Part shown: one piece after another, positions 1 to 64,000 of the stretch | Layout of the letters: every line of letters starts with the position of its first letter | Numbering within the stretch: the first letter of the stretch is position 1 | DNA from: Corynebacterium pilosum DSM 20521 = CIP 103422 | GTDB lineage: Bacteria; Actinomycetota; Actinomycetes; Mycobacteriales; Mycobacteriaceae | Length of the DNA: 64,000 bases | Assembly (NCBI RefSeq): GCF_000373805.1 | Contig: NZ_KB892468.1 | Coordinates: 62,189-126,188 of the forward strand | Direction of reading: 5' to 3' | The notes under the pieces: model-generated | The model's database searches: none | The model's input: only the letters and a program-made list of their open reading frames with translations | Told to the model about the DNA's origin: nothing | Position numbers and translations under genes: made by a program

Positions 1-1
1 G

Positions 2-196
2 ACCTATGTGGGCACCGCACTTCCGCTGTTGCTACTGGTCACGGTGTCGGAGGCGTCCTGGGTGCAGGTGCTCACCAACGATATTGTCGCCACCGAGCTG
101 CTGCGCTCCGCTGTGGGTGCTTTGGGCTTGACGTTGGCGGTGCCGGTGACCACCCTGATTGCCGCGTGGACGGTGCGGCCGGCTGCTCGTCGTTAA
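2..196 (+). CDS. YibE/F-like membrane protein, C-terminal fragment
   Basis: Only the last 64 residues lie in the window, and the frame is open from the first full codon, so the gene begins upstream. The fragment has two hydrophobic stretches (roughly codons 3-15 and 37-57) separated by a segment containing SEASWVQVLTNDIVATELLRS. This resembles the last membrane helices of the YibE/F family of multi-pass membrane proteins of unknown function. It ends RPAARR and stop, and its stop codon overlaps the stop of the convergent gene at 193. The family call rests on the tail alone and is moderate. Confidence 0.55.
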   Translation, partial: TYVGTALPLLLLVTVSEASWVQVLTNDIVATELLRSAVGALGLTLAVPVTTLIAAWTVRPAARR

Positions 197-543
197 GCGA
201 CAACCGTACCGTCGGGAAGCTTCACCTCGATGGTGGAATCCCCGGTGATATAAAACCCAACACCCAGTTCGCGCGCGAGCTGGCGGGCCGTCTCCTCCGC
301 ATCCGGGGCGTTGATGCGCGCCCACACGAAATCGCTGGCCACGAAATACTTCGTGCCGTCCCAACCGGGCGTGGGCTGGTACCGGGCCAGCAGCGTTTCG
401 TACCAGCGGGTGAGCATCGGGGTGGTGGCGCCGGAATCGTCATCAAACTCTGCTGCAAGGTCGAACCAGTGCAGAAAATCCTGGATGTCGCTGTGGGGGA
501 CTTGGTCCAGATCAAAAGCCACGTAGGCACGTCCAACGCTCAT
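193..543 (-). CDS. hypothetical protein, 116 aa
   Basis: I do not recognise this protein. It is small, soluble-looking and acidic, without a signal peptide or membrane segment. It has a tryptophan- and tyrosine-rich middle (LHWFDLAAEF, MLTRWYETLLARYQP) and an alternating beta-type C-terminus ending TIEVKLPDGTVVA. The ATG at 543 is chosen because the N-terminal MSVGRAYVAFDLDQV looks like a compact first strand. The frame stays open to 681, but that stretch is antisense to the end of the neighbouring ugd gene. The stop overlaps the stop of the YibE/F gene by convergent transcription. Confidence 0.65.
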   Translation of the reverse strand: MSVGRAYVAFDLDQVPHSDIQDFLHWFDLAAEFDDDSGATTPMLTRWYETLLARYQPTPGWDGTKYFVASDFVWARINAPDAEETARQLARELGVGFYITGDSTIEVKLPDGTVVA

Positions 544-574
544 GGTGAGCCATCTTAGCCCCGCAGCCCGATTC

Positions 575-1900
575 TTACAGCGAACGGCCCAGCGCCCACA
601 CCTGCCAGCCGGCGTCCTGCCACGCCTGCACCGGCAGCACGTTCCGTCCATCGAGGATGCGAGCGTGTTCCACCAGCTCACGGGCGCGGACCGGGTCCAG
701 CTCCTTGAACTCGGCCCACTCGGTGGCCAGGATTACCAGCTGGGCGCCCTCCAGGGCATCCTCGGTGCTCTCCGCGTAGTCCAAGGTGGGGAAGTTTTTG
801 GCGGCGTTGCCCATGGCCTGTGGGTCATAGACCTTCACCGCGGCACCTGCCAGGGACAGCTGGCCCGCCACCGCCAGGGCTGGAGAATCGCGCACGTCGT
901 CCGAATTCGGTTTGAACGCCGCGCCCAGCACCGTGATGCGATGCCCCAGCAAGCCGCCCAAGATTTCGCGGGACATTTCCACCACGCGGTCGCGGCGGCG
1001 CATATTAATCGCGTCGACCTCGCGCAGGAAGGTCAGCGCCTGGTCGGCGCCCAGCTCGCCGGCGCGGGCCATGAAGGCGCGGATATCTTTTGGCAGACAA
1101 CCACCACCGAAACCGAGGCCTGCGCCTAAAAATTTGCGGCCAATTCGGTCGTCATAACCGATGGCGTCCGCCAGCTGAGTCACGTCCGCGCCTGCGGCCT
1201 CACAGACCTCGCTGACGGCGTTGATGAAGGAGATCTTGGTGGCCAAGAATGCGTTCGCGGAGACCTTCACCAGCTCAGCGGTGGCCAGGTCGGTGACCAA
1301 GAAAGGCGTGTCATTCTCTAACGGGGAGGCGTAGATCTCGCGGGCGACCTCGTCGGCACGCGATCCCTCCCGAATGCCCAACACGATGCGGTCCGGCTCA
1401 ATCGTGTCCTTGACAGCGTAGCCTTCGCGCAGGAATTCGGGATTCCAAGCGATTTCCACAGTCGTGCCCGGTGCGGAGAGCTCGTCGGCACGCTCCTGCA
1501 AAGCGGCAGCGGTGCCGACGGGGACGGTGGACTTGCCGAAGATGATGTGCTCGCCCTTCAGCAGGGGCACCAGTGATTCGATAACGGCGAACACGTATGA
1601 GGTGTCCGCGGCGTAAGAGCCGCGCTGCTGCGGGGTGCCCACGCCCAGGAAGTGGATATTGGCGAACTCGGCGGCGCGCGCGTAGTCAGTGGTGAAGTCA
1701 AGGCGCCCAGCGGACAGGTTGCGCTCGAGGACCTCCGGCAGGCCCGGTTCATAAAACGGCACGCGGCCGGCGGCCAGCTCGTCGATCTTGTGCTGGTCCA
1801 CGTCCACGCCGAGCACCTCGTGGCCCAGTTCTGCCATGCATGCGGCGTGGGTGGCGCCTAAGTATCCAGTTCCAATGACTGCCATCTTCATGCCAGCCAT
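575..1900 (-). CDS. ugd: UDP-glucose 6-dehydrogenase
   Basis: The enzyme oxidises UDP-glucose to UDP-glucuronate with two NAD+ in the cytoplasm, supplying nucleotide sugar for envelope polysaccharide. The N-terminal Rossmann motif is GTGYLG near residue 10. The central segment contains WNPEFLREG near 152. The catalytic cysteine lies in GFGGGCLPKD (about Cys268). The C-terminal UDP-binding domain contains GAAFKPNSDDVRDSP. At 441 aa it has the usual family length. The ATG at 1900 has a GGTGGG ribosome-binding sequence at good spacing; the ATG nine bases downstream is possible. dcd lies upstream on the same strand. Confidence 0.93.
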   Translation of the reverse strand: MAGMKMAVIGTGYLGATHAACMAELGHEVLGVDVDQHKIDELAAGRVPFYEPGLPEVLERNLSAGRLDFTTDYARAAEFANIHFLGVGTPQQRGSYAADTSYVFAVIESLVPLLKGEHIIFGKSTVPVGTAAALQERADELSAPGTTVEIAWNPEFLREGYAVKDTIEPDRIVLGIREGSRADEVAREIYASPLENDTPFLVTDLATAELVKVSANAFLATKISFINAVSEVCEAAGADVTQLADAIGYDDRIGRKFLGAGLGFGGGCLPKDIRAFMARAGELGADQALTFLREVDAINMRRRDRVVEMSREILGGLLGHRITVLGAAFKPNSDDVRDSPALAVAGQLSLAGAAVKVYDPQAMGNAAKNFPTLDYAESTEDALEGAQLVILATEWAEFKELDPVRARELVEHARILDGRNVLPVQAWQDAGWQVWALGRSL

Positions 1901-1943
1901 TATTGCCCACCTGGCGCAGTTTGGCAGGGCGAGCTACGGGCCA

Positions 1944-2513
1944 CTACTGGTCGCGGAAGTTCAGGTAGTACTTCGACGGGGTCGGGCCACGCTGGCCCTG
2001 ATACTTCGAGCCCAGCGCCCCGGTCCCGTACGGCACTTCCGCCGGCGAGGACATCTGGAACAGCGCCAGCTGGCCCACCTTCATGCCGGGATACAGCACG
2101 ATCGGCAAATTGGCCACATTCGACAGCTCGAGGGTGATGTATCCGGAAAAGCCGGGGTCGATGAAGCCTGCCGTCGAGTGCGTGAGCAGCCCCAGGCGGC
2201 CTAACGACGATTTCCCCTCCAAACGCCCCGCCAAATGTGCAGGGAGGGTGAACTTCTCAAACGTGGCACCCAGCACGAACTCGCCGGGGTGTAAGACGAA
2301 GGCCTCGTCGTCAGGCACCTCCACCAGCGTGGTCAGGTCTTCCATCTCCCGCTTCGGGTCGATGTGCGTGTAGCGCGAGTTATTGAACACGCGGAAATAT
2401 TTGTCCAAGCGCACGTCCACGCTGGAGGGTTGGACCAAGGCCTCGTCGTAAGGCTCGATGCCGAGGTCGCCGGAGCTGATGGCGTCGCGAATGTCATGGT
2501 CAGAAAGAATCAC
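1944..2513 (-). CDS. dcd: dCTP deaminase, probably bifunctional (dUMP-forming)
   Basis: The protein converts dCTP to dUTP and, in close relatives, on to dUMP, feeding thymidylate synthesis. At 189 aa it is full length. Conserved blocks are [12 protein letters not shown] (28-37), [11 protein letters not shown] (72-82), [20 protein letters not shown] (98-116) and [12 protein letters not shown], with the catalytic Glu near 129. The HSTAG region and the C-terminal [13 protein letters not shown] are nearly those recalled from the M. tuberculosis enzyme, which has both deaminase and dUTPase activity; bifunctionality here is inferred. It lies between tRNA-Gly and ugd and is transcribed away from the tRNA. 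Confidence 0.95.
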
Positions 2514-2578
2514 AAGGTCCAGTCTACGGCAGGGCCATTTTCGCGTGGCCAGGACCGAGTGCTAAACTCTCCTACATT

Positions 2579-2652
2579 GCCGGCGTAGTTTAGTGGTAGA
2601 ACATCAGCTTCCCAAGCTGAGAGTGCGAGTTCGATTCTCGTCGCCGGCTCCA
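2579..2652 (+). tRNA. tRNA-Gly (anticodon CCC)
   Basis: A 74-base cloverleaf folds completely. The acceptor GCCGGCG pairs with CGCCGGC, followed by T and an encoded CCA. The anticodon stem TCAGC/GCTGA encloses the loop TTCCCAA, so the anticodon is CCC reading GGG codons. The T arm is GCGAG-TTCGATT-CTCGT and the D arm contains TAGTGGTAGAA. A weak -10-like TAAACT lies 11 bases upstream at 2563-2568. Confidence 0.97.
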
Positions 2653-2662
2653 TGTGATCAGT

Positions 2663-2710
2663 AGGCCTCACCGGCCTAGAACAGTGTTCTAGGCCGGTGA
2701 GGCCTTCTTC
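2663..2710 (+). terminator. long perfect hairpin after tRNA-Gly
   Basis: Two perfectly complementary 21-base arms (2663-2683 and 2685-2705) are separated by a single base at 2684. The arms begin AGGCCTCACCGG and end CTAGAACA. The right arm is followed by TCTTC, a poor U-tract. The position 10 bases after the tRNA 3' end suggests a transcription terminator, unusually long for that role. Confidence 0.6.
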
Positions 2711-2984
2711 GTGGGCGGGTGGTGTTCCGGAGTGTTGGTAGGGCCTGCTCGGCTTGGTACGCCGCGCCGCAGGCTTTCACATAAGTAACTAAACCTTCGG
2801 ATGCTTCGAGCTATCTTTCCTCAGCACCACGGGGGTTGATTTTAGGGGTTAACAATCTTCACTAGATCTTCACCTAGAGCTGTGGCGTAGCAATGACATT
2901 GCCATTATCTTGGCAACTGTTGATTAACGCTGCCAACCACGTAAACGTCCGGGAGTGCCCCTCACAAAATCAAGGATTCGAACC
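2711..2984. other. intergenic region without a recognisable gene
   Basis: No convincing ORF is seen. The stretch holds a tandem near-repeat ATCTTCACTAG/ATCTTCACCTAG (about 2859-2880), and a short inverted repeat GCCA...TGGC near 2904-2916. An AAGGA ribosome-binding sequence about nine bases before the ATG at 2985 is the only gene-start signal. Confidence 0.5.
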
Positions 2985-3481
2985 ATGCTCACCGCTATCG
3001 TCGTAGCCGAAATGGCATTTTGGGTCTGCCTGTTCCTAGGGTCGCCATTCGGTACGGTCTAAAACTTCCCAAGCTCGGGATCGCGTTCCTCATCGCAACG
3101 CCGTTGATTGACCTAGTACTTCTAGGTTTTTCTTACGTATCTCTCCGCGAGACAGGTCAAGCACAATTTATGCATGGCTTCGCCGCATTCTACATTGCAT
3201 TTTCTATCGTATTCGGGCGTGACATCATCAACGCGATGGACCGTCGATTCTCGCACACAGCATCAGGACGGGTCTCCGAAAGTGACAGTCGTGACAATTT
3301 GAAAAAATGTGTCATCGCGTGCGCCATCACTGCCGTCCTTCTTCTATCCGGAATGGTAGTCGCCGGACTCGATGGAAGCTTTTGGCTCGTTTACTGGATT
3401 ATTGTCGTGGTTTTTATGCCCATCATGTGGTGGGGGTTCGACCGATTCCTGCAGCGACACAAGGGTGCGAAGAGCAACTAG
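2985..3481 (+). pseudogene. frameshifted small membrane protein
   Basis: Two frames together make one plausible protein. The first starts at ATG 2985, after an AAGGA site, reads MLTAIVVAEMAFWVCLFLG and stops at 3062. The second is open from about 3020 to 3481 and continues VAIRYGLKLPKLG and IATPLIDLVLL, giving about 150 aa with four to five hydrophobic segments and a basic C-terminus. The join needs a one-base loss, or two-base gain, near 3035-3045. From memory, corynebacteria have an intact small membrane protein family starting this way, so I infer a disrupted gene. A sequencing error or programmed frameshift is not excluded. Function is unknown. Confidence 0.6.
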
Positions 3482-3695
3482 CATCTCGACGATAAGCCTT
3501 AAGACTTACGCCATTCCCGAATGCTTGCTCGAAAGTTTTCATGGTCGGAGCCATTCAATTTGATAGAGATATTCACAGTTATCCCCTAAATAATTGTGCT
3601 CGATTTAACAGGGAAACAATATGGCCGTACTATTAGTTGCTGGGCACAGGTATCGCGAAAGGTTCGCGTAACCATTCATTTGGAGAAAGAGTGCT

Positions 3696-3977
3696 ATGAC
3701 TAACCAATCCACTCGGGTGGAGCCGCCCGTGGCATATGAGCCACGACAGCTCGAACCCTTTGAGTTCCGGGAGGAGACCATCGCGAAGTGGTCTCCTCTA
3801 CTTGTGAAGCTGACGTGGGCTGCCATCATTATTGGCGCCATCGTCGGCATGATCTTCTTCTGGGGCGTCGGCGACGTATTCGGCCAGGACGTGGGCACCC
3901 TCGTGTGGGTGTTGACCATGGGTCTTGCCACCGCGTTGATGTTCCTTCGCCAACTGATGCTGGCGGAAAGGGAGTAA
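3696..3977 (+). CDS. small membrane protein, 93 aa
   Basis: I do not recognise a named family. A soluble N-terminus of about 38 residues (rich in Pro, Glu and Arg) is followed by two predicted transmembrane helices, about 39-57 and 67-87, ending LRQLMLAERE. A ribosome-binding GGAGAAAG precedes the ATG at 3696. The next gene starts eight bases after its stop, so the two are almost certainly co-transcribed and may act together in the membrane. Confidence 0.75.
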   Translation: MTNQSTRVEPPVAYEPRQLEPFEFREETIAKWSPLLVKLTWAAIIIGAIVGMIFFWGVGDVFGQDVGTLVWVLTMGLATALMFLRQLMLAERE

Positions 3978-3984
3978 CACAACC

Positions 3985-4707
3985 ATGTTGATGCAAGGCA
4001 TTACTTACAACACCACCATGGGCCTGATCGTGGGCATTATCATGATCCTGGTTCCCATCTTCATGCAGTCCGCTGCGACCCGCACCGGACGCTCTATCTC
4101 CGGTTTTGGCTGGGCATTCGTCTTCCTCGGCGCGTTCCTGGGCATCACCGGTATGCACATGACTTTGACGTGGCCGCTCGAGCAGATCGAGGGCGCATTC
4201 TGCTGTGCCGTCGATAACGTCACCTTCGGTGAGCCTGCTGCGTTCTACGGCATCCTCACCTTCATCGCGGGTATTGCAATCATCCGCGCTGAGGAGAAGG
4301 CTGACCAGGGCCTGCGCGCGCTTGACCTCGTCGCCACGCTTCGTCCGCTGCTGTACGTCGCTGCAATTGGCGGCTTCGGCCTGATCCTGTTCGGCATCGC
4401 TGGCCTGCACTTCGGCCAGTGGCGCCCGCCGGGCATTGAACCGGTGGCCCGACTACTTGAAGGCCAGCTGATCGAACCGCTCATGGTGTTCTCCATGTAC
4501 GTGGGCACCGGCGTGGTTGCGCTGCTGTCGCCTTTCGCGGTGACCAGCAAGAAGGTCAACAAAATCTTCACCGTGCTGATCTGGTTCTTCGGCATGATGT
4601 GGATCGTGCTTGGCCTGACACTGTTCTACGGCCACGTGGGCTTCTTCCCATACGCCTACAACCAGCCTGAGCAGTACCCGGACACGCTCGTGTTCCCGTG
4701 GGAGTAG
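3985..4707 (+). CDS. DUF981-like multi-pass membrane protein
   Basis: This 240-residue protein has about seven hydrophobic segments with short loops. It contains a conserved-looking GITGMHMTLTWPL and FGEPAAFYG region and a C-terminal GHVGFFPYAYNQP segment. The layout and motifs fit the DUF981 family found in corynebacteria, whose function is unknown. ATG 3985 is preceded by GGAG at about ten bases; ATG 3991 is an alternative. It is the second gene of a two-gene unit and is followed by a terminator at 4731. Confidence 0.75.
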   Translation: MLMQGITYNTTMGLIVGIIMILVPIFMQSAATRTGRSISGFGWAFVFLGAFLGITGMHMTLTWPLEQIEGAFCCAVDNVTFGEPAAFYGILTFIAGIAIIRAEEKADQGLRALDLVATLRPLLYVAAIGGFGLILFGIAGLHFGQWRPPGIEPVARLLEGQLIEPLMVFSMYVGTGVVALLSPFAVTSKKVNKIFTVLIWFFGMMWIVLGLTLFYGHVGFFPYAYNQPEQYPDTLVFPWE

Positions 4708-4730
4708 GGTAACTGCGTTACCGACTTTTG

Positions 4731-4766
4731 AGCCGGCTTGCGATTGAGTTCGTATGCCGGCTTTTT
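4731..4766 (+). terminator. Rho-independent terminator
   Basis: AGCCGGC (4731-4737) pairs with GCCGGCT (4756-4762) across an 18-base loop and is followed by a T run. It lies 24 bases after the DUF981-like gene and also separates that unit from the convergent ATPase/nuclease pair. Confidence 0.75.
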
Positions 4767-4843
4767 ACATCTTTCTTGAAGTGCGCACATTGCCGACGAG
4801 TGACTTGGGGTTGTCCGCGTGACCACCAGCAGTCAGCATTAAC

Positions 4844-5428
4844 CTAGAGAATGACTGCCCGATAGTTGATCGACCCGTTCCTACCTTGTGATAGCTTGCG
4901 CGGATCATCCACATCGTCTGCTTTGAACTGGGAGCCACGTTTGAATTGATCCGAATAGGATTGCTGAAAAGTGATCCATAAAAACCGCGTTTCCACTCCC
5001 GCCAGATCAATATCTACGCCATCAAAATGCCACATCAACGACGCCATGTAATCAGCAATTGCACGACCACCCTTGAGCTGAAGCACAACGTCTGTTGCGT
5101 GACCGCCCGTCGTTCCTAACTTAAGCTCGATAAACGTTAGGAGATGATTAATGGGATCAACTAACAGATAGTCGCATCGCCGACCATAGGGCTTTCCTCC
5201 CCCAGTCTGAACAAAGGCCCTGTTTAGATCGAAAGAATCCAGCTTAACCGCTATCAAGGACTCTGGCACGTCGGTAAGCCGGACGAAACGTTCCCCCTTT
5301 TTGTCATCCACCTCGCTTAAGTGAATGTGGTACTGCCCTTGGGATCGACCTGTGGCCTCCGCCAGCACCACATCATCCGGCTGGATCACCTCTACTATGC
5401 GCTTAGCAAAGCGCTCGACTTTAGCCAC
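4844..5428 (-). CDS. putative PD-(D/E)XK nuclease-like protein coupled to an ATPase
   Basis: The 194-residue protein has no named match that I recognise. Its middle reads CDYLLVD (Asp86) then FIELKLG (Glu101, Lys103), then LQLKGGRAIADYM (Gln117), the D...ExK...Q order typical of PD-(D/E)XK nucleases. The GTG at 5428 is chosen because it overlaps the stop of the upstream ATPase (GTGGCTAA), which implies translational coupling. An earlier ATG at 5479 lies inside the ATPase. There is no signal peptide. The pairing of ATPase plus small nuclease suggests the effector of an anti-phage or anti-plasmid module. That role is inferred. Confidence 0.6.
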   Translation of the reverse strand: MAKVERFAKRIVEVIQPDDVVLAEATGRSQGQYHIHLSEVDDKKGERFVRLTDVPESLIAVKLDSFDLNRAFVQTGGGKPYGRRCDYLLVDPINHLLTFIELKLGTTGGHATDVVLQLKGGRAIADYMASLMWHFDGVDIDLAGVETRFLWITFQQSYSDQFKRGSQFKADDVDDPRKLSQGRNGSINYRAVIL

Positions 5429-6782
5429 CCCACACGACCTCGTCGAAAAGCCTATTTTGCCGAGCAATAGTCCCGTCAAAGAAAGGGGTGTGGATGCCCT
5501 TGTGGGGCGAAACCTCAGCTTTCTTCAGAGACGAAACGCCATCCTGCAATTCCGAATATCCCACTCGAATGTCGTCGGGGTTCAGACTAGCTACGCCTTG
5601 GTACTCCTCAGGCCATTCCTCCTTCGAATCCAGCACAGTAAGGATAGACAGCTCTCGAAGGAGGTAGTCACTGTGAGTAGTCAAGAAAACACTTACTCCA
5701 GCGTCTACCAAACGAACGAGCAACCGCGCCATGAGAACCTGGTTATCTGGGTGGAGGTTTAGTTCCGGTTCATCGATCACAATCCACGCTCCAGGCCGCG
5801 CGTGCCAGGTGACAAACTCGGCTAGCTCAAAAAGGGACCTAGCGGTACTCGAAGTGGACGACATTGGTAGGTGTACATCACTGTCCTTGGGCGCAAAAGT
5901 ATAACTGCCGTCCTCGAAATGGAATTGCCCACCTGACATGCGATGAATCAGGTCGATCATTTTTCCTGCTTCAGGCACCGGTTTCATAAAAGCACGGAAG
6001 TTCTTATCCTGTAAACGTCGGAATTGATCGAGATTATCCTCCACAGCTGAGGGCCAAGGAGTGGTTGAAAGCTCGGCAGCGGTACCACCGTTGGTCACTC
6101 GGAACTTTTCCACCATTTCAGAGCGACCGTAATCAATGTCCGACTGAAACGTGTACAACCCAACCCGCTCAGAGGTCAGGACGTAGGGCATCCGCGACGG
6201 CCACGCCGCGAGAAGACCAAGAAGTCGCTGCACAAACCCGCACATGTATTCCTCCGCCGAACTGTCATTTCCAGGCTGGTCTGTATCCAGACGATTGGAT
6301 TGTTTGGTCAGGGTGATGTCCGGATCATCCGCATCGCTGATCTGGAGGTTCAGGCTGAAGTTACCGAAATTAGTCCCAGGGATATACTGTCCGCTCTTTA
6401 TCCGTTGAAGAGCGGTCCCGAGAAGCTCCCCTTCTTCAGGCACAAACCTGATTGACTCTTTGCTAGTTCCACGATCGATGCCTCGTAGACCAGCCTCGAG
6501 AGCTGCTTCAAATGAAAGATGGAAAAAATCAGCAAGCTCAGAGAGCTTGACCGACGACCTACCCACTGCTGAAAGTTCTTCCGCCATCGTCCGAGTGACA
6601 GACTCATCAACGGGTGAGAAAAAACCAACACTGTTAGGCCAAGTGGTTGCTTTGAGCGCCGAATACACAGCATGCGCAAGATAGGTTTTGCCGGAACTGT
6701 TTGGCCCGGCAAGAACATTGAGTTTTCGCAAATCCCAGGAAGCCTGCTTTATCGGCCCTAGATTTTCCACGTGTATGCGCAT
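5421..6782 (-). CDS. AAA/ABC-type ATPase (AAA_15/21-like), putative defence sensor
   Basis: This 453-residue cytoplasmic ATPase has Walker A GPNSSGKT (26-33), a Walker B/D-loop VIDEPELNLHP (about 335-345), an H-loop TTHSD (His370) and a signature-like SSTSSTARS upstream. This places it with OLD/RecF/AAA_15-type ATPases found in defence systems. It lacks a C-terminal TOPRIM domain, ending instead in about 80 residues of unknown fold, so any nuclease function must come from the partner at 4844-5428. The gene is visibly less GC-rich than its neighbours and opposes the flanking units, consistent with acquisition. Confidence 0.8.
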   Translation of the reverse strand: MRIHVENLGPIKQASWDLRKLNVLAGPNSSGKTYLAHAVYSALKATTWPNSVGFFSPVDESVTRTMAEELSAVGRSSVKLSELADFFHLSFEAALEAGLRGIDRGTSKESIRFVPEEGELLGTALQRIKSGQYIPGTNFGNFSLNLQISDADDPDITLTKQSNRLDTDQPGNDSSAEEYMCGFVQRLLGLLAAWPSRMPYVLTSERVGLYTFQSDIDYGRSEMVEKFRVTNGGTAAELSTTPWPSAVEDNLDQFRRLQDKNFRAFMKPVPEAGKMIDLIHRMSGGQFHFEDGSYTFAPKDSDVHLPMSSTSSTARSLFELAEFVTWHARPGAWIVIDEPELNLHPDNQVLMARLLVRLVDAGVSVFLTTHSDYLLRELSILTVLDSKEEWPEEYQGVASLNPDDIRVGYSELQDGVSSLKKAEVSPHKGIHTPFFDGTIARQNRLFDEVVWGG

Positions 6783-6786
6783 GTGC

Positions 6787-6987
6787 TCAGATTAACACTG
6801 ACAAAACGTACTTCAGCGGGTACAACCATATCCAGCGGTTATACGCTTGACTGTTGTAACGCTTAAGATCGCACGTCGCGTTCAGGGAACCATCAGAGTC
6901 CCGGGGCGCGAAAAACTCGCACTCCCACCAAACATGCAGGTCGTTTACATGTTGAGCGATTACACATAGGAAGTTGGACGTGACCAA
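6787..6987 (-). CDS. possible small gene or remnant upstream of the ATPase, 66 aa
   Basis: The frame opens at a TTG (6987) preceded by AGGA at very short spacing. It ends only four bases before the ATPase start, which favours a co-transcribed leader gene. The protein is aromatic-rich (VWWECEFF, YNRWIWLYPLKY) with no recognisable domain. It could equally be the tail of a truncated gene whose front was lost. Confidence is low. Confidence 0.3.
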   Translation of the reverse strand: MVTSNFLCVIAQHVNDLHVWWECEFFAPRDSDGSLNATCDLKRYNSQAYNRWIWLYPLKYVLSVLI

Positions 6988-7103
6988 TTCCTGTCGCCGT
7001 CGACCGCTTGCGCCTTGTGTGCTCGGTGACTACAGTCTCCAACAAGATAACAATTTGATTACGAGATTTATACTCTTATCATTTATTAAGTAATGTCTAG
7101 ATT

Positions 7104-7120
7104 CGGTCCCTGCGGGACCG
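7104..7120 (+). other. short hairpin in leader of M23 peptidase gene
   Basis: CGGTCCC and GGGACCG form a seven-base stem around TGC, about 40 bases before the start of the M23 gene. A -10-like TATACT lies at 7069-7074. I could not recognise a known riboswitch here, and no T-run follows the stem. Confidence 0.35.
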
Positions 7121-7159
7121 CGTGACACTTTGAGAAGAACCCTGAAGAGAGAAGGCCCC

Positions 7160-7987
7160 ATGCGTCTGAACACTCGACCTACCGCCGGAGGCAAGCACCG
7201 CAAGGTTACCCCTTCCCGTACCAAGGGTCGCGTCGCACTTGTTGCTGCAGTCGCATCCACGGTGTCGTCGGCCGGCATTGGCGCCGCTGCTGCTGCCACA
7301 CTGAGCGAGAAGGCAGACACCGGCGTTGACTTGGTCAACGACGCGGAAGATACCTCGGTTGACGCGTTCGCCGAGGAAACCACGCCTCAAATCCTGACGA
7401 TTAGCGAGTACAAGCCAGCACATGACTTGGACGGCCAGCTTGGCAAGGCTGTGGAGTACAACAACCAGCGCGCCGCTGAGGCTCAGGCAGAAGCGGATCG
7501 TCTTGCTGCAGAGGCGGCTGCCGCCGAGCAGGCCGCGGCTGCGGAGGCTGAGAAGGCTCGCCTAGAAGCAGCTGGAATCACGACTGATTTCATTACCGGC
7601 GCGGCAGTTGTCAAGCCAGCTCAAGGCGTGTTCACCTCGGGCTTTGGCCCGCGCTGGGGAACGATGCACTCTGGGGTCGACATCGCGAATGCGGTGGGCA
7701 CTCCGATCCTTGCGGCCATGGCTGGCACGGTCATCGATTCGGGCCCGGCGCAGGGCTACGGCCAGTGGATCCGCATTCAGCACGACGATGGCTCGATGAC
7801 TATTTATGGCCACATGGAGACGCTGAACGTTTCCGTCGGTCAGCGCGTTGCAGCTGGCCAGCAGATCGCCGGTATGGGTAACCGTGGTTTTTCCACCGGT
7901 TCCCACCTGCACTTTGAGTACCACCCGTCGGGCAACGGTGCGGTGGACCCAGTGCCGTGGTTCGCGGCCAACGGCATCAGCCTCTAG
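7160..7987 (+). CDS. M23-family peptidoglycan metallopeptidase
   Basis: The product is a secreted or envelope-anchored protein of 275 aa. A basic N-terminus is followed by a hydrophobic helix (about 26-47). Next comes an Ala/Glu-rich coiled coil (about 100-145) and a C-terminal LytM/M23 domain with HSGVD and GSHLHFE zinc-ligand motifs. Such enzymes hydrolyse peptide cross-links in peptidoglycan. The ATG at 7160 has GAGAGAAGG at good spacing, so the upstream in-frame extension is rejected. The stop overlaps the stop of the convergent GH15 gene. Confidence 0.9.
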   Translation: MRLNTRPTAGGKHRKVTPSRTKGRVALVAAVASTVSSAGIGAAAAATLSEKADTGVDLVNDAEDTSVDAFAEETTPQILTISEYKPAHDLDGQLGKAVEYNNQRAAEAQAEADRLAAEAAAAEQAAAAEAEKARLEAAGITTDFITGAAVVKPAQGVFTSGFGPRWGTMHSGVDIANAVGTPILAAMAGTVIDSGPAQGYGQWIRIQHDDGSMTIYGHMETLNVSVGQRVAAGQQIAGMGNRGFSTGSHLHFEYHPSGNGAVDPVPWFAANGISL

Positions 7988-9783
7988 ACCTGACTGACTG
8001 CGTGCGCTGCGCGTACCAACCCCAGGTGTGAGAACGCCTGGGGATAGTTGCCTGCTAGGCGGCCGTGTTCGGGGGAGTACTCTTCGGCGAAGAGGCCAAG
8101 CGGGCTGCCCACTGCTAGGACGCGGTCCATCTTCTCCACGGCATCCTCTACCCTGCCCGATTTGGCGTACTGTTCGATCAGCCAGAAAGAGCACATCAGG
8201 AAGGGGTATTCAGAGCCTTCCAAACCATCAGACCCGGTGCCAGTGACGTAGCGGTGAAGGAAACCGGCGTCGTCGATAAGCTCCTGCTCAACGCGCTCAA
8301 CGGTGGCCAGCATTTTCGGATCGGTGTAGTCCACGAATCCGATCTGGGCCAGCTGCAGCAGGGAGGCATCCACTTCGGTGTTGTCGTAGCGCTGGGTGAA
8401 GAATCCGAGTTCTTCGTTGTAGCCGCGGGTCATGATTTCGTCGTAAAGCTTGTCGCGCAGCTCGCGCCACCGGTCGACGGGCCCGTCGAAGCCGTGCTTT
8501 TCCACGGCCTTGATGCCGCGGTCGAAGGCGGCCCACATCATGGCGCGGCCGTGGGTGAACATGCCTGGTTCGCTGCGCATTTCCCAGATGCCGTAGTCGG
8601 GTGTGTCGAAGTTGTCCTCTTGGTACTCCAGGAGTGCTTTCTGTAGCTTCCAGGTGAATTCGTCTTCTTCGATGCCGGCGTCGCGCAGCATTTCCAGCGC
8701 GATCATCACTTCGCCTACCACGTCGGCTTGGAACTGCTCAGACGCGCCGTTGCCGATGCGAACCGGCCTGGAGTCTTCGTAGCCGCTGAGGTGGTCCAGC
8801 TCAAGCTCCGGCAGGTGCCGCTCGCCGCGCAGCCCGTACATGATGCGCAGTTGGCTGGTGTCGCCGGCGATGGCGCGCAACAGCCAGTCCCGCCACTCCC
8901 CTGCGCGGTCGTGGAAACCGGACTGGACGAGCACCTCGATGGTCAGGGCGGAATCGCGCAGCCACACGTAGCGGTAGTCCCAGTTGCGCTCGCCGCCGAA
9001 CTCTTCGGGCAGGGAGGTGGTGGGGGCTGCGACGATGCCGCCGGTCACCGAGTCCGTCAGCGCGCGCAGCACAAGCAGGGAACGGCGCACATCGTCGGAA
9101 TACTTGCCCACCGTCTCCAGGCCGCCGATCCAGTCCCTCCAGAACTTCGTGGTGGACTCCAGCGCCTGGGAGTAGTCGGGGGAGTCGGGTTTGTCCTCAT
9201 AGGACGGCGCCCACAGCATGACCCATTGCAGGGTCTCTCCTTCGCTCAGGTGGAAGCTGTTGACGTGGTGTCCGTGTTCCTCGTCGTGCTCCAAGCGCGG
9301 CCCGCGGATATAGACGGCGTCGGGGCCTGCGACGGCCAGCATTTCCTCCACCCCGTCGCCGTCCACGTCCGCGTAGCGCACGAAGGGTACGGCCTGGCCG
9401 TAGTGGAAGCGCGTCCTGATGGCCACGTTCACGTCTACTTCGCCGGAGAGGCATTCGACGCGGCGCAGCAGGTCAGCGTTCTGGAAGAAAACCCCGCCGG
9501 TACCAACGGGCATGAAGTCGGTCACGCGGGCGGTTCCGGTGTCTGATTCCCACGTGGTTTCCAGGATGAAGGTGTCTTCGCGGTAGCCCCAGTCGGTGAC
9601 TTTCCCACCTGAGACGGTGATGGTCCAGTGTCCGTTGTCGGTGTCGCCGAGGAGCCGGGCGAACATCGCCTGTGAGTCGAAGCGTGGCATGCACAGCCAG
9701 TCGACTGAGCCGCCCCGGCTGACCAGGGCTGCGGTATTGGTGTCGGACAAGAGCGCGTACTGTTCCAGCGGAGTTGAAGCCAT
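7984..9783 (-). CDS. glycoside hydrolase family 15 protein (glucoamylase/trehalase-like)
   Basis: This 599-residue protein starts MASTPLEQYALLSDTNTAALVS. It has an N-terminal beta-sandwich and a C-terminal alpha/alpha barrel containing RNWDYRYVWLRDSAL, SEQFQADVVGEV and SEYPFLMCSFWLIEQ, typical of GH15 enzymes that act on alpha-glucans or trehalose. There is no signal peptide, so it is cytoplasmic. The start is set at 9783; the frame stays open for another 200 codons, but that portion is antisense to the divergent gene and has no homology. The 66-base divergent spacer to the G6PD-like gene may hold shared control. Confidence 0.88.
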   Translation of the reverse strand: MASTPLEQYALLSDTNTAALVSRGGSVDWLCMPRFDSQAMFARLLGDTDNGHWTITVSGGKVTDWGYREDTFILETTWESDTGTARVTDFMPVGTGGVFFQNADLLRRVECLSGEVDVNVAIRTRFHYGQAVPFVRYADVDGDGVEEMLAVAGPDAVYIRGPRLEHDEEHGHHVNSFHLSEGETLQWVMLWAPSYEDKPDSPDYSQALESTTKFWRDWIGGLETVGKYSDDVRRSLLVLRALTDSVTGGIVAAPTTSLPEEFGGERNWDYRYVWLRDSALTIEVLVQSGFHDRAGEWRDWLLRAIAGDTSQLRIMYGLRGERHLPELELDHLSGYEDSRPVRIGNGASEQFQADVVGEVMIALEMLRDAGIEEDEFTWKLQKALLEYQEDNFDTPDYGIWEMRSEPGMFTHGRAMMWAAFDRGIKAVEKHGFDGPVDRWRELRDKLYDEIMTRGYNEELGFFTQRYDNTEVDASLLQLAQIGFVDYTDPKMLATVERVEQELIDDAGFLHRYVTGTGSDGLEGSEYPFLMCSFWLIEQYAKSGRVEDAVEKMDRVLAVGSPLGLFAEEYSPEHGRLAGNYPQAFSHLGLVRAAHAVSQV

Positions 9784-9849
9784 GTCACCCACTCTAGGGA
9801 AAAATAGCTTTCCGCGCGCAGCAATCGATTCGTGCCTACGGTTGAGACC

Positions 9850-11145
9850 ATGAACACTACTTTTTGCATCTTGGGTGGCGCGGGCGATTTGGCCGGCCGC
9901 CTTCTGATCCCCGGAATTGCCCAGTACCTCGAACAATATGATCGCTACGGCGTCCGCCTCCTCGGCGTAGGCAGGGAGGACGTTGACTACCCTGCGTTCG
10001 TGCGCGAGTCGCTCAGCACGGCAGGGACGGCACTTAACGACGATCGCCTGGCTGACTCTGCTTCTTTCATCGCGGGCGATGCCACTGATCCCGCAACGCT
10101 GAACACAATCGTTTCTGCTGCTGCCGATACCCGCCTGGTCCTCTATTTCGCTCTGGCACCAGCGGTGATCAAGGAAGCAGTCGACGCTCTTGCCGATGTC
10201 GATCTGCCCCAGGACACCATCCTGGCCATCGAGAAACCTTTCGGCACCAGCGCTTCCGAAGCCGATGAGCTCGACGCCGCCCTGGCCGATCTGCTGCCGG
10301 AGGAGCAGATCGTGCGCATCGACCACTTCCTCCACGAAACCCCAGTGATTAATCTGGTCGGGCTGCTGCGCACCACAGCTCCCGTTGCGAACAGCTGGAA
10401 TAGTCAATCGATCGAGTCGATCACGGTGCTTTTCGACGAGGACCTCACCCTAGAGGGGCGCGCCGATTTCTACGAGTCCACCGGCGCGGCAGTAGATATG
10501 TTGCAGTCCCACCTGCTGCAGTCTTTGGCCCGGGTTCTGGCTGGCGGTGGCCCCGCCAATGAGATCTTGGACGCGATGGAGTACGTGGATGGTTCCGCCC
10601 GCCGCGCCCGCTACACGGCGGGCGAGATCGACGGTGAACGCGTGCCATCCTATGTGGACGAAGAAGGTGTGGACCCGGACAACGAAACTGAGACGCTGGC
10701 CCAGTTCCAGGTACGCGTGGATACTGAGCAGTGGCGCGATACGGTCTTTACATTGCGTTCCGGTAAAGCCATCGGCAACCCGCGCCAGGAGTTCGAAATT
10801 ACCTACCGTGACCTAGATTCCAACCCTGACCAGGACGCCGACCCGGCCCGCCTGATCGTGCCTTTCAAGGATGCCCTCGCCTTAGAGGTCCCCGTCCCGG
10901 ATCACGGGCGCGCCGGCGAAACCACAAATGTGACTCTGACCGCAGCGGCTGATTCCTCCGAGCTGACCCCCTACGGTCGTGTCGCCCGCGGGATCTTAAA
11001 CGAGGATGATTCTGTCGGCGTGGACAAGGGCGCCCCGCAGCGTGCCTGGCGCATCATGGAACCAGTCCTTGAGGCCTTTGAGCAGGGCACCGCCCCCATG
11101 GAGGAATACCCGGCAGGCTCGCAGGGACCGGACGGCTGGCTCTAG
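9850..11145 (+). CDS. glucose-6-phosphate dehydrogenase-family protein (second, divergent copy)
   Basis: This 431-residue protein has the family NADP-binding start LGGAGDLAGRLL, the EKPFG motif, and RIDHFLHE, equivalent to the catalytic RIDHY region. The standard zwf of corynebacteria usually sits with tal and opcA, so this is probably a paralogue. It is shorter than usual (about 490-510 aa), and the tyrosine of RIDHYLGKE is replaced by phenylalanine and the lysine is missing. Substrate may therefore differ. It is divergent from the GH15 gene and ends directly against the VanW gene. Confidence 0.75.
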   Translation: MNTTFCILGGAGDLAGRLLIPGIAQYLEQYDRYGVRLLGVGREDVDYPAFVRESLSTAGTALNDDRLADSASFIAGDATDPATLNTIVSAAADTRLVLYFALAPAVIKEAVDALADVDLPQDTILAIEKPFGTSASEADELDAALADLLPEEQIVRIDHFLHETPVINLVGLLRTTAPVANSWNSQSIESITVLFDEDLTLEGRADFYESTGAAVDMLQSHLLQSLARVLAGGGPANEILDAMEYVDGSARRARYTAGEIDGERVPSYVDEEGVDPDNETETLAQFQVRVDTEQWRDTVFTLRSGKAIGNPRQEFEITYRDLDSNPDQDADPARLIVPFKDALALEVPVPDHGRAGETTNVTLTAAADSSELTPYGRVARGILNEDDSVGVDKGAPQRAWRIMEPVLEAFEQGTAPMEEYPAGSQGPDGWL

Positions 11146-12834
11146 CTAACCGCAGCGCACGATCGGCTGCGGGTCGTACACCGTGGTTTGTGTTTCACGC
11201 GAGATCTCATTGCCGGCGAGATCCCGGATGATGCGGGTGTCGCTCGTCGTAAAGCCCGGCGCGCCACCCGACGGGCTGCAGCCAGGTCCCGTCACCGTGC
11301 GTGGCTGGGGGCTGGTCTGTGCCCAGCGGCCGCCGTTGATGGATTCGACCTCGACGGTCTTTACGCCCATGAGGCGCACGGTCACACTGCCGCCACCTGT
11401 GGAGGTTTCGATGCGCACGGGGTGCTTGGAATCGTTGCGGAACACCAGGTCGATGGCGCCGTCGTAGATGGTGGCCTCACGGCCGGCCGGGTAGCGGGAG
11501 ATGTAGTAGGAGTGCGGGGTGTGGGTGATGTCGGTCATGCCTGCGAAGTAGCTGGCGTTGTACAAGGTGGTGGCGAACTGGGAGATACCACCGCCCACGG
11601 CCTCGCCGGCGCGGCCATCGATGATGATGCCACTTTCCACAAACCCTTGGGCGGCACCGCGGGGGCCGGTGTAGCCGTTGAGCGAAAATGTTTCGCCCGG
11701 TCCGACGACGGCCCCGTTGACCATCTGCGCTGTCAGGGCAATGTTGTGCCCGGATGCCGCGGAGTAGCCGGAGGTGGTGAACTCGCCGACGACTTCGTCG
11801 TAGGTCGCGGATTCGGCCATCTCGGTGGTGAAGGTGGCGGGCGCATCCTCATAGGTGGCGTCCCAGGCGCGGTCGGCCTCGCCGATCACGCGGTTGGGGA
11901 AGTCTGCCATGGTGTCTTCCCAGTCAATCTGCACGCCGTCGGAGTGTGGGTTGACGGAGCCGTCGGAGTTATAGGAGGCGTTGACCATCTTCACCTCAGT
12001 GGGGGCCAGCTGCTCCTCGAAGATTGCTTGGGCTGCCTCGGTGTTCACTTGGGGCTCGATCTGGCCTTCCACGTTCGGGAAGGCAACGACCTCGCCGATG
12101 CGCTCCACGGGGATTTCGGCGGTGACGTCGTCACGTCCGGTGATGGTAAGCGGACCGGAGGTGGCTTCAGCGGCGGGTCCCTTGGCTGCGGCCTCGAGCA
12201 TCTCGCTGTTGATCGCTGGCTGCACCTCTGCAGGCTCAACTTCTACCCCGTCGGGGTTGAGCCAGCCGGTGGTCACGCGCTGGTGCAGTTCCTCGCGATC
12301 GACGGTTTGGCCGAGCACGGGGTCCTGGATCTCCACGTTGCCTGCGTTGATGTGCAACGCACCATCGACGGGTTCAGCGTTGAGATCTTGCTCCACACGG
12401 TCTAGTTCGGGGGTCAGCGCGGCCTCATCGACGGTAGGGACAACGTCTACTTCCTTGGTGACAAAGAGCCCGCGCAGGCGCGTGAACGGGTTCTTCGATT
12501 CCTCGCCCGCCTGCGCCACGGTGGCATCCCAGTCGATGCCCAGCCCCGCGGCGGCGGGAATGATGTCGGAGCTCAGTTCTGCTGCGCGCACGGTCACAGG
12601 GGCGTTGGCTTCGTCGCCAAGCTCCTGCTCAAGCGTTTTCACGGCGTCCTCGTGGCTCATGCCGCCGATGTCTACGCCGCCGACAGCGGTGCCACGCGGC
12701 ACGTTGTCTTGGTTCATCACCAGGTCGGCCACGTAGAGGGCCCCGAGCACGGCGAACAGGCCGACGATCACTCCAATGGTGATTTTGCCGGCCCGGTTTT
12801 TCGAAGCTGACGAACTAGTTGCACTCACAAACAC
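11146..12834 (-). CDS. VanW-family membrane-anchored protein
   Basis: This 562-residue protein has a short cytoplasmic N-terminus and one transmembrane helix (about 17-40). Two repeat-like extracellular domains related to the putative peptidoglycan-binding domain found next to VanW follow. The VanW domain starts near residue 350, marked by FTTSGYSAASGHNIALTAQM, GPGETFSLN and GGGISQFATTLYNASYFAG. The C-terminus carries a small G5-like domain. Function of VanW is unknown but is cell-wall related. The start is a GTG at 12834; another GTG two codons later is possible. No gap separates it from the convergent G6PD-like gene. Confidence 0.85.
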   Translation of the reverse strand: MFVSATSSSASKNRAGKITIGVIVGLFAVLGALYVADLVMNQDNVPRGTAVGGVDIGGMSHEDAVKTLEQELGDEANAPVTVRAAELSSDIIPAAAGLGIDWDATVAQAGEESKNPFTRLRGLFVTKEVDVVPTVDEAALTPELDRVEQDLNAEPVDGALHINAGNVEIQDPVLGQTVDREELHQRVTTGWLNPDGVEVEPAEVQPAINSEMLEAAAKGPAAEATSGPLTITGRDDVTAEIPVERIGEVVAFPNVEGQIEPQVNTEAAQAIFEEQLAPTEVKMVNASYNSDGSVNPHSDGVQIDWEDTMADFPNRVIGEADRAWDATYEDAPATFTTEMAESATYDEVVGEFTTSGYSAASGHNIALTAQMVNGAVVGPGETFSLNGYTGPRGAAQGFVESGIIIDGRAGEAVGGGISQFATTLYNASYFAGMTDITHTPHSYYISRYPAGREATIYDGAIDLVFRNDSKHPVRIETSTGGGSVTVRLMGVKTVEVESINGGRWAQTSPQPRTVTGPGCSPSGGAPGFTTSDTRIIRDLAGNEISRETQTTVYDPQPIVRCG

Positions 12835-12878
12835 TAGGTTAACGCGGTGACGTGCTTGGCTGCTAGCCGGGGCGGGCT

Positions 12879-14084
12879 TTATTGGCCCGTGTCTATATAT
12901 TGCTGCTGCACGCGTACGGCTGCTTCGTCGATACGCGACATGGGGACCTCCCCGCTGTCCACCGCCGCGACAAGTCCCCCGATCGCTTCTTCAATATTGG
13001 CCCCGGAGGACCATAATGCTTGATCGGCGCCCGCTGCGACGGTGGCCACGACGGCTTCTGCGGTGCTCATGCGCGAGGTAATGGCTACCATGCCGGATAA
13101 ATCATCGGTGACTGCAACGCCGTTGAAGGGCACCCCGCCGGGGTAGTTGCCGCTGCGCAAAAGCTCATAGGCGGCGGGGTTGATGGTGGCGGGCGTCTGA
13201 CCATCACCAAGTCCCGGCACGATCATGTGCCCCATCATCACGGACGCCTGGGGCACAGCGGGAATCGCCTGGGTGTAGGGCTTCAGATCCACGTCCTTCA
13301 GTGTGTCCAAGGGCGGGGTCACCGCTGTGTCCAGGTGGGTATCGGCGCTGGCTTGGCCGTGGCCGGGGAAGTGTTTGAAGGTGGGGGTCACGCCGGCGTC
13401 GATCAGCCCCTGGGCGAAGGCGATGCCATAGTCGGCGGCGATCTGCGGGTCGTGGGAGAAAGAGCGGTCGCCGACGATCTCCAGGCCGGCGATGTCGACG
13501 TCGAGAAGCGGCGCATAATCCACCGTGACCCCTTGCGCGCGCAGGCGAGTGCCGATGTCAAAGGCCATGCCACGGACTTCCGGCGGGGTCATCTGCGCCA
13601 TGATGCGCGGCGGTGGGAACTCGCCGAGGACGTTGGTGTGGCGTTGCACACGTCCGCCTTCAAAGTCGATGGCCACGGTGAATGGCCGGTCGACGATCTC
13701 CCGCAGCGCGTGAATATTGCGCCCTTCTTCAGTAAAGATCGCCGGATCAGCCCAGCTCGGGATGATCACCCCGCCCACCCCAAGGTTCAGGGCGCGCAGC
13801 GCGGAATCGAAATCCGTCACCCCGACCACCAGCAGACTCGCGGCTTTCGCGTGCAGGTCTTTCGGCACGCGCTCGCGAGGGTCCGCGGGCGCTGGCGGAG
13901 GCGGCGGCGTGGTGGGGCTTGGGCTTGAGCTGGTGCTTGTCGACGATTCCAGCGTGGTCACCGGGGTGGTCTCCTCCACTGGGGGCTGCTCAGAACTGCA
14001 ACCGACCAGGCCCGCCAGGCTGGCCACGAGCACGGCAGCGACAGTGCTTCTGGCTGTGCTTCTGGCGACGTGACGATGTCGCAC
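12879..14084 (-). CDS. lpqI: LpqI-type beta-N-acetylglucosaminidase lipoprotein (GH3)
   Basis: A lipoprotein signal ends in the lipobox LAGLVGC (about Cys29), followed by a Ser/Thr/Pro linker to about residue 70. The GH3 domain contains DFEGGRVQR, the KHFPGHG catalytic-loop motif and DDLSGM. LpqI releases GlcNAc in muropeptide recycling in mycobacteria. Position next to the USP, DUF2613 and aftD genes matches Rv0237-Rv0236c. At 401 aa it is of normal length. Confidence 0.9.
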   Translation of the reverse strand: MRHRHVARSTARSTVAAVLVASLAGLVGCSSEQPPVEETTPVTTLESSTSTSSSPSPTTPPPPPAPADPRERVPKDLHAKAASLLVVGVTDFDSALRALNLGVGGVIIPSWADPAIFTEEGRNIHALREIVDRPFTVAIDFEGGRVQRHTNVLGEFPPPRIMAQMTPPEVRGMAFDIGTRLRAQGVTVDYAPLLDVDIAGLEIVGDRSFSHDPQIAADYGIAFAQGLIDAGVTPTFKHFPGHGQASADTHLDTAVTPPLDTLKDVDLKPYTQAIPAVPQASVMMGHMIVPGLGDGQTPATINPAAYELLRSGNYPGGVPFNGVAVTDDLSGMVAITSRMSTAEAVVATVAAGADQALWSSGANIEEAIGGLVAAVDSGEVPMSRIDEAAVRVQQQYIDTGQ

Positions 14085-14177
14085 GGCTGGCTCCTCTCCG
14101 GTGTCACTAGGTCACTAAAGCACCCAGCCTAGTGGTTTCTGCTACAGAAAAGTTAGTGGCGGTTATGATCGGGGACC

Positions 14178-14660
14178 ATGAACAGCTCTTCTGCACCAGC
14201 ACGCCGCATGCTCATCGCCTATGACGGCACCAGCATCGCTGCTCACGCGCTGCGCCAGGCCGCCGCGCTGCTCAAAGCCGAGGCCGTCGAGATCATCACC
14301 GCGTGGGAGCCGATGACGCGCACGAATGCCCGTGCCGCCTCCATGACCGGTTCGCACCAGCCGGCCTATACCGGCGAGGACGACACCGCCTATGAGCACG
14401 CCCGCAACGTCTGCGAGGAGGGCATCGAGCTGGCCGAATCCCTGGGGCTCAGCGTGCAGGCACACATCGTGGAGCACACCGGCAATATTGCCCAGGCCAT
14501 CGCGGACGCCGCCGATGAGTTGGGCGTGGACGTGATCGTGGCGGGCACCCGCGGGATTTCGGGGGTGAAAAGCTGGTTCTCCAACTCCACCGCAGCCAAC
14601 GTCTTGCAGACGGCCAACTGCCCAGTTTTTGTGGTGCCGTCTTCCTCCGATGAGGATTAA
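14178..14660 (+). CDS. universal stress protein (UspA family)
   Basis: A single Usp domain of 160 aa begins MLIAYDGTSIAAHALRQAAA. It ends with the nucleotide-binding signature GTRGISGVKSWFSNSTA and CPVFVVP, in which G-x2-G-x9-G(S/T) is broadly conserved but the last glycine position reads NST. It is a small cytoplasmic, probably ATP-binding stress protein. It is divergent from lpqI and followed 21 bases later by the DUF2613 gene. Confidence 0.9.
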   Translation: MNSSSAPARRMLIAYDGTSIAAHALRQAAALLKAEAVEIITAWEPMTRTNARAASMTGSHQPAYTGEDDTAYEHARNVCEEGIELAESLGLSVQAHIVEHTGNIAQAIADAADELGVDVIVAGTRGISGVKSWFSNSTAANVLQTANCPVFVVPSSSDED

Positions 14661-14681
14661 TCACCTGTTAGGGTGGGGTGC

Positions 14682-14879
14682 ATGACTACTTCCACCTCTT
14701 CTCTTCCGCGTCGCACCGCTGGCCCCGTGATCGCCAGCGCTGTTGTTGGCGTTGCGCTTGGTGTGGTGGGTGTGTTGGGCATCGCTAGTTTCTCAGGCCA
14801 GTCCACCGTGCCGGAGGGCAATGCCGTCCCGGCGGATCAGGCTGTGCTGGGCGTGCCGGAATACGGTTCGCGCTCCTAG
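14682..14879 (+). CDS. DUF2613 small membrane protein
   Basis: This 65-residue protein has one transmembrane helix or uncleaved signal (about 14-37) and a short extracytoplasmic tail with VPADQAVLGVPEYGSR. It matches the DUF2613 (Rv0236A-type) small protein that sits immediately before aftD in actinobacteria. A GGGTGGGG ribosome-binding run precedes ATG 14682, and the stop is six bases before aftD, suggesting co-expression. Function is unknown. Confidence 0.85.
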   Translation: MTTSTSSLPRRTAGPVIASAVVGVALGVVGVLGIASFSGQSTVPEGNAVPADQAVLGVPEYGSRS

Positions 14880-14885
14880 CCTCCT

Positions 14886-17800
14886 ATGGCGCACGTTGTT
14901 GGCTGGGTCCTGCTGACTGTCCTGGCTTTTCTGCAGGACCCTGGCCGTACCGCCGCCGACACCAAGCTTGACCTCGCCTTGGATCCGGCGGGTTTTCTGG
15001 CGGGGGCGACCAGCGCCTACACCGACGAGTTCACCCTCGGCCAGATCCAGAACCAGGCCTACGGCTACCTCTTCCCGCAGGGCCTCTTCTTCCTGCTCAC
15101 CGAGCCGCTTCCCGATTGGGTCGCCCAGCGCCTATGGTGGGCGATCGTCATGGGGGTGGCGTATTCCGGCACGCTCATCTTGGCCCGGCGTATTGGCCTG
15201 CAGGGTCGCGTATCGACGATCACCCCTGCCGTGCTCTATGCCTTGAGCCCACGGATTCTGACCACCCTGACGGCCATCTCTTCGGAGGCCTGGCCGGTCG
15301 CGCTAGTTCCGTGGACGCTCATTCCTTTTGCGGGTGTTCTCGCAAGCTCGAACACCCGGTTGCGGCAGGGCGCGGCCGCTATCATTCCCGTGGCGTTGAT
15401 GGGCGCGGTCAACGCCACAGCCACCTTGATGGCGTGCATTCCCGCGGGGTTGCTGCTGGTGTACCGCCGCCAATGGCGTGCCCTGGCGATCTGGCTGGCC
15501 GGCTGCGCCGCAGTGTCCGCCTGGTGGATCGGGCCGCTGCTGGTGCTGGGGCGCTACTCCCCGCCATTCACGGACTTCATCGAATCATCCTTCACCACCA
15601 CGCACTGGCTGAATTTCGCCGAGATCATGCGCGGCACCACCAGCTGGGCGCCGTTTGTCGACACGGAACGCACCGCCGGCTACCTCCTCATCTCAGAACC
15701 GGTGTTCGTGCTGTCCACGATGGCGGTAGCAGCCGCCGGCCTGGCCGGTCTTGCCGCCCGCCAGATGCCGTGGCGCGGCTACCTGGTCACCCTTCTCGCC
15801 CTCGGCGTGCTGCTGCTCGGCTTGGGCCAGGGCCCCTTAGGCAGTTGGTGGCAGTCGCTTCTCGACGACCCGCTGGCCCCCTTCCGCAACGTGCACAAGT
15901 TGGACCCGCTGGTCCGCCTACCCTTGGTCCTCGGAGTCGGTTATGTGCTCTCCCACGCCCGCCAGTTGCGGGTGAAAGGCCCGGCGCTGACAGCGGTGGG
16001 GTTGATCGTCGTGGCCGCCACCGCGCCTGCGTGGTCTGGTCGGCTCGCCCACCAGGGCACCTGGGAGGAGGTGCCACAGTACTGGTATGAGGCGGCTGCT
16101 TTCGTCGATAAGCATGCCCCGAATACGCGCACGCTGGTGCTGCCGTCGGCGTCTTTTGCCCGGCAGGACTGGGGGTGGACGCGCGATGAGCCGATCCAGG
16201 CACTGTCGGATACTCCTTTTGCGGTGCGCGATGCGATCCCACTGGTGGATCCGGAGGCAATCCGCGGGCTCGACGGGGTGCGGGCCGCCATCGACGAGGA
16301 CCCGGCGCGTGCCGACGAGGCGCTGCGCGCGATGGGGATCGGGGCGGTGCTGGTGCGCCACGACCTCGATTCGGATCAAGAACGTGAGGAGGAACTGGAA
16401 CTACCCGGCACCCCGCGCACCTTCGGCGAGGTGGACGTGTACCTGCTGGAGCCGGAGCGCGACATGATGATCACCGACGATGCCCCCGTGACGGTGACCG
16501 GCGGAGGCGAATCCTTGGCGCTGCTGGACAGCATTTATGGGTACAGCCCGCGCACGCTTGTCGACGAGGGCGCGCAGATCGTCACCGATACTCCGGCGCT
16601 GGCGGTGCGTAACTATGGCACCCTCGACGGGGCGGTGTCTGCCCACCTGCGTGACCTGGGTGAGGGCCAGGATATCCGCAACCGCGTGCCCGATTATCCT
16701 TCTGCGGGCCCACGTGTGGGGGTCACCGAAACGGGTGGCAGCGCGAGCGCGTCCTCCTCAGCTGCCGATGCCTCCTCCTTCGGCGGAGCAGATGCCTCTA
16801 AATCGCTCACCGCGGCGTTCGACGGCACCACGCGCACTGCCTGGTGGCCGCAGCTGGGCGATGAGGGCTGGATCGAATCAACCGTGGCCGACGGCGAAGT
16901 GACCATCACGGCCACCGCGACCACTACCCTGCGCGTGATCAGCGGAGACTTTGACCGCGAGATCTCCGTCTCCGGGTTCTCGCCGCGCACCGTGAGCGTG
17001 CCCGGTGACAAGGTGCGCATCGAACTGACGGAGCCGGTGGGCATCGCGGAGCTGGACACGGGAGTAGAGCGCCTGGTCACCGTGCCCGATACCTCGCCGG
17101 ACGCGCAGGTCTTCCTCTTCCAACGCCTCATGCCTGAGACTTCCACGCTGCAGCGCGGCTTCACCACCCACCAGGCGGATACGTGGCAGCTGTCCGGCCC
17201 CGCGACTATCGACGGCACCGAGTACCCAGCAGGTCCCGTCGAGCTGGATGTTGGCTTCCACACCCTCACCTCCCGCGAACGTGTGCTCACCCTGGAGCGC
17301 GGGACCCCGCCGACGGCCACGTGGCAGCCTTTCGACACCACAGTCACCGCCTCCGACCAACCGCAGCGCATCCTGAGCACCCGCAGCTTCAACGAGGGCC
17401 TGCGCGCGCACGTGGGTGGGCAGGAACTCCTCCCCGAACGTATCGACGCCGGCCTCACCTCCTTCGTCGTCCCCGCCGGGGTGGGAGGCGAGGTCACCTT
17501 CAGCTTCGCCGGCCAATCCGCCTACCGGCTCAGCCTGATCGCGGGTGGTCTGCTGGGCATCGTGACGCTTGTGGTGTGCATAGTCGCCACCCGACGCATC
17601 ACCCCGGAACCTGCCTGGGCCCCCACCGGGGAGGCGCCACGGATCCTGCCGGTGGCCGCCGCCGTGCTGGTCGGCGGCCTGCCCGGCGCGATCGGGGCGG
17701 TGCTCGCCTGGGCAGTTGTCCGCTTCACCGTGATTCCGCGCTGGGCACTCGCCGGCGGCGCCGCAGCGATGATGGGGCTGTGGCTGGCACGCGCGCCGTG

Positions 17801-17924
17801 GCCGAGTGCTGGCTACGCCGGAGACTCGGCGGCGGTGTCCGTCGCCGGTGCTGTGGTCCTCGTCGCCCTGATAGCGCGCACCAAGCGGGCGCCGGGGACT
17901 TCCACCAGCTCAAAGGAGATATAG
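14886..17924 (+). CDS. aftD: alpha-(1->3)-arabinofuranosyltransferase AftD
   Basis: This is a large GT-C membrane glycosyltransferase of 1012 aa. It has about ten N-terminal membrane helices, a periplasmic segment with carbohydrate-binding features (for example LTAAFDGTTRTAWW near 640), and further helices at the C-terminus. AftD branches arabinan of arabinogalactan and lipoarabinomannan using decaprenyl-phosphoryl-arabinose. It is shorter than the roughly 1400-residue mycobacterial enzyme. Context with lpqI and DUF2613 supports orthology. The last 112 bases overlap the convergent tmaT gene. Confidence 0.9.
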   Translation: MAHVVGWVLLTVLAFLQDPGRTAADTKLDLALDPAGFLAGATSAYTDEFTLGQIQNQAYGYLFPQGLFFLLTEPLPDWVAQRLWWAIVMGVAYSGTLILARRIGLQGRVSTITPAVLYALSPRILTTLTAISSEAWPVALVPWTLIPFAGVLASSNTRLRQGAAAIIPVALMGAVNATATLMACIPAGLLLVYRRQWRALAIWLAGCAAVSAWWIGPLLVLGRYSPPFTDFIESSFTTTHWLNFAEIMRGTTSWAPFVDTERTAGYLLISEPVFVLSTMAVAAAGLAGLAARQMPWRGYLVTLLALGVLLLGLGQGPLGSWWQSLLDDPLAPFRNVHKLDPLVRLPLVLGVGYVLSHARQLRVKGPALTAVGLIVVAATAPAWSGRLAHQGTWEEVPQYWYEAAAFVDKHAPNTRTLVLPSASFARQDWGWTRDEPIQALSDTPFAVRDAIPLVDPEAIRGLDGVRAAIDEDPARADEALRAMGIGAVLVRHDLDSDQEREEELELPGTPRTFGEVDVYLLEPERDMMITDDAPVTVTGGGESLALLDSIYGYSPRTLVDEGAQIVTDTPALAVRNYGTLDGAVSAHLRDLGEGQDIRNRVPDYPSAGPRVGVTETGGSASASSSAADASSFGGADASKSLTAAFDGTTRTAWWPQLGDEGWIESTVADGEVTITATATTTLRVISGDFDREISVSGFSPRTVSVPGDKVRIELTEPVGIAELDTGVERLVTVPDTSPDAQVFLFQRLMPETSTLQRGFTTHQADTWQLSGPATIDGTEYPAGPVELDVGFHTLTSRERVLTLERGTPPTATWQPFDTTVTASDQPQRILSTRSFNEGLRAHVGGQELLPERIDAGLTSFVVPAGVGGEVTFSFAGQSAYRLSLIAGGLLGIVTLVVCIVATRRITPEPAWAPTGEAPRILPVAAAVLVGGLPGAIGAVLAWAVVRFTVIPRWALAGGAAAMMGLWLARAPWPSAGYAGDSAAVSVAGAVVLVALIARTKRAPGTSTSSKEI

Positions 17925-18916
17925 GACACGGCAATGCTGATCGCCACGGTGGCCGCCAGCACGGGGAAGAAGCCGCCACTGAACACAGGGATGCCCAACA
18001 GCGGAAAGACAACGGCGAGCACCGCGACGTGCCATAGGAAGATGGAATACGACCACCGGCCCAGAGCCTGCATCACCGGGCTGGCCAGCACCCCGCTGTC
18101 TGAAGGCGCCAGCGCATAAGGAACCAGCACCAACGCGCAGAACAGTGTGCCCAACAACACGCGCACATTGAATTCGGCGGGGCTGGGGTGCTCCAGCCCC
18201 ATCGGCCCCACGGCCTCGAGTCCGGCGAACCACGCCACCACCAGCGCAAGCACCCAGTACACCCACCGGGGGCGCAGCACGCGTTGGGCCCTCGTCGATA
18301 CGCGCGGTTCAACTTCCGCGCAGATCAACCCCACCGCAAACCAGGGCACGTACGAGATCGGCCAGATCTGCAGGTTCACACCCCACGCGTCGATCGAGTC
18401 GCGCACGAAAGGCAGCCACGGCCACGCCAGCGCCAGGCACGTGCCGACGATCAACGCCGCGGCTCGCCCCCGCCGCCCCAACGCGAGGTAGGCGGGAAGC
18501 ACCAGGTAGAAGGCTACTTCCACGCACAGGGACCAGAGTTGGGTCAGCCCGGCGATCAGCCCGTCCGGCACGTAGATCTGGATCATCAACAGGTTGGCCA
18601 CTGCTTGGGGCCAGGTGACGTCGGCAAGTTCGGGAAGAGCGAGCAGCACCACCGTGACACACACCAGGTAGGCTGGGGCGATACGTGCGACACGTTTGGT
18701 GAAGTAATGCTGCGGTCGCCCCTGCCCCCGTGCCAGCAGAAACGCTGACAGGGCGAAAAAGACGGAGACGAAGTAGTCGAATCGGGCGAACAGGGCTGAT
18801 TCGGTGCCGGTTTGGAACGCGACGTGCGTGACGACGATGCCCAGCGCCGCCACAGCCCGCAAGCCTGCAAGCTCTGGGAGGTGTCGGCGCTTCGAATTTA
18901 TAAAGGCACCTGTCAT
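17813..18916 (-). CDS. tmaT: acyltransferase-3 membrane protein, TmaT-like (mycolate acetyltransferase)
   Basis: This 367-residue integral membrane acyltransferase has about ten helices. The N-terminal LPELAGLRAVAALGIVVTH carries the family histidine (about His31), and the domain ends at YISFELVEVP. In C. glutamicum the orthologue beside the DUF3068 gene (NCgl2759, recalled) acetylates trehalose monomycolate for MmpL export. Divergence from a DUF3068 gene 42 bases away matches that pair. The final 37 codons overlap aftD. Confidence 0.8.
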   Translation of the reverse strand: MTGAFINSKRRHLPELAGLRAVAALGIVVTHVAFQTGTESALFARFDYFVSVFFALSAFLLARGQGRPQHYFTKRVARIAPAYLVCVTVVLLALPELADVTWPQAVANLLMIQIYVPDGLIAGLTQLWSLCVEVAFYLVLPAYLALGRRGRAAALIVGTCLALAWPWLPFVRDSIDAWGVNLQIWPISYVPWFAVGLICAEVEPRVSTRAQRVLRPRWVYWVLALVVAWFAGLEAVGPMGLEHPSPAEFNVRVLLGTLFCALVLVPYALAPSDSGVLASPVMQALGRWSYSIFLWHVAVLAVVFPLLGIPVFSGGFFPVLAATVAISIAVSYISFELVEVPGARLVRAIRATRTTAPATDTAAESPA

Positions 18917-18958
18917 AATGATTCCTTGACAAGCTTAATGGAAAGGTCTGACACGACG

Positions 18959-20206
18959 ATGGCTGATTTTAACCAAGCACGCAACAAGCGTGGAATCACC
19001 ATTTCTGCCATCGTCGTGGTGATCGGTATCCTCATCGGCAACATTATGCCGCCCATCGCCGTGTTCCTGATGAAGCTGCTTCCCAACGGCGCCCAAACAG
19101 ACGCCCACTTCGTCTCTGAGGACTCGACTGTCCTCAACCTGTGGGCTCTGCTGGACCCGAACAAGGACCCCGCCGCTGCCAGCACGGCCACGTGCGTGGA
19201 CCTGCCCACCCCGGGATGTACCCACTTGGAGGGCCCGGCCGAGCTCGCCCAAACCATCACCACCTCGTCCACCGATAAGTTCATGGAGACGAATGTGGAT
19301 TCGCTGATGCGCGTCATCATTGGTGGCGAGCCCTACGCCGAGGTGGAGGACCACCACCGGCTGAACCGTGACTCCAACTACCCCGTCACCGAGCCTGTGG
19401 CGACGAAGCTTTTCACCATCCCTCCGCTGAACTCCGGCGTATCGGTGCCGGCACACACTCTGGAGGGGCTGCAGTATTTCTTCCCCTTTGAAACGGAGCG
19501 CCGCTCCTACCAGTACGCCGACCCGATCGTGTGGGAACTGGTGCCGCTCGATTATGTCGACCCAGTTGAGGTTAACGGGGTGCGCGCCTACAAATTCCAC
19601 GCGGAGGTGCCGCCGAGCAGCTTGATTGAGTCGATCCTGGATGCCTACTCGGGCTCAGCCGCCGATGAGGCGCTGGAATCGATTGCCCGCCTGAGCCCGG
19701 TCGAACAGTTCCAGCTGGCTTTGGGCCTCGACGATGCCACGGCGGAAGGCGTGAAGGCCGTCACTGAGGGGCCAGCCGAGCGGTTCTTCTCCCCCGAAGA
19801 GATGGAGCGTTTCGAGTACGCGGAGGGTCAGCAGGTGCGCCTGCAGCCCTACTATGAGGCCACTCGCACATTTTTCGTGGAGCCAAAGACCGGCACCGTG
19901 CTGGACCATCACGTGGACGTGGATATTTTCTTTGCGGAGAACAATCTGCAGGCCCGCGCCATCTCAGAGGAAAACCTGCGCAATCCGGTCCGCACCATAT
20001 TTAGCGCCGATTTCGCTTTCGACGAGGCGACACAGCAGGCCCAGCTTGATGTGGCCACCCCGCAGATGGCGCGCATCCGTGCTCTGCAGGCGGTGTCTTT
20101 GGTGGCGAACGTGACGACGATCGCCGCCCTCGTGGTGTTGGCGTGGCTGTTAGTGCGCCGGCGCCGCCACCGTGCCACACTGAACATTGATGAAGCACAA
20201 GCCTAA
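18959..20206 (+). CDS. pgfA: DUF3068 envelope protein (PgfA/NCgl2760-like)
   Basis: This 415-residue protein has an N-terminal membrane helix (about 13-38), a large extracytoplasmic domain (about 40-375) and a C-terminal helix followed by a basic tail LVRRRRHR. This is the DUF3068 architecture. The mycobacterial relative PgfA binds trehalose monomycolate and works with MmpL3, and the C. glutamicum relative affects lipomannan maturation (recalled). ATG 18959 is used; an in-frame ATG at 18938 is possible. The next gene overlaps its end by 20 bases. Confidence 0.85.
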   Translation: MADFNQARNKRGITISAIVVVIGILIGNIMPPIAVFLMKLLPNGAQTDAHFVSEDSTVLNLWALLDPNKDPAAASTATCVDLPTPGCTHLEGPAELAQTITTSSTDKFMETNVDSLMRVIIGGEPYAEVEDHHRLNRDSNYPVTEPVATKLFTIPPLNSGVSVPAHTLEGLQYFFPFETERRSYQYADPIVWELVPLDYVDPVEVNGVRAYKFHAEVPPSSLIESILDAYSGSAADEALESIARLSPVEQFQLALGLDDATAEGVKAVTEGPAERFFSPEEMERFEYAEGQQVRLQPYYEATRTFFVEPKTGTVLDHHVDVDIFFAENNLQARAISEENLRNPVRTIFSADFAFDEATQQAQLDVATPQMARIRALQAVSLVANVTTIAALVVLAWLLVRRRRHRATLNIDEAQA

Positions 20207-21629
20207 CACCAGCACTACCGGCACTACAGGCACAGTTGTCCTGTCCGCCTGGGCAACGTTGCTGGTGGGTGCGATGACGTGGGCGCTTTTCGCCGGACCG
20301 GGCGAGTTCGCCATGCGCGACATGGTGGTCCTCGATCATCCTTTGCTCACCCACGCGTCCTTAGGGATGGGCACGTTGCCGGGTCGCAACGCCCCGCAGG
20401 ATGCTGTGCTGGCCATTGTTGGCCAGGTCATCCCCGCCACGTGGTTTGTGCGTGCGCTCATGGTCGCTTCCGCTGCCGCCGGCGCTTTCGGCGCGGTTCG
20501 CCTGGCCTCGCTTTCCGACGATCCCCCCTCTCTTCTGCGCAGCGCCGCCTCCATGACCGTGGCCGTGGCCAATCCTTTTGTGGTGGAGCGACTGTTGCAG
20601 GGGCACTGGTCGCTGGTGGTGGCCGCCTGGCTGCTTCCCGTGGTGGCGTGGTTGGGTCTTTCGGCCCGTACGGGCTGGCTGATCGTGGCAGTGTGGGTCT
20701 GTTCTTTAACGCCCACGGGTGCTCTGGCGGCGGTGGCGATTGCTTTGGCTACGCATCGTCGCTGGCAGGTCTGGGTAGCGGGCGTGCTGGCGTGTGCGCC
20801 GTGGGCGGTCACCGGCCTGCTTCACGCAGGTGGCGGGACCTCCTCACGTTCCGCCGTGGAGGCTTTTGCACCGCGCGCGGAAGAACACGTGGGCACGCTC
20901 GGCGCCATTGTTGGATTGGGTGGGATCTGGAACGCGGACGCGGTGCCGGCGTCTCGTAGCTCCGGCTTCGCGATCGCCGGGGTCCTGCTTTTCCTCCTCC
21001 TGCTCTGTGCCGTGCGTCGCGTGCCGCGCCCCTTGTTGTGGTTGGCGGCAGCGGGTTTTGCCGTGGCGTTGACGGGCTGGCTGGCCCCGCAGGTTCTGGG
21101 CTGGGTGGTGGAGACCATTCCCGGCGGCGGGCTGCTGCGCGATAGCCAGAAATGGCTGATCCTGGCCATCCCCGCCTATGTCGCCGCCGCGGGGTTGCTG
21201 CCGCGCGTGCTCGCAGGCGCAGCCCTCGCGCTATGTCTGCTGCAGACCCACGACGCGCCCGCGGAGTTAGCAGTCCTGCGTCCGGTAACCGTCGCGATCC
21301 CCAACGTTGAGACCACCGGTTTCGTCGAGTTCGTCGACCGCCCCACCCTCATCGCTCGCGGCGACGGCATCCCCGTGGTCGACCCCGCCACCAAGGCATA
21401 TAACGTCATCGAATCGGGTGAGCTCACGGTGGACGGGGTACTCGTCGATAAGCCTGCTGAAACCACGATCGAACCCAATGTCATCGTCTACCCCGATGGC
21501 CACGTGGAGCGCACCGACGCCCCCGCGCCGCCGACCCCCTGGCTGGGCCTTGTCCTGTTGGCCCTGTGGGCTGCTACTCCCCTGCTGGTGCTAAGCCTTC
21601 GACCAGCTCGGCGAAGCGCGCGCCCGTAG
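20187..21629 (+). CDS. multi-pass membrane protein (Rv0226c-like)
   Basis: The 480-residue protein has about ten to eleven hydrophobic segments and a C-terminal soluble region before a last helix. A loop with GRNAPQDAVLA near residue 70 resembles the first periplasmic loop of GT-C glycosyltransferases, so a polyprenyl-sugar-using transferase is possible but unproven. Position between DUF3068 and the GT4 gene matches Rv0226c. The start overlaps the previous gene by 20 bases, and the last 56 bases overlap the convergent glycosyltransferase. Confidence 0.75.
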   Translation: MMKHKPNTSTTGTTGTVVLSAWATLLVGAMTWALFAGPGEFAMRDMVVLDHPLLTHASLGMGTLPGRNAPQDAVLAIVGQVIPATWFVRALMVASAAAGAFGAVRLASLSDDPPSLLRSAASMTVAVANPFVVERLLQGHWSLVVAAWLLPVVAWLGLSARTGWLIVAVWVCSLTPTGALAAVAIALATHRRWQVWVAGVLACAPWAVTGLLHAGGGTSSRSAVEAFAPRAEEHVGTLGAIVGLGGIWNADAVPASRSSGFAIAGVLLFLLLLCAVRRVPRPLLWLAAAGFAVALTGWLAPQVLGWVVETIPGGGLLRDSQKWLILAIPAYVAAAGLLPRVLAGAALALCLLQTHDAPAELAVLRPVTVAIPNVETTGFVEFVDRPTLIARGDGIPVVDPATKAYNVIESGELTVDGVLVDKPAETTIEPNVIVYPDGHVERTDAPAPPTPWLGLVLLALWAATPLLVLSLRPARRSARP

Positions 21630-22653
21630 TCTCCCAGGAGAATGTGGCCGCCCACGCCCGCGCGTTCTCCCCCAGCTCACGGCGGCGCGCGGTGTTCTCG
21701 ATCAACTCGCGCGTGGCGGCGATCAGTTCGCCTCGCGTATCGACGAGCACCCCCGTCACCTCATCGCGGATCGAATCACACAGGCCACCGGCATCGCGGT
21801 AGCCCACCGACGGCACCCCGTGCTGCGCTGCCTCAATCACGGCCAGGCCCCAGCCCTCCTTCGCGCTGGGCATCAGGTGCACGGCGGCGCGCGCCAGCAG
21901 GGCGTGTTTATAGTCCTCGGTGACCTGCCCGTGGAAGACCACCTTGTCGCCGAGCGGCCGCGCGTAGTCCCGCAGCTCCTCTTCCCACCAGCCGGAGCCG
22001 ATTACGTCGAGCACCACGCCGTCCATGGTGGCCACGGCATCCATGGCGTCTTCGATGTGCTTGTGCGGCACCAGACGGGACAGGGTGACGATGTGGATCA
22101 GGCCATCGTCGACAAGCACGGGCAACGTGTCCGGCACGGGGTCCACCCCATTTTCGATGATCGTGATGTCGGTCGCGCGCACGCCCAGCTCGATCAGGTC
22201 ATTGGCGGAGGCCTCCGACACCGTCACGTACGGCGCGCCGCGATAGACGCGCGGGGCCAGGCGGGATTCCAAGAACCAACCCAGCTTCGCGATCACCGGC
22301 CCTGCCACCGGCCATTGGTTGCGGTGGCAGTGGTGGGTGAGAAGGATCGTCGGCGCGTTGGTGAAAAGGCGGGCGAAAAAGGGGATGCCGTTTTGCGTAT
22401 CGACGATCACGTCCGGCCGGTGCCTCAAGATCGCCCACAGTCCGGCCAGGTAGACGGTATATTTCCCGCCTCGCCGCCGAAAAGTGATGCCTTCGCGCTG
22501 CGACTTGTGCGGCGCGTCCGTGTGGCTGGCGGTGTGGTAGATCACCTCGTGTCCGCGCTGCGCCAGGTAGGCGCCGACGCGCTCCAGGTAGCGTTCGGAA
22601 CCGCCACCCTGCGGGTGGGTGGTGTCACGCCAGCACATCAACAAGATCTTCAT
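21574..22653 (-). CDS. GT4-type glycosyltransferase (Rv0225-like)
   Basis: This 359-residue GT-B glycosyltransferase has N-terminal MKILLMCWRDTTHPQGGGSE, an acceptor-side TILLTHHCHRNQ, and donor-side motifs LSRLVPHKHIEDAM and PSAKEGWGLAVIEAA with the EX7E arrangement. It probably transfers a mannose-type sugar in envelope glycolipid synthesis. Orthology to Rv0225/MSMEG_0311 is inferred from synteny. ATG 22653 starts the conserved domain, so the 20-codon extension upstream is dropped. The divergent methyltransferase starts 22 bases away. Confidence 0.85.
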   Translation of the reverse strand: MKILLMCWRDTTHPQGGGSERYLERVGAYLAQRGHEVIYHTASHTDAPHKSQREGITFRRRGGKYTVYLAGLWAILRHRPDVIVDTQNGIPFFARLFTNAPTILLTHHCHRNQWPVAGPVIAKLGWFLESRLAPRVYRGAPYVTVSEASANDLIELGVRATDITIIENGVDPVPDTLPVLVDDGLIHIVTLSRLVPHKHIEDAMDAVATMDGVVLDVIGSGWWEEELRDYARPLGDKVVFHGQVTEDYKHALLARAAVHLMPSAKEGWGLAVIEAAQHGVPSVGYRDAGGLCDSIRDEVTGVLVDTRGELIAATRELIENTARRRELGENARAWAATFSWETTGARFAELVEGLAPAGE

Positions 22654-22675
22654 CAGGTCTTCGATGCTACCTTGG

Positions 22676-23440
22676 ATGGTTGTGACCCTTTCGCGTACCC
22701 GCCGCTTCGCCACCCTCTCCCGCTCGGTTGGGCTGCTGCGCTCTTTTCGCTACGAGCAGCCGCGGCCCGACCTCTTTTACTCGGGTCTGGCGCGCGACAC
22801 GGCATCGCTTATCGACGCGCTGACCGGCGATCTTTCCGGCCCCGCACTGGACGGGGCCCGAGTGCTGGATGTGGGCGGCGGGCCGGGCTATTTCGCCTCT
22901 GAGTTCGCTAGCCGGGGCGCATGGTATGTGGGCGTGGAACCGGACGCTGGGGAGATGGCGGCCGCGGGCTTAAGTGGTTTCGGGTCTGTGCGTGCCGACG
23001 GCTCCCACCTCCCCTTCGCCGACGACTGCTTTGACATCACCTATTCCTCCAACGTGGTGGAACACACCCCGGACCCGTGGGGCATGGCGGAGGAGATGCT
23101 GCGGGTGACGCGCCCGGGCGGGCTGTCCATCGTGAGTTATACGGTGTGGCTGGGGCCATTCGGCGGGCATGAAACAGGCCTGTGGCAGCACTACGTGGGT
23201 GGGGATTTTGCTCGCCGGCGCTACGAAAAGAAGCACGGCCACCCGCCGAAGAACGTGTTTGGGGAAAGTTTATTTGATGTTTCCTGCGCGGAGGGCCTGC
23301 AATGGGCGCGCGAGACGACAGGCGGCGAGTTGGTGGCCGCTTTTCCCCGCTACCACCCGTGGTGGGCGTGGTGGATGGTGCGCGTTCCTGTCCTGCGGGA
23401 GTTCGGGGTGTCGAATTTGGTCGTCGTTCTGCGCGCGTGA
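22676..23440 (+). CDS. SAM-dependent methyltransferase (Rv0224c-like)
   Basis: This is a 254-residue class I methyltransferase. Motif I is VLDVGGGPGYFA (about 62-73), the acidic motif II lies in YVGVEPDAGEM, and FDITYSSNVVEHTPDPWGM is typical of Methyltransf_11. The substrate is unknown; its place beside envelope glycosyltransferases suggests a lipid or glycolipid. ATG 22676 leads into MVVTLSRTRRF; the earlier in-frame start lies inside the divergent glycosyltransferase. Confidence 0.87.
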   Translation: MVVTLSRTRRFATLSRSVGLLRSFRYEQPRPDLFYSGLARDTASLIDALTGDLSGPALDGARVLDVGGGPGYFASEFASRGAWYVGVEPDAGEMAAAGLSGFGSVRADGSHLPFADDCFDITYSSNVVEHTPDPWGMAEEMLRVTRPGGLSIVSYTVWLGPFGGHETGLWQHYVGGDFARRRYEKKHGHPPKNVFGESLFDVSCAEGLQWARETTGGELVAAFPRYHPWWAWWMVRVPVLREFGVSNLVVVLRA

Positions 23441-23443
23441 CTT

Positions 23444-23641
23444 TTAGAGGGCGCCGGAGTAGATGACCTCGAGAAGATTGCTCACTACCAGCCAGAGCAC
23501 GATACATAAGACGATCATGGCCGCGGCCAACCAGCCTAAGATCACGAACAGTCGGCGGCGGTCTGGGTCGCGTGCTGGGCGTGACTGCCCGGCGACATCG
23601 TCCTCGCGCGACGCGGGGTCGATCATCGGTACCTGGTCCAT
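23444..23641 (-). CDS. small single-pass membrane protein, 65 aa
   Basis: A polar N-terminus of about 30 residues (many Asp and Arg) is followed by one strong transmembrane helix (LFVILGWLAAAMIVLCIVLW). It ends SNLLEVIYSGAL. The ATG at 23641 is preferred because AAAGGTGG lies at the right spacing, whereas the GTG at 23653 sits directly on that sequence. It is convergent with the methyltransferase gene, three bases away. Function is unknown. Confidence 0.65.
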   Translation of the reverse strand: MDQVPMIDPASREDDVAGQSRPARDPDRRRLFVILGWLAAAMIVLCIVLWLVVSNLLEVIYSGAL

Positions 23642-23805
23642 TGCCGGGGCCACCTTTCTTTATCGTTTAACTAAGCACAAGATCAACCACAAAGCCTTAA
23701 CCTTTATATAGGTTATCCTACAGCAAGGCGTCTTGAAAAGCCCTACAAGCACGCTTTATGGCAAATGGCTGGACAGCACTCATATTATTTTCAGCTTAAA
23801 AAGAA

Positions 23806-23845
23806 GAGCAAAACCCCGGCTCACCATCGTGGCGGAGCCGGGGTT
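23806..23845 (-). terminator. Rho-independent terminator of pckG
   Basis: AACCCCGGCTC and GAGCCGGGGTT form an 11-base stem. Read on the minus strand it is followed by TTTTGCTCTTC and a further T run. It lies 26 bases beyond the pckG stop. Confidence 0.85.
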
Positions 23846-23870
23846 AGATGCGTGGGGATAGGTCAGTGTA

Positions 23871-25703
23871 CTACTTGCCCTGCGCCTTCGAGATTCGCCC
23901 CTTCAGAGCATTGAACTCATCGTGGACTTCCTGCGGAACGCGGCTGCCCAGCGAGGCAATGTACTCCTCGTTGTCCTCCACGTTGGCAGCCCACTCATCT
24001 GGGTTGACTGCGAGTGCTTCCTTGACGTCCTCCAATGGGGTGTCCAAGCCCTCAAGGTCGAGGTCCTCTGCGCGGGCGGTGTGGCCCACCAGGGTTTCCT
24101 CGGCGCCGACGGTGCCGTCGACACGCTGGGTGACCCACTTCAGAACGCGGGAGTTCTCGCCGAAGCCTGGCCACAGGAAGCGGCCATCGTCGCCGCGGCG
24201 GAACCAGTTGACCAGGAAGACCTTTGGCAGCTTGTCGCCGCCGCGCTCGCCCATGTCGATCCAGTTCTGGATGTAGTCGCCAACGTTGTAGCCGATGAAC
24301 GGCAGCATCGCGAATGGATCGTGACGCAGGGAGCCAACCTTTGCCTCAGCAGACGCTGCGGTCTGGCCGGAGGACAGGGTGGTACCGATCATGGTGGCGT
24401 GCTGCCAGTCGCGCGCCTCAGTGACCAGCGGAACGGTGTCTGGGCGACGGCCACCGAACAGGATCGCGTCGACCTTCACACCCTTCCAGTCGTCGTACTC
24501 AGGTGCTGCGGTTGGGCACTGTGCGATTGGGATGGTGTAACGGGAGTTCGGGTGCGCCGCCTTCTCGTTGGAATCCGGCGTCCAGTCGTTCCCCTTCCAG
24601 TCGATGAGGTGATCTGGGGTCTCGCCGTCGATGCCTTCCCACCACACGTCGCCATCGTCGGTCAGTGCGACGTTGGTGAACAGGATGTTGCCTGGCTCCA
24701 TGGAGCGCATCGCAATCGGGTTGGAATCGTAGGAGGTGCCAGGTGCCACGCCAAAGAAACCGTTTTCTGGGTTCACAGCGTAGAGGCCGTCCTCGCGCAG
24801 GTGCAGCCATGCGATGTCATCGCCCACAACCTCGGCCTTCCAGCCAGGAATGGTTGGGGTGATCATTGCCAGGTTGGTCTTGCCACATGCGGATGGGAAC
24901 GCGCCGGTGATGTGGTACACCTTGCCCTCTGGGCTGGTCAGCTTCAGGATGAGCATGTGCTCTGCCATCCAGCCTTCTTCCTGGGCCATCTTGGAAGCGA
25001 TGCGCAGCGCGTAGCACTTCTTCGCCAGGATTGCGTTGCCGCCGTAGCCCGAACCGTAGGACCAGATTTCCTTGGTCTCTGGGAAGTGGGTGATGTACTT
25101 GGTGTCGTTGCATGGCCACGCAACGTCTTCCTCGCCCGGCTCCAGTGGCGCGCCAACGGAGTGCAAGCAAGGCACGAAGTCGCCATTGGTGCCGATCTTG
25201 TCCAGCGCGTCCTGGCCCATGCGGGTCATGATGCGCATGTTCATCACCACGTAGGCGGAGTCAGTCAGCTGCACGCCAAGCTTCGGGTCTGGGTCGTTGA
25301 TTGGGCCCATGCAGAAGGGGACGACGTACATGCGACGGCCCTTCATGGCGCCGGTGAACGCTTCGGTCATTTCCTCCTTCATTGCCTTCGGAGGAGCCCA
25401 GTTGTTGGTTGGGCCTGCGTCTGCTTCGTTCTCGGTACAAATAAAGGTACGGGACTCGACGCGAGCCACGTCAGAAGGGTTCGAGCGAGCCAAGAAGCTG
25501 TTCGGGCGCTTCTCCTCATTCAGGCGGATCAAGGTGCCCTTATCGACGAGCTCGTTTGCCATACGGTCCCACTCTTCATCGGAACCGTCGACGAACACGA
25601 CGTCGTCAGGCTGGAAAATCTCAACAGCCTCGTTGATCCAGTCGATCAGCTGCTGGTTATCGGTTGGCAATTCACCAACAAGGCCTTTGATTGTGTTGGT
25701 CAT
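23871..25703 (-). CDS. pckG: phosphoenolpyruvate carboxykinase (GTP)
   Basis: The enzyme converts oxaloacetate and GTP to PEP, CO2 and GDP in gluconeogenesis. At 610 aa it is of normal length. The kinase loop is [12 protein letters not shown], containing the hyperreactive cysteine. Other conserved blocks are [33 protein letters not shown] and [19 protein letters not shown]. The ATG at 25703 is preceded by AGGAG five bases away. Synteny with trmB, NYN and mmpL3 matches Rv0211-Rv0206c. Confidence 0.97.
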
Positions 25704-26243
25704 CTAATCTCCTGACACATGTTTCCTAGAAGCGGGGGAGTTTGCACTTCCAGACTATCGAACACCGTCCGAGCAGGTGGTTTGATTGACGTAACACCAT
25801 CTGCCGGGCAGAGACTCCCTTGGCAAAACCCCCTCATAAACACTACTATCAGTGACTTGCAACACTTTTGTGCCAGAAATGTCTACCCCCTAACAGGGGT
25901 AAGTGAAGATCGCAAAGATCACCATTCGCAACCATTCACAGATTCTCCCAGCGCGCCATCCGCGGGGCCAAAATAGCCACCTAGCCCGCGCAATAAGGAA
26001 GATCTATGCAGCAAGAAGGTTTATGCCTAACCCCACACCATGACATACGGCAGCCTGGAACGCCACCCCCACAGTTAGCCAACCACAGATCACGATTCCT
26101 GAGGTTCCCTCCACATAACCCACCCGAAAAGGGGTGAGGCGGTCGTCGATAAGCGCATAGGCGCTCCCAAGCCGCCTCCCCACCCGGCTGAAACCGACCC
26201 TCCGAAGTTTGGTATTCATGCACGTCACGTGGACAATGGCAGT
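25704..26243. promoter_or_regulatory. 540-bp regulatory region between pckG and trmB
   Basis: No gene is supported here. An inverted repeat TACCCC...GGGGTA at 25884-25901 contains ACCCCC/GGGGT runs like those bound by the corynebacterial carbon regulator RamA (consensus recalled). GGGGGAGTTTGCACTT at about 25735-25750 partly resembles a RamB site. One dispersed GCTTNNCGACGA motif lies at 26143-26154. Assignment to regulators is tentative. Confidence 0.35.
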
Positions 26244-27029
26244 GTGACGAATAGTTCTGATTTTTCTCCTTCCCAAACTCCCCGCGAAGGTACCGCCGAG
26301 CTGCCTGCAGGCCGGCCCCTGCAGACCGATTTCAACGACGGCCTGGACTACCCGCGCCTCGGCTCCGTCAGCTTCCGTCGCGGCACACTCACCGATAACC
26401 AGGAGACACTTTTCGACGAGCACTGGCCACGCCTTGGCACGATGCTTGCCGACGAGCACGTGGACGTGGACGACTGGTTCGGCCGCACCGGACACCCCAC
26501 CATCGTCGAAATCGGGTCCGGCACAGGGACTTCCACGGCTGCCATGGCGCCGCTGGAGGCCGACACAAACATCATTGCCGTCGAACTGTACAAGCCAGGC
26601 CTGGCGAAACTGCTGGGGTCTGTGGTGCGTGAGAAGATCGACAATATTCGCATGATCCGCGGCGACGGCATCGAAGTGCTGGCCCGCATGTTCCCCGAAG
26701 AGTCGCTGGACGGGGTGCGCATCTTCTTCCCCGATCCCTGGCCGAAGGCGCGCCACAACAAGCGCCGCATCATCCAATCGGGCCCGCTGAACCTGATCGC
26801 CAAGCGTTTGAAGCCCGGCGGCGTGCTGCACGTGGCCACTGACCACGCTGACTACGCAGAGTGGATCAACGAACTGGTGAATGTTGAACCGCTGCTTGAG
26901 TACAAGGGCTGGCCGTGGGACGATTGCCCCATTCTCACCGACCGCCAAGTGATCACGAAGTTCGAAGGCAAAGGCCTGGATAAAGACCATGTGATCAACG
27001 AATACCTCTGGCAGAAACGAGGGCTTTAA
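26244..27029 (+). CDS. trmB: tRNA (guanine-N7-)-methyltransferase
   Basis: This is a SAM-dependent enzyme making m7G46 in tRNA. It has a poorly conserved N-terminus of about 70 residues, then [12 protein letters not shown] (motif I), [12 protein letters not shown], and the TrmB signature [16 protein letters not shown] near residue 165. At about 261 aa it fits actinobacterial enzymes. Neither GTG 26244 nor GTG 26229 has a strong ribosome-binding site, so the start is uncertain. Two bases separate it from the NYN gene. Confidence 0.93.
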
Positions 27030-27031
27030 AT

Positions 27032-27709
27032 ATGACTGATTTACACGAAATTACCCACCCCTACACGCCTGGCGCCGCCCCCGGGCCAGACTCATTGTTG
27101 CTGGTCTGGGACGCCCCGAACCTAGACATGGGCCTTGGCGCCATCCTCGGTGGCCGCCCGACAGCCGCCTACCGCCCCCGCTTCGACGCGGTGGGCCGCT
27201 GGCTGATCGAACGCGCCGCGGTACTCAACGAAACCGCCGAGCGCCACATCGAACCCGAGGCCACCGTGTTCACCAACGTCACCCCAGGCGGCGCCGACGT
27301 CGTGCGGCCCTGGGTGGAGGCCCTACGCAACGTCGGTTTCGCCGTGTTCGCGAAGCCGAAGTCCGACGAGGACTCCGACGTGGACCCAGACATGATCGCC
27401 CACATCAAGCGCCGCCACGACGAGGGCGTGCTCAAAGGCGTGGTCATCGCCAGCGCCGATGGGCAGAACTTCATGGAGACCATCGACACGCTTGTCGACG
27501 AGGGCCTTCCTGTCACTGTCCTGGGATTCCACGAACACGCCTCATGGGCTGTCGCCTCCGAATCCATCAACTTCGTAGACTTAGAAGACATTCCTGGTGT
27601 TTTTCGTGAGCCTTTGCCGCGCATTAACCTGGATCAGTTGCCAGATGACGGCGCATGGTTGCAGCCATTCCGTCCGCTGACAGCGTTGCTCAACAACACT
27701 CGCCAGTAA
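27032..27709 (+). CDS. NYN (PIN-like) domain protein, Rv0207c-like
   Basis: This 225-residue cytoplasmic protein has the acidic pocket of NYN nucleases: LLLVWDAPNLDMGLG near residue 27, an acidic middle, GVVIASADGQNF and LPVTVLGFHEHASW. NYN proteins are metal-dependent ribonucleases. It is embedded between trmB and the MmpL3 gene, as in mycobacteria, but its biological role is not established. The start follows trmB by two bases, implying coupled translation. Confidence 0.8.
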   Translation: MTDLHEITHPYTPGAAPGPDSLLLVWDAPNLDMGLGAILGGRPTAAYRPRFDAVGRWLIERAAVLNETAERHIEPEATVFTNVTPGGADVVRPWVEALRNVGFAVFAKPKSDEDSDVDPDMIAHIKRRHDEGVLKGVVIASADGQNFMETIDTLVDEGLPVTVLGFHEHASWAVASESINFVDLEDIPGVFREPLPRINLDQLPDDGAWLQPFRPLTALLNNTRQ

Positions 27710-27720
27710 CGGAGGCACAT

Positions 27721-30012
27721 TTGTTTTATAGGTGGGGCCACTTCGCTTTCCGGTTTCGCAAGATCATTCCACTGGTCGTCGTCGTGATCATCCTGCTCAT
27801 GCACTTCCTGTTCGGCACCAAGCTGGACCAGCGCATGAGCCAGGAAGGATGGGAGGACCCAGGCGCTGACTCGACCACCGCCGCGGTCATCGAGCAGGAG
27901 ACCTTTGGGCGCGATAATTCCGGCGACGTGATCCTGATGGTAGACGCCGGCGAGGGCAACCGGGTGACCGATCCCGAAGTGTTCCACGCAGCCAACGCTG
28001 CCATCGCCGAGCTGGAGCGCACGTACGACGATCAAATCGCTCACGTGCAAAGCTATTTCGCCTCCCCCAACCAGCAGCAGATTACCGAGGATGGTCGCTA
28101 TGCCTTCGCCGCCATCGGCCTAGAAGGCGACGGTGAGCAAACGCTGAAGGATTACCGCGTGCTGGAAGAGGCCGCGAAGTCCATCGAGCTGCCAGGCGCC
28201 GCCACCGTCGAAGTTGCAGGTGCCACGGCCGTGGCCGATGCCCTCGACGATGGCATGGCCGACGATATTGCCCGCGCCGAAATCCTCGGCGTTGTCGCCG
28301 TCGCTGTGATCTTGTTGTTCGTCTTCGGTGGCGTGGTCGCTGCTGCGATGCCGCTGATCGTGGGCATCTTGTCCATCATTGGCGGTCTGGCGATCCTGTC
28401 CATCATCGCCTCCTTCTTCCAGGTCAACATCTTCTCCCAGTCCGTGATCACGCTGCTCGGCTTGGGGCTTGCTATTGACTACGGCCTGTTCATGGTTTCG
28501 CGCTTCCGCGAAGAACTGGACAAGGGCACCGAGGTGCGCGAGGCCGTCGCCATCACCACCGCCACCGCGGGCAAGACGGTGTTCTTCTCCGCGCTGATGG
28601 TGGGCGTGGCACTGTCAGGATTGTTCATGTTCCCGCAGGCCTTCTTGAAGTCCGTGTCCTACGGTGCGATCGCCGCCGTGACTCTCGCCGCGGTGATCTC
28701 CGTAGCGGTGCTGCCTGCACTGTTCGGCATGCTGGGCCACAACATCGATAAGTGGTCGGTGCGCCGCACCTCGCGCACCGCACGACGACTAGAAGACACG
28801 ATCTGGTTCAAGCTCCCCTCCTGGGCGATACGCAACTCCAAGAAGGTCATTGTCGTCGTCGCGGGTGCTCTGATCCTGCTCACCCTGCCCATCGCCGGCA
28901 TTAAGCTCGGCGGGATCAATGAGGCCTACCTACCGCCAACGAACCAGGTCCGCCAGGCCCAAGACACCTTCAACGAAGAGTTCCCGCAGTTCCGCACCGA
29001 TCCGGTGAAACTCGTCGTCACGGGCGCCTCCAACGAGCAGCTGGTGGACGTTGTCCTGCAGACCCGCGAAGTCGATGGTCTGGCGGCCCCCATGTCGCCG
29101 GCCACCCAAACCGTCGACGGCACCACCGTCCTCTCCGCCGGCCTAGCCGACCGCGACAACGGCAAGTACGTCGTCGACCAGCTCCGTGCCATCGACGCAC
29201 CAGAGGGAGTAGACCTCTACGTATCCGGCACCCCGGCCATGGAAGTGGAGTCCATTGAGGCCCTCACCGAGAAACTGCCGTGGATGTTCCTGTACATGAT
29301 GTTGGCCACCTTGATCCTGATGACGGTGCTATTCGGGTCCGTGATCTTGCCGATCAAGGCCGTGATCATGAACGTGCTGGGGCTGGGTGCGACCATCGGC
29401 TTCCTCACCCTCATGTTCGTCGACGGCTTCGGCTCGGGCCTGTTCAATTTCACCCCAGGCCCGCTGATGAGCCCGGTGCTCGTTCTGATCATCGCCATCC
29501 TTTACGGCCTGTCCACCGACTATGAGGTCTTCCTCGTCTCGCGCATGGTGGAGGCCCGCGCCAAGGGGGCCACCACCGACAACGCCATCAAGTACGGCAC
29601 CGCGCACACCGGCGGCATCATCACCGCCGCGGCGCTGATCATGATCGTTGTGGCCGCCGCCTTCGCGCTCTCAGAGATCGTGATGATGAAGTACATCTCC
29701 TTCGGCATGATCTTCTCGCTCGCCCTCGACGCCACCCTGATCCGCCTCCTGCTGGTCCCCGCCGTCATGCACGAGCTGCGCGAAGACAACTGGTGGGCAC
29801 CGCGTTGGGTGAAAAAGATCTACCAGAAAATTGGCGACGACTCCGAGGGCCACAGCGCGCCACGACCACAGCCTTCGTCGATAAGCGATGAGCCGAAGAT
29901 GGAAGATGCCGTCATCGCCTCCACCCACGCCCGCAGTGGCGTCAGCGCCGACGAAAACTCCGAACTGATCCCGTTTTCGGAGCTGATGAAACGCATTGAG
30001 CGCAACAAGTGA
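27721..30012 (+). CDS. mmpL3: MmpL3-type RND exporter of trehalose monomycolate (CmpL4-like)
   Basis: This 763-residue inner-membrane RND transporter has twelve predicted helices, with large extracytoplasmic domains after helices 1 and 7. The proton-relay Asp-Tyr pairs are seen in LGLAIDYGLFMVSRFRE and LYGLSTDYEVFLVSRM. The C-terminal cytoplasmic tail is short compared with MmpL3. It exports trehalose monomycolate. A TTG start at 27721 is chosen because GGAGG lies five bases upstream; no ATG fits. It follows the NYN gene and overlaps the next gene by four bases. Confidence 0.9.
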   Translation: MFYRWGHFAFRFRKIIPLVVVVIILLMHFLFGTKLDQRMSQEGWEDPGADSTTAAVIEQETFGRDNSGDVILMVDAGEGNRVTDPEVFHAANAAIAELERTYDDQIAHVQSYFASPNQQQITEDGRYAFAAIGLEGDGEQTLKDYRVLEEAAKSIELPGAATVEVAGATAVADALDDGMADDIARAEILGVVAVAVILLFVFGGVVAAAMPLIVGILSIIGGLAILSIIASFFQVNIFSQSVITLLGLGLAIDYGLFMVSRFREELDKGTEVREAVAITTATAGKTVFFSALMVGVALSGLFMFPQAFLKSVSYGAIAAVTLAAVISVAVLPALFGMLGHNIDKWSVRRTSRTARRLEDTIWFKLPSWAIRNSKKVIVVVAGALILLTLPIAGIKLGGINEAYLPPTNQVRQAQDTFNEEFPQFRTDPVKLVVTGASNEQLVDVVLQTREVDGLAAPMSPATQTVDGTTVLSAGLADRDNGKYVVDQLRAIDAPEGVDLYVSGTPAMEVESIEALTEKLPWMFLYMMLATLILMTVLFGSVILPIKAVIMNVLGLGATIGFLTLMFVDGFGSGLFNFTPGPLMSPVLVLIIAILYGLSTDYEVFLVSRMVEARAKGATTDNAIKYGTAHTGGIITAAALIMIVVAAAFALSEIVMMKYISFGMIFSLALDATLIRLLLVPAVMHELREDNWWAPRWVKKIYQKIGDDSEGHSAPRPQPSSISDEPKMEDAVIASTHARSGVSADENSELIPFSELMKRIERNK

Positions 30013-31028
30013 ACGCGACGCTGAAAAAGTGGATCACATGGTTGGCACCGCTAGTGGTGCTGATCGTGCTGCTCGTCGCCTTTCGCGATGATCTGCCTTT
30101 CCTCGGCGAAGCTTTTTACACCCTCCTTGAGGCGCAGCCCCTGCCGCTTGTCTGCGGCGTGATTACGGCGGTCGCTGCTCTGGTGGCCATGGCCGAAGTG
30201 ATGCGCCTGTTAATGAATGCCGGCAATGACGTTGACGTTCCGCTCCAAGAAACCACCGCTGTCACCCTTGCCTCTAACGCATGGTCCACCTCCCTGCCCG
30301 GCGGCCCAGCCTTTTCGGCGTGGCTGACCTTCCGCGTGCAACGTTCTTGGGGCGCCACGGTGGCGCTGTGCGGGTGGTTCCTGGTGGTCAGCTCGGTGAT
30401 TTCGACGATGTGGCTGGTGCTGATCGGCATCGCCGCCGTCCTCTTCCTAGGCGCGGACCTTAATCTGCTCACCCTGCTGCTCACGCTGGCAGTGACGATT
30501 TTGGTGATCGTCGCGGTGTACTGGGCCACGCGCAACCCCGCGGTGCTGCGCCGTTGGGCTTCTTACTTGCCGACGAAGATCCGCTCCAGCACTGAAAAAG
30601 CTGTCGACCAGCTCGCCACCGTAGAAATGAGTGGCCGCTCCTTCGCCGGCGCTTCTGCCTACTCGCTGCTCAACCGCCTGCTTGATGCTATGACCTTGTA
30701 CTTTGCGGTGTGGTCCGTGGTCGATGTGGCGCCCGGTTTTGTGGCCGAGCCGAATCAAACCACTGTGATGGGCGTGGCCATGGGCTATGTGATGGCAAAA
30801 CTGGCCGGCACCGCGCAAATCACCCCTGGCGGCGTGGGCACCGTGGAGGCGCTGACCGCCGGCGCGTTGGTCGCCTCCGGGATGACGCTTGTCGACGCCA
30901 CCGCCGCCACCGTAATCTACCGCCTCATCTCTTTCGCTCTGATCACCGTGATTGGTTGGATCGTGTTCCTAGTGAAGTACGCGGGCAAGGGATACATGCT
31001 GGGGCGCTCCGAAGAAACTTCCCCATAA
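30009..31028 (+). CDS. flippase-like membrane protein (LPG_synthase_TM/YbhN family)
   Basis: This is a 339-residue protein with about eight transmembrane helices. It has the conserved SLPGGPAFSAWLTFR and QITPGGVGTVEAL motifs of the lysylphosphatidylglycerol-synthase transmembrane/YbhN family, which includes lipid and glycolipid transport proteins. The catalytic lysyl-transfer domain is absent. The GTG start overlaps the mmpL3 stop (GTGA), indicating translational coupling with the exporter. A large inverted repeat begins just after its stop. Confidence 0.83.
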   Translation: MNATLKKWITWLAPLVVLIVLLVAFRDDLPFLGEAFYTLLEAQPLPLVCGVITAVAALVAMAEVMRLLMNAGNDVDVPLQETTAVTLASNAWSTSLPGGPAFSAWLTFRVQRSWGATVALCGWFLVVSSVISTMWLVLIGIAAVLFLGADLNLLTLLLTLAVTILVIVAVYWATRNPAVLRRWASYLPTKIRSSTEKAVDQLATVEMSGRSFAGASAYSLLNRLLDAMTLYFAVWSVVDVAPGFVAEPNQTTVMGVAMGYVMAKLAGTAQITPGGVGTVEALTAGALVASGMTLVDATAATVIYRLISFALITVIGWIVFLVKYAGKGYMLGRSEETSP

Positions 31029-31030
31029 CG

Positions 31031-31121
31031 CAAACCGATATAGTCCTCGGCCCATAGTGCGTGTAGATTATTGAAAACCTAATGGTTACGAGCACTATGT
31101 AGCGAGGACTATATCGGTTTG
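31031..31121. repeat. 91-bp inverted-repeat element
   Basis: Outer arms CAAACCGATATAGTCCTCG (31031-31049) and its perfect complement (31103-31121) enclose inner arms CATAGTGC (31053-31060) and GCACTATG (31092-31099), with a loop of about 31 AT-rich bases. The structure is far longer than a normal terminator, has no T-run, and resembles a MITE-like or palindromic element. It lies between two plus-strand genes. Confidence 0.7.
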
Positions 31122-31162
31122 TGAAACAGGGGCGGGCGCTGCCGGGTGCTAAGGTTAACGGC

Positions 31163-31525
31163 GTGAAGAAATCCACCGCCATTGCTATTGACCTTGTCGC
31201 CATCGCCGTGTTCGCCCTCTTGGCCCGCATGGCGCACCAATCCGAAGACATGCCCTTCAATTTCACGGGCTACTTGTCCACTCTCTGGCCATTCGTGGTC
31301 GGTGTGGTGATGGGCTGGATCATTGTCCGCGAGGGCCGTGGTGGCCGCGGCGTGTGGGTCTGGCTGATCACCGTGGTCGTGGGCCTAGCCATTTGGGGAG
31401 TGCGCAATCAGGCGATTCCCCACTGGTCCTTCGTGATCGTGGCCACCGTCATGAGCGCACTGCTCATGCTAGGCTGGCGCGGCATTGCTGGCCTGTTCGG
31501 CCGCAAGTCCGCCGCCCGCCAGTAG
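31163..31525 (+). CDS. DUF3054 membrane protein
   Basis: This 120-residue protein has four predicted transmembrane helices, with AIDLVAIAVFALLARMAH at the N-terminus and a WP-FVVGVVMGWII segment matching the DUF3054 family of unknown function. GTG 31163 is chosen because AAGG lies upstream and the family starts near KKSTAIAID. The earlier GTG at 31121 sits in the inverted repeat. Confidence 0.8.
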   Translation: MKKSTAIAIDLVAIAVFALLARMAHQSEDMPFNFTGYLSTLWPFVVGVVMGWIIVREGRGGRGVWVWLITVVVGLAIWGVRNQAIPHWSFVIVATVMSALLMLGWRGIAGLFGRKSAARQ

Positions 31526-31527
31526 GT

Positions 31528-31638
31528 TTAGAAGATCAGGCCCAGGTTGTAAAGTGGGTCGTCTCCAGTGAAGCTGGCGACCAACCATCCCAGGTAGCCC
31601 ACGATTTCCAAACCGATATCAACAGCACTGCTCAACAT
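31528..31638 (-). CDS. 36-residue small membrane peptide, porin-like size
   Basis: The ATG at 31638 is preceded by AGAAGAAAGAAG. The peptide starts MLSSAVDIGLEIVGYLGWLV, continues ASFTGDDPLYNLGLIF and stops at 31528. It is hydrophobic and glycine-rich with acidic residues and no cysteine. Its size and composition recall the short corynebacterial cell-wall channel peptides PorA/PorH and other O-mycoloylated peptides, but no sequence identity to those is claimed. It lies 60 bases beyond accD in the mycolate operon. It is too short for routine gene calling. Confidence 0.5.
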   Translation of the reverse strand: MLSSAVDIGLEIVGYLGWLVASFTGDDPLYNLGLIF

Positions 31639-31698
31639 AACATTCTTCTTTCTTCTAGAGTCTTCTTGACGATTCTTCGCAGATCATACCCCGCGTAC

Positions 31699-33252
31699 TT
31701 AAAGCGGGGAAATGGTGTGCTTCTTGGGCAGATCCACCTCGTCCTTAGTGCGCAGTTGACGAAGTGCTCGTCGTAAAGCGATGCGCGTCTCGGACGGCTG
31801 GATCATGTGGTCGATGTAGCCACGCTCGGCGGCAACATACGGCGATGTCATGTTTTCGTCGTAGAAATCCATGAACACCTTCTTCATGTAGGCGCGCTGG
31901 TTCTCGTCCTCGATCTGGGCGAGCTGCTTGCCCTGGATCATCACCACGGCCGCCGCCGAACCCATGACAGCGATCTGCGCGGTCGGCCACGCCAAGTTGA
32001 TGTCGCCCGACAGGTTCTTCGAGCCCATCACCGCGTACGCGCCGCCGTAGGCCTTGCGCACGATCAGGGTGACCTTCGGAACAGTCGCCTCCACCAGCGA
32101 AAACGCGAGCTTCGCGCCGCGGTGGATCAGGCCGACCTTCTCCTGTTCCACACCCGGCAGGTAGCCGGGCGTATCGACGACGAACACCAGCGGAATGTTG
32201 TAGGCGTCGCACGTACGGATGAAACGAGCACCCTTATCGGCGGCATCAGCATCAATGCAGCCCGCGAAGTGCATCGGGTTATTCGCCACGAAGCCAACGG
32301 TGCGGCCGTCGATGCGACCGAAAGCACAGATCAGGTTCGGGGCGAAGTTCTCCTGGATCTCCAGCAGATCACCGTCATCGGTGAGTTCGGGTAGCAGGTC
32401 CATCATGTCGTAGCCAGCGTTGGTGTCATCCGGCATGAAGGAGTCGAGGTGCTCGTCGTCAAGCTCCTCGTCCGCAGGCGCCCACGCCACGGGTGTTTCG
32501 TCGAACGTGGAGGTGGGCAGGAGGCCCAGGAGGTCGCGGACGTAGTCGAAGGCGTCCTCCTCGGTGGGCAGCACGGCCTGGATGTTGCCGTTGAGCTCCT
32601 GCTGGCGCGCCCCACCAAGCTCCGCCGAGGTGACATCCTCGCCCGTAACCTCCTTGATCACGGCCGGGCCGGTCACGTACATCTCGGCCTGATCCTCCAC
32701 CGCAACCACGAAGTCAGTGGTCACCGGCGCGTAGACGGCGCCACCGGCAGACTTACCCAGCATGATGGAGATCTGCGGGGCGCGGCCAGACTGCGGCAGC
32801 TGCCGACGCGCGATCTCCGAATACATAGCCAAGGACGTCACCGCGTCCTGGATGCGTGCGCCGCCGGAGTCCTGGATACCAATGATCGGGCAGCCGATCT
32901 TGATGGCAAACTCCATGACCTCGACGACCTTGCGGCCGAAAGTCACGCCCACCGAACCGCCGTACACCGTCTTATCGTGGGCGTAGATGGCAACGGGGCG
33001 GCCATCGATCCGCCCATAACCAGTGACAACACCGTCCGAGTAGACAGCATCCTTGTCACCAGGGGTGCGGCCCAGTGCGCCGATCTCTACGAAGGAGCCC
33101 TCGTCGAGAAGCACGTCGATACGCTGGCGCGGGGTGGTGCGGCCTTCGTCGTCACGCTTCTTGCGGGCGCGTTCCGAACCGGGGTCTTTCGCCTTCTCCA
33201 GGCGGGCGCGCAGGTCAGCGAGTTTTTCCTCGGTGGTCATGTTGGTGGACAC
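31699..33252 (-). CDS. accD3: acyl-CoA carboxylase beta chain of the mycolate pathway (AccD3/AccD4)
   Basis: The carboxyltransferase subunit of 517 aa makes the alkylmalonyl-CoA extender for Pks13 condensation, with partner AccA3/AccBC encoded elsewhere. Conserved blocks are GIQDSGGARIQDAV and the C-terminal FVVDTPGYLPGVEQE and MGSKNLSGDINLAWPTA. The GTG start overlaps the pks13 stop by one base (TAGTG), so translation is coupled. Gene order accD-pks13-fadD32 equals that of Rv3799c-Rv3801c. Confidence 0.95.
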   Translation of the reverse strand: MSTNMTTEEKLADLRARLEKAKDPGSERARKKRDDEGRTTPRQRIDVLLDEGSFVEIGALGRTPGDKDAVYSDGVVTGYGRIDGRPVAIYAHDKTVYGGSVGVTFGRKVVEVMEFAIKIGCPIIGIQDSGGARIQDAVTSLAMYSEIARRQLPQSGRAPQISIMLGKSAGGAVYAPVTTDFVVAVEDQAEMYVTGPAVIKEVTGEDVTSAELGGARQQELNGNIQAVLPTEEDAFDYVRDLLGLLPTSTFDETPVAWAPADEELDDEHLDSFMPDDTNAGYDMMDLLPELTDDGDLLEIQENFAPNLICAFGRIDGRTVGFVANNPMHFAGCIDADAADKGARFIRTCDAYNIPLVFVVDTPGYLPGVEQEKVGLIHRGAKLAFSLVEATVPKVTLIVRKAYGGAYAVMGSKNLSGDINLAWPTAQIAVMGSAAAVVMIQGKQLAQIEDENQRAYMKKVFMDFYDENMTSPYVAAERGYIDHMIQPSETRIALRRALRQLRTKDEVDLPKKHTISPL

Positions 33253-36200
33253 TAACTTAACCTCTCAATCCACTCATTCATATGCTTGCCGACGATACCG
33301 ATGACCGGCTCGTCCGGCATAGCCAGGTGGTCGCCTGGGCACTGGACGATGGTGAGATCGTCCACAATCTGGCCCCAGTTGCCGTCCTCGGCGATGTCCG
33401 CGTAGCGCGGCTCCAAAGTGATGGCGCCGTCGTGCATCCGCTCGGAGCGGAACAGGAGCACCGGCACGTCAACGTCTGCCCAGCGGGTGAAGTCGATCTT
33501 GCCCAGGATCTGGTTGTCGACGAAGCTAGCCCGCTGGTGCTCTAGAACGCCGGCGGCCAGGCCGTGCTCGGACGCGTCGGTGGTGGCCAGAACGTGCTCC
33601 AGCATCCCCATCAGAGCTTCTTCACCAGCTGTTTCGAGCAGGTCAAAAGGCACCTCGAAGTCAAGGCCGTAGGTGTCCTTGGCGAAATCGGCGTAACGCT
33701 GCCAACGGGCCTTCGTCTCTTCCATGGTGTCTGGGACAGGCTCGCGGGGCTGGGTGGTGTCCAGCAGTGCGATGAATTCGATCTCTGGGGCGTCCTCGCG
33801 GTCGCGCAGCTGGCTGGCCACCTCGAACGCGAGCGCCCCACCGAAGGACCATCCGCCCAGGACAATCTTTCCGCCGTTGGCGTAGCGCAGGATGTCATCC
33901 AGGTAGGCGGCGGCGCGCTCCTCCAGGGAGCCTTCGAGGCGCTCCACACCGTAGACGGGCACGTTGTTCAGGCGGCGCGTCAGTGGCTCATAGACCACAG
34001 TGGTGGCGCCGGCCGGGTGGAACATGAAGACGGCCGGGCCGTCACCTTCCTCGCGCAGCACGCGGATGTTGCCCTCGACCTCAGTCTCGAGGCCTTCGCG
34101 GACCATGTTGGCCAGTGGTTCCAGGGTGGCTGCCTCGCGAACGTCGGTGGCGGTGATTTCGGTGCCGGAACGCTCGGTGAGGTGGGAGGCGATATTGGAG
34201 GCCTCTTCCTCGCTGATCTTCGGGAGTTCGCTGGTCACGCCTGCTGCGGCGGCGCCGGTGTACTTGGCCCAGGCGCCGAAGACCATGCGTTCCGAAGCGT
34301 CACGGGGCGCCACGCCGACGCCCTGTGAAGACTCAGTTTTCTCCCGAGTCTCCTTTTCTATCGGAGTCTCGTTCTTTTCTTCAGGAGTCCGAGGTACCGA
34401 GGACTCCTCCCCCGCCACGGCCTCTTCAACCATGGTGATCACGTCGGCTACGGAGGCGTCGCGCAGTGCTTGGACGTTCAGTGGTGGGATCTGGAAGTCG
34501 TTTTCGACCCGGTTTTTGATGCGCATGCCCATCAGGGAATCCAGGCCCAAGTCGATCAGTGGCAGCTCGAGCGGCAGGTCGTCGACGTCGTAGCCCATGG
34601 ATTCACTGACGATGGCGCGCAGTCGGTCTTCCACAGATTCGCCGGAGTTTGCGTCCCAGCGGATCTGCTCGATGTCTTCATCCACCTCTACCGCGGTGGT
34701 CTCGGCGCTGGGGCTGATCTCTGCGACACCCGGCACGGACTGCGGGGCATCCAGAGCCAGTGTCGTCGCAAAGCCTTCGGCCACGATCGCGTCCGCCGCG
34801 AAGACCTTGATGCTCACACCACCCAGGGTGGACTCGACCAGCGTGGTCACATCACCAGAGGCAGGCAGGGAGCCGCGTTCCTCAGTGGCCACCACGCGCG
34901 AGCCTGGCGCGACAGCCTCAGCGGCCGCCTCGATGAGCTGGTGGGGGCTAAAGACTTGGTCTGCCTGGGCGCCGAAGGCAGTCTTGCCGTCGGGAAGTGC
35001 CACGCGCACGCCGGGCAGCGCGCCCGACCCGCTGGAGTTGGGGCGCGCCTTAGTCCAGTGCTGCACCTGCTTGAACTGGGTAAAGGGCGCGGAGATGACG
35101 TCGCCACTGCCATAGATGGCGCCGAAGTCCACGTCCTGGCCCTGCACGTACAGCTTGGCAGCCAGGTCCACCAGGGATTCGACCTCGTCGACCTTGCGCT
35201 TCATCGTGTACAGCAGCTGCGCATCCGGCTTCCCGCAGGCAAACGCGGTGTTCATCATGCCCATGATCGCCACCGGGTTCGGACAGATCTCCACCAGGGT
35301 CATGTGTCCGGCCTCGAAAGCCTTCTCGATGGCGTCCTGGAAGTAGACGGGCTGGCGCGTCATGGTCAGGAAGTACTGGTCAGTGTGCACCACCTCGCCG
35401 GGCTCAAAGACGCGGCCGCGCTCCACAGAACTGAAGAGCGGGATGCGGATCGGCTGAGCCTCCACGCCAGCGATCTCAAACCCGAGCTCGCCCATGATCG
35501 GGTCCAGCGCGGAGGTGTGTCCGGCACCGCGCACGCGCATCTTGCGCGCGAACTTACCGTCCTCCTCCAGCGCCGCGACCAGGTAGTCCACGGCGGCGAC
35601 CGGCCCGCCCACGGTAGTCATGCCCGGCCCTGCATACACGGCAGGTTCGATGCCCGCAGCTTCCTCGTGCTTATCGACGAAGTCCTGCAACGCCTCGCGG
35701 GTCAGTTCCACCACGGCCATCGCACCTTCTTGCGGGGTGTCGGCCGTCATTTCTTCGCCCTCGCCCATGAGGCGGGCGCGGTGGCAGGCGATCCGCATGG
35801 CGTCTGCGTCGCTGATGCCGCCGGCCGCGTACGCTGCGGCGATTTCACCCATGCTCATTCCGGCGACGGCGGCCGGCGTGATGCCCAGCTTCGCCAACAG
35901 ATCGGTGACCGCGATTTGGATAGCGGTGATGGTTACCTGTGCGGTGTTGGTGTCGTAGGTTTGTTCGTCGTCACGCACGATGTCCAACGCCGACCAGCCA
36001 GCCTCGAAGTCGATGAATCTGTCCAATTCCTCCATTCTGGAGCAGAAAAATGGAGAAACATCGACCAGCTGCTTGACCATCTTGCGGTGCTGGGAGCCGA
36101 AACCGGAGTAAACAAACACGGGGCCCATCGTTGCGGGGCTGTCGGTGGTGGCGATGCCCACGGAGACCTTGCCGTCAGCGACCTGGCGCAAGCGTTTCAC

Positions 36201-38024
36201 CGCGTCCTCGATGGTGGAGGCCTGCACGACCGCACGCGAACGGCCGTGGTTGCGGCGGGCGAGCGACCGGGCGACGGGGACGAGGTCCTCGTCCGCGCGG
36301 CCTTCCAGGAAGTCGGCTAGCGCTGCCGCGGCTGCTTTACGACGAGAGGGCAGCAAACCGCTGACCGGCAACGCGGCGGCGGTGGGGTTCTCGGGATCCA
36401 GCAGCTCAGCCTCGGTGCCTGCATTTTCTGCAACTTCGTAGTCGGAAGCATCGAAGTCGGTGACTACAAGGTGGGCGTTGGTGCCGCCGAAGCCGAAGCC
36501 GGACACACCAGCGATGCGGCGGCCGGAATACTTCGGCCACTCGCGGGAATCTTCGACCACCTCAAGGTGCTCCGCATCAAAGTCGATGTAGCGGTTGGGG
36601 GCGCTGAAGTTCACGCTGGGCGGGATGATGTCGTGGCCCATCGCCTCGATGACCTTGATCAGGGCCACCGCACCGGCGGCGGATTCGGAGTGCCCAATAT
36701 TAGACTTAGCGGACCCCAGCAAAGTTGGGTGCTTTGCCTCACGTCCTGCGCCGAGGACCTCTCCCAGGGCGGTGGCCTCAATCGGGTCACCCAGGATGGT
36801 GCCGGTGCCGTGCGCCTCAACATAGTCGACGCTGGTCGGATCGATGCCGGCATCCGCGTAGGCGCGGCGCAGCACGTCTACCTGCGCTTCGGGGTTGGGG
36901 GCGGTGAGTCCATTGGAGTGGCCATCAGAGTTCGTGGCGGAGCCCTTGATCACGGCCAGGATATTGTCGTCGTCGGCAAGCGCATCCTCAACGCGCTTCA
37001 AAATGACGATCCCCGCCGCGTCCGACCTGACGAAACCGTCGGCGTCGTCGGAAAATGCGTGGATGCCGCCGGTTGGGCTGATCACTCCCAACTCGCTGAA
37101 AGCGGTAGAAACAAATGGGCTGGCCAGGATGTTCACACCGCCGGCAACAGCCACGTCGGCCTCGCCATCGCGCAGGGCGCGCACGGCGTGATGCACTGCC
37201 ACCAGAGAGGAGGAACAGGCGGTGTCCACGTTCACGGAGGGACCGCGAAAGTCAAAGGCGTAGGACACGCGGTTCGGGATGATCGCGCTCGAGGTACCGG
37301 TCAGCGCGTAGGGGTGAGCCTCGGAAGGATCGGCGGTGATCAACATACCGTAATCGTTGTTGGAGGAGCCCAAGAACACGCCCACGGATTCGCCGCGCAG
37401 CTGGTTCGCCGGGATGTGCGCATCCTCCAGCGCCTGCCACGTCAGCTCCAGCACGATGCGCTGCTGCGGGTCCATGTTCTCCGCCTCGACGGGGCTAAGC
37501 CCGAAGAATTCGTTATCGAAGCTGGCGATGTCATCGAGGTAGCCGCCGCTGGTGTTCTGCTCCTCCATCTTGCGGCTCATCACCTCATCGCTGGAGTACT
37601 CGGACCAGCGCCCCTCCGGCAGCGGGCCGGTGGCGGTGCGGCCTTCGGCCAGCATGGCCCAGAATTCGTCGACGTTCTCTGCCTGCGGGAAGCGGCCTGC
37701 GCGCCCGACGATCGCGATATCGCGGGCCTGCGGCGACTCCGCAGCGGTACGACGATACTCCCGCGCCACCGGACGCGCCTCATCCTCCGCCGGGCCGTTG
37801 ATCAAGCGATCTGACAGGGCGGCGATGGTGGGAAATTCGTACGCGATGGTGGGATCCAGCTGGCGCCCCAACAGGTTCTCTAACTCACCAGACAGAACGA
37901 CCGCATCACGTGAGGCCAAGCCGAAAGATTCGAGTGGCTTGTTTACGTCGAGTTCTGCCACGGGCACGTCCGTAGCCTGAGACACCCAGTTGAGTATCCA
38001 GTCGGACAGTTCCTGTTGAGTCAT
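33252..38024 (-). CDS. pks13: polyketide synthase Pks13 (mycolate condensase)
   Basis: This 1590-residue multidomain enzyme condenses two fatty chains to the beta-keto precursor of corynomycolate. The order is ACP1 (phosphopantetheine Ser38 in FGLASRD), KS (Cys270 in VDTACSSS; EAHGTGT and NIGHSE downstream), AT (GMSMGEIAAA), ACP2 (Ser1163 in LGLDSLMG), an acidic linker and TE (Ser1393 in GGWSFGGALAF). ATG 38024 gives the usual ACP start MTQQELSDW. The frame open to 38093 lacks similarity. It acts after FadD32 and before CmrA reduction. Confidence 0.97.
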   Translation of the reverse strand: MTQQELSDWILNWVSQATDVPVAELDVNKPLESFGLASRDAVVLSGELENLLGRQLDPTIAYEFPTIAALSDRLINGPAEDEARPVAREYRRTAAESPQARDIAIVGRAGRFPQAENVDEFWAMLAEGRTATGPLPEGRWSEYSSDEVMSRKMEEQNTSGGYLDDIASFDNEFFGLSPVEAENMDPQQRIVLELTWQALEDAHIPANQLRGESVGVFLGSSNNDYGMLITADPSEAHPYALTGTSSAIIPNRVSYAFDFRGPSVNVDTACSSSLVAVHHAVRALRDGEADVAVAGGVNILASPFVSTAFSELGVISPTGGIHAFSDDADGFVRSDAAGIVILKRVEDALADDDNILAVIKGSATNSDGHSNGLTAPNPEAQVDVLRRAYADAGIDPTSVDYVEAHGTGTILGDPIEATALGEVLGAGREAKHPTLLGSAKSNIGHSESAAGAVALIKVIEAMGHDIIPPSVNFSAPNRYIDFDAEHLEVVEDSREWPKYSGRRIAGVSGFGFGGTNAHLVVTDFDASDYEVAENAGTEAELLDPENPTAAALPVSGLLPSRRKAAAAALADFLEGRADEDLVPVARSLARRNHGRSRAVVQASTIEDAVKRLRQVADGKVSVGIATTDSPATMGPVFVYSGFGSQHRKMVKQLVDVSPFFCSRMEELDRFIDFEAGWSALDIVRDDEQTYDTNTAQVTITAIQIAVTDLLAKLGITPAAVAGMSMGEIAAAYAAGGISDADAMRIACHRARLMGEGEEMTADTPQEGAMAVVELTREALQDFVDKHEEAAGIEPAVYAGPGMTTVGGPVAAVDYLVAALEEDGKFARKMRVRGAGHTSALDPIMGELGFEIAGVEAQPIRIPLFSSVERGRVFEPGEVVHTDQYFLTMTRQPVYFQDAIEKAFEAGHMTLVEICPNPVAIMGMMNTAFACGKPDAQLLYTMKRKVDEVESLVDLAAKLYVQGQDVDFGAIYGSGDVISAPFTQFKQVQHWTKARPNSSGSGALPGVRVALPDGKTAFGAQADQVFSPHQLIEAAAEAVAPGSRVVATEERGSLPASGDVTTLVESTLGGVSIKVFAADAIVAEGFATTLALDAPQSVPGVAEISPSAETTAVEVDEDIEQIRWDANSGESVEDRLRAIVSESMGYDVDDLPLELPLIDLGLDSLMGMRIKNRVENDFQIPPLNVQALRDASVADVITMVEEAVAGEESSVPRTPEEKNETPIEKETREKTESSQGVGVAPRDASERMVFGAWAKYTGAAAAGVTSELPKISEEEASNIASHLTERSGTEITATDVREAATLEPLANMVREGLETEVEGNIRVLREEGDGPAVFMFHPAGATTVVYEPLTRRLNNVPVYGVERLEGSLEERAAAYLDDILRYANGGKIVLGGWSFGGALAFEVASQLRDREDAPEIEFIALLDTTQPREPVPDTMEETKARWQRYADFAKDTYGLDFEVPFDLLETAGEEALMGMLEHVLATTDASEHGLAAGVLEHQRASFVDNQILGKIDFTRWADVDVPVLLFRSERMHDGAITLEPRYADIAEDGNWGQIVDDLTIVQCPGDHLAMPDEPVIGIVGKHMNEWIERLS

Positions 38025-38150
38025 GGAGCGCTTCCTTTTCCTTCCGCTACGGTTATTTACGGAAACTAAAAGTCTATCGCCCCATTGTCTCACTTCGTTA
38101 CTGAAGACACACCACCCACACCCCGTAGGGCATGGGCGGGTCGTGAGCGC

Positions 38151-39989
38151 TTACTGCTCCAAGTAGTTCTTCTGGTTCACCCGGCGCGCAATCTTGCCCG
38201 CGGACGAACGCGCGATCTCATGCGGCGCGAAGAACTGGATCTCATGCGGCGATACGCCATGGACGTTGGTCACAGCCTCACGGATCGCCTCTTCCGCGGC
38301 GGCATCGCCGTCAGCGGAGGCGTTGTCGGCACGCTCAATGAAGAGCACGAGCTTTTCGACGTCGTCCCCTGGCACCGCGAAGGCAGCGACAGAGTCGGGG
38401 CGCACGTGCTCCGAAGCCTCGGCGACCGTGGCCTCAATGTCCTGCGGGTAGTGGTTGCGGCCGGCGATAACGACAAGGTCCTTCAGGCGGCCGGTGATGT
38501 AGAGGTGGCCCTCATACAGCACGCCCAAGTCGCCGGTGGCCATCCAGCCGGTGTCTGGTGCGCCGTCGACACGTGATCCCTCTGCTAGGCGCTCGCCCAG
38601 CGTGTTCTTGAAGGTCGCTTCAGTCTCCTCTTCGCGGTTCAGGTAGCCCACGGCCATGTTGTCGCCGTGTGCCCAGAGCTCGCCGACGACACCGTCAGCG
38701 ACCTCGGCGTGAGTTTCTGGGTCCACCACGGTGAAGAACAGGTTGCTCACCGGCTGACCGTTCGAGGCGAAAGGCACGCCGTCCTCCACTGGCACGGCCT
38801 TGCCTGCAGCCAGTTCGTCGCGGTCGAAGCGTGTGAACAGCGGGCGCTCGTCGGTCTGCGGAGTCGAGAGCATCAGTGATGCCTCAGCCAATCCATATGA
38901 CGGGCGCAGCACCTTCGTGTCCAGCCCATAGTCCTCAAACGCGGCGATGAAGGCGTTCACGGCCCCTTCCATGACCGGTTCGGAACCGATGATGATGCCA
39001 TCCACACGCGACAGGTCTAGCTCTTCGCCTTCTGCTGGCTTGCCATAACGCGAGGCCAGCTCGAGGGCGAAGTTCGGGACGACGGTGTAAATGTGTTTGT
39101 CCTCGTCGCCCTCTCGCTTGTTCAACTGGTCCACCCAGCGCTTCGGCTGCTGCACGAAGTCGCGCGGGCTCATCAGCTCGAACTCCAGGCCAAGCATGGT
39201 GACGAACAAGGTCAGAATGATGCCCATGTCATGGTGAAGCGGCAACCACGCGCTCAGGCGCAGTGGCATCTTCAGGTTCGCACCAGCATAGATCTGCAGG
39301 ACGTTGGTCAGGATGGAGCGGTTCGTCAACTCCACGCCGGCGGGGTTACGGGTGGAACCAGAGGTGTACTGGAGGAACGCGGTGGAGTCGATCGGCATGA
39401 CGGTCTGCGTCATCGCTGCCATCTGGCCCTCAGGCGTTGCCGAAGGGTTGAGGTAGGACTGCGCGAGGCTATCCGGGAGCGTATCGACGGCCACCACACG
39501 CGGACGTTCCCGCGAAGGAAGCTCAGCGAAGTACTCGCGCACCGTGCCCGCGGAGCGGGTGTTGGTTAGCACGGTCTTCGCGCCTGCATCGCCGAGAACA
39601 GCCTTCAGGTGATCGCCGTGGCCTGGTTCTTCTGGATCATAGAGCGGCACCGGAACCTGGCCGGCGTAAAGCGCGCCCAAGAAACCGAAGATGTACTCAG
39701 GCGAGTTGCCTGCCAGGATGGCCACGCGGTCGCCCATCTTGCCCACCTGCTGGAGGCGCGCCGCGACCGCCTTGATGCGGGTATTGATCTCCGTGCGGTT
39801 GTAATCCACCGGGGTGCCTTCGCGGTTCTCGGAATAGTCCCAGAAGCGCATGCAGTGGCGTTCGCCCCCGCCGAGTTGCAGGTCACCCATGTACATCATC
39901 TCGGCCATGCCGGCCAGGGTGAGTTGTGGTGCGAGTGCAATCGAGCCGTCTTCGCTGTAGAACTGTGCGATCAGCTTGGAAAGATCCAT
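38151..39989 (-). CDS. fadD32: long-chain fatty-acid-AMP ligase FadD32
   Basis: This is an adenylate-forming enzyme of 612 aa that activates the meromycolate chain as acyl-AMP and loads Pks13 ACP1. The P-loop-like motif is LQYTSGSTRNPAG. Other blocks are SAWLPLHHDMG, PSYGLAEASLML, DTGWMATGDLGV, and the C-terminal LKDLVVIAGRNHYPQDIE. The ATG at 39989 starts MDLSKLIAQFYSEDGSI. A gap of 126 bases to pks13 is unusually large for the cluster and may carry a secondary promoter. Confidence 0.96.
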   Translation of the reverse strand: MDLSKLIAQFYSEDGSIALAPQLTLAGMAEMMYMGDLQLGGGERHCMRFWDYSENREGTPVDYNRTEINTRIKAVAARLQQVGKMGDRVAILAGNSPEYIFGFLGALYAGQVPVPLYDPEEPGHGDHLKAVLGDAGAKTVLTNTRSAGTVREYFAELPSRERPRVVAVDTLPDSLAQSYLNPSATPEGQMAAMTQTVMPIDSTAFLQYTSGSTRNPAGVELTNRSILTNVLQIYAGANLKMPLRLSAWLPLHHDMGIILTLFVTMLGLEFELMSPRDFVQQPKRWVDQLNKREGDEDKHIYTVVPNFALELASRYGKPAEGEELDLSRVDGIIIGSEPVMEGAVNAFIAAFEDYGLDTKVLRPSYGLAEASLMLSTPQTDERPLFTRFDRDELAAGKAVPVEDGVPFASNGQPVSNLFFTVVDPETHAEVADGVVGELWAHGDNMAVGYLNREEETEATFKNTLGERLAEGSRVDGAPDTGWMATGDLGVLYEGHLYITGRLKDLVVIAGRNHYPQDIEATVAEASEHVRPDSVAAFAVPGDDVEKLVLFIERADNASADGDAAAEEAIREAVTNVHGVSPHEIQFFAPHEIARSSAGKIARRVNQKNYLEQ

Positions 39990-40070
39990 GGGTGTCCTTT
40001 GTGTCTTCGGGTGCCAGTCAGTTAGTTATCTTGTTTATCTTAGTTTCGGAAACCAAATGTTACATAGACG

Positions 40071-41006
40071 CTAGCCATTAATCGCCTGGTGCGCCCAATC
40101 GACCACCCACTGGTTAGCGGTGGTGCCCGGAATAACATTCGGATTCGTGGCGTACTGGGCGTGCAAGCCATTGGCGTTGATGAGCGCTTCCGCCCTGCCT
40201 AAAGCATTTCCCACGTCATAAGGTGCGTCACAAATGGAGTCATTTGGCGCGCAGATTTGGAAAGCGCGGTCCTGCAGTGCGCCGAACCCCCCGACACGGG
40301 GTCCGCGCATGCTGGCACCGGGCACGATGGGCTGAATCAGCCGCTCCACGGGCTCCAGCGCGATCTCTGCGCCCACGCCTCCTAGCTCAATGCCGGGGTT
40401 CACACCCACACCGTTTTCCCGACGACCATCGGCAATCATGATGGCCCCGAGGACCTTCTCCGCCGGCACTGCCCCGTGCCCCTGGCCGATCTGCGTGGCG
40501 AGGTCACCGACAATAACCGCGCCCTGCGAGAAACCAGCAAGGATATATTTCGTGCCGGGGCACGTCTCATTCATGTACCGCAGTTCCCCATCCAGCTTCG
40601 ACGTTCCCTCGTCACGAGACTCGTCGTAACTCATCTCGTCCTGGGACTGGATGTTCTTGAACTGCGCCGTGTACGGCAGCGTCCACACCTTCACATGATC
40701 CGGCGTGTACGCCGCCTGCAGCGGCTGCGTGATCGACAGCATGAAGCTGTGCGGATTCGCCTGCGGGTTCATCGGATCATCGCTTGCCGACGATTCCCAC
40801 GTCCCCGGCGCAGAAATGAATTCTACGTCGGGGCACCAGTCCGGTTGCTGCGGCTCCGCCTGTTGAGAAGGCGCAGGTTCCCCTGGTTGTTCCGGTGGCA
40901 ACGGCTGCTGGTCATTCGTCGAAAAGAACTGGTATGTTCCTAGCCCGATGAGAGCCACGACAATGACGACGGCGGCGACGGTCACGGATTTACGCATCGT
41001 GCGCAT
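40071..41006 (-). CDS. cutinase-like esterase/phospholipase (Rv3802c-like)
   Basis: This is a secreted or membrane-anchored serine hydrolase of 311 aa. It has one N-terminal hydrophobic segment (about 8-27), a Pro/Gln-rich linker and a cutinase fold with the nucleophile motif LAGFSQGAVI. The Rv3802c family is essential in mycobacteria and linked to mycolate envelope homeostasis, with lipase and thioesterase activity in vitro. MRTMRKS has two possible ATG starts; the first is used. It lies directly upstream of fadD32. Confidence 0.88.
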   Translation of the reverse strand: MRTMRKSVTVAAVVIVVALIGLGTYQFFSTNDQQPLPPEQPGEPAPSQQAEPQQPDWCPDVEFISAPGTWESSASDDPMNPQANPHSFMLSITQPLQAAYTPDHVKVWTLPYTAQFKNIQSQDEMSYDESRDEGTSKLDGELRYMNETCPGTKYILAGFSQGAVIVGDLATQIGQGHGAVPAEKVLGAIMIADGRRENGVGVNPGIELGGVGAEIALEPVERLIQPIVPGASMRGPRVGGFGALQDRAFQICAPNDSICDAPYDVGNALGRAEALINANGLHAQYATNPNVIPGTTANQWVVDWAHQAING

Positions 41007-41012
41007 GCTCCT

Positions 41013-41489
41013 TTAGCAGAGGTTGGCGTGCGCGGCGTCGTCGAGAAGCTTGGTCACTTCCTGATGGTCAAGGTCGGTGCGGCCCTGCTCGATGAGCTGA
41101 CCGGCCACCGCGTCACGGGTGATTGTTTCTCCCCCGCAAATCGTGCGGGCGGTACCAATCAATTGGGATTCAACGTTCTCGACATTAATGTCCGAACCTG
41201 CGATTTCATCAAGAAAATCCTGCTCCTCCGCTACATACTGCGCTTCGGTGGTAGGGATCTCCTCGATCTCGCGGGCACCGAGGTCCTCCGGCTGATCGCC
41301 CGCGGGCGGCGCGACCGGAGTCGTCTCCTCAGTAGTCGTGTCCTTGGTCGATGTTTCAGACGGGGATGTCGCCACCGGCGCTGGGCTGGAAGGCTGAGTG
41401 ACATCCTCGCTGTCGACTGTTGCCCCGCCACACGCCGCGAGGCCGAGGCCTGCGGTCAGTGCGATGGCGCTTAACGCGATTCGACGCAC
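41013..41489 (-). CDS. DUF732-type lipoprotein
   Basis: A 158-residue lipoprotein with lipobox GLGLAAC (about Cys20), a Ser/Thr/Pro-rich spacer to residue 70 and a C-terminal helical domain FLDEIAGSDINVENVES...ARTICGGE. The two spaced cysteines (TICGG and the terminal HANLC) fit the DUF732 pattern. Function is unknown. It sits between cop1 (three bases) and the cutinase-like gene (six bases), within the mycolate cluster. Confidence 0.8.
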   Translation of the reverse strand: MRRIALSAIALTAGLGLAACGGATVDSEDVTQPSSPAPVATSPSETSTKDTTTEETTPVAPPAGDQPEDLGAREIEEIPTTEAQYVAEEQDFLDEIAGSDINVENVESQLIGTARTICGGETITRDAVAGQLIEQGRTDLDHQEVTKLLDDAAHANLC

Positions 41490-41492
41490 GGG

Positions 41493-43448
41493 CTACTTCC
41501 TCTCTTCGCGGACCGCGCCATTGATCTGGCTGATGGTGCCGTTCTCGAAATCGATAGTCAGGCCGCCGGCCGGGATCTCCTTCATATCAGAGGTTGGGTA
41601 GCCCAGCGGGCCCTGCTCCCAGCGGGACTTGCCCCACTGGTCGAAGATGTCACCGTAGTAGATGACGTGCGCGCCAGTCTTCGGGGACCAGTAGATGTTG
41701 CCCTTCTCGAACTCTTGGAACGCGCCGCCCCGGATAGCGATCTCGTTGGAGGTTGGGAAGCCCAGGTTCGAACGTGCGGTGTTCATCTCGCCGTACTTGG
41801 TAGCGATCGCGCCGTAGACCATGTTGTGGGACTTATCCGGGTTGCGGGTGAGGAAGCCGTGCTGGAATGGCTGGACGTAGCCCTCGCCGATCTTCACGGC
41901 TTCGCCGGTGGGGTAACCCAAGTTGCCGCGCTCATAGTTGTTCTTGCCCCATGCGTTAAACATGTCCCCAGGGATTGCCCAGGCGCCGGTCTCATGGGTC
42001 CAGTAGATGGAACCGTTTTCGAAGTGGACGTAGCGGCCCCGACCGTCTGGAGTTGCAATTTCGCCAGTCTTCGGGAAGCCAAGCCAGCCGGGTGCTCCTC
42101 CCAGTTCGTTGTACTTCGCCAGAATGGCGCCGAACAGTGGCTGCGCGCCGGTCTCTGGGGACCAGAACGCGGTGCCGGAACGGAAGTCCTGCGCCTTGCC
42201 GTCAGCGACGTCGTACTCGTTGTTCACACACGAGCCGATGATGCCAGACGCGGTGGCCTGGGCAATGGCGCCGATTGGCTGGCACTGCGCGCCGCGGTCA
42301 GACTCTGGGATGGCCAGCGCATTGGCGATGTATGGCCACGCCTCGGTCATCTCAAACTGCCAGTACTCCCAGGAGTGCACACCAGATGGGCGATACTTCA
42401 CGATCGGCTTGACGCCGCTCTTGGTCGCATAGTCGACAAAGGTTGCGGTGGTCATACGTGAGATGACCTCCAGGCCCACGCCTGCAGGGTTGGCGGCACC
42501 CTTCGCCACCGAGCCTGGCTGGCCGAAGTCATCTTTGCCGTTACCTGCAGAAACGTAAACGGTCTTATCCTTGAGCGCTTCGGTGCCCAGCTTTGGATCG
42601 TGGTCGATCCAATCCTGAGAGCCGATCGGGCCCCACATCTTGGTGGAATCGTAGCCACCGCCATCCATCTGTGCCGCCTGGATTGCCTGCGGCATGCCAG
42701 GGGTGGTGGTGTCCAAGTAACCGGAGAAAGAACCGACGAAATCGAACAGGTGCGGGTTGCGCTCTGCCAGGTTCATCGCGGCGGTGCCACCCATGGACAG
42801 GCCGACGACCGCGCGCTTCTCATTGGAGCGGAACTCGTTGTTCAGGATGGGCACGAGTTCCTTGGTCAGGAAGGTTTCCCACATGTAGTGCTTGCCGTTG
42901 TCCGGCTGCTGCCAGTCAGAGTAGAAGGAAGACTCGCCACCAACCGGCAGGATCACGTTGACGTTCTTGTCGGCGTAGAACTGCTCGATGTTGGTCTCGA
43001 TGGTCCAGCCGGATTCGTCGTCACGCGCACGCAGGCCGTCGAGCGCCCATACCTCTGGGAACTTCGCGCCTGGATTCGAGTGCCAGTCACGGGCCAGCAG
43101 GATCTGCACCTGGATGAGTTCCTGGGGCATCGCTGCGGACTTGATCCACACTGCGACGCGTCGGTTGGTCAGCCACTCGATGCGGTCGACCTCAACTCCT
43201 GCTGGCAGGCCCTCAATCTGGGGCTTGTACTCTGTGTCGATCGGGGTGCGCTGTAGCGGGTCAGACGGACGAAGGCCATCGGACATGCCCGAGGAGCCGA
43301 TCACAGCGCCCAAGTCAGTTGAACTACTGGAGAGTCCCTGCTGGGCGTGGGCTGGCATTACGGACAAGCCCATTGCAAGGACGGTCGGCAGTGCAACCGC
43401 TGTGGCAATGCGAGCCGCACGCGGGGAACGGGAAACGGAAGAACGCAT
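41493..43448 (-). CDS. cop1: mycoloyltransferase with LGFP repeats (PS1/Cop1)
   Basis: This secreted protein of 651 aa has a signal peptide (about 1-35, ending AHA), an antigen-85-type esterase domain and a C-terminal repeat region. The nucleophile motif is [21 protein letters not shown], shortened here to GLSMGG, and the His motif is GVHSWEYWQ. Four LGFP-type repeats follow (LGFP, LGYP, LGFP, LGYP), thought to bind the cell wall. It transfers mycolates to trehalose or arabinogalactan. ATG 43448 begins [14 protein letters not shown]; the upstream in-frame residues are not signal-like. Confidence 0.93.
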
Positions 43449-43677
43449 AAGAATTGTCCTCAAAGTGTGTCGAAGGTGCAACAACTCGCCACCGGCATCC
43501 ACGTACCAACGCTTCCCGGGGGTTCCCCTCCCCCGGGCGTGCGTTTGTCGGATGGTTCCGTGGTGCCTGTGGCTGTGTTGTTTTATCTAGTTAAGTTGTC
43601 GGTAAAGCGATCGTGATTGTTACACGAGCGCAATCGACCTCAAGTTTAAGTTCAACTTGAGACTTTCTTCAAGCGAC

Positions 43678-43705
43678 ACACCTTAAAGGTGTTAAAAAGG
43701 GCTTT
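43678..43705 (-). terminator. hairpins downstream of the second mycoloyltransferase
   Basis: AAAAAGccCTTTTT-like and ACACCTT/AAGGTGT stems lie one to 28 bases after the stop at 43706. A further inverted repeat TCAAGTT...AACTTGA is at 43640-43660. Together they separate the gene from the cop1 promoter region at 43449-43705. Confidence 0.45.
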
Positions 43706-44722
43706 TTACCACGCGTTCATGACATTCAGCACACGCGGCTTGGTGCGCTCGAGCTGGTAATCCCACTGGTTCCAGTTATGCATACCGGTAGCCGGGTAGT
43801 CCTGGGCGACGTTAAGGCCTTGAGCCTGAGCCTTCACAACCCACAGGCGGGTGGAGAGGTTCGAGATCAGCTCCAGGGCAGCGCCGGAGGCGATGTGCTC
43901 GGGACGGACATTCGCGTCCGCTGGGCTTGGTAGACCGGAAGCGGCGGAGACGTAGACGTCAGTCTTGTACAAGCCATCCATGTTGTGGAACGGATCGTTC
44001 TCAAAACGGCGCGGGGAGATCAGCGAACCGTACATAGCGTTGATGTTGAAGCCGCCCGCGTCCAGCAGTGCGAGGCGCACCATCGTCTGAGCGCCAGGCA
44101 GCGTGGTGGTCAGGTAGCCGGAGTAGGACAGGACCTGACGGAACTGGTGCGGGTGCTTCCCGGCCAGGTTCATCGCGGCGGTACCACCCATCGACAGCCC
44201 CGCAATGGAATTGTTGGTAGGAGAAACACCGAAGTGCTGCTGCAGGTAGGCCGGCAGCTCCTGAGTCAGGAAGGTCTCCCACTGGTAGCGCACCGGGTTG
44301 TTGTAGTCATAGGTAGCTGGCGCGTTCCAGTCAGCATAGAAGGACGCGGTACCGCCGACCGGCATCACCAGGGTGATGTTGGAATCCTTGTAGGTCTGCG
44401 CTGCGTTGACGTCGTTGACCCACGCGCTGGTGTGGTTGGCTGCGCGCAGGCCATCGAGCATATAGAAGCCTGCGTTGCCGCCGCGGATGGCGGGCTGGAT
44501 CTGGACCGTGATGTTGTAGCCGCTGGCAGGCGACCACACATCACAGCGCTGCACCCAGAAGCCAACGGGGTCCCACTCACAGTGGCCGGTAGCATCAGGG
44601 CGCAGCCAATCGCGTGGCGCTGCTTGGGCGGTGCCGGTTCCAACAACCAACAGGGCTGCTGCAGTAGCAATCGCCGTGATCAGAGCGACGATGCGACGAC
44701 GAACCATAGATAGTGTGGACAT
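43706..44722 (-). CDS. cmt2: mycoloyltransferase (antigen-85 type)
   Basis: A 338-residue secreted mycoloyltransferase with a Sec signal ending near GTAQAAP (about residue 36) and a single alpha/beta-hydrolase domain. The nucleophile is in [13 protein letters not shown], and the histidine is in GMHNWNQWDYQL, where HNW replaces the HSW of Cop1. No LGFP repeats are present. Its position between cop1 and aftB matches the fbp genes of mycobacteria and cmt2 of C. glutamicum (recalled). Confidence 0.92.
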   Translation of the reverse strand: MSTLSMVRRRIVALITAIATAAALLVVGTGTAQAAPRDWLRPDATGHCEWDPVGFWVQRCDVWSPASGYNITVQIQPAIRGGNAGFYMLDGLRAANHTSAWVNDVNAAQTYKDSNITLVMPVGGTASFYADWNAPATYDYNNPVRYQWETFLTQELPAYLQQHFGVSPTNNSIAGLSMGGTAAMNLAGKHPHQFRQVLSYSGYLTTTLPGAQTMVRLALLDAGGFNINAMYGSLISPRRFENDPFHNMDGLYKTDVYVSAASGLPSPADANVRPEHIASGAALELISNLSTRLWVVKAQAQGLNVAQDYPATGMHNWNQWDYQLERTKPRVLNVMNAW

Positions 44723-44787
44723 TGCTCTCCTCGTACGTACGGAAGCCTTAAAAGTAAAGCGTTATCTGCACGTTACCAAGTCGTGTC

Positions 44788-46575
44788 TTAGCGGTCCAAC
44801 CAAGAAATCTGCGGCCCCTCCAAGCCGGGGTCCTCACCATTCTCAATTTTCTCAAGAGTTTCAGCGTCCAGGTATTTTTCCGGGTCGTCGTCAAGCTCTA
44901 GTGTCCTGCCGCCGGTCACGGAATATTTCACATTCTTCCAGAACCGCTCCCAGCTCATCGGCTCGCGCGAAGATGCCAGCAACTCCGCGATCTCCGGGGT
45001 ACGCAGAGCCGCACGCGCCTGGCGGGCCTCTTCTTCGTCGATCCAGTCCGGCAGCTTATCCAGGTCGGTCGCTGTATCCGCCACCTGCCACTCGACGGGC
45101 AGGTGCTTGTCGTGGCCAATCCGCCCGTTCGGGTCGCGGGGCATGCGGGCTGCCAGCGGTGTCGCGAGGCCCACGGTATCCAGTACACGTACATCAAGAT
45201 CAGAGTTCATGCTGGTCATGCCCAGATTAATCATGTACAGCGTGGTCGGGTGCGCTTGCAGATCTGTCTCCGCATCCGTGCGGGGCAGCGTCATCCACGA
45301 ATGTACGCGCGGCTTGCTCTGTACGATGATGTGAATCAGTTGCCCCGCGTTCTCCTTTTCGGCCTGCTTCTGCTTCTTCTCCCAGTCGGCGCTCATCCAA
45401 GAGACGGCTAGGTAGTCTTCGGCATAGCGTGGGCCCTTGCCGGGCTCAGTCTTCGTCATTGTGGTCCAAAATTCACGCTCATCGACGATGCCCATCCTGC
45501 CGGTATCGTCGATAGGCTGGTGCCCGCGTACGACGACCGCGGTCGCCCACACCACCACGGCTAGGCCAAGGGCGCCAGTGATCCGGTTTAGTGGCACCAC
45601 CATCGCTGGCAGCAGCAAGGCGAAGAGAGGCAGGAGCCACATGCGCCCGTGCATGAAGTCGCCGCCCACTTTCAGCACATACATAATGTGCACGATTGCG
45701 ACACCTGCCACCAGTACCAGTACGATGCGTTGCCGGTCGTACACCCTTCTGCCCAACCACACCAACAGCACAATCACTGCGATGAGTGGCAGATACAGCG
45801 CATAGGGCACGAGCAAATCCCACGCGTAGCGGAACCCGGCGGACCAGTTCGAATCGCTCGCCGATTTAGCCACCGCAGTATGCGGGGTAATCAGACCGTA
45901 GTAGCCCATGCGGAAGAGCTGATACGCCGCCGGCACCGGTAGCGCCGCAGCCAGGATCCCGGCCCGCTGTTTCCACGTCTCCGCCGCGAACAGCAGCACA
46001 ATGCCCGTCACGCCGCCATAAAGCGCCAGCTCAGGGCGCACAAGCCAGCTCAGCCCACACCAGAACGCCAGCCAGTAGCCCACCGGCAGCTTATATCGAT
46101 GAGTTCCAGGCGTTGACCAATGCACCAGAAGGGCCCACCACGTGGCAATCCATGCCAGCGACAACCCCCACTCCAAACCGGAAGTAGCAAAATCACGTGC
46201 GGGTGGCAGCGCGAAGTAGATCAGTACACCCAGCGGGGCAACGATCCCACCCCAAAACCTAGATGTGGCCGCCACGGCGACCACGGCTGCGATGGTCGTT
46301 AAGCCAAGTGCCAACCACATGGCAATGTCTTCCAGCTTGGCGGGCGTGACCGACGCGACGGCCGTGATGAGGTACTGCCACAAGGTGGAGGTGTTCGCCT
46401 CGACGCGTTCCCCGACGTTAAATACGGGACCATTGCCCTCGAGGAGGTTACGGACGGTGCGCAAAACGATGAGGCCGTCGTCGGCGATCCAGCGCCGCGT
46501 CCACCCACCATAAAACGCAAAAACGCCCGCAACGATTGCGGATACAATCATAGAAATGCGGGCGTTTTTGGTCAT
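44788..46575 (-). CDS. aftB: terminal beta-(1->2)-arabinofuranosyltransferase AftB
   Basis: A GT-C membrane enzyme of 595 aa with about ten helices. The first loop contains WIADDGLIVLRTVRNLLEGNGP, whose DD pair is the likely catalytic acid region. The C-terminal periplasmic domain is about 240 residues. It adds terminal beta-arabinose residues to arabinogalactan, the mycolate attachment points. It lies upstream of the mycoloyltransferases and 15 bases from ubiA, as in Rv3805c-Rv3806c. Confidence 0.93.
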   Translation of the reverse strand: MTKNARISMIVSAIVAGVFAFYGGWTRRWIADDGLIVLRTVRNLLEGNGPVFNVGERVEANTSTLWQYLITAVASVTPAKLEDIAMWLALGLTTIAAVVAVAATSRFWGGIVAPLGVLIYFALPPARDFATSGLEWGLSLAWIATWWALLVHWSTPGTHRYKLPVGYWLAFWCGLSWLVRPELALYGGVTGIVLLFAAETWKQRAGILAAALPVPAAYQLFRMGYYGLITPHTAVAKSASDSNWSAGFRYAWDLLVPYALYLPLIAVIVLLVWLGRRVYDRQRIVLVLVAGVAIVHIMYVLKVGGDFMHGRMWLLPLFALLLPAMVVPLNRITGALGLAVVVWATAVVVRGHQPIDDTGRMGIVDEREFWTTMTKTEPGKGPRYAEDYLAVSWMSADWEKKQKQAEKENAGQLIHIIVQSKPRVHSWMTLPRTDAETDLQAHPTTLYMINLGMTSMNSDLDVRVLDTVGLATPLAARMPRDPNGRIGHDKHLPVEWQVADTATDLDKLPDWIDEEEARQARAALRTPEIAELLASSREPMSWERFWKNVKYSVTGGRTLELDDDPEKYLDAETLEKIENGEDPGLEGPQISWLDR

Positions 46576-46590
46576 GCGGAAGATACTACA

Positions 46591-47583
46591 TTAGAGAATA
46601 TTAGGAATCACATATACCGCGATGACGATGCAGGCGAGCCATGCGATCGCAAGAATCTGCAGCACGCGGTCCTGTAGCGCGATCTCATCCGGTGCGCCGC
46701 CGTGGCCGCGGTCGACGTCAGCGGCATAGCGCAAGATCGCGATCACGAACGGAACCAGGGAGATCTGGTACCAGATAGAACCGGCCCCCTCGGTCGCGTT
46801 GGACAGTTCGAATGCCCACAGCGAGTAGCTCATCACCACAGCCGTCGCGGCCAGGGTCCATACAAACCGCAGGTAGGTCGGGGTGTACCCTTCCAGCGCC
46901 TTGCGGATCTTCGCACCAGTACGCTCCGAAAGCAAGAGTTCCGCGTAGCGCTTACCGGAGGCCATGAACAGCGAACCGAAGGCCGCGACCAGCAGGAACC
47001 ACTGCGATAGCTCGATGCCAGCAGCCACACCACCGGCCATCGCGCGCAGCATGAAGCCAGACGACACAAGGGCGATATCGATCACCGGGATGTGCTTCCA
47101 GCCGAAGCAGTACCCCAGCTGCAGAGCGATGTACACGCCGACGACCACGGCCAGCGCGACCCCCGACGTTGCCAGCAGGGACACCCCGAGCGCTGCCAGG
47201 ATGAGCACCACCGCCATCACATAGGCCAGGTTGATCGGCAGCATGCCCGAGGCGATCGGGCGGAAGCGCTTCGTCGGGTGCTCGCGGTCACTGTCGACGT
47301 CGCGGGCATCATTGATCAAGTAGATCGACGACGCGGCCAGGCAGAATGCGATGAAGGCGATAGCCACGTCCCCAATGGTGCGCGCGGTGAATGCCTCCAG
47401 GCCGGCCGCCAGGGGTGCCGCGACGACGAGGACGTTTTTCACCCACTGCTTCGGGCGCAGGGCCTTGATCATGGCGTCGGGCAGGTTCTTCGGTGCCTTG
47501 CGTGCGACGTTGACATCCACGCCCGTGGTGTGTGGTTCGGGCTTCAGAAAAGGTTCGGGCTGTTCAGGCTGGTATTCGCTCAC
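46591..47583 (-). CDS. ubiA: decaprenyl-phosphate phosphoribosyltransferase (DPPR synthase)
   Basis: A UbiA-superfamily prenyltransferase of 330 aa with a 45-residue cytoplasmic N-terminus and about nine helices. The first Asp motif is NDARDVDSDREHPTKRFRP, and the second region is CFGWKHIPVIDI. It transfers phosphoribose from PRPP to decaprenyl phosphate, the first step to decaprenyl-phosphoryl-arabinose. The GTG start at 47583 overlaps the PAP2 stop (GTGA), so the two are coupled. The frame open to 47622 lies inside PAP2. Confidence 0.94.
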   Translation of the reverse strand: MSEYQPEQPEPFLKPEPHTTGVDVNVARKAPKNLPDAMIKALRPKQWVKNVLVVAAPLAAGLEAFTARTIGDVAIAFIAFCLAASSIYLINDARDVDSDREHPTKRFRPIASGMLPINLAYVMAVVLILAALGVSLLATSGVALAVVVGVYIALQLGYCFGWKHIPVIDIALVSSGFMLRAMAGGVAAGIELSQWFLLVAAFGSLFMASGKRYAELLLSERTGAKIRKALEGYTPTYLRFVWTLAATAVVMSYSLWAFELSNATEGAGSIWYQISLVPFVIAILRYAADVDRGHGGAPDEIALQDRVLQILAIAWLACIVIAVYVIPNIL

Positions 47584-48086
47584 GCAGTCTTCCTCTCTAT
47601 CTCCATCGCGGCCTTCGCGCACGCGGCGCCAAGCGCAGCGCCGGCGATAGTATCCGTCGGATAGTGCACGCCTAAGACCATACGGGAGATCATGATGATG
47701 GGAATTCCAAGATAAGGCATTTTAGATCCAGTGATGTCCGCCAGCCCCACCATCGCTGCCGTCGTGGATGTCGAGTGCGACGAAGGGAACGACAACTTCG
47801 AGGGCGTAGACACACCGATCTTGATCCGCGGGTCATGCGGACGCGTGCGGCGCACGATCCGCTTCAGCACCACCGACGCCGCGTGCGAGGTAAAAGCACC
47901 CGCGCCCAGGGCAATCCATTGACGCTTTCGACGCTTATCGACGATGGCCCCTGCCGCGCTTAGGCCCATCCACCCCAGGCTGTGCTCGCCGAAGAATGAC
48001 AGAGCGCGTGCCGACGGCTTCACACCGGGGACGTCGTAGAGCACGTTCTGAATGGCTACGAGTACGTCAGCTTCACGCTTGCTCAT
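47580..48086 (-). CDS. PAP2 phosphatase (Rv3807c-like)
   Basis: This is a 168-residue membrane phosphatase with all three PAP2 signatures: KRIVRRTRPHD, FPSSHSTST and SRMVLGVHYPTD. The position between glfT2 and ubiA suggests it dephosphorylates decaprenyl-phosphoryl-5-phosphoribose to decaprenyl-phosphoryl-ribose. Its start overlaps the glfT2 end by 14 bases. Confidence 0.9.
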   Translation of the reverse strand: MSKREADVLVAIQNVLYDVPGVKPSARALSFFGEHSLGWMGLSAAGAIVDKRRKRQWIALGAGAFTSHAASVVLKRIVRRTRPHDPRIKIGVSTPSKLSFPSSHSTSTTAAMVGLADITGSKMPYLGIPIIMISRMVLGVHYPTDTIAGAALGAACAKAAMEIERKTA

Positions 48087-50034
48087 CGAAAATCTTCTTC
48101 CAGTTCTCGCGGGCGACCAGTTCCGGCTTCGCGGTACGGTACTGCTGCTTCAGGTCATCCCAGTTGTTCTTGATTTCGGACAAAAGTTCGCGGGTCTGGC
48201 GCAGCAGATCATTCGCCAGCTCCTTATCGCGCTTGCGGAATGCGACACCGGTGCCGCCAGCGGTGGACACGGTGGCCGAGTCCACACGCGAGAGGGTGAA
48301 CCAGCGCGCTTCCTCTGCGGTGAGGTTGAGCTGCGGGGCCTCCCAGTTGTCGCGGTTTTCCTCCGTGGTCAGGTGCTTCACGGTCTTGAGCAGCCACGGA
48401 ATCTTCTTGATTTTAGCGAGGCGGCCGCCAATATTTCTCGTCGGCACGCCCGGCGCGCCCGTCGGTGCTGGAAGTTCGGCGGCGGACTCGATGATCTTGG
48501 CGTCGTCGTACTGCTGGCGCACCTTCTGGATGCGTGGCAGGGAGGACTCGAGGATGTCGAAAAGCTGGTCCGGTCCGGCCAATACGTCCTTCATCGCTTC
48601 GATCTGGATGGCCATCGTGGAGTACTCCATGCACATCAGGTGTTTCATGGAGGACTTCAGGATGGAGCGCTCGATGCCCGTGAAGTCGCCTTCGTGGTAC
48701 ATCGCTGCCACGATCAGGCGGTTGCGCAGGTGGAAGTAGGCTTGCCAATCGATGGCATCGTCCTTATCGGCCCAGGCCATGTGCCAGATTGCCACGCCGG
48801 GCCAGGTGACCGTCGGAAAGCCTGCGGCCTTGGCGCGCAGGGCGTACTCGGTGTCGTCCCACTTGATGAACAGGGGAAGTGGCAGGCCGAGGTGTTCGGC
48901 GACGACGCGTGGGAAAAGGTTCATCCACCAGCCATTATAATCCACGTCCACGCGGCGGTGGAGGGCGCGGGAGTCCTTGAACTTCGGATCGCGCTGCTGC
49001 TCTTCCGTGCCGATGTACCCCAGCGGGTACTTCGCGAAGTCGTGGTCGTAGACCGCGTGCGGGGCGGCTCCCCACATGAAGTCGTGGCCGTTGACGGCTT
49101 CGCCCGTGGTGCGCAGCTGGGAGCGGTCCTGCAGGTTGAGCATTTGCCCGCCGACGAGGATCGGGCTCTTCGCGTAGCGCGCAGCCTGAACAGCGCGCAG
49201 AATGGAGTCGGGCTCGATGGCGATGTCGTCATCCATGTACAGGATGTAGGGCGAGTCCGTCGCCGTTGCCTCATACATGATGCGCGAGTACCCGCCGGAT
49301 CCGCCGAGGTTGCCCTGCGAGTGGATGGTCAAGCGGTCGCCCAGAGCAGCCTTGGCCTCTTCGAAGTCGGGCTCATCGGCTGGGTGCTGGTTGCCTTGGT
49401 CCGGCATGATCACGTGCGTGATGGCTGCCAGCACTTCTTCGTCCTCGGCGAGGGCGTGCAGCGCGTTGACAGCATCGCGCGGGCGGTTGAAGGTGGGGAT
49501 GCCCACGGCGACTTCCTTGGCGAAGGGGCCGACCGTGCTGCCATCGGGCATGGTCTGCGCCTGGGGCTCCACGCCCGCGCACCACGCAGCATTATCGACG
49601 ATTACGTCGTCTTCTTCTGCGGTGACGTCGAACCAGAGCCAGCCGCCGTCTTCGAAGTTTTTCAACGCCAGCGGGATTTCGATGCGCTTGTCATCGTCGT
49701 CGGTGCCGGCGCTGACGTTGGTGACCGCGATGCGGGTGCCGTCTTCTTTGGAGCGGTAGACCGAGATCGTGGCTGCGCCGGTGACATCCATGGCCAGGAT
49801 GACCTCGTCCAGCTGGGACCAGCGGCGCCAGTAGGAAGCCGGGAAGGCGTTGAAGTATGCCTGGAAAGATACCTCGGCGCCGGCGGGGATCTTCACCTGG
49901 TGGCGGTTGGACCAGCTCAGGCGTTCCTTGTTTTGCTCGGCTTCGACAAGGTAGAGCATGCGCACGTCGTGCGGCTCGCCCTTGCGGGGCAGCAGCACAC
50001 GCTGGAGAACATCCACAGCTTTCACGATTCTCAC
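48073..50034 (-). CDS. glfT2: galactofuranosyltransferase GlfT2
   Basis: This cytoplasmic GT2-type enzyme of 653 aa polymerises galactan from UDP-galactofuranose. It has an N-terminal jelly-roll domain, then the nucleotide-sugar motif LYMDDDIAIEPDS near residue 260 and the catalytic segment FIKWDDTEYALRA near 375. A long C-terminal helical region follows. The start is a GTG at 50034; another GTG three codons later is possible. It is upstream of PAP2 and ubiA in the same transcription unit. Confidence 0.95.
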   Translation of the reverse strand: MRIVKAVDVLQRVLLPRKGEPHDVRMLYLVEAEQNKERLSWSNRHQVKIPAGAEVSFQAYFNAFPASYWRRWSQLDEVILAMDVTGAATISVYRSKEDGTRIAVTNVSAGTDDDDKRIEIPLALKNFEDGGWLWFDVTAEEDDVIVDNAAWCAGVEPQAQTMPDGSTVGPFAKEVAVGIPTFNRPRDAVNALHALAEDEEVLAAITHVIMPDQGNQHPADEPDFEEAKAALGDRLTIHSQGNLGGSGGYSRIMYEATATDSPYILYMDDDIAIEPDSILRAVQAARYAKSPILVGGQMLNLQDRSQLRTTGEAVNGHDFMWGAAPHAVYDHDFAKYPLGYIGTEEQQRDPKFKDSRALHRRVDVDYNGWWMNLFPRVVAEHLGLPLPLFIKWDDTEYALRAKAAGFPTVTWPGVAIWHMAWADKDDAIDWQAYFHLRNRLIVAAMYHEGDFTGIERSILKSSMKHLMCMEYSTMAIQIEAMKDVLAGPDQLFDILESSLPRIQKVRQQYDDAKIIESAAELPAPTGAPGVPTRNIGGRLAKIKKIPWLLKTVKHLTTEENRDNWEAPQLNLTAEEARWFTLSRVDSATVSTAGGTGVAFRKRDKELANDLLRQTRELLSEIKNNWDDLKQQYRTAKPELVARENWKKIFDEQA

Positions 50035-50147
50035 TTTCGGTGTCGGGGCACTCTTTATCCCTCAAGAGTAGTGCTTCGGCCACCCCGGACGGCATGTTGG
50101 CGCGCGTAAGCCCATGAGTTTCGTCGGAAAGCGCCCTGAAATGCAGA

Positions 50148-50172
50148 CAACCCCGGCAGAAAGCCAGGGTTG
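50148..50172 (-). terminator. stem-loop after the glfT2-upstream gene
   Basis: On the minus strand CAACCCTGGC pairs with GCCGGGGTTG (one G-U pair) around TTTCT. It lies 16 bases past the stop at 50188. The following U-tract is weak. Confidence 0.55.
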
Positions 50173-50187
50173 CGTGCAGTTCGAGTG

Positions 50188-50784
50188 TTATGCCGGCAAC
50201 GCTGCGCTGTCGGTCGTGATGTTCTTTTCACGCAGGATTGCGGCGAGCTGATCGGACAAGGTGTCGATCATGTCGCGCACCTGGTCGACGGTCATGCCGT
50301 CAGTCTCGGGAACAGCGATGGTGTCTGCCAGGCGGCCAGCGCGGTCGTGCGCCTCATCGGTACCGAGGTAGATCACCAGGTCCGGGGTGCGCACGGTGCG
50401 GTGCTCGCGCTCGTCGACCGGGCGGTTCAGGCCGCGCTCATCCATGACCCACTCGACCTTTTCATCGAGGGAGTTCTCTGGGTGGGCGGGTGCGACGGTT
50501 GCCGTGACGCGACGACCGGTCATCTCGCGTGCGATTGCTGCCGCCGCCTGTGCGACGGTGCGGTTCGAACGGTTGGCGAACTCAATGTGCAGGGCCGGGG
50601 CCGCATAGAGAGTCAGCTCGTCGTACGCGTCACGAGCTGCGAGCACTGGGACGAAGTCCTGCACAATTGCGCGTTCTGCGTGCTCTTCCAAGGCCGCGTC
50701 CAGCACCTGGTCGATGACTTCGGTGTCGATCGAGTAGGCGAAGCGGGCGTAGAGGTCTTTACGGATATTGTTAATAACGGTCAT
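50188..50784 (-). CDS. degenerate low-molecular-weight phosphatase-like protein A
   Basis: This 198-residue protein is a diverged relative of the gene at 51225. It has a three-helix N-terminal domain (about 1-55, with VIDQVLDAALEEHAE and VQDFVPVLAARDA) joined to an LMW-PTP/ArsC-like domain. Where active enzymes have a CX5R loop after the first strand, it reads EFANRSNRTVAQ, with no cysteine and no aligned arginine. It is probably catalytically dead. A GAAAGGAGG ribosome-binding sequence supports ATG 50784. It sits between glfT2 and glf. Confidence 0.65.
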   Translation of the reverse strand: MTVINNIRKDLYARFAYSIDTEVIDQVLDAALEEHAERAIVQDFVPVLAARDAYDELTLYAAPALHIEFANRSNRTVAQAAAAIAREMTGRRVTATVAPAHPENSLDEKVEWVMDERGLNRPVDEREHRTVRTPDLVIYLGTDEAHDRAGRLADTIAVPETDGMTVDQVRDMIDTLSDQLAAILREKNITTDSAALPA

Positions 50785-50847
50785 GGCATCCTCCTTTCAT
50801 TGAGTGTTTGTTGCCATGTGTTGTTTTCTGGTGTGTGGGGGCTTCCG

Positions 50848-51006
50848 CTAGTTGCGGTGCAGGCTTGCTGCCATCATTGCCCAGTTGTTGAGGCGCTCTG
50901 CCTCGCGTTGTTGCTCCTGCTGGATTTCTGTGGCGGTGAGGCCATTGTCCGCATGCTTGGTGGCGGTGCTTCCAGCGAGGAGCTCGACGAACGATTTGAT
51001 GCTCAT
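50848..51006 (-). CDS. 52-residue small protein
   Basis: ATG 51006 is preceded by AAAGGA at good spacing. The protein begins MSIKSFVELLAGSTATKHAD, then NGLTATEIQQEQQREAERLN, ending WAMMAASLHRN. It is amphipathic with a helical middle and no membrane segment. It has its own promoter with a GTTAAC pair and lies 63 bases ahead of the phosphatase-like gene at 50784. I do not recognise a family. Confidence 0.6.
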   Translation of the reverse strand: MSIKSFVELLAGSTATKHADNGLTATEIQQEQQREAERLNNWAMMAASLHRN

Positions 51007-51042
51007 AGTTCAATTCCTTTCGTGTTTACCGGCCGTTCATTT

Positions 51043-51086
51043 GTTAACCTGCCGTTAACTTTAACGAGTTAGTTGGTCCATGTCAA
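51043..51086 (-). promoter_or_regulatory. promoter with GTTAAC operator pair (52-aa gene)
   Basis: On the minus strand TTGACA (51081-51086), a 17-base spacer and TAAAGT (51058-51063) form a strong promoter. The -10 overlaps the first of two palindromic GTTAAC hexamers (51054-51059 and 51043-51048) spaced 11 bases, one helical turn. This arrangement suits a repressor site. Confidence 0.65.
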
Positions 51087-51108
51087 GTATTGACCTGCAG
51101 AAACACTG

Positions 51109-51152
51109 TAAAAAGAGCGAAAAATGGCCCTCACCTGTAGAGATGGGGGCCA
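51109..51152 (-). terminator. Rho-independent terminator of the 51225 gene
   Basis: On the minus strand TGGCCC and GGGCCA (51147-51152 and 51125-51130) pair, followed by TTTTTCGCTCTTTTT. Confidence 0.75.
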
Positions 51153-51170
51153 CTTTAATGTGATCTTTGG

Positions 51171-51210
51171 GTTAACCTTGCGTTAACTTTCGGGTTAACT
51201 TTGGGTTCAC
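51171..51210. repeat. cluster of three GTTAAC hexamers plus GTTCAC
   Basis: GTTAAC occurs at 51171, 51182 and 51194, and GTTCAC at 51205, at 11-12 base intervals. It lies between the stop of the 51225 gene and its terminator. Confidence 0.6.
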
Positions 51211-51224
51211 CGAGGCGCTCGTCG

Positions 51225-51812
51225 TTAAGCTTCAAGCTCCGCCAGAAGCCTGCGCACCTCACCCTCGACCTGGTCCGCGACAACGCGCGCTTCGTCGATC
51301 GTGCGCGGATGGGTCACGGACCAGCGCTCGTAGCGCTTCCCAGGAAGACCTGGTACGTCGTCGATGCCCAGCAGCACGATGACGTCCGCGCGGTGGGCGG
51401 TTCGCGCGATATCGTCGCGGACATAGAGCATGTCGGACGGGATCCCACGCTCCTCCAGTACCTGCACGACCAGCGGATCGACAGGCTCCTGCCCACCGAT
51501 CCCGACGGTGCGCGCATAGACGTCATCGCCCGCCAGGTGACGCAGGTACGCGTAGGCCAGCTGCGCGCGAGCCGAGTTGTTCCGCGAGGCAAAAAGGACC
51601 TCGGGGCGCTTCGTCCCCATCTTCAGCAGGCGGGAACGGGCCTCACGCTCAACCAGCAGCGGCACGAAATCCTCGACCGCGGCGGGAGCACTGTGCTCGT
51701 CGATCACCTCATCGATCACGCGATCAATCTCACGCGCGCTCACCGAGGCGCCGAAGCGTCGATGCAGATCTTCGCGAATAATGCGGAAGCGGTCGGCGAC
51801 AGTGGCAGTCAT
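51225..51812 (-). CDS. degenerate low-molecular-weight phosphatase-like protein B
   Basis: This 195-residue protein has an N-terminal three-helix domain (IREDLHRRFGASVSAREIDR) and a C-terminal LMW-PTP/arsenate-reductase fold (EVLFASRNNSARAQLAYAYL). The expected CX5R nucleophile is Ser76, while the arginine (Arg82) is kept. The late acid-loop region IDDVPGLPG is present. Cysteine loss suggests ligand sensing or scaffolding, or a pseudo-enzyme. ATG 51812 has AAAGG eight bases upstream, better than ATG 51818. Confidence 0.75.
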   Translation of the reverse strand: MTATVADRFRIIREDLHRRFGASVSAREIDRVIDEVIDEHSAPAAVEDFVPLLVEREARSRLLKMGTKRPEVLFASRNNSARAQLAYAYLRHLAGDDVYARTVGIGGQEPVDPLVVQVLEERGIPSDMLYVRDDIARTAHRADVIVLLGIDDVPGLPGKRYERWSVTHPRTIDEARVVADQVEGEVRRLLAELEA

Positions 51813-51832
51813 GTTCATTGCCTTTCGTTAGC

Positions 51833-51893
51833 GGGAAAGTTTAAGTTTCCCAGTTGTTAACCTGCCGTTAACTTTACCTTTGCGGTAGCTAGT
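51833..51893 (-). promoter_or_regulatory. promoter with identical GTTAAC operator pair (51225 gene)
   Basis: The minus strand shows TTGCGT, a 17-base spacer and TAAAGT, the -10 again overlapping GTTAAC (51867-51872). A second GTTAAC at 51856-51861 is also 11 bases away. The 22-base stretch from TAAAG to TTAACA is the same as in the promoter at 51043. An inverted repeat GGGAAA/TTTCCC (51833-51851) lies in the leader. Confidence 0.6.
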
Positions 51894-52024
51894 ACGCAAG
51901 CAGTGCTTAACGACGACAGTCTCGCCATCTGTGATGTTACTCACCTCCTATTTCGCACGTACGTACGATGGGCTAGAATGAAGTCTATACATATCGGGGA
52001 CTGCATCAGGGGGTGTAGCAATCA

Positions 52025-54471
<2,447 letters not shown>

Positions 54472-54576
54472 TTAAGGCTAGCGAATCAAAGCCTTTTTCA
54501 CCGGCCAACACGGCCGCGAGGGTGCCAACAAAGCACTATCTTTGCCCCAGGACTATCATTATTCACTTTCGTGCCT

Positions 54577-54582
54577 TACAAT
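54577..54582 (+). promoter_or_regulatory. candidate -10 box of the amidase gene
   Basis: TACAAT lies 52 bases before the GTG start at 54635 in the divergent region with glf. No good -35 is seen, which is common in corynebacteria. A CAGGAGC ribosome-binding sequence lies before the GTG. Confidence 0.35.
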
Positions 54583-54634
54583 TCATTTTGGTCTATTGCA
54601 ATAACACCAGTAACAATTTTCCAGGAGCTTTACC

Positions 54635-56575
54635 GTGATTCAACGACGCAGACTGTCCAAGTCCACGTCAGCGACCAACCCCGTGTTGGCCGTTCTTACT
54701 ACCGCCGCACTGGCTATCACTGCCGTGTTCGGCGGTAATTACGTGATGAAAACCCAATCCATCGGCGGCGCCGACACCGAAGTTGTGAACATGACGGAGT
54801 CGCTCGCAGAGGGCGAATCCGTCGTCGTCGATGATCCCGCGGTGCCGACCCAGGGCGAAGACCCTGAAACTCAGCGCACCGTGAAGGAATTCACCAGCGA
54901 CGTCCCATTCTCCATGTTTGCCCTGACCTGGGAAGGCGAAACCGATACTGCCGCCTTCGTCCGTGCAGAGCGCGAAAACGGCGAATGGTCGGAGTGGTAC
55001 GACTTGGACCACATGTATGAAGTTGAGGGCTCAACCAAAAACGGCACTGAGCTGATTTATATCGAGCCAACCAAACGCGTCCAGGTCAACATGACCAACG
55101 TGGACATCGTCGGCACCGAAGAGACTACAGAAGAGACTTCTGAAGAACCCGCCGAGGAACCTACCCTGACGACCAACCACGGCGAGATCCAGCCAGTGGC
55201 TGATTCTGCAGGTGTGGCAAATCAGGCTGATGACTTTGAGGTTGTCATGATCGACGGCGGCACGGGCATGAACCAGGACATTGCTCCTGCCAGCTATGAC
55301 GGCATGCCAAAGGTAGTCAGCCGCGCAGGCTGGGGTGCCCGCACTGACCTGCAGCGCAACCCGACCATCGTCTCCCCGGTCAAGACCGTCACGGTGCACC
55401 ACACCGCCGGTTCAAACAACTACTCCGAAGCCCAGGCACCTGGCATTGTGCGCGGTATCCAGGATTACCACGGTGCCACCTTGGGCTGGGGCGATGTGGG
55501 CTACAACGCCCTCGTCGATAAGTACGGCAATATTTACGAAGGCCGCTACGGTGGCTTGGACCGCGACGTGATGGGCGCGCACGTCGGTGGCTTCAACTAC
55601 AACACCTGGGGCATTTCCGTCCTGGGCAACTACGAAACAGAGGACCCTTCTCAGGCCGCACTTCAGGCCGTCGGCCAGATGGCCGGCTGGCGTTTGGCAC
55701 AGGAAAACCAGGATCCGACTGGCCGCTCGTGGCTGACCATGTCCGGCAGCTTCAGAGGCTCGAAGTACGCCAATGGGCAGGGCGCAATGTTCCCGAACAT
55801 TAACGCGCACCGAGACTTCCACCACAACCAATGCCCGGGTACCCACCTGTATAGCCAGATGGGCACCATTCGCAACATTGCGAAGCAGCGGTATGACTCC
55901 ATCATGAACGGCACCGCGGAGACGCCAGCCACGTCAACGCCAACCACACCGACCACGCCAAGCACCCCTGACTCCGGCAATGATTCCACGACGACCGGCG
56001 GCGGTACGAACACTAACGTCAACAACAACGGCAACAACAACGCCGCCACCAGCTCCATCAGCGACCTGCTCAACGGCGACCCGAACGCGATCGCTGCCAC
56101 CGTGGGCACCATCGCGTCCGTGGTTCTCGTCGTCGCAGCGGCTAACGGCGCACTGCCGGGTGGCGTGTCGACGGTCGGCGAGATCGAACTGCTGCCCGGC
56201 CTGACGCTGAACAAAATCACCCCATACATCGGCACAGTCTTGCAGTTCACCGGCAACGACGACCTAGCGAAGTCGTGGGCCTCCCTCGAGCCAATGCTGG
56301 GCTCTTCCCAGGGCACCGCGGCCGGCGTGGGTGGCGCGAAGTACACCTTCTACAACGACGGCATCGGCGTGTTCAACCCAGAGCAGGGCGATATCCACGC
56401 TCTGATCGGCAAGATCGCCGACGCGTGGCTGCAGCAAGGCCTGGACCTTGGCCCACTCGGCTTGCCGACGACCGACCAATACTCCGCCGATAACGGCGAA
56501 CTGCGCGTCGATTTCCAGGGTGGCTCGATCAGCTATGACCCTGAAACCAACACAGTGGACATCAACGTCAACTAA
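54635..56575 (+). CDS. peptidoglycan amidase/PGRP with LGFP module (Rv3811-like)
   Basis: The 646-residue exported protein has an N-terminal membrane or signal segment (about 18-36), a variable acidic region and an amidase_2/PGRP domain (about 225-425). Zinc-ligand motifs are [25 protein letters not shown] and the catalytic [17 protein letters not shown] Thr/Ser/Pro/Asn linker follows. The C-terminus has a LGFP-like end ([11 protein letters not shown]). It probably trims peptidoglycan at the mycomembrane interface. The GTG start at 54635 has CAGGAGC upstream. Its end overlaps the glpK end by four bases. Confidence 0.88.
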
Positions 56576-58047
56576 CTGAGGTTGTAGGACCGCCCCACGG
56601 CGTCCTCCCACTGAGCGATAAGCCGGTCCCGATCGGGGCCGGCCATTTCGCTTTCCCAGGCCCGCGTCGCACCGAGGGACAGTGGCTCGTCGATAAGCCC
56701 AGCCCCGATCCCCGCCGCCGACGCCGCGCCCATCACCGTGGTTTCGATATTGCCGGGCCGGATCACACGCGCGTCGAGCACATCGGCCTGCATCTGCATC
56801 AGCAGCGCATTGTCCGTCATGCCGCCGTCCACGCGCAGCTCGTCGACACGCGCCCCGCTATCGGCCTCCATGGCGCGCGCGACCTCGAGAGTCTGCAGGC
56901 AGGTTGCCTCAAGTGCGGCGCGGGCGATGTGTCGCTTATCGACGAAGCGGGTCAGACCAGTGATCACGCCGCGAGCGTCGGCGCGCCACCGCGGAGCGAA
57001 CAGCCCAGAAAATGCCGGGACGATGGTCACCCCGGCGGAATCTGGTACCTGGGCTGCCAAGGTTTCGGATTCGGCCGCGGTACGCAGCATGCCCATCTGG
57101 TCACGCAGCCACTGGATCAATGAACCGCCGACGGCAACCGAGCCCTCGATCGCGTACACGGGTGCTTCGCCGGCGCGCTGGTACGCCACCGTGGTCAGCA
57201 AACCGTGTTCTGAAAAATGCGGCACAGCACCGGTGTTGAGCAGCATGAACAAACCGGTGCCGTAGGTCATTTTGCCCTCGCCTTCGCGCAGGCAGTTCTG
57301 CCCAAACAAGGCGGCCTGCTGGTCGCCGAGCACCCCGGTGATCGGCACCCCGGACAGAGTCCCGCGCTTGCGTACGCGGGCCACCTCCCCGATGCTGGGC
57401 ACGATAGTTGGCAGCATTGTCGTCGGAACGCCCAGCTCCGCGCAGATGTCCTCGTCCCACTGGCAGGTTGCGATGTCCATCAGCAGCGTGCGGGAGGCGT
57501 TGGTCACGTCGGTGACGTGCATGGCGTCGCGGCTCTCGTCGCCACGCGCACCGCCGGTCAACTGCCAGATCAGCCACGTGTCGATGGTGCCGGCGAGAAG
57601 TTCCCCGCGCTCGGCGCGTTCGCGGGCGCCCTCCACGTTGTCGAGGATCCAGGCCCACTTCGGCCCGGCGGGATAGGAATTCGCCAGCAGGCCGGTGCGC
57701 GACATATAACGGTTCTGGTCATCGCTTCCCGTGCGTGTGTCCTGCCACACGATCGCGTTATAAACAGGTTGACCTGTGGTTTTATCCCACACCACGGCCG
57801 TTTCACGCTGGTTCGTCACCCCGAGCGCGCTGATCTGGGAGGCCGGAACGTCCACCTCCACCATCGCAGCTGAGACCGCGCGGCGCACGTTACGCCACAG
57901 TTCAAGCGGGTCATGTTCCACCCAGCCCTCGCGCGGCATGATCTGCTCGTGCTCATACTGGGCGCTGGCCACCACCTCCCCGTCGGTAGCGGTGATGATG
58001 CAGCGCGTCGAGGTCGTGCCTTGGTCAATGGCGGCGATCAGTGTCAT
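56572..58047 (-). CDS. glpK: glycerol kinase
   Basis: A FGGY-family enzyme of 491 aa that phosphorylates glycerol to sn-glycerol-3-phosphate. The ATP-binding phosphate-1 motif is [22 protein letters not shown] and [22 protein letters not shown] are family signatures. The C-terminal adenosine region is [21 protein letters not shown]. No glpF or glpD gene is adjacent. It precedes the amidase convergently. Confidence 0.96.
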
Positions 58048-58071
58048 GGATCTATTGTGGCACTGAGGCGG

Positions 58072-58887
58072 CTAGAACCACTTCTCCAAAACCAGTGCCA
58101 CGCCAAAATCATTGTTGCTGGTGGTCACCATGTCGGCAGCGTCGTGCACGACGGGCGCGGCATTCGCCATGGCCACCCCGGTGCCGGCCCAGGCCAGCAT
58201 CTCAATATCGTTCGGCATGTCACCAAAGGCGGCGACATCCTTCTGCTCAACGCCGTGCATCGCGGCCAGCGTGGATACGCCGGTTGCCTTGTTCACGCCC
58301 GGCGCGGCCAGCTCCAGCAGGCCCTCATTCATTGAGTAGGTCACGTGGGCGGTCTCGGGATCGATATGTGGCGCGACCTTGTCAAACATCTCCGCCGATG
58401 TCATGTTCACGTTGCGCATGATCAGCTTCACGGCAGGTTCGGCGGAAAGCTCGTGGATGGGTGCCACGCCGTGGGCCTCGCTCCACAGGTCGGTGACGTA
58501 GCCGGGGCTGGTGAGGAAGGATTCTTCCTCGCTGTCGAAGGCGGATTGGCCTACGCGCTCCACGCCGAAGGCGACATCGCTGCCGAACACATCCTGGGCA
58601 ACCGCCATCACCGTGGCCAGGGCATCGGGGTCGAGGCTGTGCGCGGCGACGATCTTATCCTCAGCCGGGTCGTAGAGGACTGCGCCGTTGGAACACACGC
58701 AGACCGGGCGGATCGGCAACTGGTCGATCACGGGGAATATCCAGCGGTGCGGCCTGCCTGTCGCCAGCGCAACCTCTGCCCCTGCGTGCACGGCGCGCAT
58801 CACGGCGTCACGTAAGCGGGGGCTGACTCGGTCGTGCGAGTCCAAGAAGGTCCCGTCGATGTCACTCACGATCAGGCGGGGTGTCAT
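58072..58887 (-). CDS. Cof-type HAD phosphatase (Rv3813c-like)
   Basis: A 271-residue HAD hydrolase with motif I SDIDGTFLDSHDRVS, a large cap domain and the motif III/IV segment VAAFGDMPNDIEMLAWAG. These enzymes dephosphorylate sugar phosphates or flavin nucleotides. The exact substrate is not apparent. It follows the acyltransferase by three bases and lies upstream of glpK. Confidence 0.9.
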   Translation of the reverse strand: MTPRLIVSDIDGTFLDSHDRVSPRLRDAVMRAVHAGAEVALATGRPHRWIFPVIDQLPIRPVCVCSNGAVLYDPAEDKIVAAHSLDPDALATVMAVAQDVFGSDVAFGVERVGQSAFDSEEESFLTSPGYVTDLWSEAHGVAPIHELSAEPAVKLIMRNVNMTSAEMFDKVAPHIDPETAHVTYSMNEGLLELAAPGVNKATGVSTLAAMHGVEQKDVAAFGDMPNDIEMLAWAGTGVAMANAAPVVHDAADMVTTSNNDFGVALVLEKWF

Positions 58888-58890
58888 TTT

Positions 58891-59757
58891 TTACTCCTTT
58901 GTTTGCGCGTCTCTTCCTAGCTTACGCGCACGCTTCGCCTTCTTTTCGGCCTTGATCTTCGCATCGATCTCGCGCGCCTCCTCCAACGTGGGCGCGGACC
59001 CACCCATCGACGCGGGTAACCAGTCCTCACCGTCTTCGAAGGGGCCAAACCGGCGCGAGTATTCGGCGCGTGATTCGTCGAGAAGCTCCTGCATCGACGC
59101 TTTGAGCTTATCGACGACCGCATCGGGCTCTCCGGAAGTGTCAATGGGGGCGCCCAGGCGAATAATGATCGGGAAGTGATTGCGTCCGAGCTGCTTCTTT
59201 CGACCCTTGGTCCACAGCCTTTGGCTGCCCCAAATCACCATGGGGATCAGGGGCGCGTCGGCCTGCTGGGCGATGCGGGCGGCACCATTTTTGAAATCTG
59301 ACAGCTCGAAAGAACGTGAAATCGTCGACTCAGGGAAGATACCCACCAGCTGGCCATCCTCAATGCGCTCGACGGCTTCGTCCACGCTGGAGCCACCGTT
59401 GGAGCGGTCCACCGACACGTGTTTCATCCCGCGCATCGCATGCCCGATGATGGGGATGTCGAAGACTTCCTTCTTCGCCATGAACCGGACCATGCGCTTG
59501 CCGCGCAAAAAGCCCGCAATGCCGCCAAAAATGAAGTCGTAGTAGCCGGTGTGGTTGATCGCGATGATGGCGCCACCGGTCGTCGGCAAGTTCTCTGTCC
59601 CATACACCGTGATGCGGATGCCCTGCGCCCGCATCAGATTCTTCAAGCGGCGGATCACCCACTGGTAAAAAGGCTCTGAGGCTTCCGTGGGGTGGTCAGC
59701 GACCGGTTCCAGCGTTGCCAGAACCTCGAACAGTCCATCTACTAAGCGGTACTCCAT
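58891..59757 (-). CDS. 1-acyl-glycerol-3-phosphate acyltransferase (PlsC family)
   Basis: A 288-residue membrane-associated acyltransferase with the NHX4D box INHTGYYDFIF near residue 69 and FPESTISRSFELSDF, in which Ser replaces the usual Gly. It probably acts in phospholipid or related acyl transfer. It is equivalent by position to Rv3814c-Rv3816c. The C-terminus is Lys/Arg-rich. It starts directly upstream of the HAD gene and directly after serS. Confidence 0.88.
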   Translation of the reverse strand: MEYRLVDGLFEVLATLEPVADHPTEASEPFYQWVIRRLKNLMRAQGIRITVYGTENLPTTGGAIIAINHTGYYDFIFGGIAGFLRGKRMVRFMAKKEVFDIPIIGHAMRGMKHVSVDRSNGGSSVDEAVERIEDGQLVGIFPESTISRSFELSDFKNGAARIAQQADAPLIPMVIWGSQRLWTKGRKKQLGRNHFPIIIRLGAPIDTSGEPDAVVDKLKASMQELLDESRAEYSRRFGPFEDGEDWLPASMGGSAPTLEEAREIDAKIKAEKKAKRARKLGRDAQTKE

Positions 59758-61017
59758 TTACTTAACCGGAGTGATCACGTCTTTGCCCATAAGTGGGCGC
59801 AGAGCCTCAGGCACGACGACGGAGCCGTCGGCCTGCTGGTTATTTTCCAGGATGGCGACCAGCCAGCGCGTGGTGGCCAGCGTGCCGTTGAGCGTGGCAA
59901 CGATCTGAGTCTTGCCCTCTGCGTCGCGGTAGCGGGTGTTCAGGCGGCGGCCCTGGAACGTGGTGCAGTTAGAGGTGGACGTGAGCTCGCGGTAGGTGCC
60001 CTGGGTGGGCACCCACGCCTCGGTATCGAACTTGCGGGCTGCCGACGCGCCAAGGTCACCACCGGCAACATCGATGACGCGGTAGGGAACCTCGACTGCT
60101 GCCAGCATTTCCTTTTCCAGCTGCAGCAGCTTCTGGTGCATCTCTTCGGCATCTTCCGGCTTGCAGTACACAAACATTTCCAGCTTGTCGAACTGGTGCA
60201 CGCGCAAGATGCCGCGGGTGTCCTTGCCGTAGGACCCGGCCTCGCGGCGGAAGCAGGACGACCAGCCTGCGTACAGGATGGGGCCGTCGGACAGGTCGAT
60301 GATCTCGTCCTGATGGTAACCAGCCAGCGCCACCTCAGAGGTGCCCACAAGGTAGAGGTCATCGCGCTCGAGGTAGTAAATCTCGTCCGAGTGGTCACCC
60401 AAAAAGCCGGTGCCCTGCATGATCTCCGGGCGCACCAGCACAGGTGGGATCATCAGCTTAAATCCGGCCTCGCGGGCCTTGGCCGCAGCCAGCTGCAACA
60501 TAGCCAGCTGCATCCAGGCGCCGTCGCCGGTGAGGTAGTAGAAGCGGGCGCCGCCGACCTTCGTGCCGCGCGCCATGTCGATCATGCCCAAAGACTCGCC
60601 CAGCTCAAGGTGGTCCTTTGGCTCAAAATCAAACTCCGGGATCTCGCCGATGTGTTCCAGCACCACGAAGTCATCCTCGCCACCAGCGGGTGCTCCTTCG
60701 ACGACATTGGAGAGCTTGTACTGCAGCTCCACCACGCGCTCTTCGGCGGCCTTCTGCTCCTCCTCGGCCTGCTTGACCTTGGCCTTGAGCTCATTAGAGC
60801 CTTCCAGCAGGGCTGGGCGGTCCTCGGGCGCGGCCTGCCCGATCTTCTTGCCAAACGCCTTTTGCTCACCACGCAGTGTGTCGGCGTTGGCGATGGCGGC
60901 GCGGCGCGCCTCGTCGGCGGAGAGCAGCTCGTCGACAAGCGCAGGGTCCTCCCCGCGGTTCTTCTGCGAATCGCGGACGCGGTCGGGGTTCTCACGGAGC
61001 ATTTTCAGATCAATCAC
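59758..61017 (-). CDS. serS: seryl-tRNA synthetase
   Basis: A class II synthetase of 419 aa. It has the N-terminal tRNA-binding coiled coil (about 30-105), then motif 2 [17 protein letters not shown] and motif 3 ending [15 protein letters not shown]. The GTG at 61017 gives [13 protein letters not shown], the conserved start; the ORF continues seven codons upstream without similarity. Zero bases separate it from the acyltransferase. No T-box leader is apparent. Confidence 0.96.
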
Positions 61018-61093
61018 AGTGACTAACCCTACCGCCAACGCCTCCCATTTTCCGCCTGCCCCCGCCGACGTGACCTACCTGTCATACAAACGG

Positions 61094-61123
61094 TTGAGCT
61101 GGTAATAACCAGTGGCGTATGAT
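61094..61123 (+). promoter_or_regulatory. leaderless promoter and palindromic operator of the GntR gene
   Basis: TTGAGC (61094-61099), an 18-base spacer and TATGAT (61118-61123) form a promoter whose -10 ends seven bases before the ATG at 61131, so the mRNA should be leaderless. Between the boxes lies CTGGT-AATA-ACCAG (61099-61112), close to a HutC/GntR operator. Confidence 0.6.
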
Positions 61124-61130
61124 GGTGTGT

Positions 61131-61883
61131 ATGGATCGCGCCGCACCCGAACTTCCGAAACGGACCATCACCGATGGACCCGTGCCGAAGCACGCCCAGC
61201 TGCGCGCAATCCTCGAGCAACTCTGCGAACGGGAACTCTCACCGGGCGATCTCCTGCCAGGCGAACGCGTCCTCGAAGAAACCTACGGTGTCTCCCGCAT
61301 CACCGTACGGCGCGCAATTGGTGACCTGGTGGCGGCCGGCAAGCTGCGTCGCGTCCGCGGGAAAGGCACCTTCGTCGCGCCGAACCCCCTGGTCAGCAAG
61401 CTGCAACTTGCCTCTTTCTCTGAGGAGATGCGCGCGCAGAAGGTCGCGGCCTCGTCGAAAATCTTGCTCTCCGCACGCGCCACCGCCCCGGATAACGTGG
61501 GCGCATTTTTCAACACGGAACCTAGTCAAGAGCACATTCACCTGCGCCGCCTGCGGCTTGGCGACGGCGAACCCTACGCCATCGACGACGCCTGGTACAA
61601 CGGCCAACTCACGCCCGACCTGCTAGAAAATGACGTCTATAACTCCGTCTACACGCTTCTCGACGAAAACTACGGCCTCCCCGTAACCGAAGCCGACCAA
61701 ACCGTCACCGCCGTGGCCGCCGACGACCAGGCAGCCGCCCTCCTCGACGTCTCTCCCGGCAGCCCGTTGCTCCGCATCGTGCGCTTTGCGCGCTCCGGCG
61801 AGCACCCCGTCGAGCTGTGTTCGTCTGTGTACCGGACAGATAGGTACCGGCTGAATACTCGCGTAGGGCGCGGGCTTGAGTAG
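61131..61883 (+). CDS. GntR-family (HutC/UTRA) transcriptional regulator, possibly FarR
   Basis: A 250-residue regulator with an N-terminal winged helix (LLPGERVLEETYGVSRITVRR, about 45-68) and a C-terminal UTRA ligand-binding domain. It is divergent from serS, the position I recall for C. glutamicum FarR (cg3202); that name is tentative. ATG 61131 is chosen because of the leaderless promoter immediately upstream; upstream in-frame ATGs lie in the -10 box. It is followed ten bases later by the septum-formation gene. Confidence 0.8.
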   Translation: MDRAAPELPKRTITDGPVPKHAQLRAILEQLCERELSPGDLLPGERVLEETYGVSRITVRRAIGDLVAAGKLRRVRGKGTFVAPNPLVSKLQLASFSEEMRAQKVAASSKILLSARATAPDNVGAFFNTEPSQEHIHLRRLRLGDGEPYAIDDAWYNGQLTPDLLENDVYNSVYTLLDENYGLPVTEADQTVTAVAADDQAAALLDVSPGSPLLRIVRFARSGEHPVELCSSVYRTDRYRLNTRVGRGLE

Positions 61884-61892
61884 GGTTGGGGC

Positions 61893-62969
61893 ATGGCTAC
61901 TTCTTCTACCTGGCGTTCGCGAGCCGGTGTAACGGGCTTACTTTTTGCCATACTGGTCGGCGTCGTCGGCGCCGGTTCGTACTCCGTAGTCGCGGACCGC
62001 AACGCAGACCCAGTGTCCAACCAGGCTGAAGGGGGCGGAGTCGACAGCGCCAACGGCGGAGCAAACGGGGGTGCCGAAGGCAGCGACACTCAAGAATCCG
62101 TCGCCCCATTCACCACCGCGAACCAGGGCGCCTGCCTGACGTGGGAAGTAGACGACCAGGGGGAGATCACCGCCTTCGAACAGACCAGTTGCGATACCCC
62201 GCACCGCTTCGAGGTATCAGTACGTGAGGACCTAGCCACCTACCCCACCAGCGAGTTCGGCAGCGAGGCGGAGATGCCTAGCCAGACCCGACAGGCCCAG
62301 CTGCGCGAAGAGCTGTGCCACACTCCGACGATCCGCTATCTTGATGGCCGTTACGATCCCGTCGGGAAGTACTCCATCGCCCCGATCCTGCCGTCCGCGG
62401 AAGCCTGGGAGCGTGGCGACCGCACCATGCTGTGCGGCCTGCAAGTCACCGACGCCGATGGTGTCCCCCAACTCACCGAGGGCCGCGCCGCAGACCAGGA
62501 CCAGGCGCGCGTCGCCGATCCCGGCCAGTGCATGAGCGCGGATAACTCCAACGTGCTGCACATCGTCGATTGTGGCGAGGACCATCAGCTCGAGGTCACA
62601 CACATCGAAGACCTCAACCCAGTCTTCCCCGATCACACCCCCACCCTGGAGGAGCAGGACGACCACCTGAAGGAAGTGTGCACCCAAGCCGCCATGGATT
62701 ACTTGGGCGGCGAGGAGCAGCTCTACCAATCCACGCTGCAGCCCTACTGGGGCACACTGCCCGCGGCCAGCTGGGATGGGGGTTCGCGCTCCGTGAACTG
62801 TAGCTTGGTCCACGCGAACGAAGAGGGCGGGTTCTCCACCCTGAAGGGTTCAGCGACTGGGGGCCGCGAGGGCTTCACCATCGACGGCCAACCGCCAGCC
62901 GAGCAGCCGCCACGCGACCCGATCCGTGAGCCACAGACCCCAGCATCAGAGGAAGCACCCGCACAGTGA
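61893..62969 (+). CDS. septum-formation-family membrane protein (Rv3835-like)
   Basis: This 358-residue protein has a short basic N-terminus, one membrane helix (about 10-32), a Gly/Asn-rich linker and an extracytoplasmic Septum_form domain with paired cysteines (QGACLTW, TSCDTPHRF, MLCGLQ, HIVDCGEDH). It ends in a Pro/Gln-rich tail. The precise biochemical role is unknown. The stop overlaps the metallopeptidase start by four bases. Confidence 0.83.
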   Translation: MATSSTWRSRAGVTGLLFAILVGVVGAGSYSVVADRNADPVSNQAEGGGVDSANGGANGGAEGSDTQESVAPFTTANQGACLTWEVDDQGEITAFEQTSCDTPHRFEVSVREDLATYPTSEFGSEAEMPSQTRQAQLREELCHTPTIRYLDGRYDPVGKYSIAPILPSAEAWERGDRTMLCGLQVTDADGVPQLTEGRAADQDQARVADPGQCMSADNSNVLHIVDCGEDHQLEVTHIEDLNPVFPDHTPTLEEQDDHLKEVCTQAAMDYLGGEEQLYQSTLQPYWGTLPAASWDGGSRSVNCSLVHANEEGGFSTLKGSATGGREGFTIDGQPPAEQPPRDPIREPQTPASEEAPAQ

Positions 62970-63313
62970 CGAAGGTCAGCGACGAAGTCTTTGAATCGCT
63001 TATCGACGACGCCCTGGACGAACTGCCCGAAGAGTTCGCCCAGCGGATGCGCAATGTCGTCGTCTTAGCCCGGCCCTATAACGAGGAGCGGCCGCACCTC
63101 CTAGGGCTCTTCGAGGGCGTGCCGCTACCGCAGCAGCACGCCAACCACACGGGCTTCTTACCTAACGCCATCTTCATCTATAAAGAGCCCCTCGAACGGT
63201 ACTCGCGTGATCTCGAGGAGCTGCGCCGCGAGGTCCGCGTCACCGTGTTGCACGAGGTGGGCCACTATTTCGGACTCGAGGAAGAGGACCTGCACCGCTT
63301 GGGCTACAGCTAG
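62966..63313 (+). CDS. zincin-like metallopeptidase (Rv3836-like)
   Basis: A small 115-residue protein of the minimal metallopeptidase family (PF06262 type). The zinc site is VTVLHEVGHYFGLEEEDL, with HExxH and a downstream Glu/Asp region, near residue 93. No signal peptide is seen. It overlaps the upstream gene by the GTGA junction, and its end overlaps the histidine-phosphatase end by four bases. Substrate is unknown. Confidence 0.87.
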   Translation: MTKVSDEVFESLIDDALDELPEEFAQRMRNVVVLARPYNEERPHLLGLFEGVPLPQQHANHTGFLPNAIFIYKEPLERYSRDLEELRREVRVTVLHEVGHYFGLEEEDLHRLGYS

Positions 63314-63906
63314 TTATCGCCCCAGCGCACCAGCTCCCACTGACCAAACGTGTCCGTGGGGTTGAGCACCACGAAGCGGCAGTTCGGCAGCGGGTTGCGG
63401 ACGGCGAATTTCGGATCGATGCCGGCTGCACGCACCGCAAACATTCTGATCGCCGCGCCGTGGGAGACCACGACAGCCGAGCTATCCTCACCCCGCAGCG
63501 CCTCTGCCACCCCACCTTGGTAGCGGTGCAAAAACTGGTGCGCGTCCTCACCACCGGGAATAGCCTGGTCAGAGCTGCCGTCGAACCACGAATGCACGAT
63601 GCCGTGATAGGACTCGTGCGCCTCGAAAGAATTCTGCATCTCATGCTCGCCCGCAGTAATTTCCTGCAGACCGGACACGGCGGGAATGTGATCGAAGAAG
63701 GGATCGAAAGCGAGCTGCCCGGTCTGGCGCGCACGCAGCGCCTCCGAGGTGACCACCGCGTTCGGGCCGTACAGATCCATCAGCTCGGGCCCGACCTCGC
63801 GGGCCTGCTGCTGGCCTAACTCCGTCAACGGCGCACCCGGCAGAGCGGTATCTAGCGCACGTGCCACATTGGAAGTGGTTTGGCCGTGGCGCAGCAGGAT
63901 GAGCAT
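63310..63906 (-). CDS. histidine phosphatase (phosphoglycerate-mutase-like, Rv3837c-like)
   Basis: A 198-residue enzyme with the catalytic RHG motif ILLRHGQTTSN, a Glu-containing second motif region in LQEITAGEHEM, and VVSHGAAIR (second catalytic His). It probably acts as a phosphatase. It starts immediately after the pheA stop (TAAATG), so it is likely in an operon with prephenate dehydratase. Confidence 0.9.
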   Translation of the reverse strand: MLILLRHGQTTSNVARALDTALPGAPLTELGQQQAREVGPELMDLYGPNAVVTSEALRARQTGQLAFDPFFDHIPAVSGLQEITAGEHEMQNSFEAHESYHGIVHSWFDGSSDQAIPGGEDAHQFLHRYQGGVAEALRGEDSSAVVVSHGAAIRMFAVRAAGIDPKFAVRNPLPNCRFVVLNPTDTFGQWELVRWGDN

Positions 63907-64000
63907 TTAGTGTCCTTCCCGGGCCTTCCGGACCCAATCAGTTGCTTCTGCAAGGCGGGCCTCATCGTCGATAAGCGAACTCTGGCTCTGGCTGGCAGCG
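63907..64000 (-). CDS. pheA: prephenate dehydratase PheA, C-terminal fragment
   Basis: Only the last 30 or so codons are present, reading SLIDDEARLAEATDWVRK, then AREGH and stop. This matches the C-terminal tail of corynebacterial PheA as I recall it, and the Rv3837c-Rv3838c order supports it. The enzyme makes phenylpyruvate in phenylalanine synthesis. Confidence 0.7.
   Translation of the reverse strand, partial: AASQSQSSLIDDEARLAEATDWVRKAREGH

Follow-up and report, generated by a model that had tools for sequence, protein, structure and literature searches.

The window, a stretch of 64,000 bp from Corynebacterium pilosum DSM 20521 = CIP 103422, carries 44 exact copies of GCTTNNCGACGA spread over positions 187-63976, whereas 100 dinucleotide-preserving shuffles gave a mean of 0.24 copies and a maximum of 1. 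According to our own simple gene caller, 37 of the 44 lie in genes, 5 are intergenic and 2 span gene ends; 25 are found on the minus strand and 19 on the plus strand, and 13 have AT in the centre. The initial annotation had reported at least 42 copies, far above chance, with a 23/19 split between orientations and an AT centre in 13, and these claims are borne out with the counts now obtained. It had also placed two copies across stop codons, in agreement with the two at gene ends, and two between genes, where five were found.

The commonest word, GCTTATCGACGA, occurs on the minus strand at 8270..8281, 53449..53460 and 56687..56698, antisense to genes at 16102..16113, 21442..21453 and 29875..29886 and between genes at 26143..26154 and 63965..63976; on the plus strand it is found at 62998..63009 and, antisense, at 35669..35680, 47933..47944, 56934..56945 and 59106..59117. 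The last of these forms an inverted pair with a copy of GCTTCTCGACGA at 59075..59086 (-), and GCTTCTCGACGA is also present at 15857..15868 (+), 33101..33112 (-), 41038..41049 (-) and 61655..61666 (+). GCTTGTCGACGA is located at 13935..13946 (+, antisense), 16556..16567 (+), 22106..22117 (-), 27490..27501 (+) and 60929..60940 (-), and GCTTGCCGACGA at 26444..26455 (+), 33284..33295 (+, antisense), 36970..36981 (-), 40782..40793 (+, antisense) and 56460..56471 (+). GCTTTACGACGA lies at 8438..8449, 11244..11255 and 31768..31779 (all -) and at 36334..36345 (+, antisense). Both copies spanning gene ends, 187..198 (-) and 51219..51230 (-), read GCTTAACGACGA, as does the intergenic copy at 51905..51916 (+), while GCTTTTCGACGA occupies 5440..5451 (-), 10428..10439 (+, intergenic) and 54366..54377 (+, antisense). 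The remaining copies are GCTTTCCGACGA at 20510..20521 (+) and 50121..50132 (-, intergenic), GCTTGACGACGA at 32453..32464 (-) and 44885..44896 (-), GCTTGGCGACGA at 12611..12622 (-) and GCTTTGCGACGA at 34763..34774 (-). A tolerated variant, GCGTNNCGACGA, adds 18 dispersed copies within 1350..57547, with first bases at 1350, 1482, 4328, 12925, 15208, 16307, 18292, 18826, 21735, 22395, 32169, 33146, 35965, 43015, 48438, 56840, 57420 and 57536.

A full-genome count against a background, which the initial annotation had proposed as a check, gave 779 + 814 = 1,593 copies of GCTTNNCGACGA in the 2,531,632 bases (35 contigs), compared with 7 + 22 = 29 for the pattern read backwards. By inspection, the word differs from its reverse complement. 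Variants with one base changed at C1, C6, G7, A8, C9 or G10 number 0-8 each against 317 exact copies; GCGTNNCGACGA is found 130 times in 464 kb, and the other 29 single-base variants 0-23 times each. Downstream of the intergenic copies C exceeds G by 207 to 95, as against 307 to 328 upstream (p 5e-9). The word is roughly the core of a longer signal, (C)GCTTNNCGACGA followed by a C-rich tail some 13-24 bases downstream.

The survey of 242 Corynebacterium genomes has shown that the motif is genus-wide, in two forms differing at one base (...CGACG and ...CGATG), while a single genome has a third motif of unrelated sequence; 177 genomes passed our cut for either form and 51 have neither. The initial annotation had framed the motif as a feature of one genome. 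No comparable excess was observed in 120 genomes of other genera, and none of the papers listed in our literature searches described the motif earlier. The two forms are largely exclusive: of the 14 genomes in which GCTTNNCGATGNC reaches 300 copies or more, G024 alone also holds at least 100 of GCTTNNCGACGA. They are not wholly so, since both counted words reach 91-137 copies in 15 genomes; in the one of these sampled (G106) the C form prevails in genes, 101 to 11. The unrelated motif is private to G012, with 1,106 copies there and at most 103 in any other genome. Four genomes other than that of C. pilosum were tested for location, and in each the motif is rarer between genes than within them: densities per kb were 0.05 and 0.52 in G001, 0.15 and 0.46 in G106, 0.26 and 0.64 in G024 and 0.36 and 0.60 in G012; uptake sequences of Gram-negatives are not known to be depleted between genes.

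Sites kept between related species have mostly switched at the dialect base: in two relatives all 9 aligned sites each did so, in others fewer. In a wider sample of 29 motif sites 15 carry T, 4 carry C and 10 another base, against 29 T, 46 C and 105 other where the same five bases stand outside the motif (T versus C, p 0.002). The switching base often occupies the third position of an Asp codon, which changes easily. Positions are conserved as well, 15 of 49 aligned copies being perfect at 70-75% identity where about 2 would be expected, and 12 of 27 sites of the T lineage lie where the relative has no motif, gains and losses not being told apart in this figure.

The motif is nearly absent from the phage DNA examined. 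A 41-kb prophage holds 1 of 47 copies though it makes up 41% of its stretch, a second long prophage holds none of 29 copies of the private motif and a remnant none of 37 (p 0.002); a fourth place, in G083, showed only a 10.8-kb gap. Three phage records (83 kb) contain no copy of GCTTNNCGACG, the motif density of the host having been measured for one of the three, and the third phage has one GCTTNNCGATG and one CGCGRCGTCA.

C. pilosum encodes ComEA, ComEC, DprA, TadA, TadB, a Flp-like pilin (Tad/Flp pilus) and a prepilin peptidase. Across the genus ComEC is present in 241 of 242 genomes and T2SSE matches exceed the cut-off in 235 of 242, while DprA and the prepilin peptidase were found in all the genomes tested for them (12/12 and 14/14). 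Presence of the motif does not follow from that of the machinery, as ComEC occurs in all 51 genomes lacking both forms and an over-cut-off T2SSE match in 50 of the 51; conversely, six genomes without such a match bear the motif, in assemblies of 30-480 contigs that are 53-99% complete. Comparison of candidate readers between T genomes and neighbouring C genomes, in small and incomplete sets, gave 0 discriminating columns for Flp, 3 for TadE-like and 1 for TadF-like proteins, with no convincing residue tracking the dialect. Among the papers listed in the literature searches none reported natural transformation of a Corynebacterium; Tad genes are needed for transformation of another actinobacterium, Micrococcus luteus (PMC4322843).

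An artefact of coding, by which a favoured peptide (Leu-x-Asp-Asp/Glu) written in favoured codons would generate the word, draws on the fact that one sense frame (CTT NNC GAC GAN) holds 166 of 275 genic copies in 464 kb of C. pilosum and 49 of 62 in G001. However, synonymous codon shuffling within genes (40 rounds, 504 kb of C. pilosum) abolished the excess of the GCTTNNCGACG core, from 247 to 10.3 sense and from 98 to 13.6 antisense copies, and lowered the sense copies likewise in G001 (48 to 1.9), G024 (49 to 1.3) and G106 (74 to 2.8); moreover, the density in C. pilosum is 0.68 per kb between genes and 0.67 within them. The shuffling refutes the artefact for the C. pilosum genome, and we regard it as extremely unlikely. 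The earlier claim that the motif is not a codon artefact survives the shuffling, but its argument from different frames loses weight, since a single sense frame predominates. The main rival, which we nonetheless hold to be unlikely, is a Chi-like recombination signal read within the cell by an end-resecting nuclease-helicase (AdnAB type in actinobacteria), so that DNA marked as self is repaired and not destroyed. Like Chi, the motif is a short genome-wide word that the host chromosome retains and the phage DNA examined almost lacks; its dialects could track changes of the enzyme, and a gene near the comEC locus of C. pilosum resembles AdnB. Since Chi-type signals are also rare in phages, the phage depletion fits an uptake signal and a Chi-like signal alike. 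Chi is, however, strongly biased to the leading strand and known Chi words are much shorter than the core and tail described here, whereas on 320 kb of one contig, where called genes divide 192 to 88 by strand, the strand richer in genes bears 118 copies and its complement 100 (p 0.25; leading strand presumed from the direction of the genes, not from a mapped origin and terminus). Strand totals are balanced genus-wide too (24,108 and 23,873), and the titles and abstract openings of the 8 listed of 9 papers on AdnAB and Chi show no such link for Corynebacterium. KOPS, the FtsK orienting sequence, is strongly polar towards the terminus, a polarity not seen on the same 320 kb, so that the initial judgement of KOPS and Chi as less likely without strand bias is supported for the DNA tested.

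A binding site for some abundant protein that organises the chromosome or associates with the nucleoid, retained because spaced sites are useful, would agree with copies lying about 1.5 kb apart on either strand in the stretches read and with the retention of sites at orthologous places. It is quite unlikely, as the placement is no more even than random (CV 1.12, random 0.88-1.14), both forms are missing from 51 of the 242 genomes, and a one-base switch together with the wholly different motif of one genome fits a structural protein poorly. Mutational or repair drive of the HIP1 kind, in which a modification enzyme, biased repair or gene conversion makes a useless word and the C-to-T dialect could stem from deamination of methylated C, would account for a dialect change that is a C-T transition beside G and for the frequency of C-to-T outside the motif (29 of 75 otherwise conserved words). 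Yet the switch within the motif exceeds this background (15 of 19, p 0.002), the T lineage has sites where the relative lacks the motif (12 of 27, gains and losses not separated), and no restriction-modification type is a good match for a non-palindromic word of 10 bases that has a long tail; we regard this explanation as very unlikely.

Among known dispersed words, HIP1 of cyanobacteria is likewise very frequent and variable between related species. It is an 8-base palindrome, and the parallel drawn in the initial annotation fails on this one feature because the Corynebacterium word, which has a tail and one-base dialects, is not palindromic. The USS of Pasteurellaceae consists of a core with a base-biased tail downstream, the same anatomy as found here, although the USS tail is AT-rich and that of Corynebacterium C-rich. 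Unlike the USS, the motif shows no preference for the space between convergent genes (0.65 per kb there, as against 0.71 and 0.74). Its copy number is similar to that of the USS, which counts about 1,300 copies in H. influenzae (PMC5217627). The DUS of Neisseriaceae (Frye et al. 2013, PMC3630211) is also a non-palindromic word of about 10 bases in one to several thousand copies, and its dialects, as here, track lineages and are set apart by one to a few bases; one genome has two dialects side by side and some related genomes have none. The Neisseria dialects share a CTG core in that source, whereas GCTTNNCGACGA, by inspection, has no fixed CTG, and its sequence is unrelated. The Corynebacterium motif further differs from the DUS in its C-rich tail, the Tad/Flp pilus and the unrelated motif of one congener. 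The gene set of M. luteus is similar (tad cluster, comEA/comEC and a gene for prepilin peptidase that lies apart from the tad cluster), but it has two tad clusters where C. pilosum has a single T2SSE match over the cut-off; the term 'uptake sequence' is absent from the paper on Tad-dependent transformation of M. luteus (PMC4322843).

The interpretation of the initial annotation is partly supported as a whole, and the parallel with DNA uptake sequences that it named is well supported by the anatomy and the comparative evidence: no polarity seen, the dialects, the near-absence from the phages examined and the presence of competence and Tad genes. The motif looks like a tag by which a species recognises its own DNA, and this recognition probably acts during DNA uptake. 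We consider it fairly probable that the motif is a self-signal resembling DNA uptake sequences, serving natural transformation through the Tad/Flp pilus, ComEA and ComEC, and we infer that the uptake machinery includes its reader, that the cells can be transformed and that they prefer tagged DNA on uptake. By means of the tag, Corynebacterium cells would favour DNA of their own kind in natural transformation; import would proceed through the Tad/Flp pilus with ComEA and ComEC, and tagged fragments would be imported and recombined more often. As a proposed consequence, point mutations would create copies in situ, which would then spread and persist at conserved positions, and a changed preference of the reader may convert a genome to a new dialect. 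For the wider proposition we find the balance even: that corynebacteria, as Gram-positives with two membranes, possess throughout the genus an uptake-signal system whose reader is a Tad/Flp competence pilus, with two one-base dialects switched repeatedly and an unrelated replacement signal in at least one species. Such switches and replacement would divide the genus, by sequence tags, into DNA-exchange communities.

This kind of signal is so far known from very different bacteria, and we know of no uptake-signal system outside Gram-negatives. Even with an intracellular reader, the one-base switch at hundreds of sites, a figure extrapolated from sampled stretches and whole-genome counts, would make the coevolution of a DNA-reading protein and its genome directly testable, and missing tags are in any case useful as a marker of recently acquired DNA. 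If the motif is an uptake signal, natural transformation would be a selective, hitherto unrecognised means by which many Corynebacterium species, both human-associated and environmental, exchange genes, the dialects would predict which species exchange DNA, and self-signals would have evolved independently in another two-membraned bacterial group; a simple route to the genetic tractability of harmless members of the genus would also be suggested.

The initial annotation described a dispersed word as massively over-represented, and 44 exact copies of GCTTNNCGACGA were indeed found in the window against 0.24 expected. The count over the full genome of C. pilosum (2.53 Mb, 35 contigs), which that annotation had proposed, gave 1,593 copies, 779 and 814 by orientation, against 29 of the reversed word. 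In 464 kb of this genome, which hold 317 copies of the motif, 30 one-base variants were counted, of which GCGTNNCGACGA is the sole common one with 130 copies and the remaining 29 have 0-23 copies each. The core positions C1, C6, G7, A8, C9 and G10 are near-invariant (0-8 copies per variant), the outer G and A show a slight tolerance of change, and the two free positions are non-random, with G at the second in only 4%. The signal is longer than the 12-bp word first seen and includes a flank base and a downstream tail. A C lies directly before the core in 81% of the intergenic copies (n=37). The sequence downstream of the core is C-rich and G-poor, most strongly so in intergenic copies at offsets +15, +16, +21 and +22 relative to the first base of the core. 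As the ratio of C to G at +13 to +24 is 207:95 compared with 307:328 upstream (p 5e-9) in the intergenic copies alone, the tail is more than an effect of codon third positions. The intergenic consensus is approximately C GCTT WW CGACGA N C R C C N C N C C C.

Since 166 of the 275 genic copies were found in one sense frame, CTT NNC GAC GAN, synonymous codons were shuffled within each gene (504 kb, 40 rounds), preserving the proteins and the codon use. After shuffling, 10.3 sense copies of the core GCTTNNCGACG were left where 247 are observed, and 13.6 antisense copies where 98 are, which rules out a codon or peptide artefact, as had been argued from the window; no excess appeared in the same test in two motif-free genomes (G007 and G011). 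With genes called by our own simple script, the motif density of this genome is 0.68 per kb between genes and 0.67 per kb within them. In convergent, tandem and divergent gaps it is 0.65, 0.71 and 0.74 per kb, and this even density argues against a terminator or promoter role; a terminator role of the kind found in Gram-negatives was rejected because convergent gaps show no concentration of the motif. Among the pairs less than 50 bases apart 7 of 8 are inverted, yet by our own arithmetic such pairs occur in the expected number. In 320 contiguous kb the lack of strand bias noticed earlier was borne out, with 118 and 100 copies by strand (p 0.25) where the called genes are divided 192 to 88, polarity being judged here against gene direction. 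Spacing over the same 320 kb agrees with random placement (CV of the gaps 1.12, random 0.88-1.14) except for one gap, a motif-free stretch of 16.4 kb at C1:176449-192803 on contig C1 (L017-L018), compared with random maxima of median 8.4 kb and 95% limit 12.1 kb. This stretch carries conserved genes, presumably purB and the cytochrome bc1/aa3 cluster of the respiratory chain by their resemblance, and was rejected as a genomic island; strong selection on the protein code may be responsible for the loss of the motif here.

Among 242 Corynebacterium genomes the number of GCTTNNCGACGA copies ranges from 1 to 1,593, this genome being the highest. G001, a genome poor in this C form (with CGACG), carries GCTTNNCGATG instead, a T form (with CGATG); GCTTNNCGATGNC reaches 300 copies or more in 14 genomes, among them G024 with 1,090. 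By our own cuts on the counts of GCTTNNCGACGA (present at 60 or more, absent below 30) and GCTTNNCGATGNC (present at 100 or more, absence also requiring fewer than 60), a form is present in 177 genomes, both are absent from 51, and 14 are intermediate. Both counted words are held by 15 genomes, at 91-137 copies; in one of these, G106, the C form prevails in genes (101 versus 11) because the usual next base is C, not A, and in G002 and G005 any base is accepted at that next position. G012 has few copies of either form and 1,106 copies of an unrelated private motif, CGCGRCGTCA (about 0.54 per kb), with a flank that is A/T-biased at its start; no other genome of the 242 has more than 103 copies of this word. 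Outside the genus, 120 genomes of the same order were counted, and the core GCTTNNCGAYG shows no comparable excess in them, its ratio to the reversed control being at most 2.05 by our own arithmetic compared with 17.6 here. From 80 named or metagenome loci fetched, 61 were counted (7-22 kb each); the C form was found, among others, in loci of C. lubricantis, C. glaucum, C. mucifaciens, C. riegelii, C. striatum and C. tuberculostearicum and the T form in that of C. sp. J010B-136, and the motif is almost absent from those of C. mastitidis, two Candidatus species, Rhodococcus and Nocardia. No clear dialect was seen in samples of 20-100 kb from G007, G043 and G049.

Competing words in G008, G011, G021 and G029 were set aside, as on inspection they look like codon or protein-repeat artefacts. 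In L068 and L070, stretches of G021 and G029, near-identical internal repeats such as TCACCT...AGGTGA or GGTGACCTTCAC recur every 240-500 bases or so and perhaps belong to repetitive surface proteins. In this genome a perfect palindrome, TTCTGCAGCTGCAGAA, which was not found in the window, has 15 copies in 320 kb of contig C1 (L009-L024), partly clustered, with four within about 600 bases in L010; it is possibly a repeat element.

Individual sites are kept between species. In comparisons with seven C-dialect relatives at 70-75% DNA identity, 15 of the 49 aligned copies of this genome are intact to the base, where about 2 are expected; the significance test covers six of these comparisons (42 pairs, 15 perfect), the seventh giving 0 of 7, and the comparisons share the same own copies and so are not independent. 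The copies not kept are mostly several bases off, and in two further comparisons, with T-dialect species, 0 of 2 copies are kept. In a tree of the helicase beside the tad genes (77 rows, quick method; G036, having no long helicase match, left out), this genome groups with C. lubricantis and G022, and the T form needs five changes, at least two of them forced by well-supported branches. Over the tad region G001 (T) has 78-79% identity to C. tuberculostearicum relatives (C), and its aligned T sites are perfect C-dialect sites in 9 of 9 cases in L161 and again in L162, in 7 of 10 and 7 of 9 in two loci of one species of the same clade (L134, L165), and in 6 of 9 and 5 of 9 in further loci of it; in C. 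striatum and C. flavescens, which are less closely related, the figures are 1 of 7 and 0 of 6. Wider sampling aligned 29 C-dialect sites of G106 with G001, which has a T word at 15 of them, a C word at 4 and another word at 10. Outside the motif the same five bases are unchanged in 46 cases, read CGATG in 29 and differ in some other way in 105; among otherwise conserved words the switch from C to T is commoner in the motif than outside it (p 0.002). Of 27 T sites of G001 aligned in the other direction, 14 have a C word in G106, 1 has a T word and 12 have something else, the last group being gains or losses counted together. Old sites have thus changed by a single base, and the two lineages also differ at additional sites.

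A capsid search of 18 motif-bearing genomes gave four places in three genomes, all of which were examined. A check of whether islands lack the motif showed near-absence from a prophage of about 41 kb in G100, which has 1 of 47 copies counted over 100 kb (p 5e-10). For the private motif of G012, the counts are 0 of 29 in a prophage of about 37 kb (p 2e-8) and 0 of 37 in a smaller element (p 0.002), the prophage limits being set by gene content and partly by the motif gap itself. The G100 prophage matches the neighbouring DNA in G+C content, and one of its ends carries an integrase-like gene. In G083 a gap of 10.8 kb over the capsid gene is unremarkable. From 24 Corynebacterium records matching a terminase query, three phages (39, 22 and 22 kb) were examined; GCTTNNCGACG is absent from all three, the counts covering the phage records alone, and one of them has one GCTTNNCGATG and one CGCGRCGTCA.

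In this genome comEA, comEC and holA are contiguous, and the tad cluster comprises ssd, tadA, tadB, a Flp-like pilin (DUF4244) and two small pilins with weak Pfam likeness to TadE/F, where ssd and holA are the names we take these genes to bear. About 5 kb from comEA-comEC, L055 (C30:13001-33000) holds a gene resembling AdnB, presumably the nuclease-helicase of that name, followed by the beginning of an AdnA-like gene. ComEC was matched in 241 of the 242 genomes and the T2SSE domain of the Tad-type ATPase, over the cut-off, in 235; DprA was found in 12 of 12 and a prepilin peptidase in 14 of 14 tested genomes. The one genome with no ComEC match, G185, is 90% complete and has 174 T-form copies; an assembly gap may explain the missing match, or the gene may have been lost recently. 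Transformation of Micrococcus luteus requires Tad genes, and tad clusters combined with ComEA/ComEC are frequent in actinobacteria, according to one report (PMC4322843). The machinery is near-universal in the genus and fails to explain which genomes have the motif: all 51 motif-free genomes encode ComEC and 50 have a T2SSE match, which is weak in 33 of the 51. With a best PF00437 E-value weaker than 1e-46 taken as weak, a cut picked after seeing the data, the weak group (38 genomes) has 33 genomes without the motif, 4 with it and 1 between, and the stronger group (197) has 167 with it, 17 without and 13 between (Fisher 2e-22 on clear cases); the comparison leaves out seven genomes in which no match passed the cut-off, six of them motif-bearing. 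The six motif-free genomes of the weak group whose tad region was read (G007, G018, G021, G049, G142 and G241; L123-L128) retain a divergent type of tadA and small pilin genes; in five of the six loci the first 85-100 PF00437 positions are unmatched by TadA, and the small pilins are altered. This link may be a clade effect of common ancestry, so the ATPase score is not counted as proof. A search for the reader protein by dialect-specific residues gave no convincing column, with pilin genes found in only some loci.

A long non-palindromic word with no visible polarity and with kept sites favours a self-DNA signal, as do the one-base switch at most kept sites, the other word in one genome and the near-absence from the phage DNA examined. 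The main rival, a Chi-like signal, is disfavoured by the absence of visible polarity and by how long the word is. No paper on GCTTNNCGACGA in Corynebacterium was found in the literature searched, many subscription papers and preprints lying outside it; for uptake sequences, competence, com genes, Tad pili and Chi in this genus the matches listed held no description, and a report beyond them is possible. In the available text of a paper on spaced motifs Corynebacterium is named only for CRISPR-related word pairs (PMC5217627). Among the known kinds of signal, uptake sequences match the motif on most points, including the dialects, which are also described for DUS (PMC3630211). The scarcity of the motif between genes in four other genomes counts against the uptake reading. 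Corynebacteria bear an outer mycolate membrane, so that DNA must pass two barriers, likewise in the Gram-negatives with known uptake signals. Judged from the sequences, the motif would fit best as a self-DNA signal of these bacteria, read by a protein whose taste can change.
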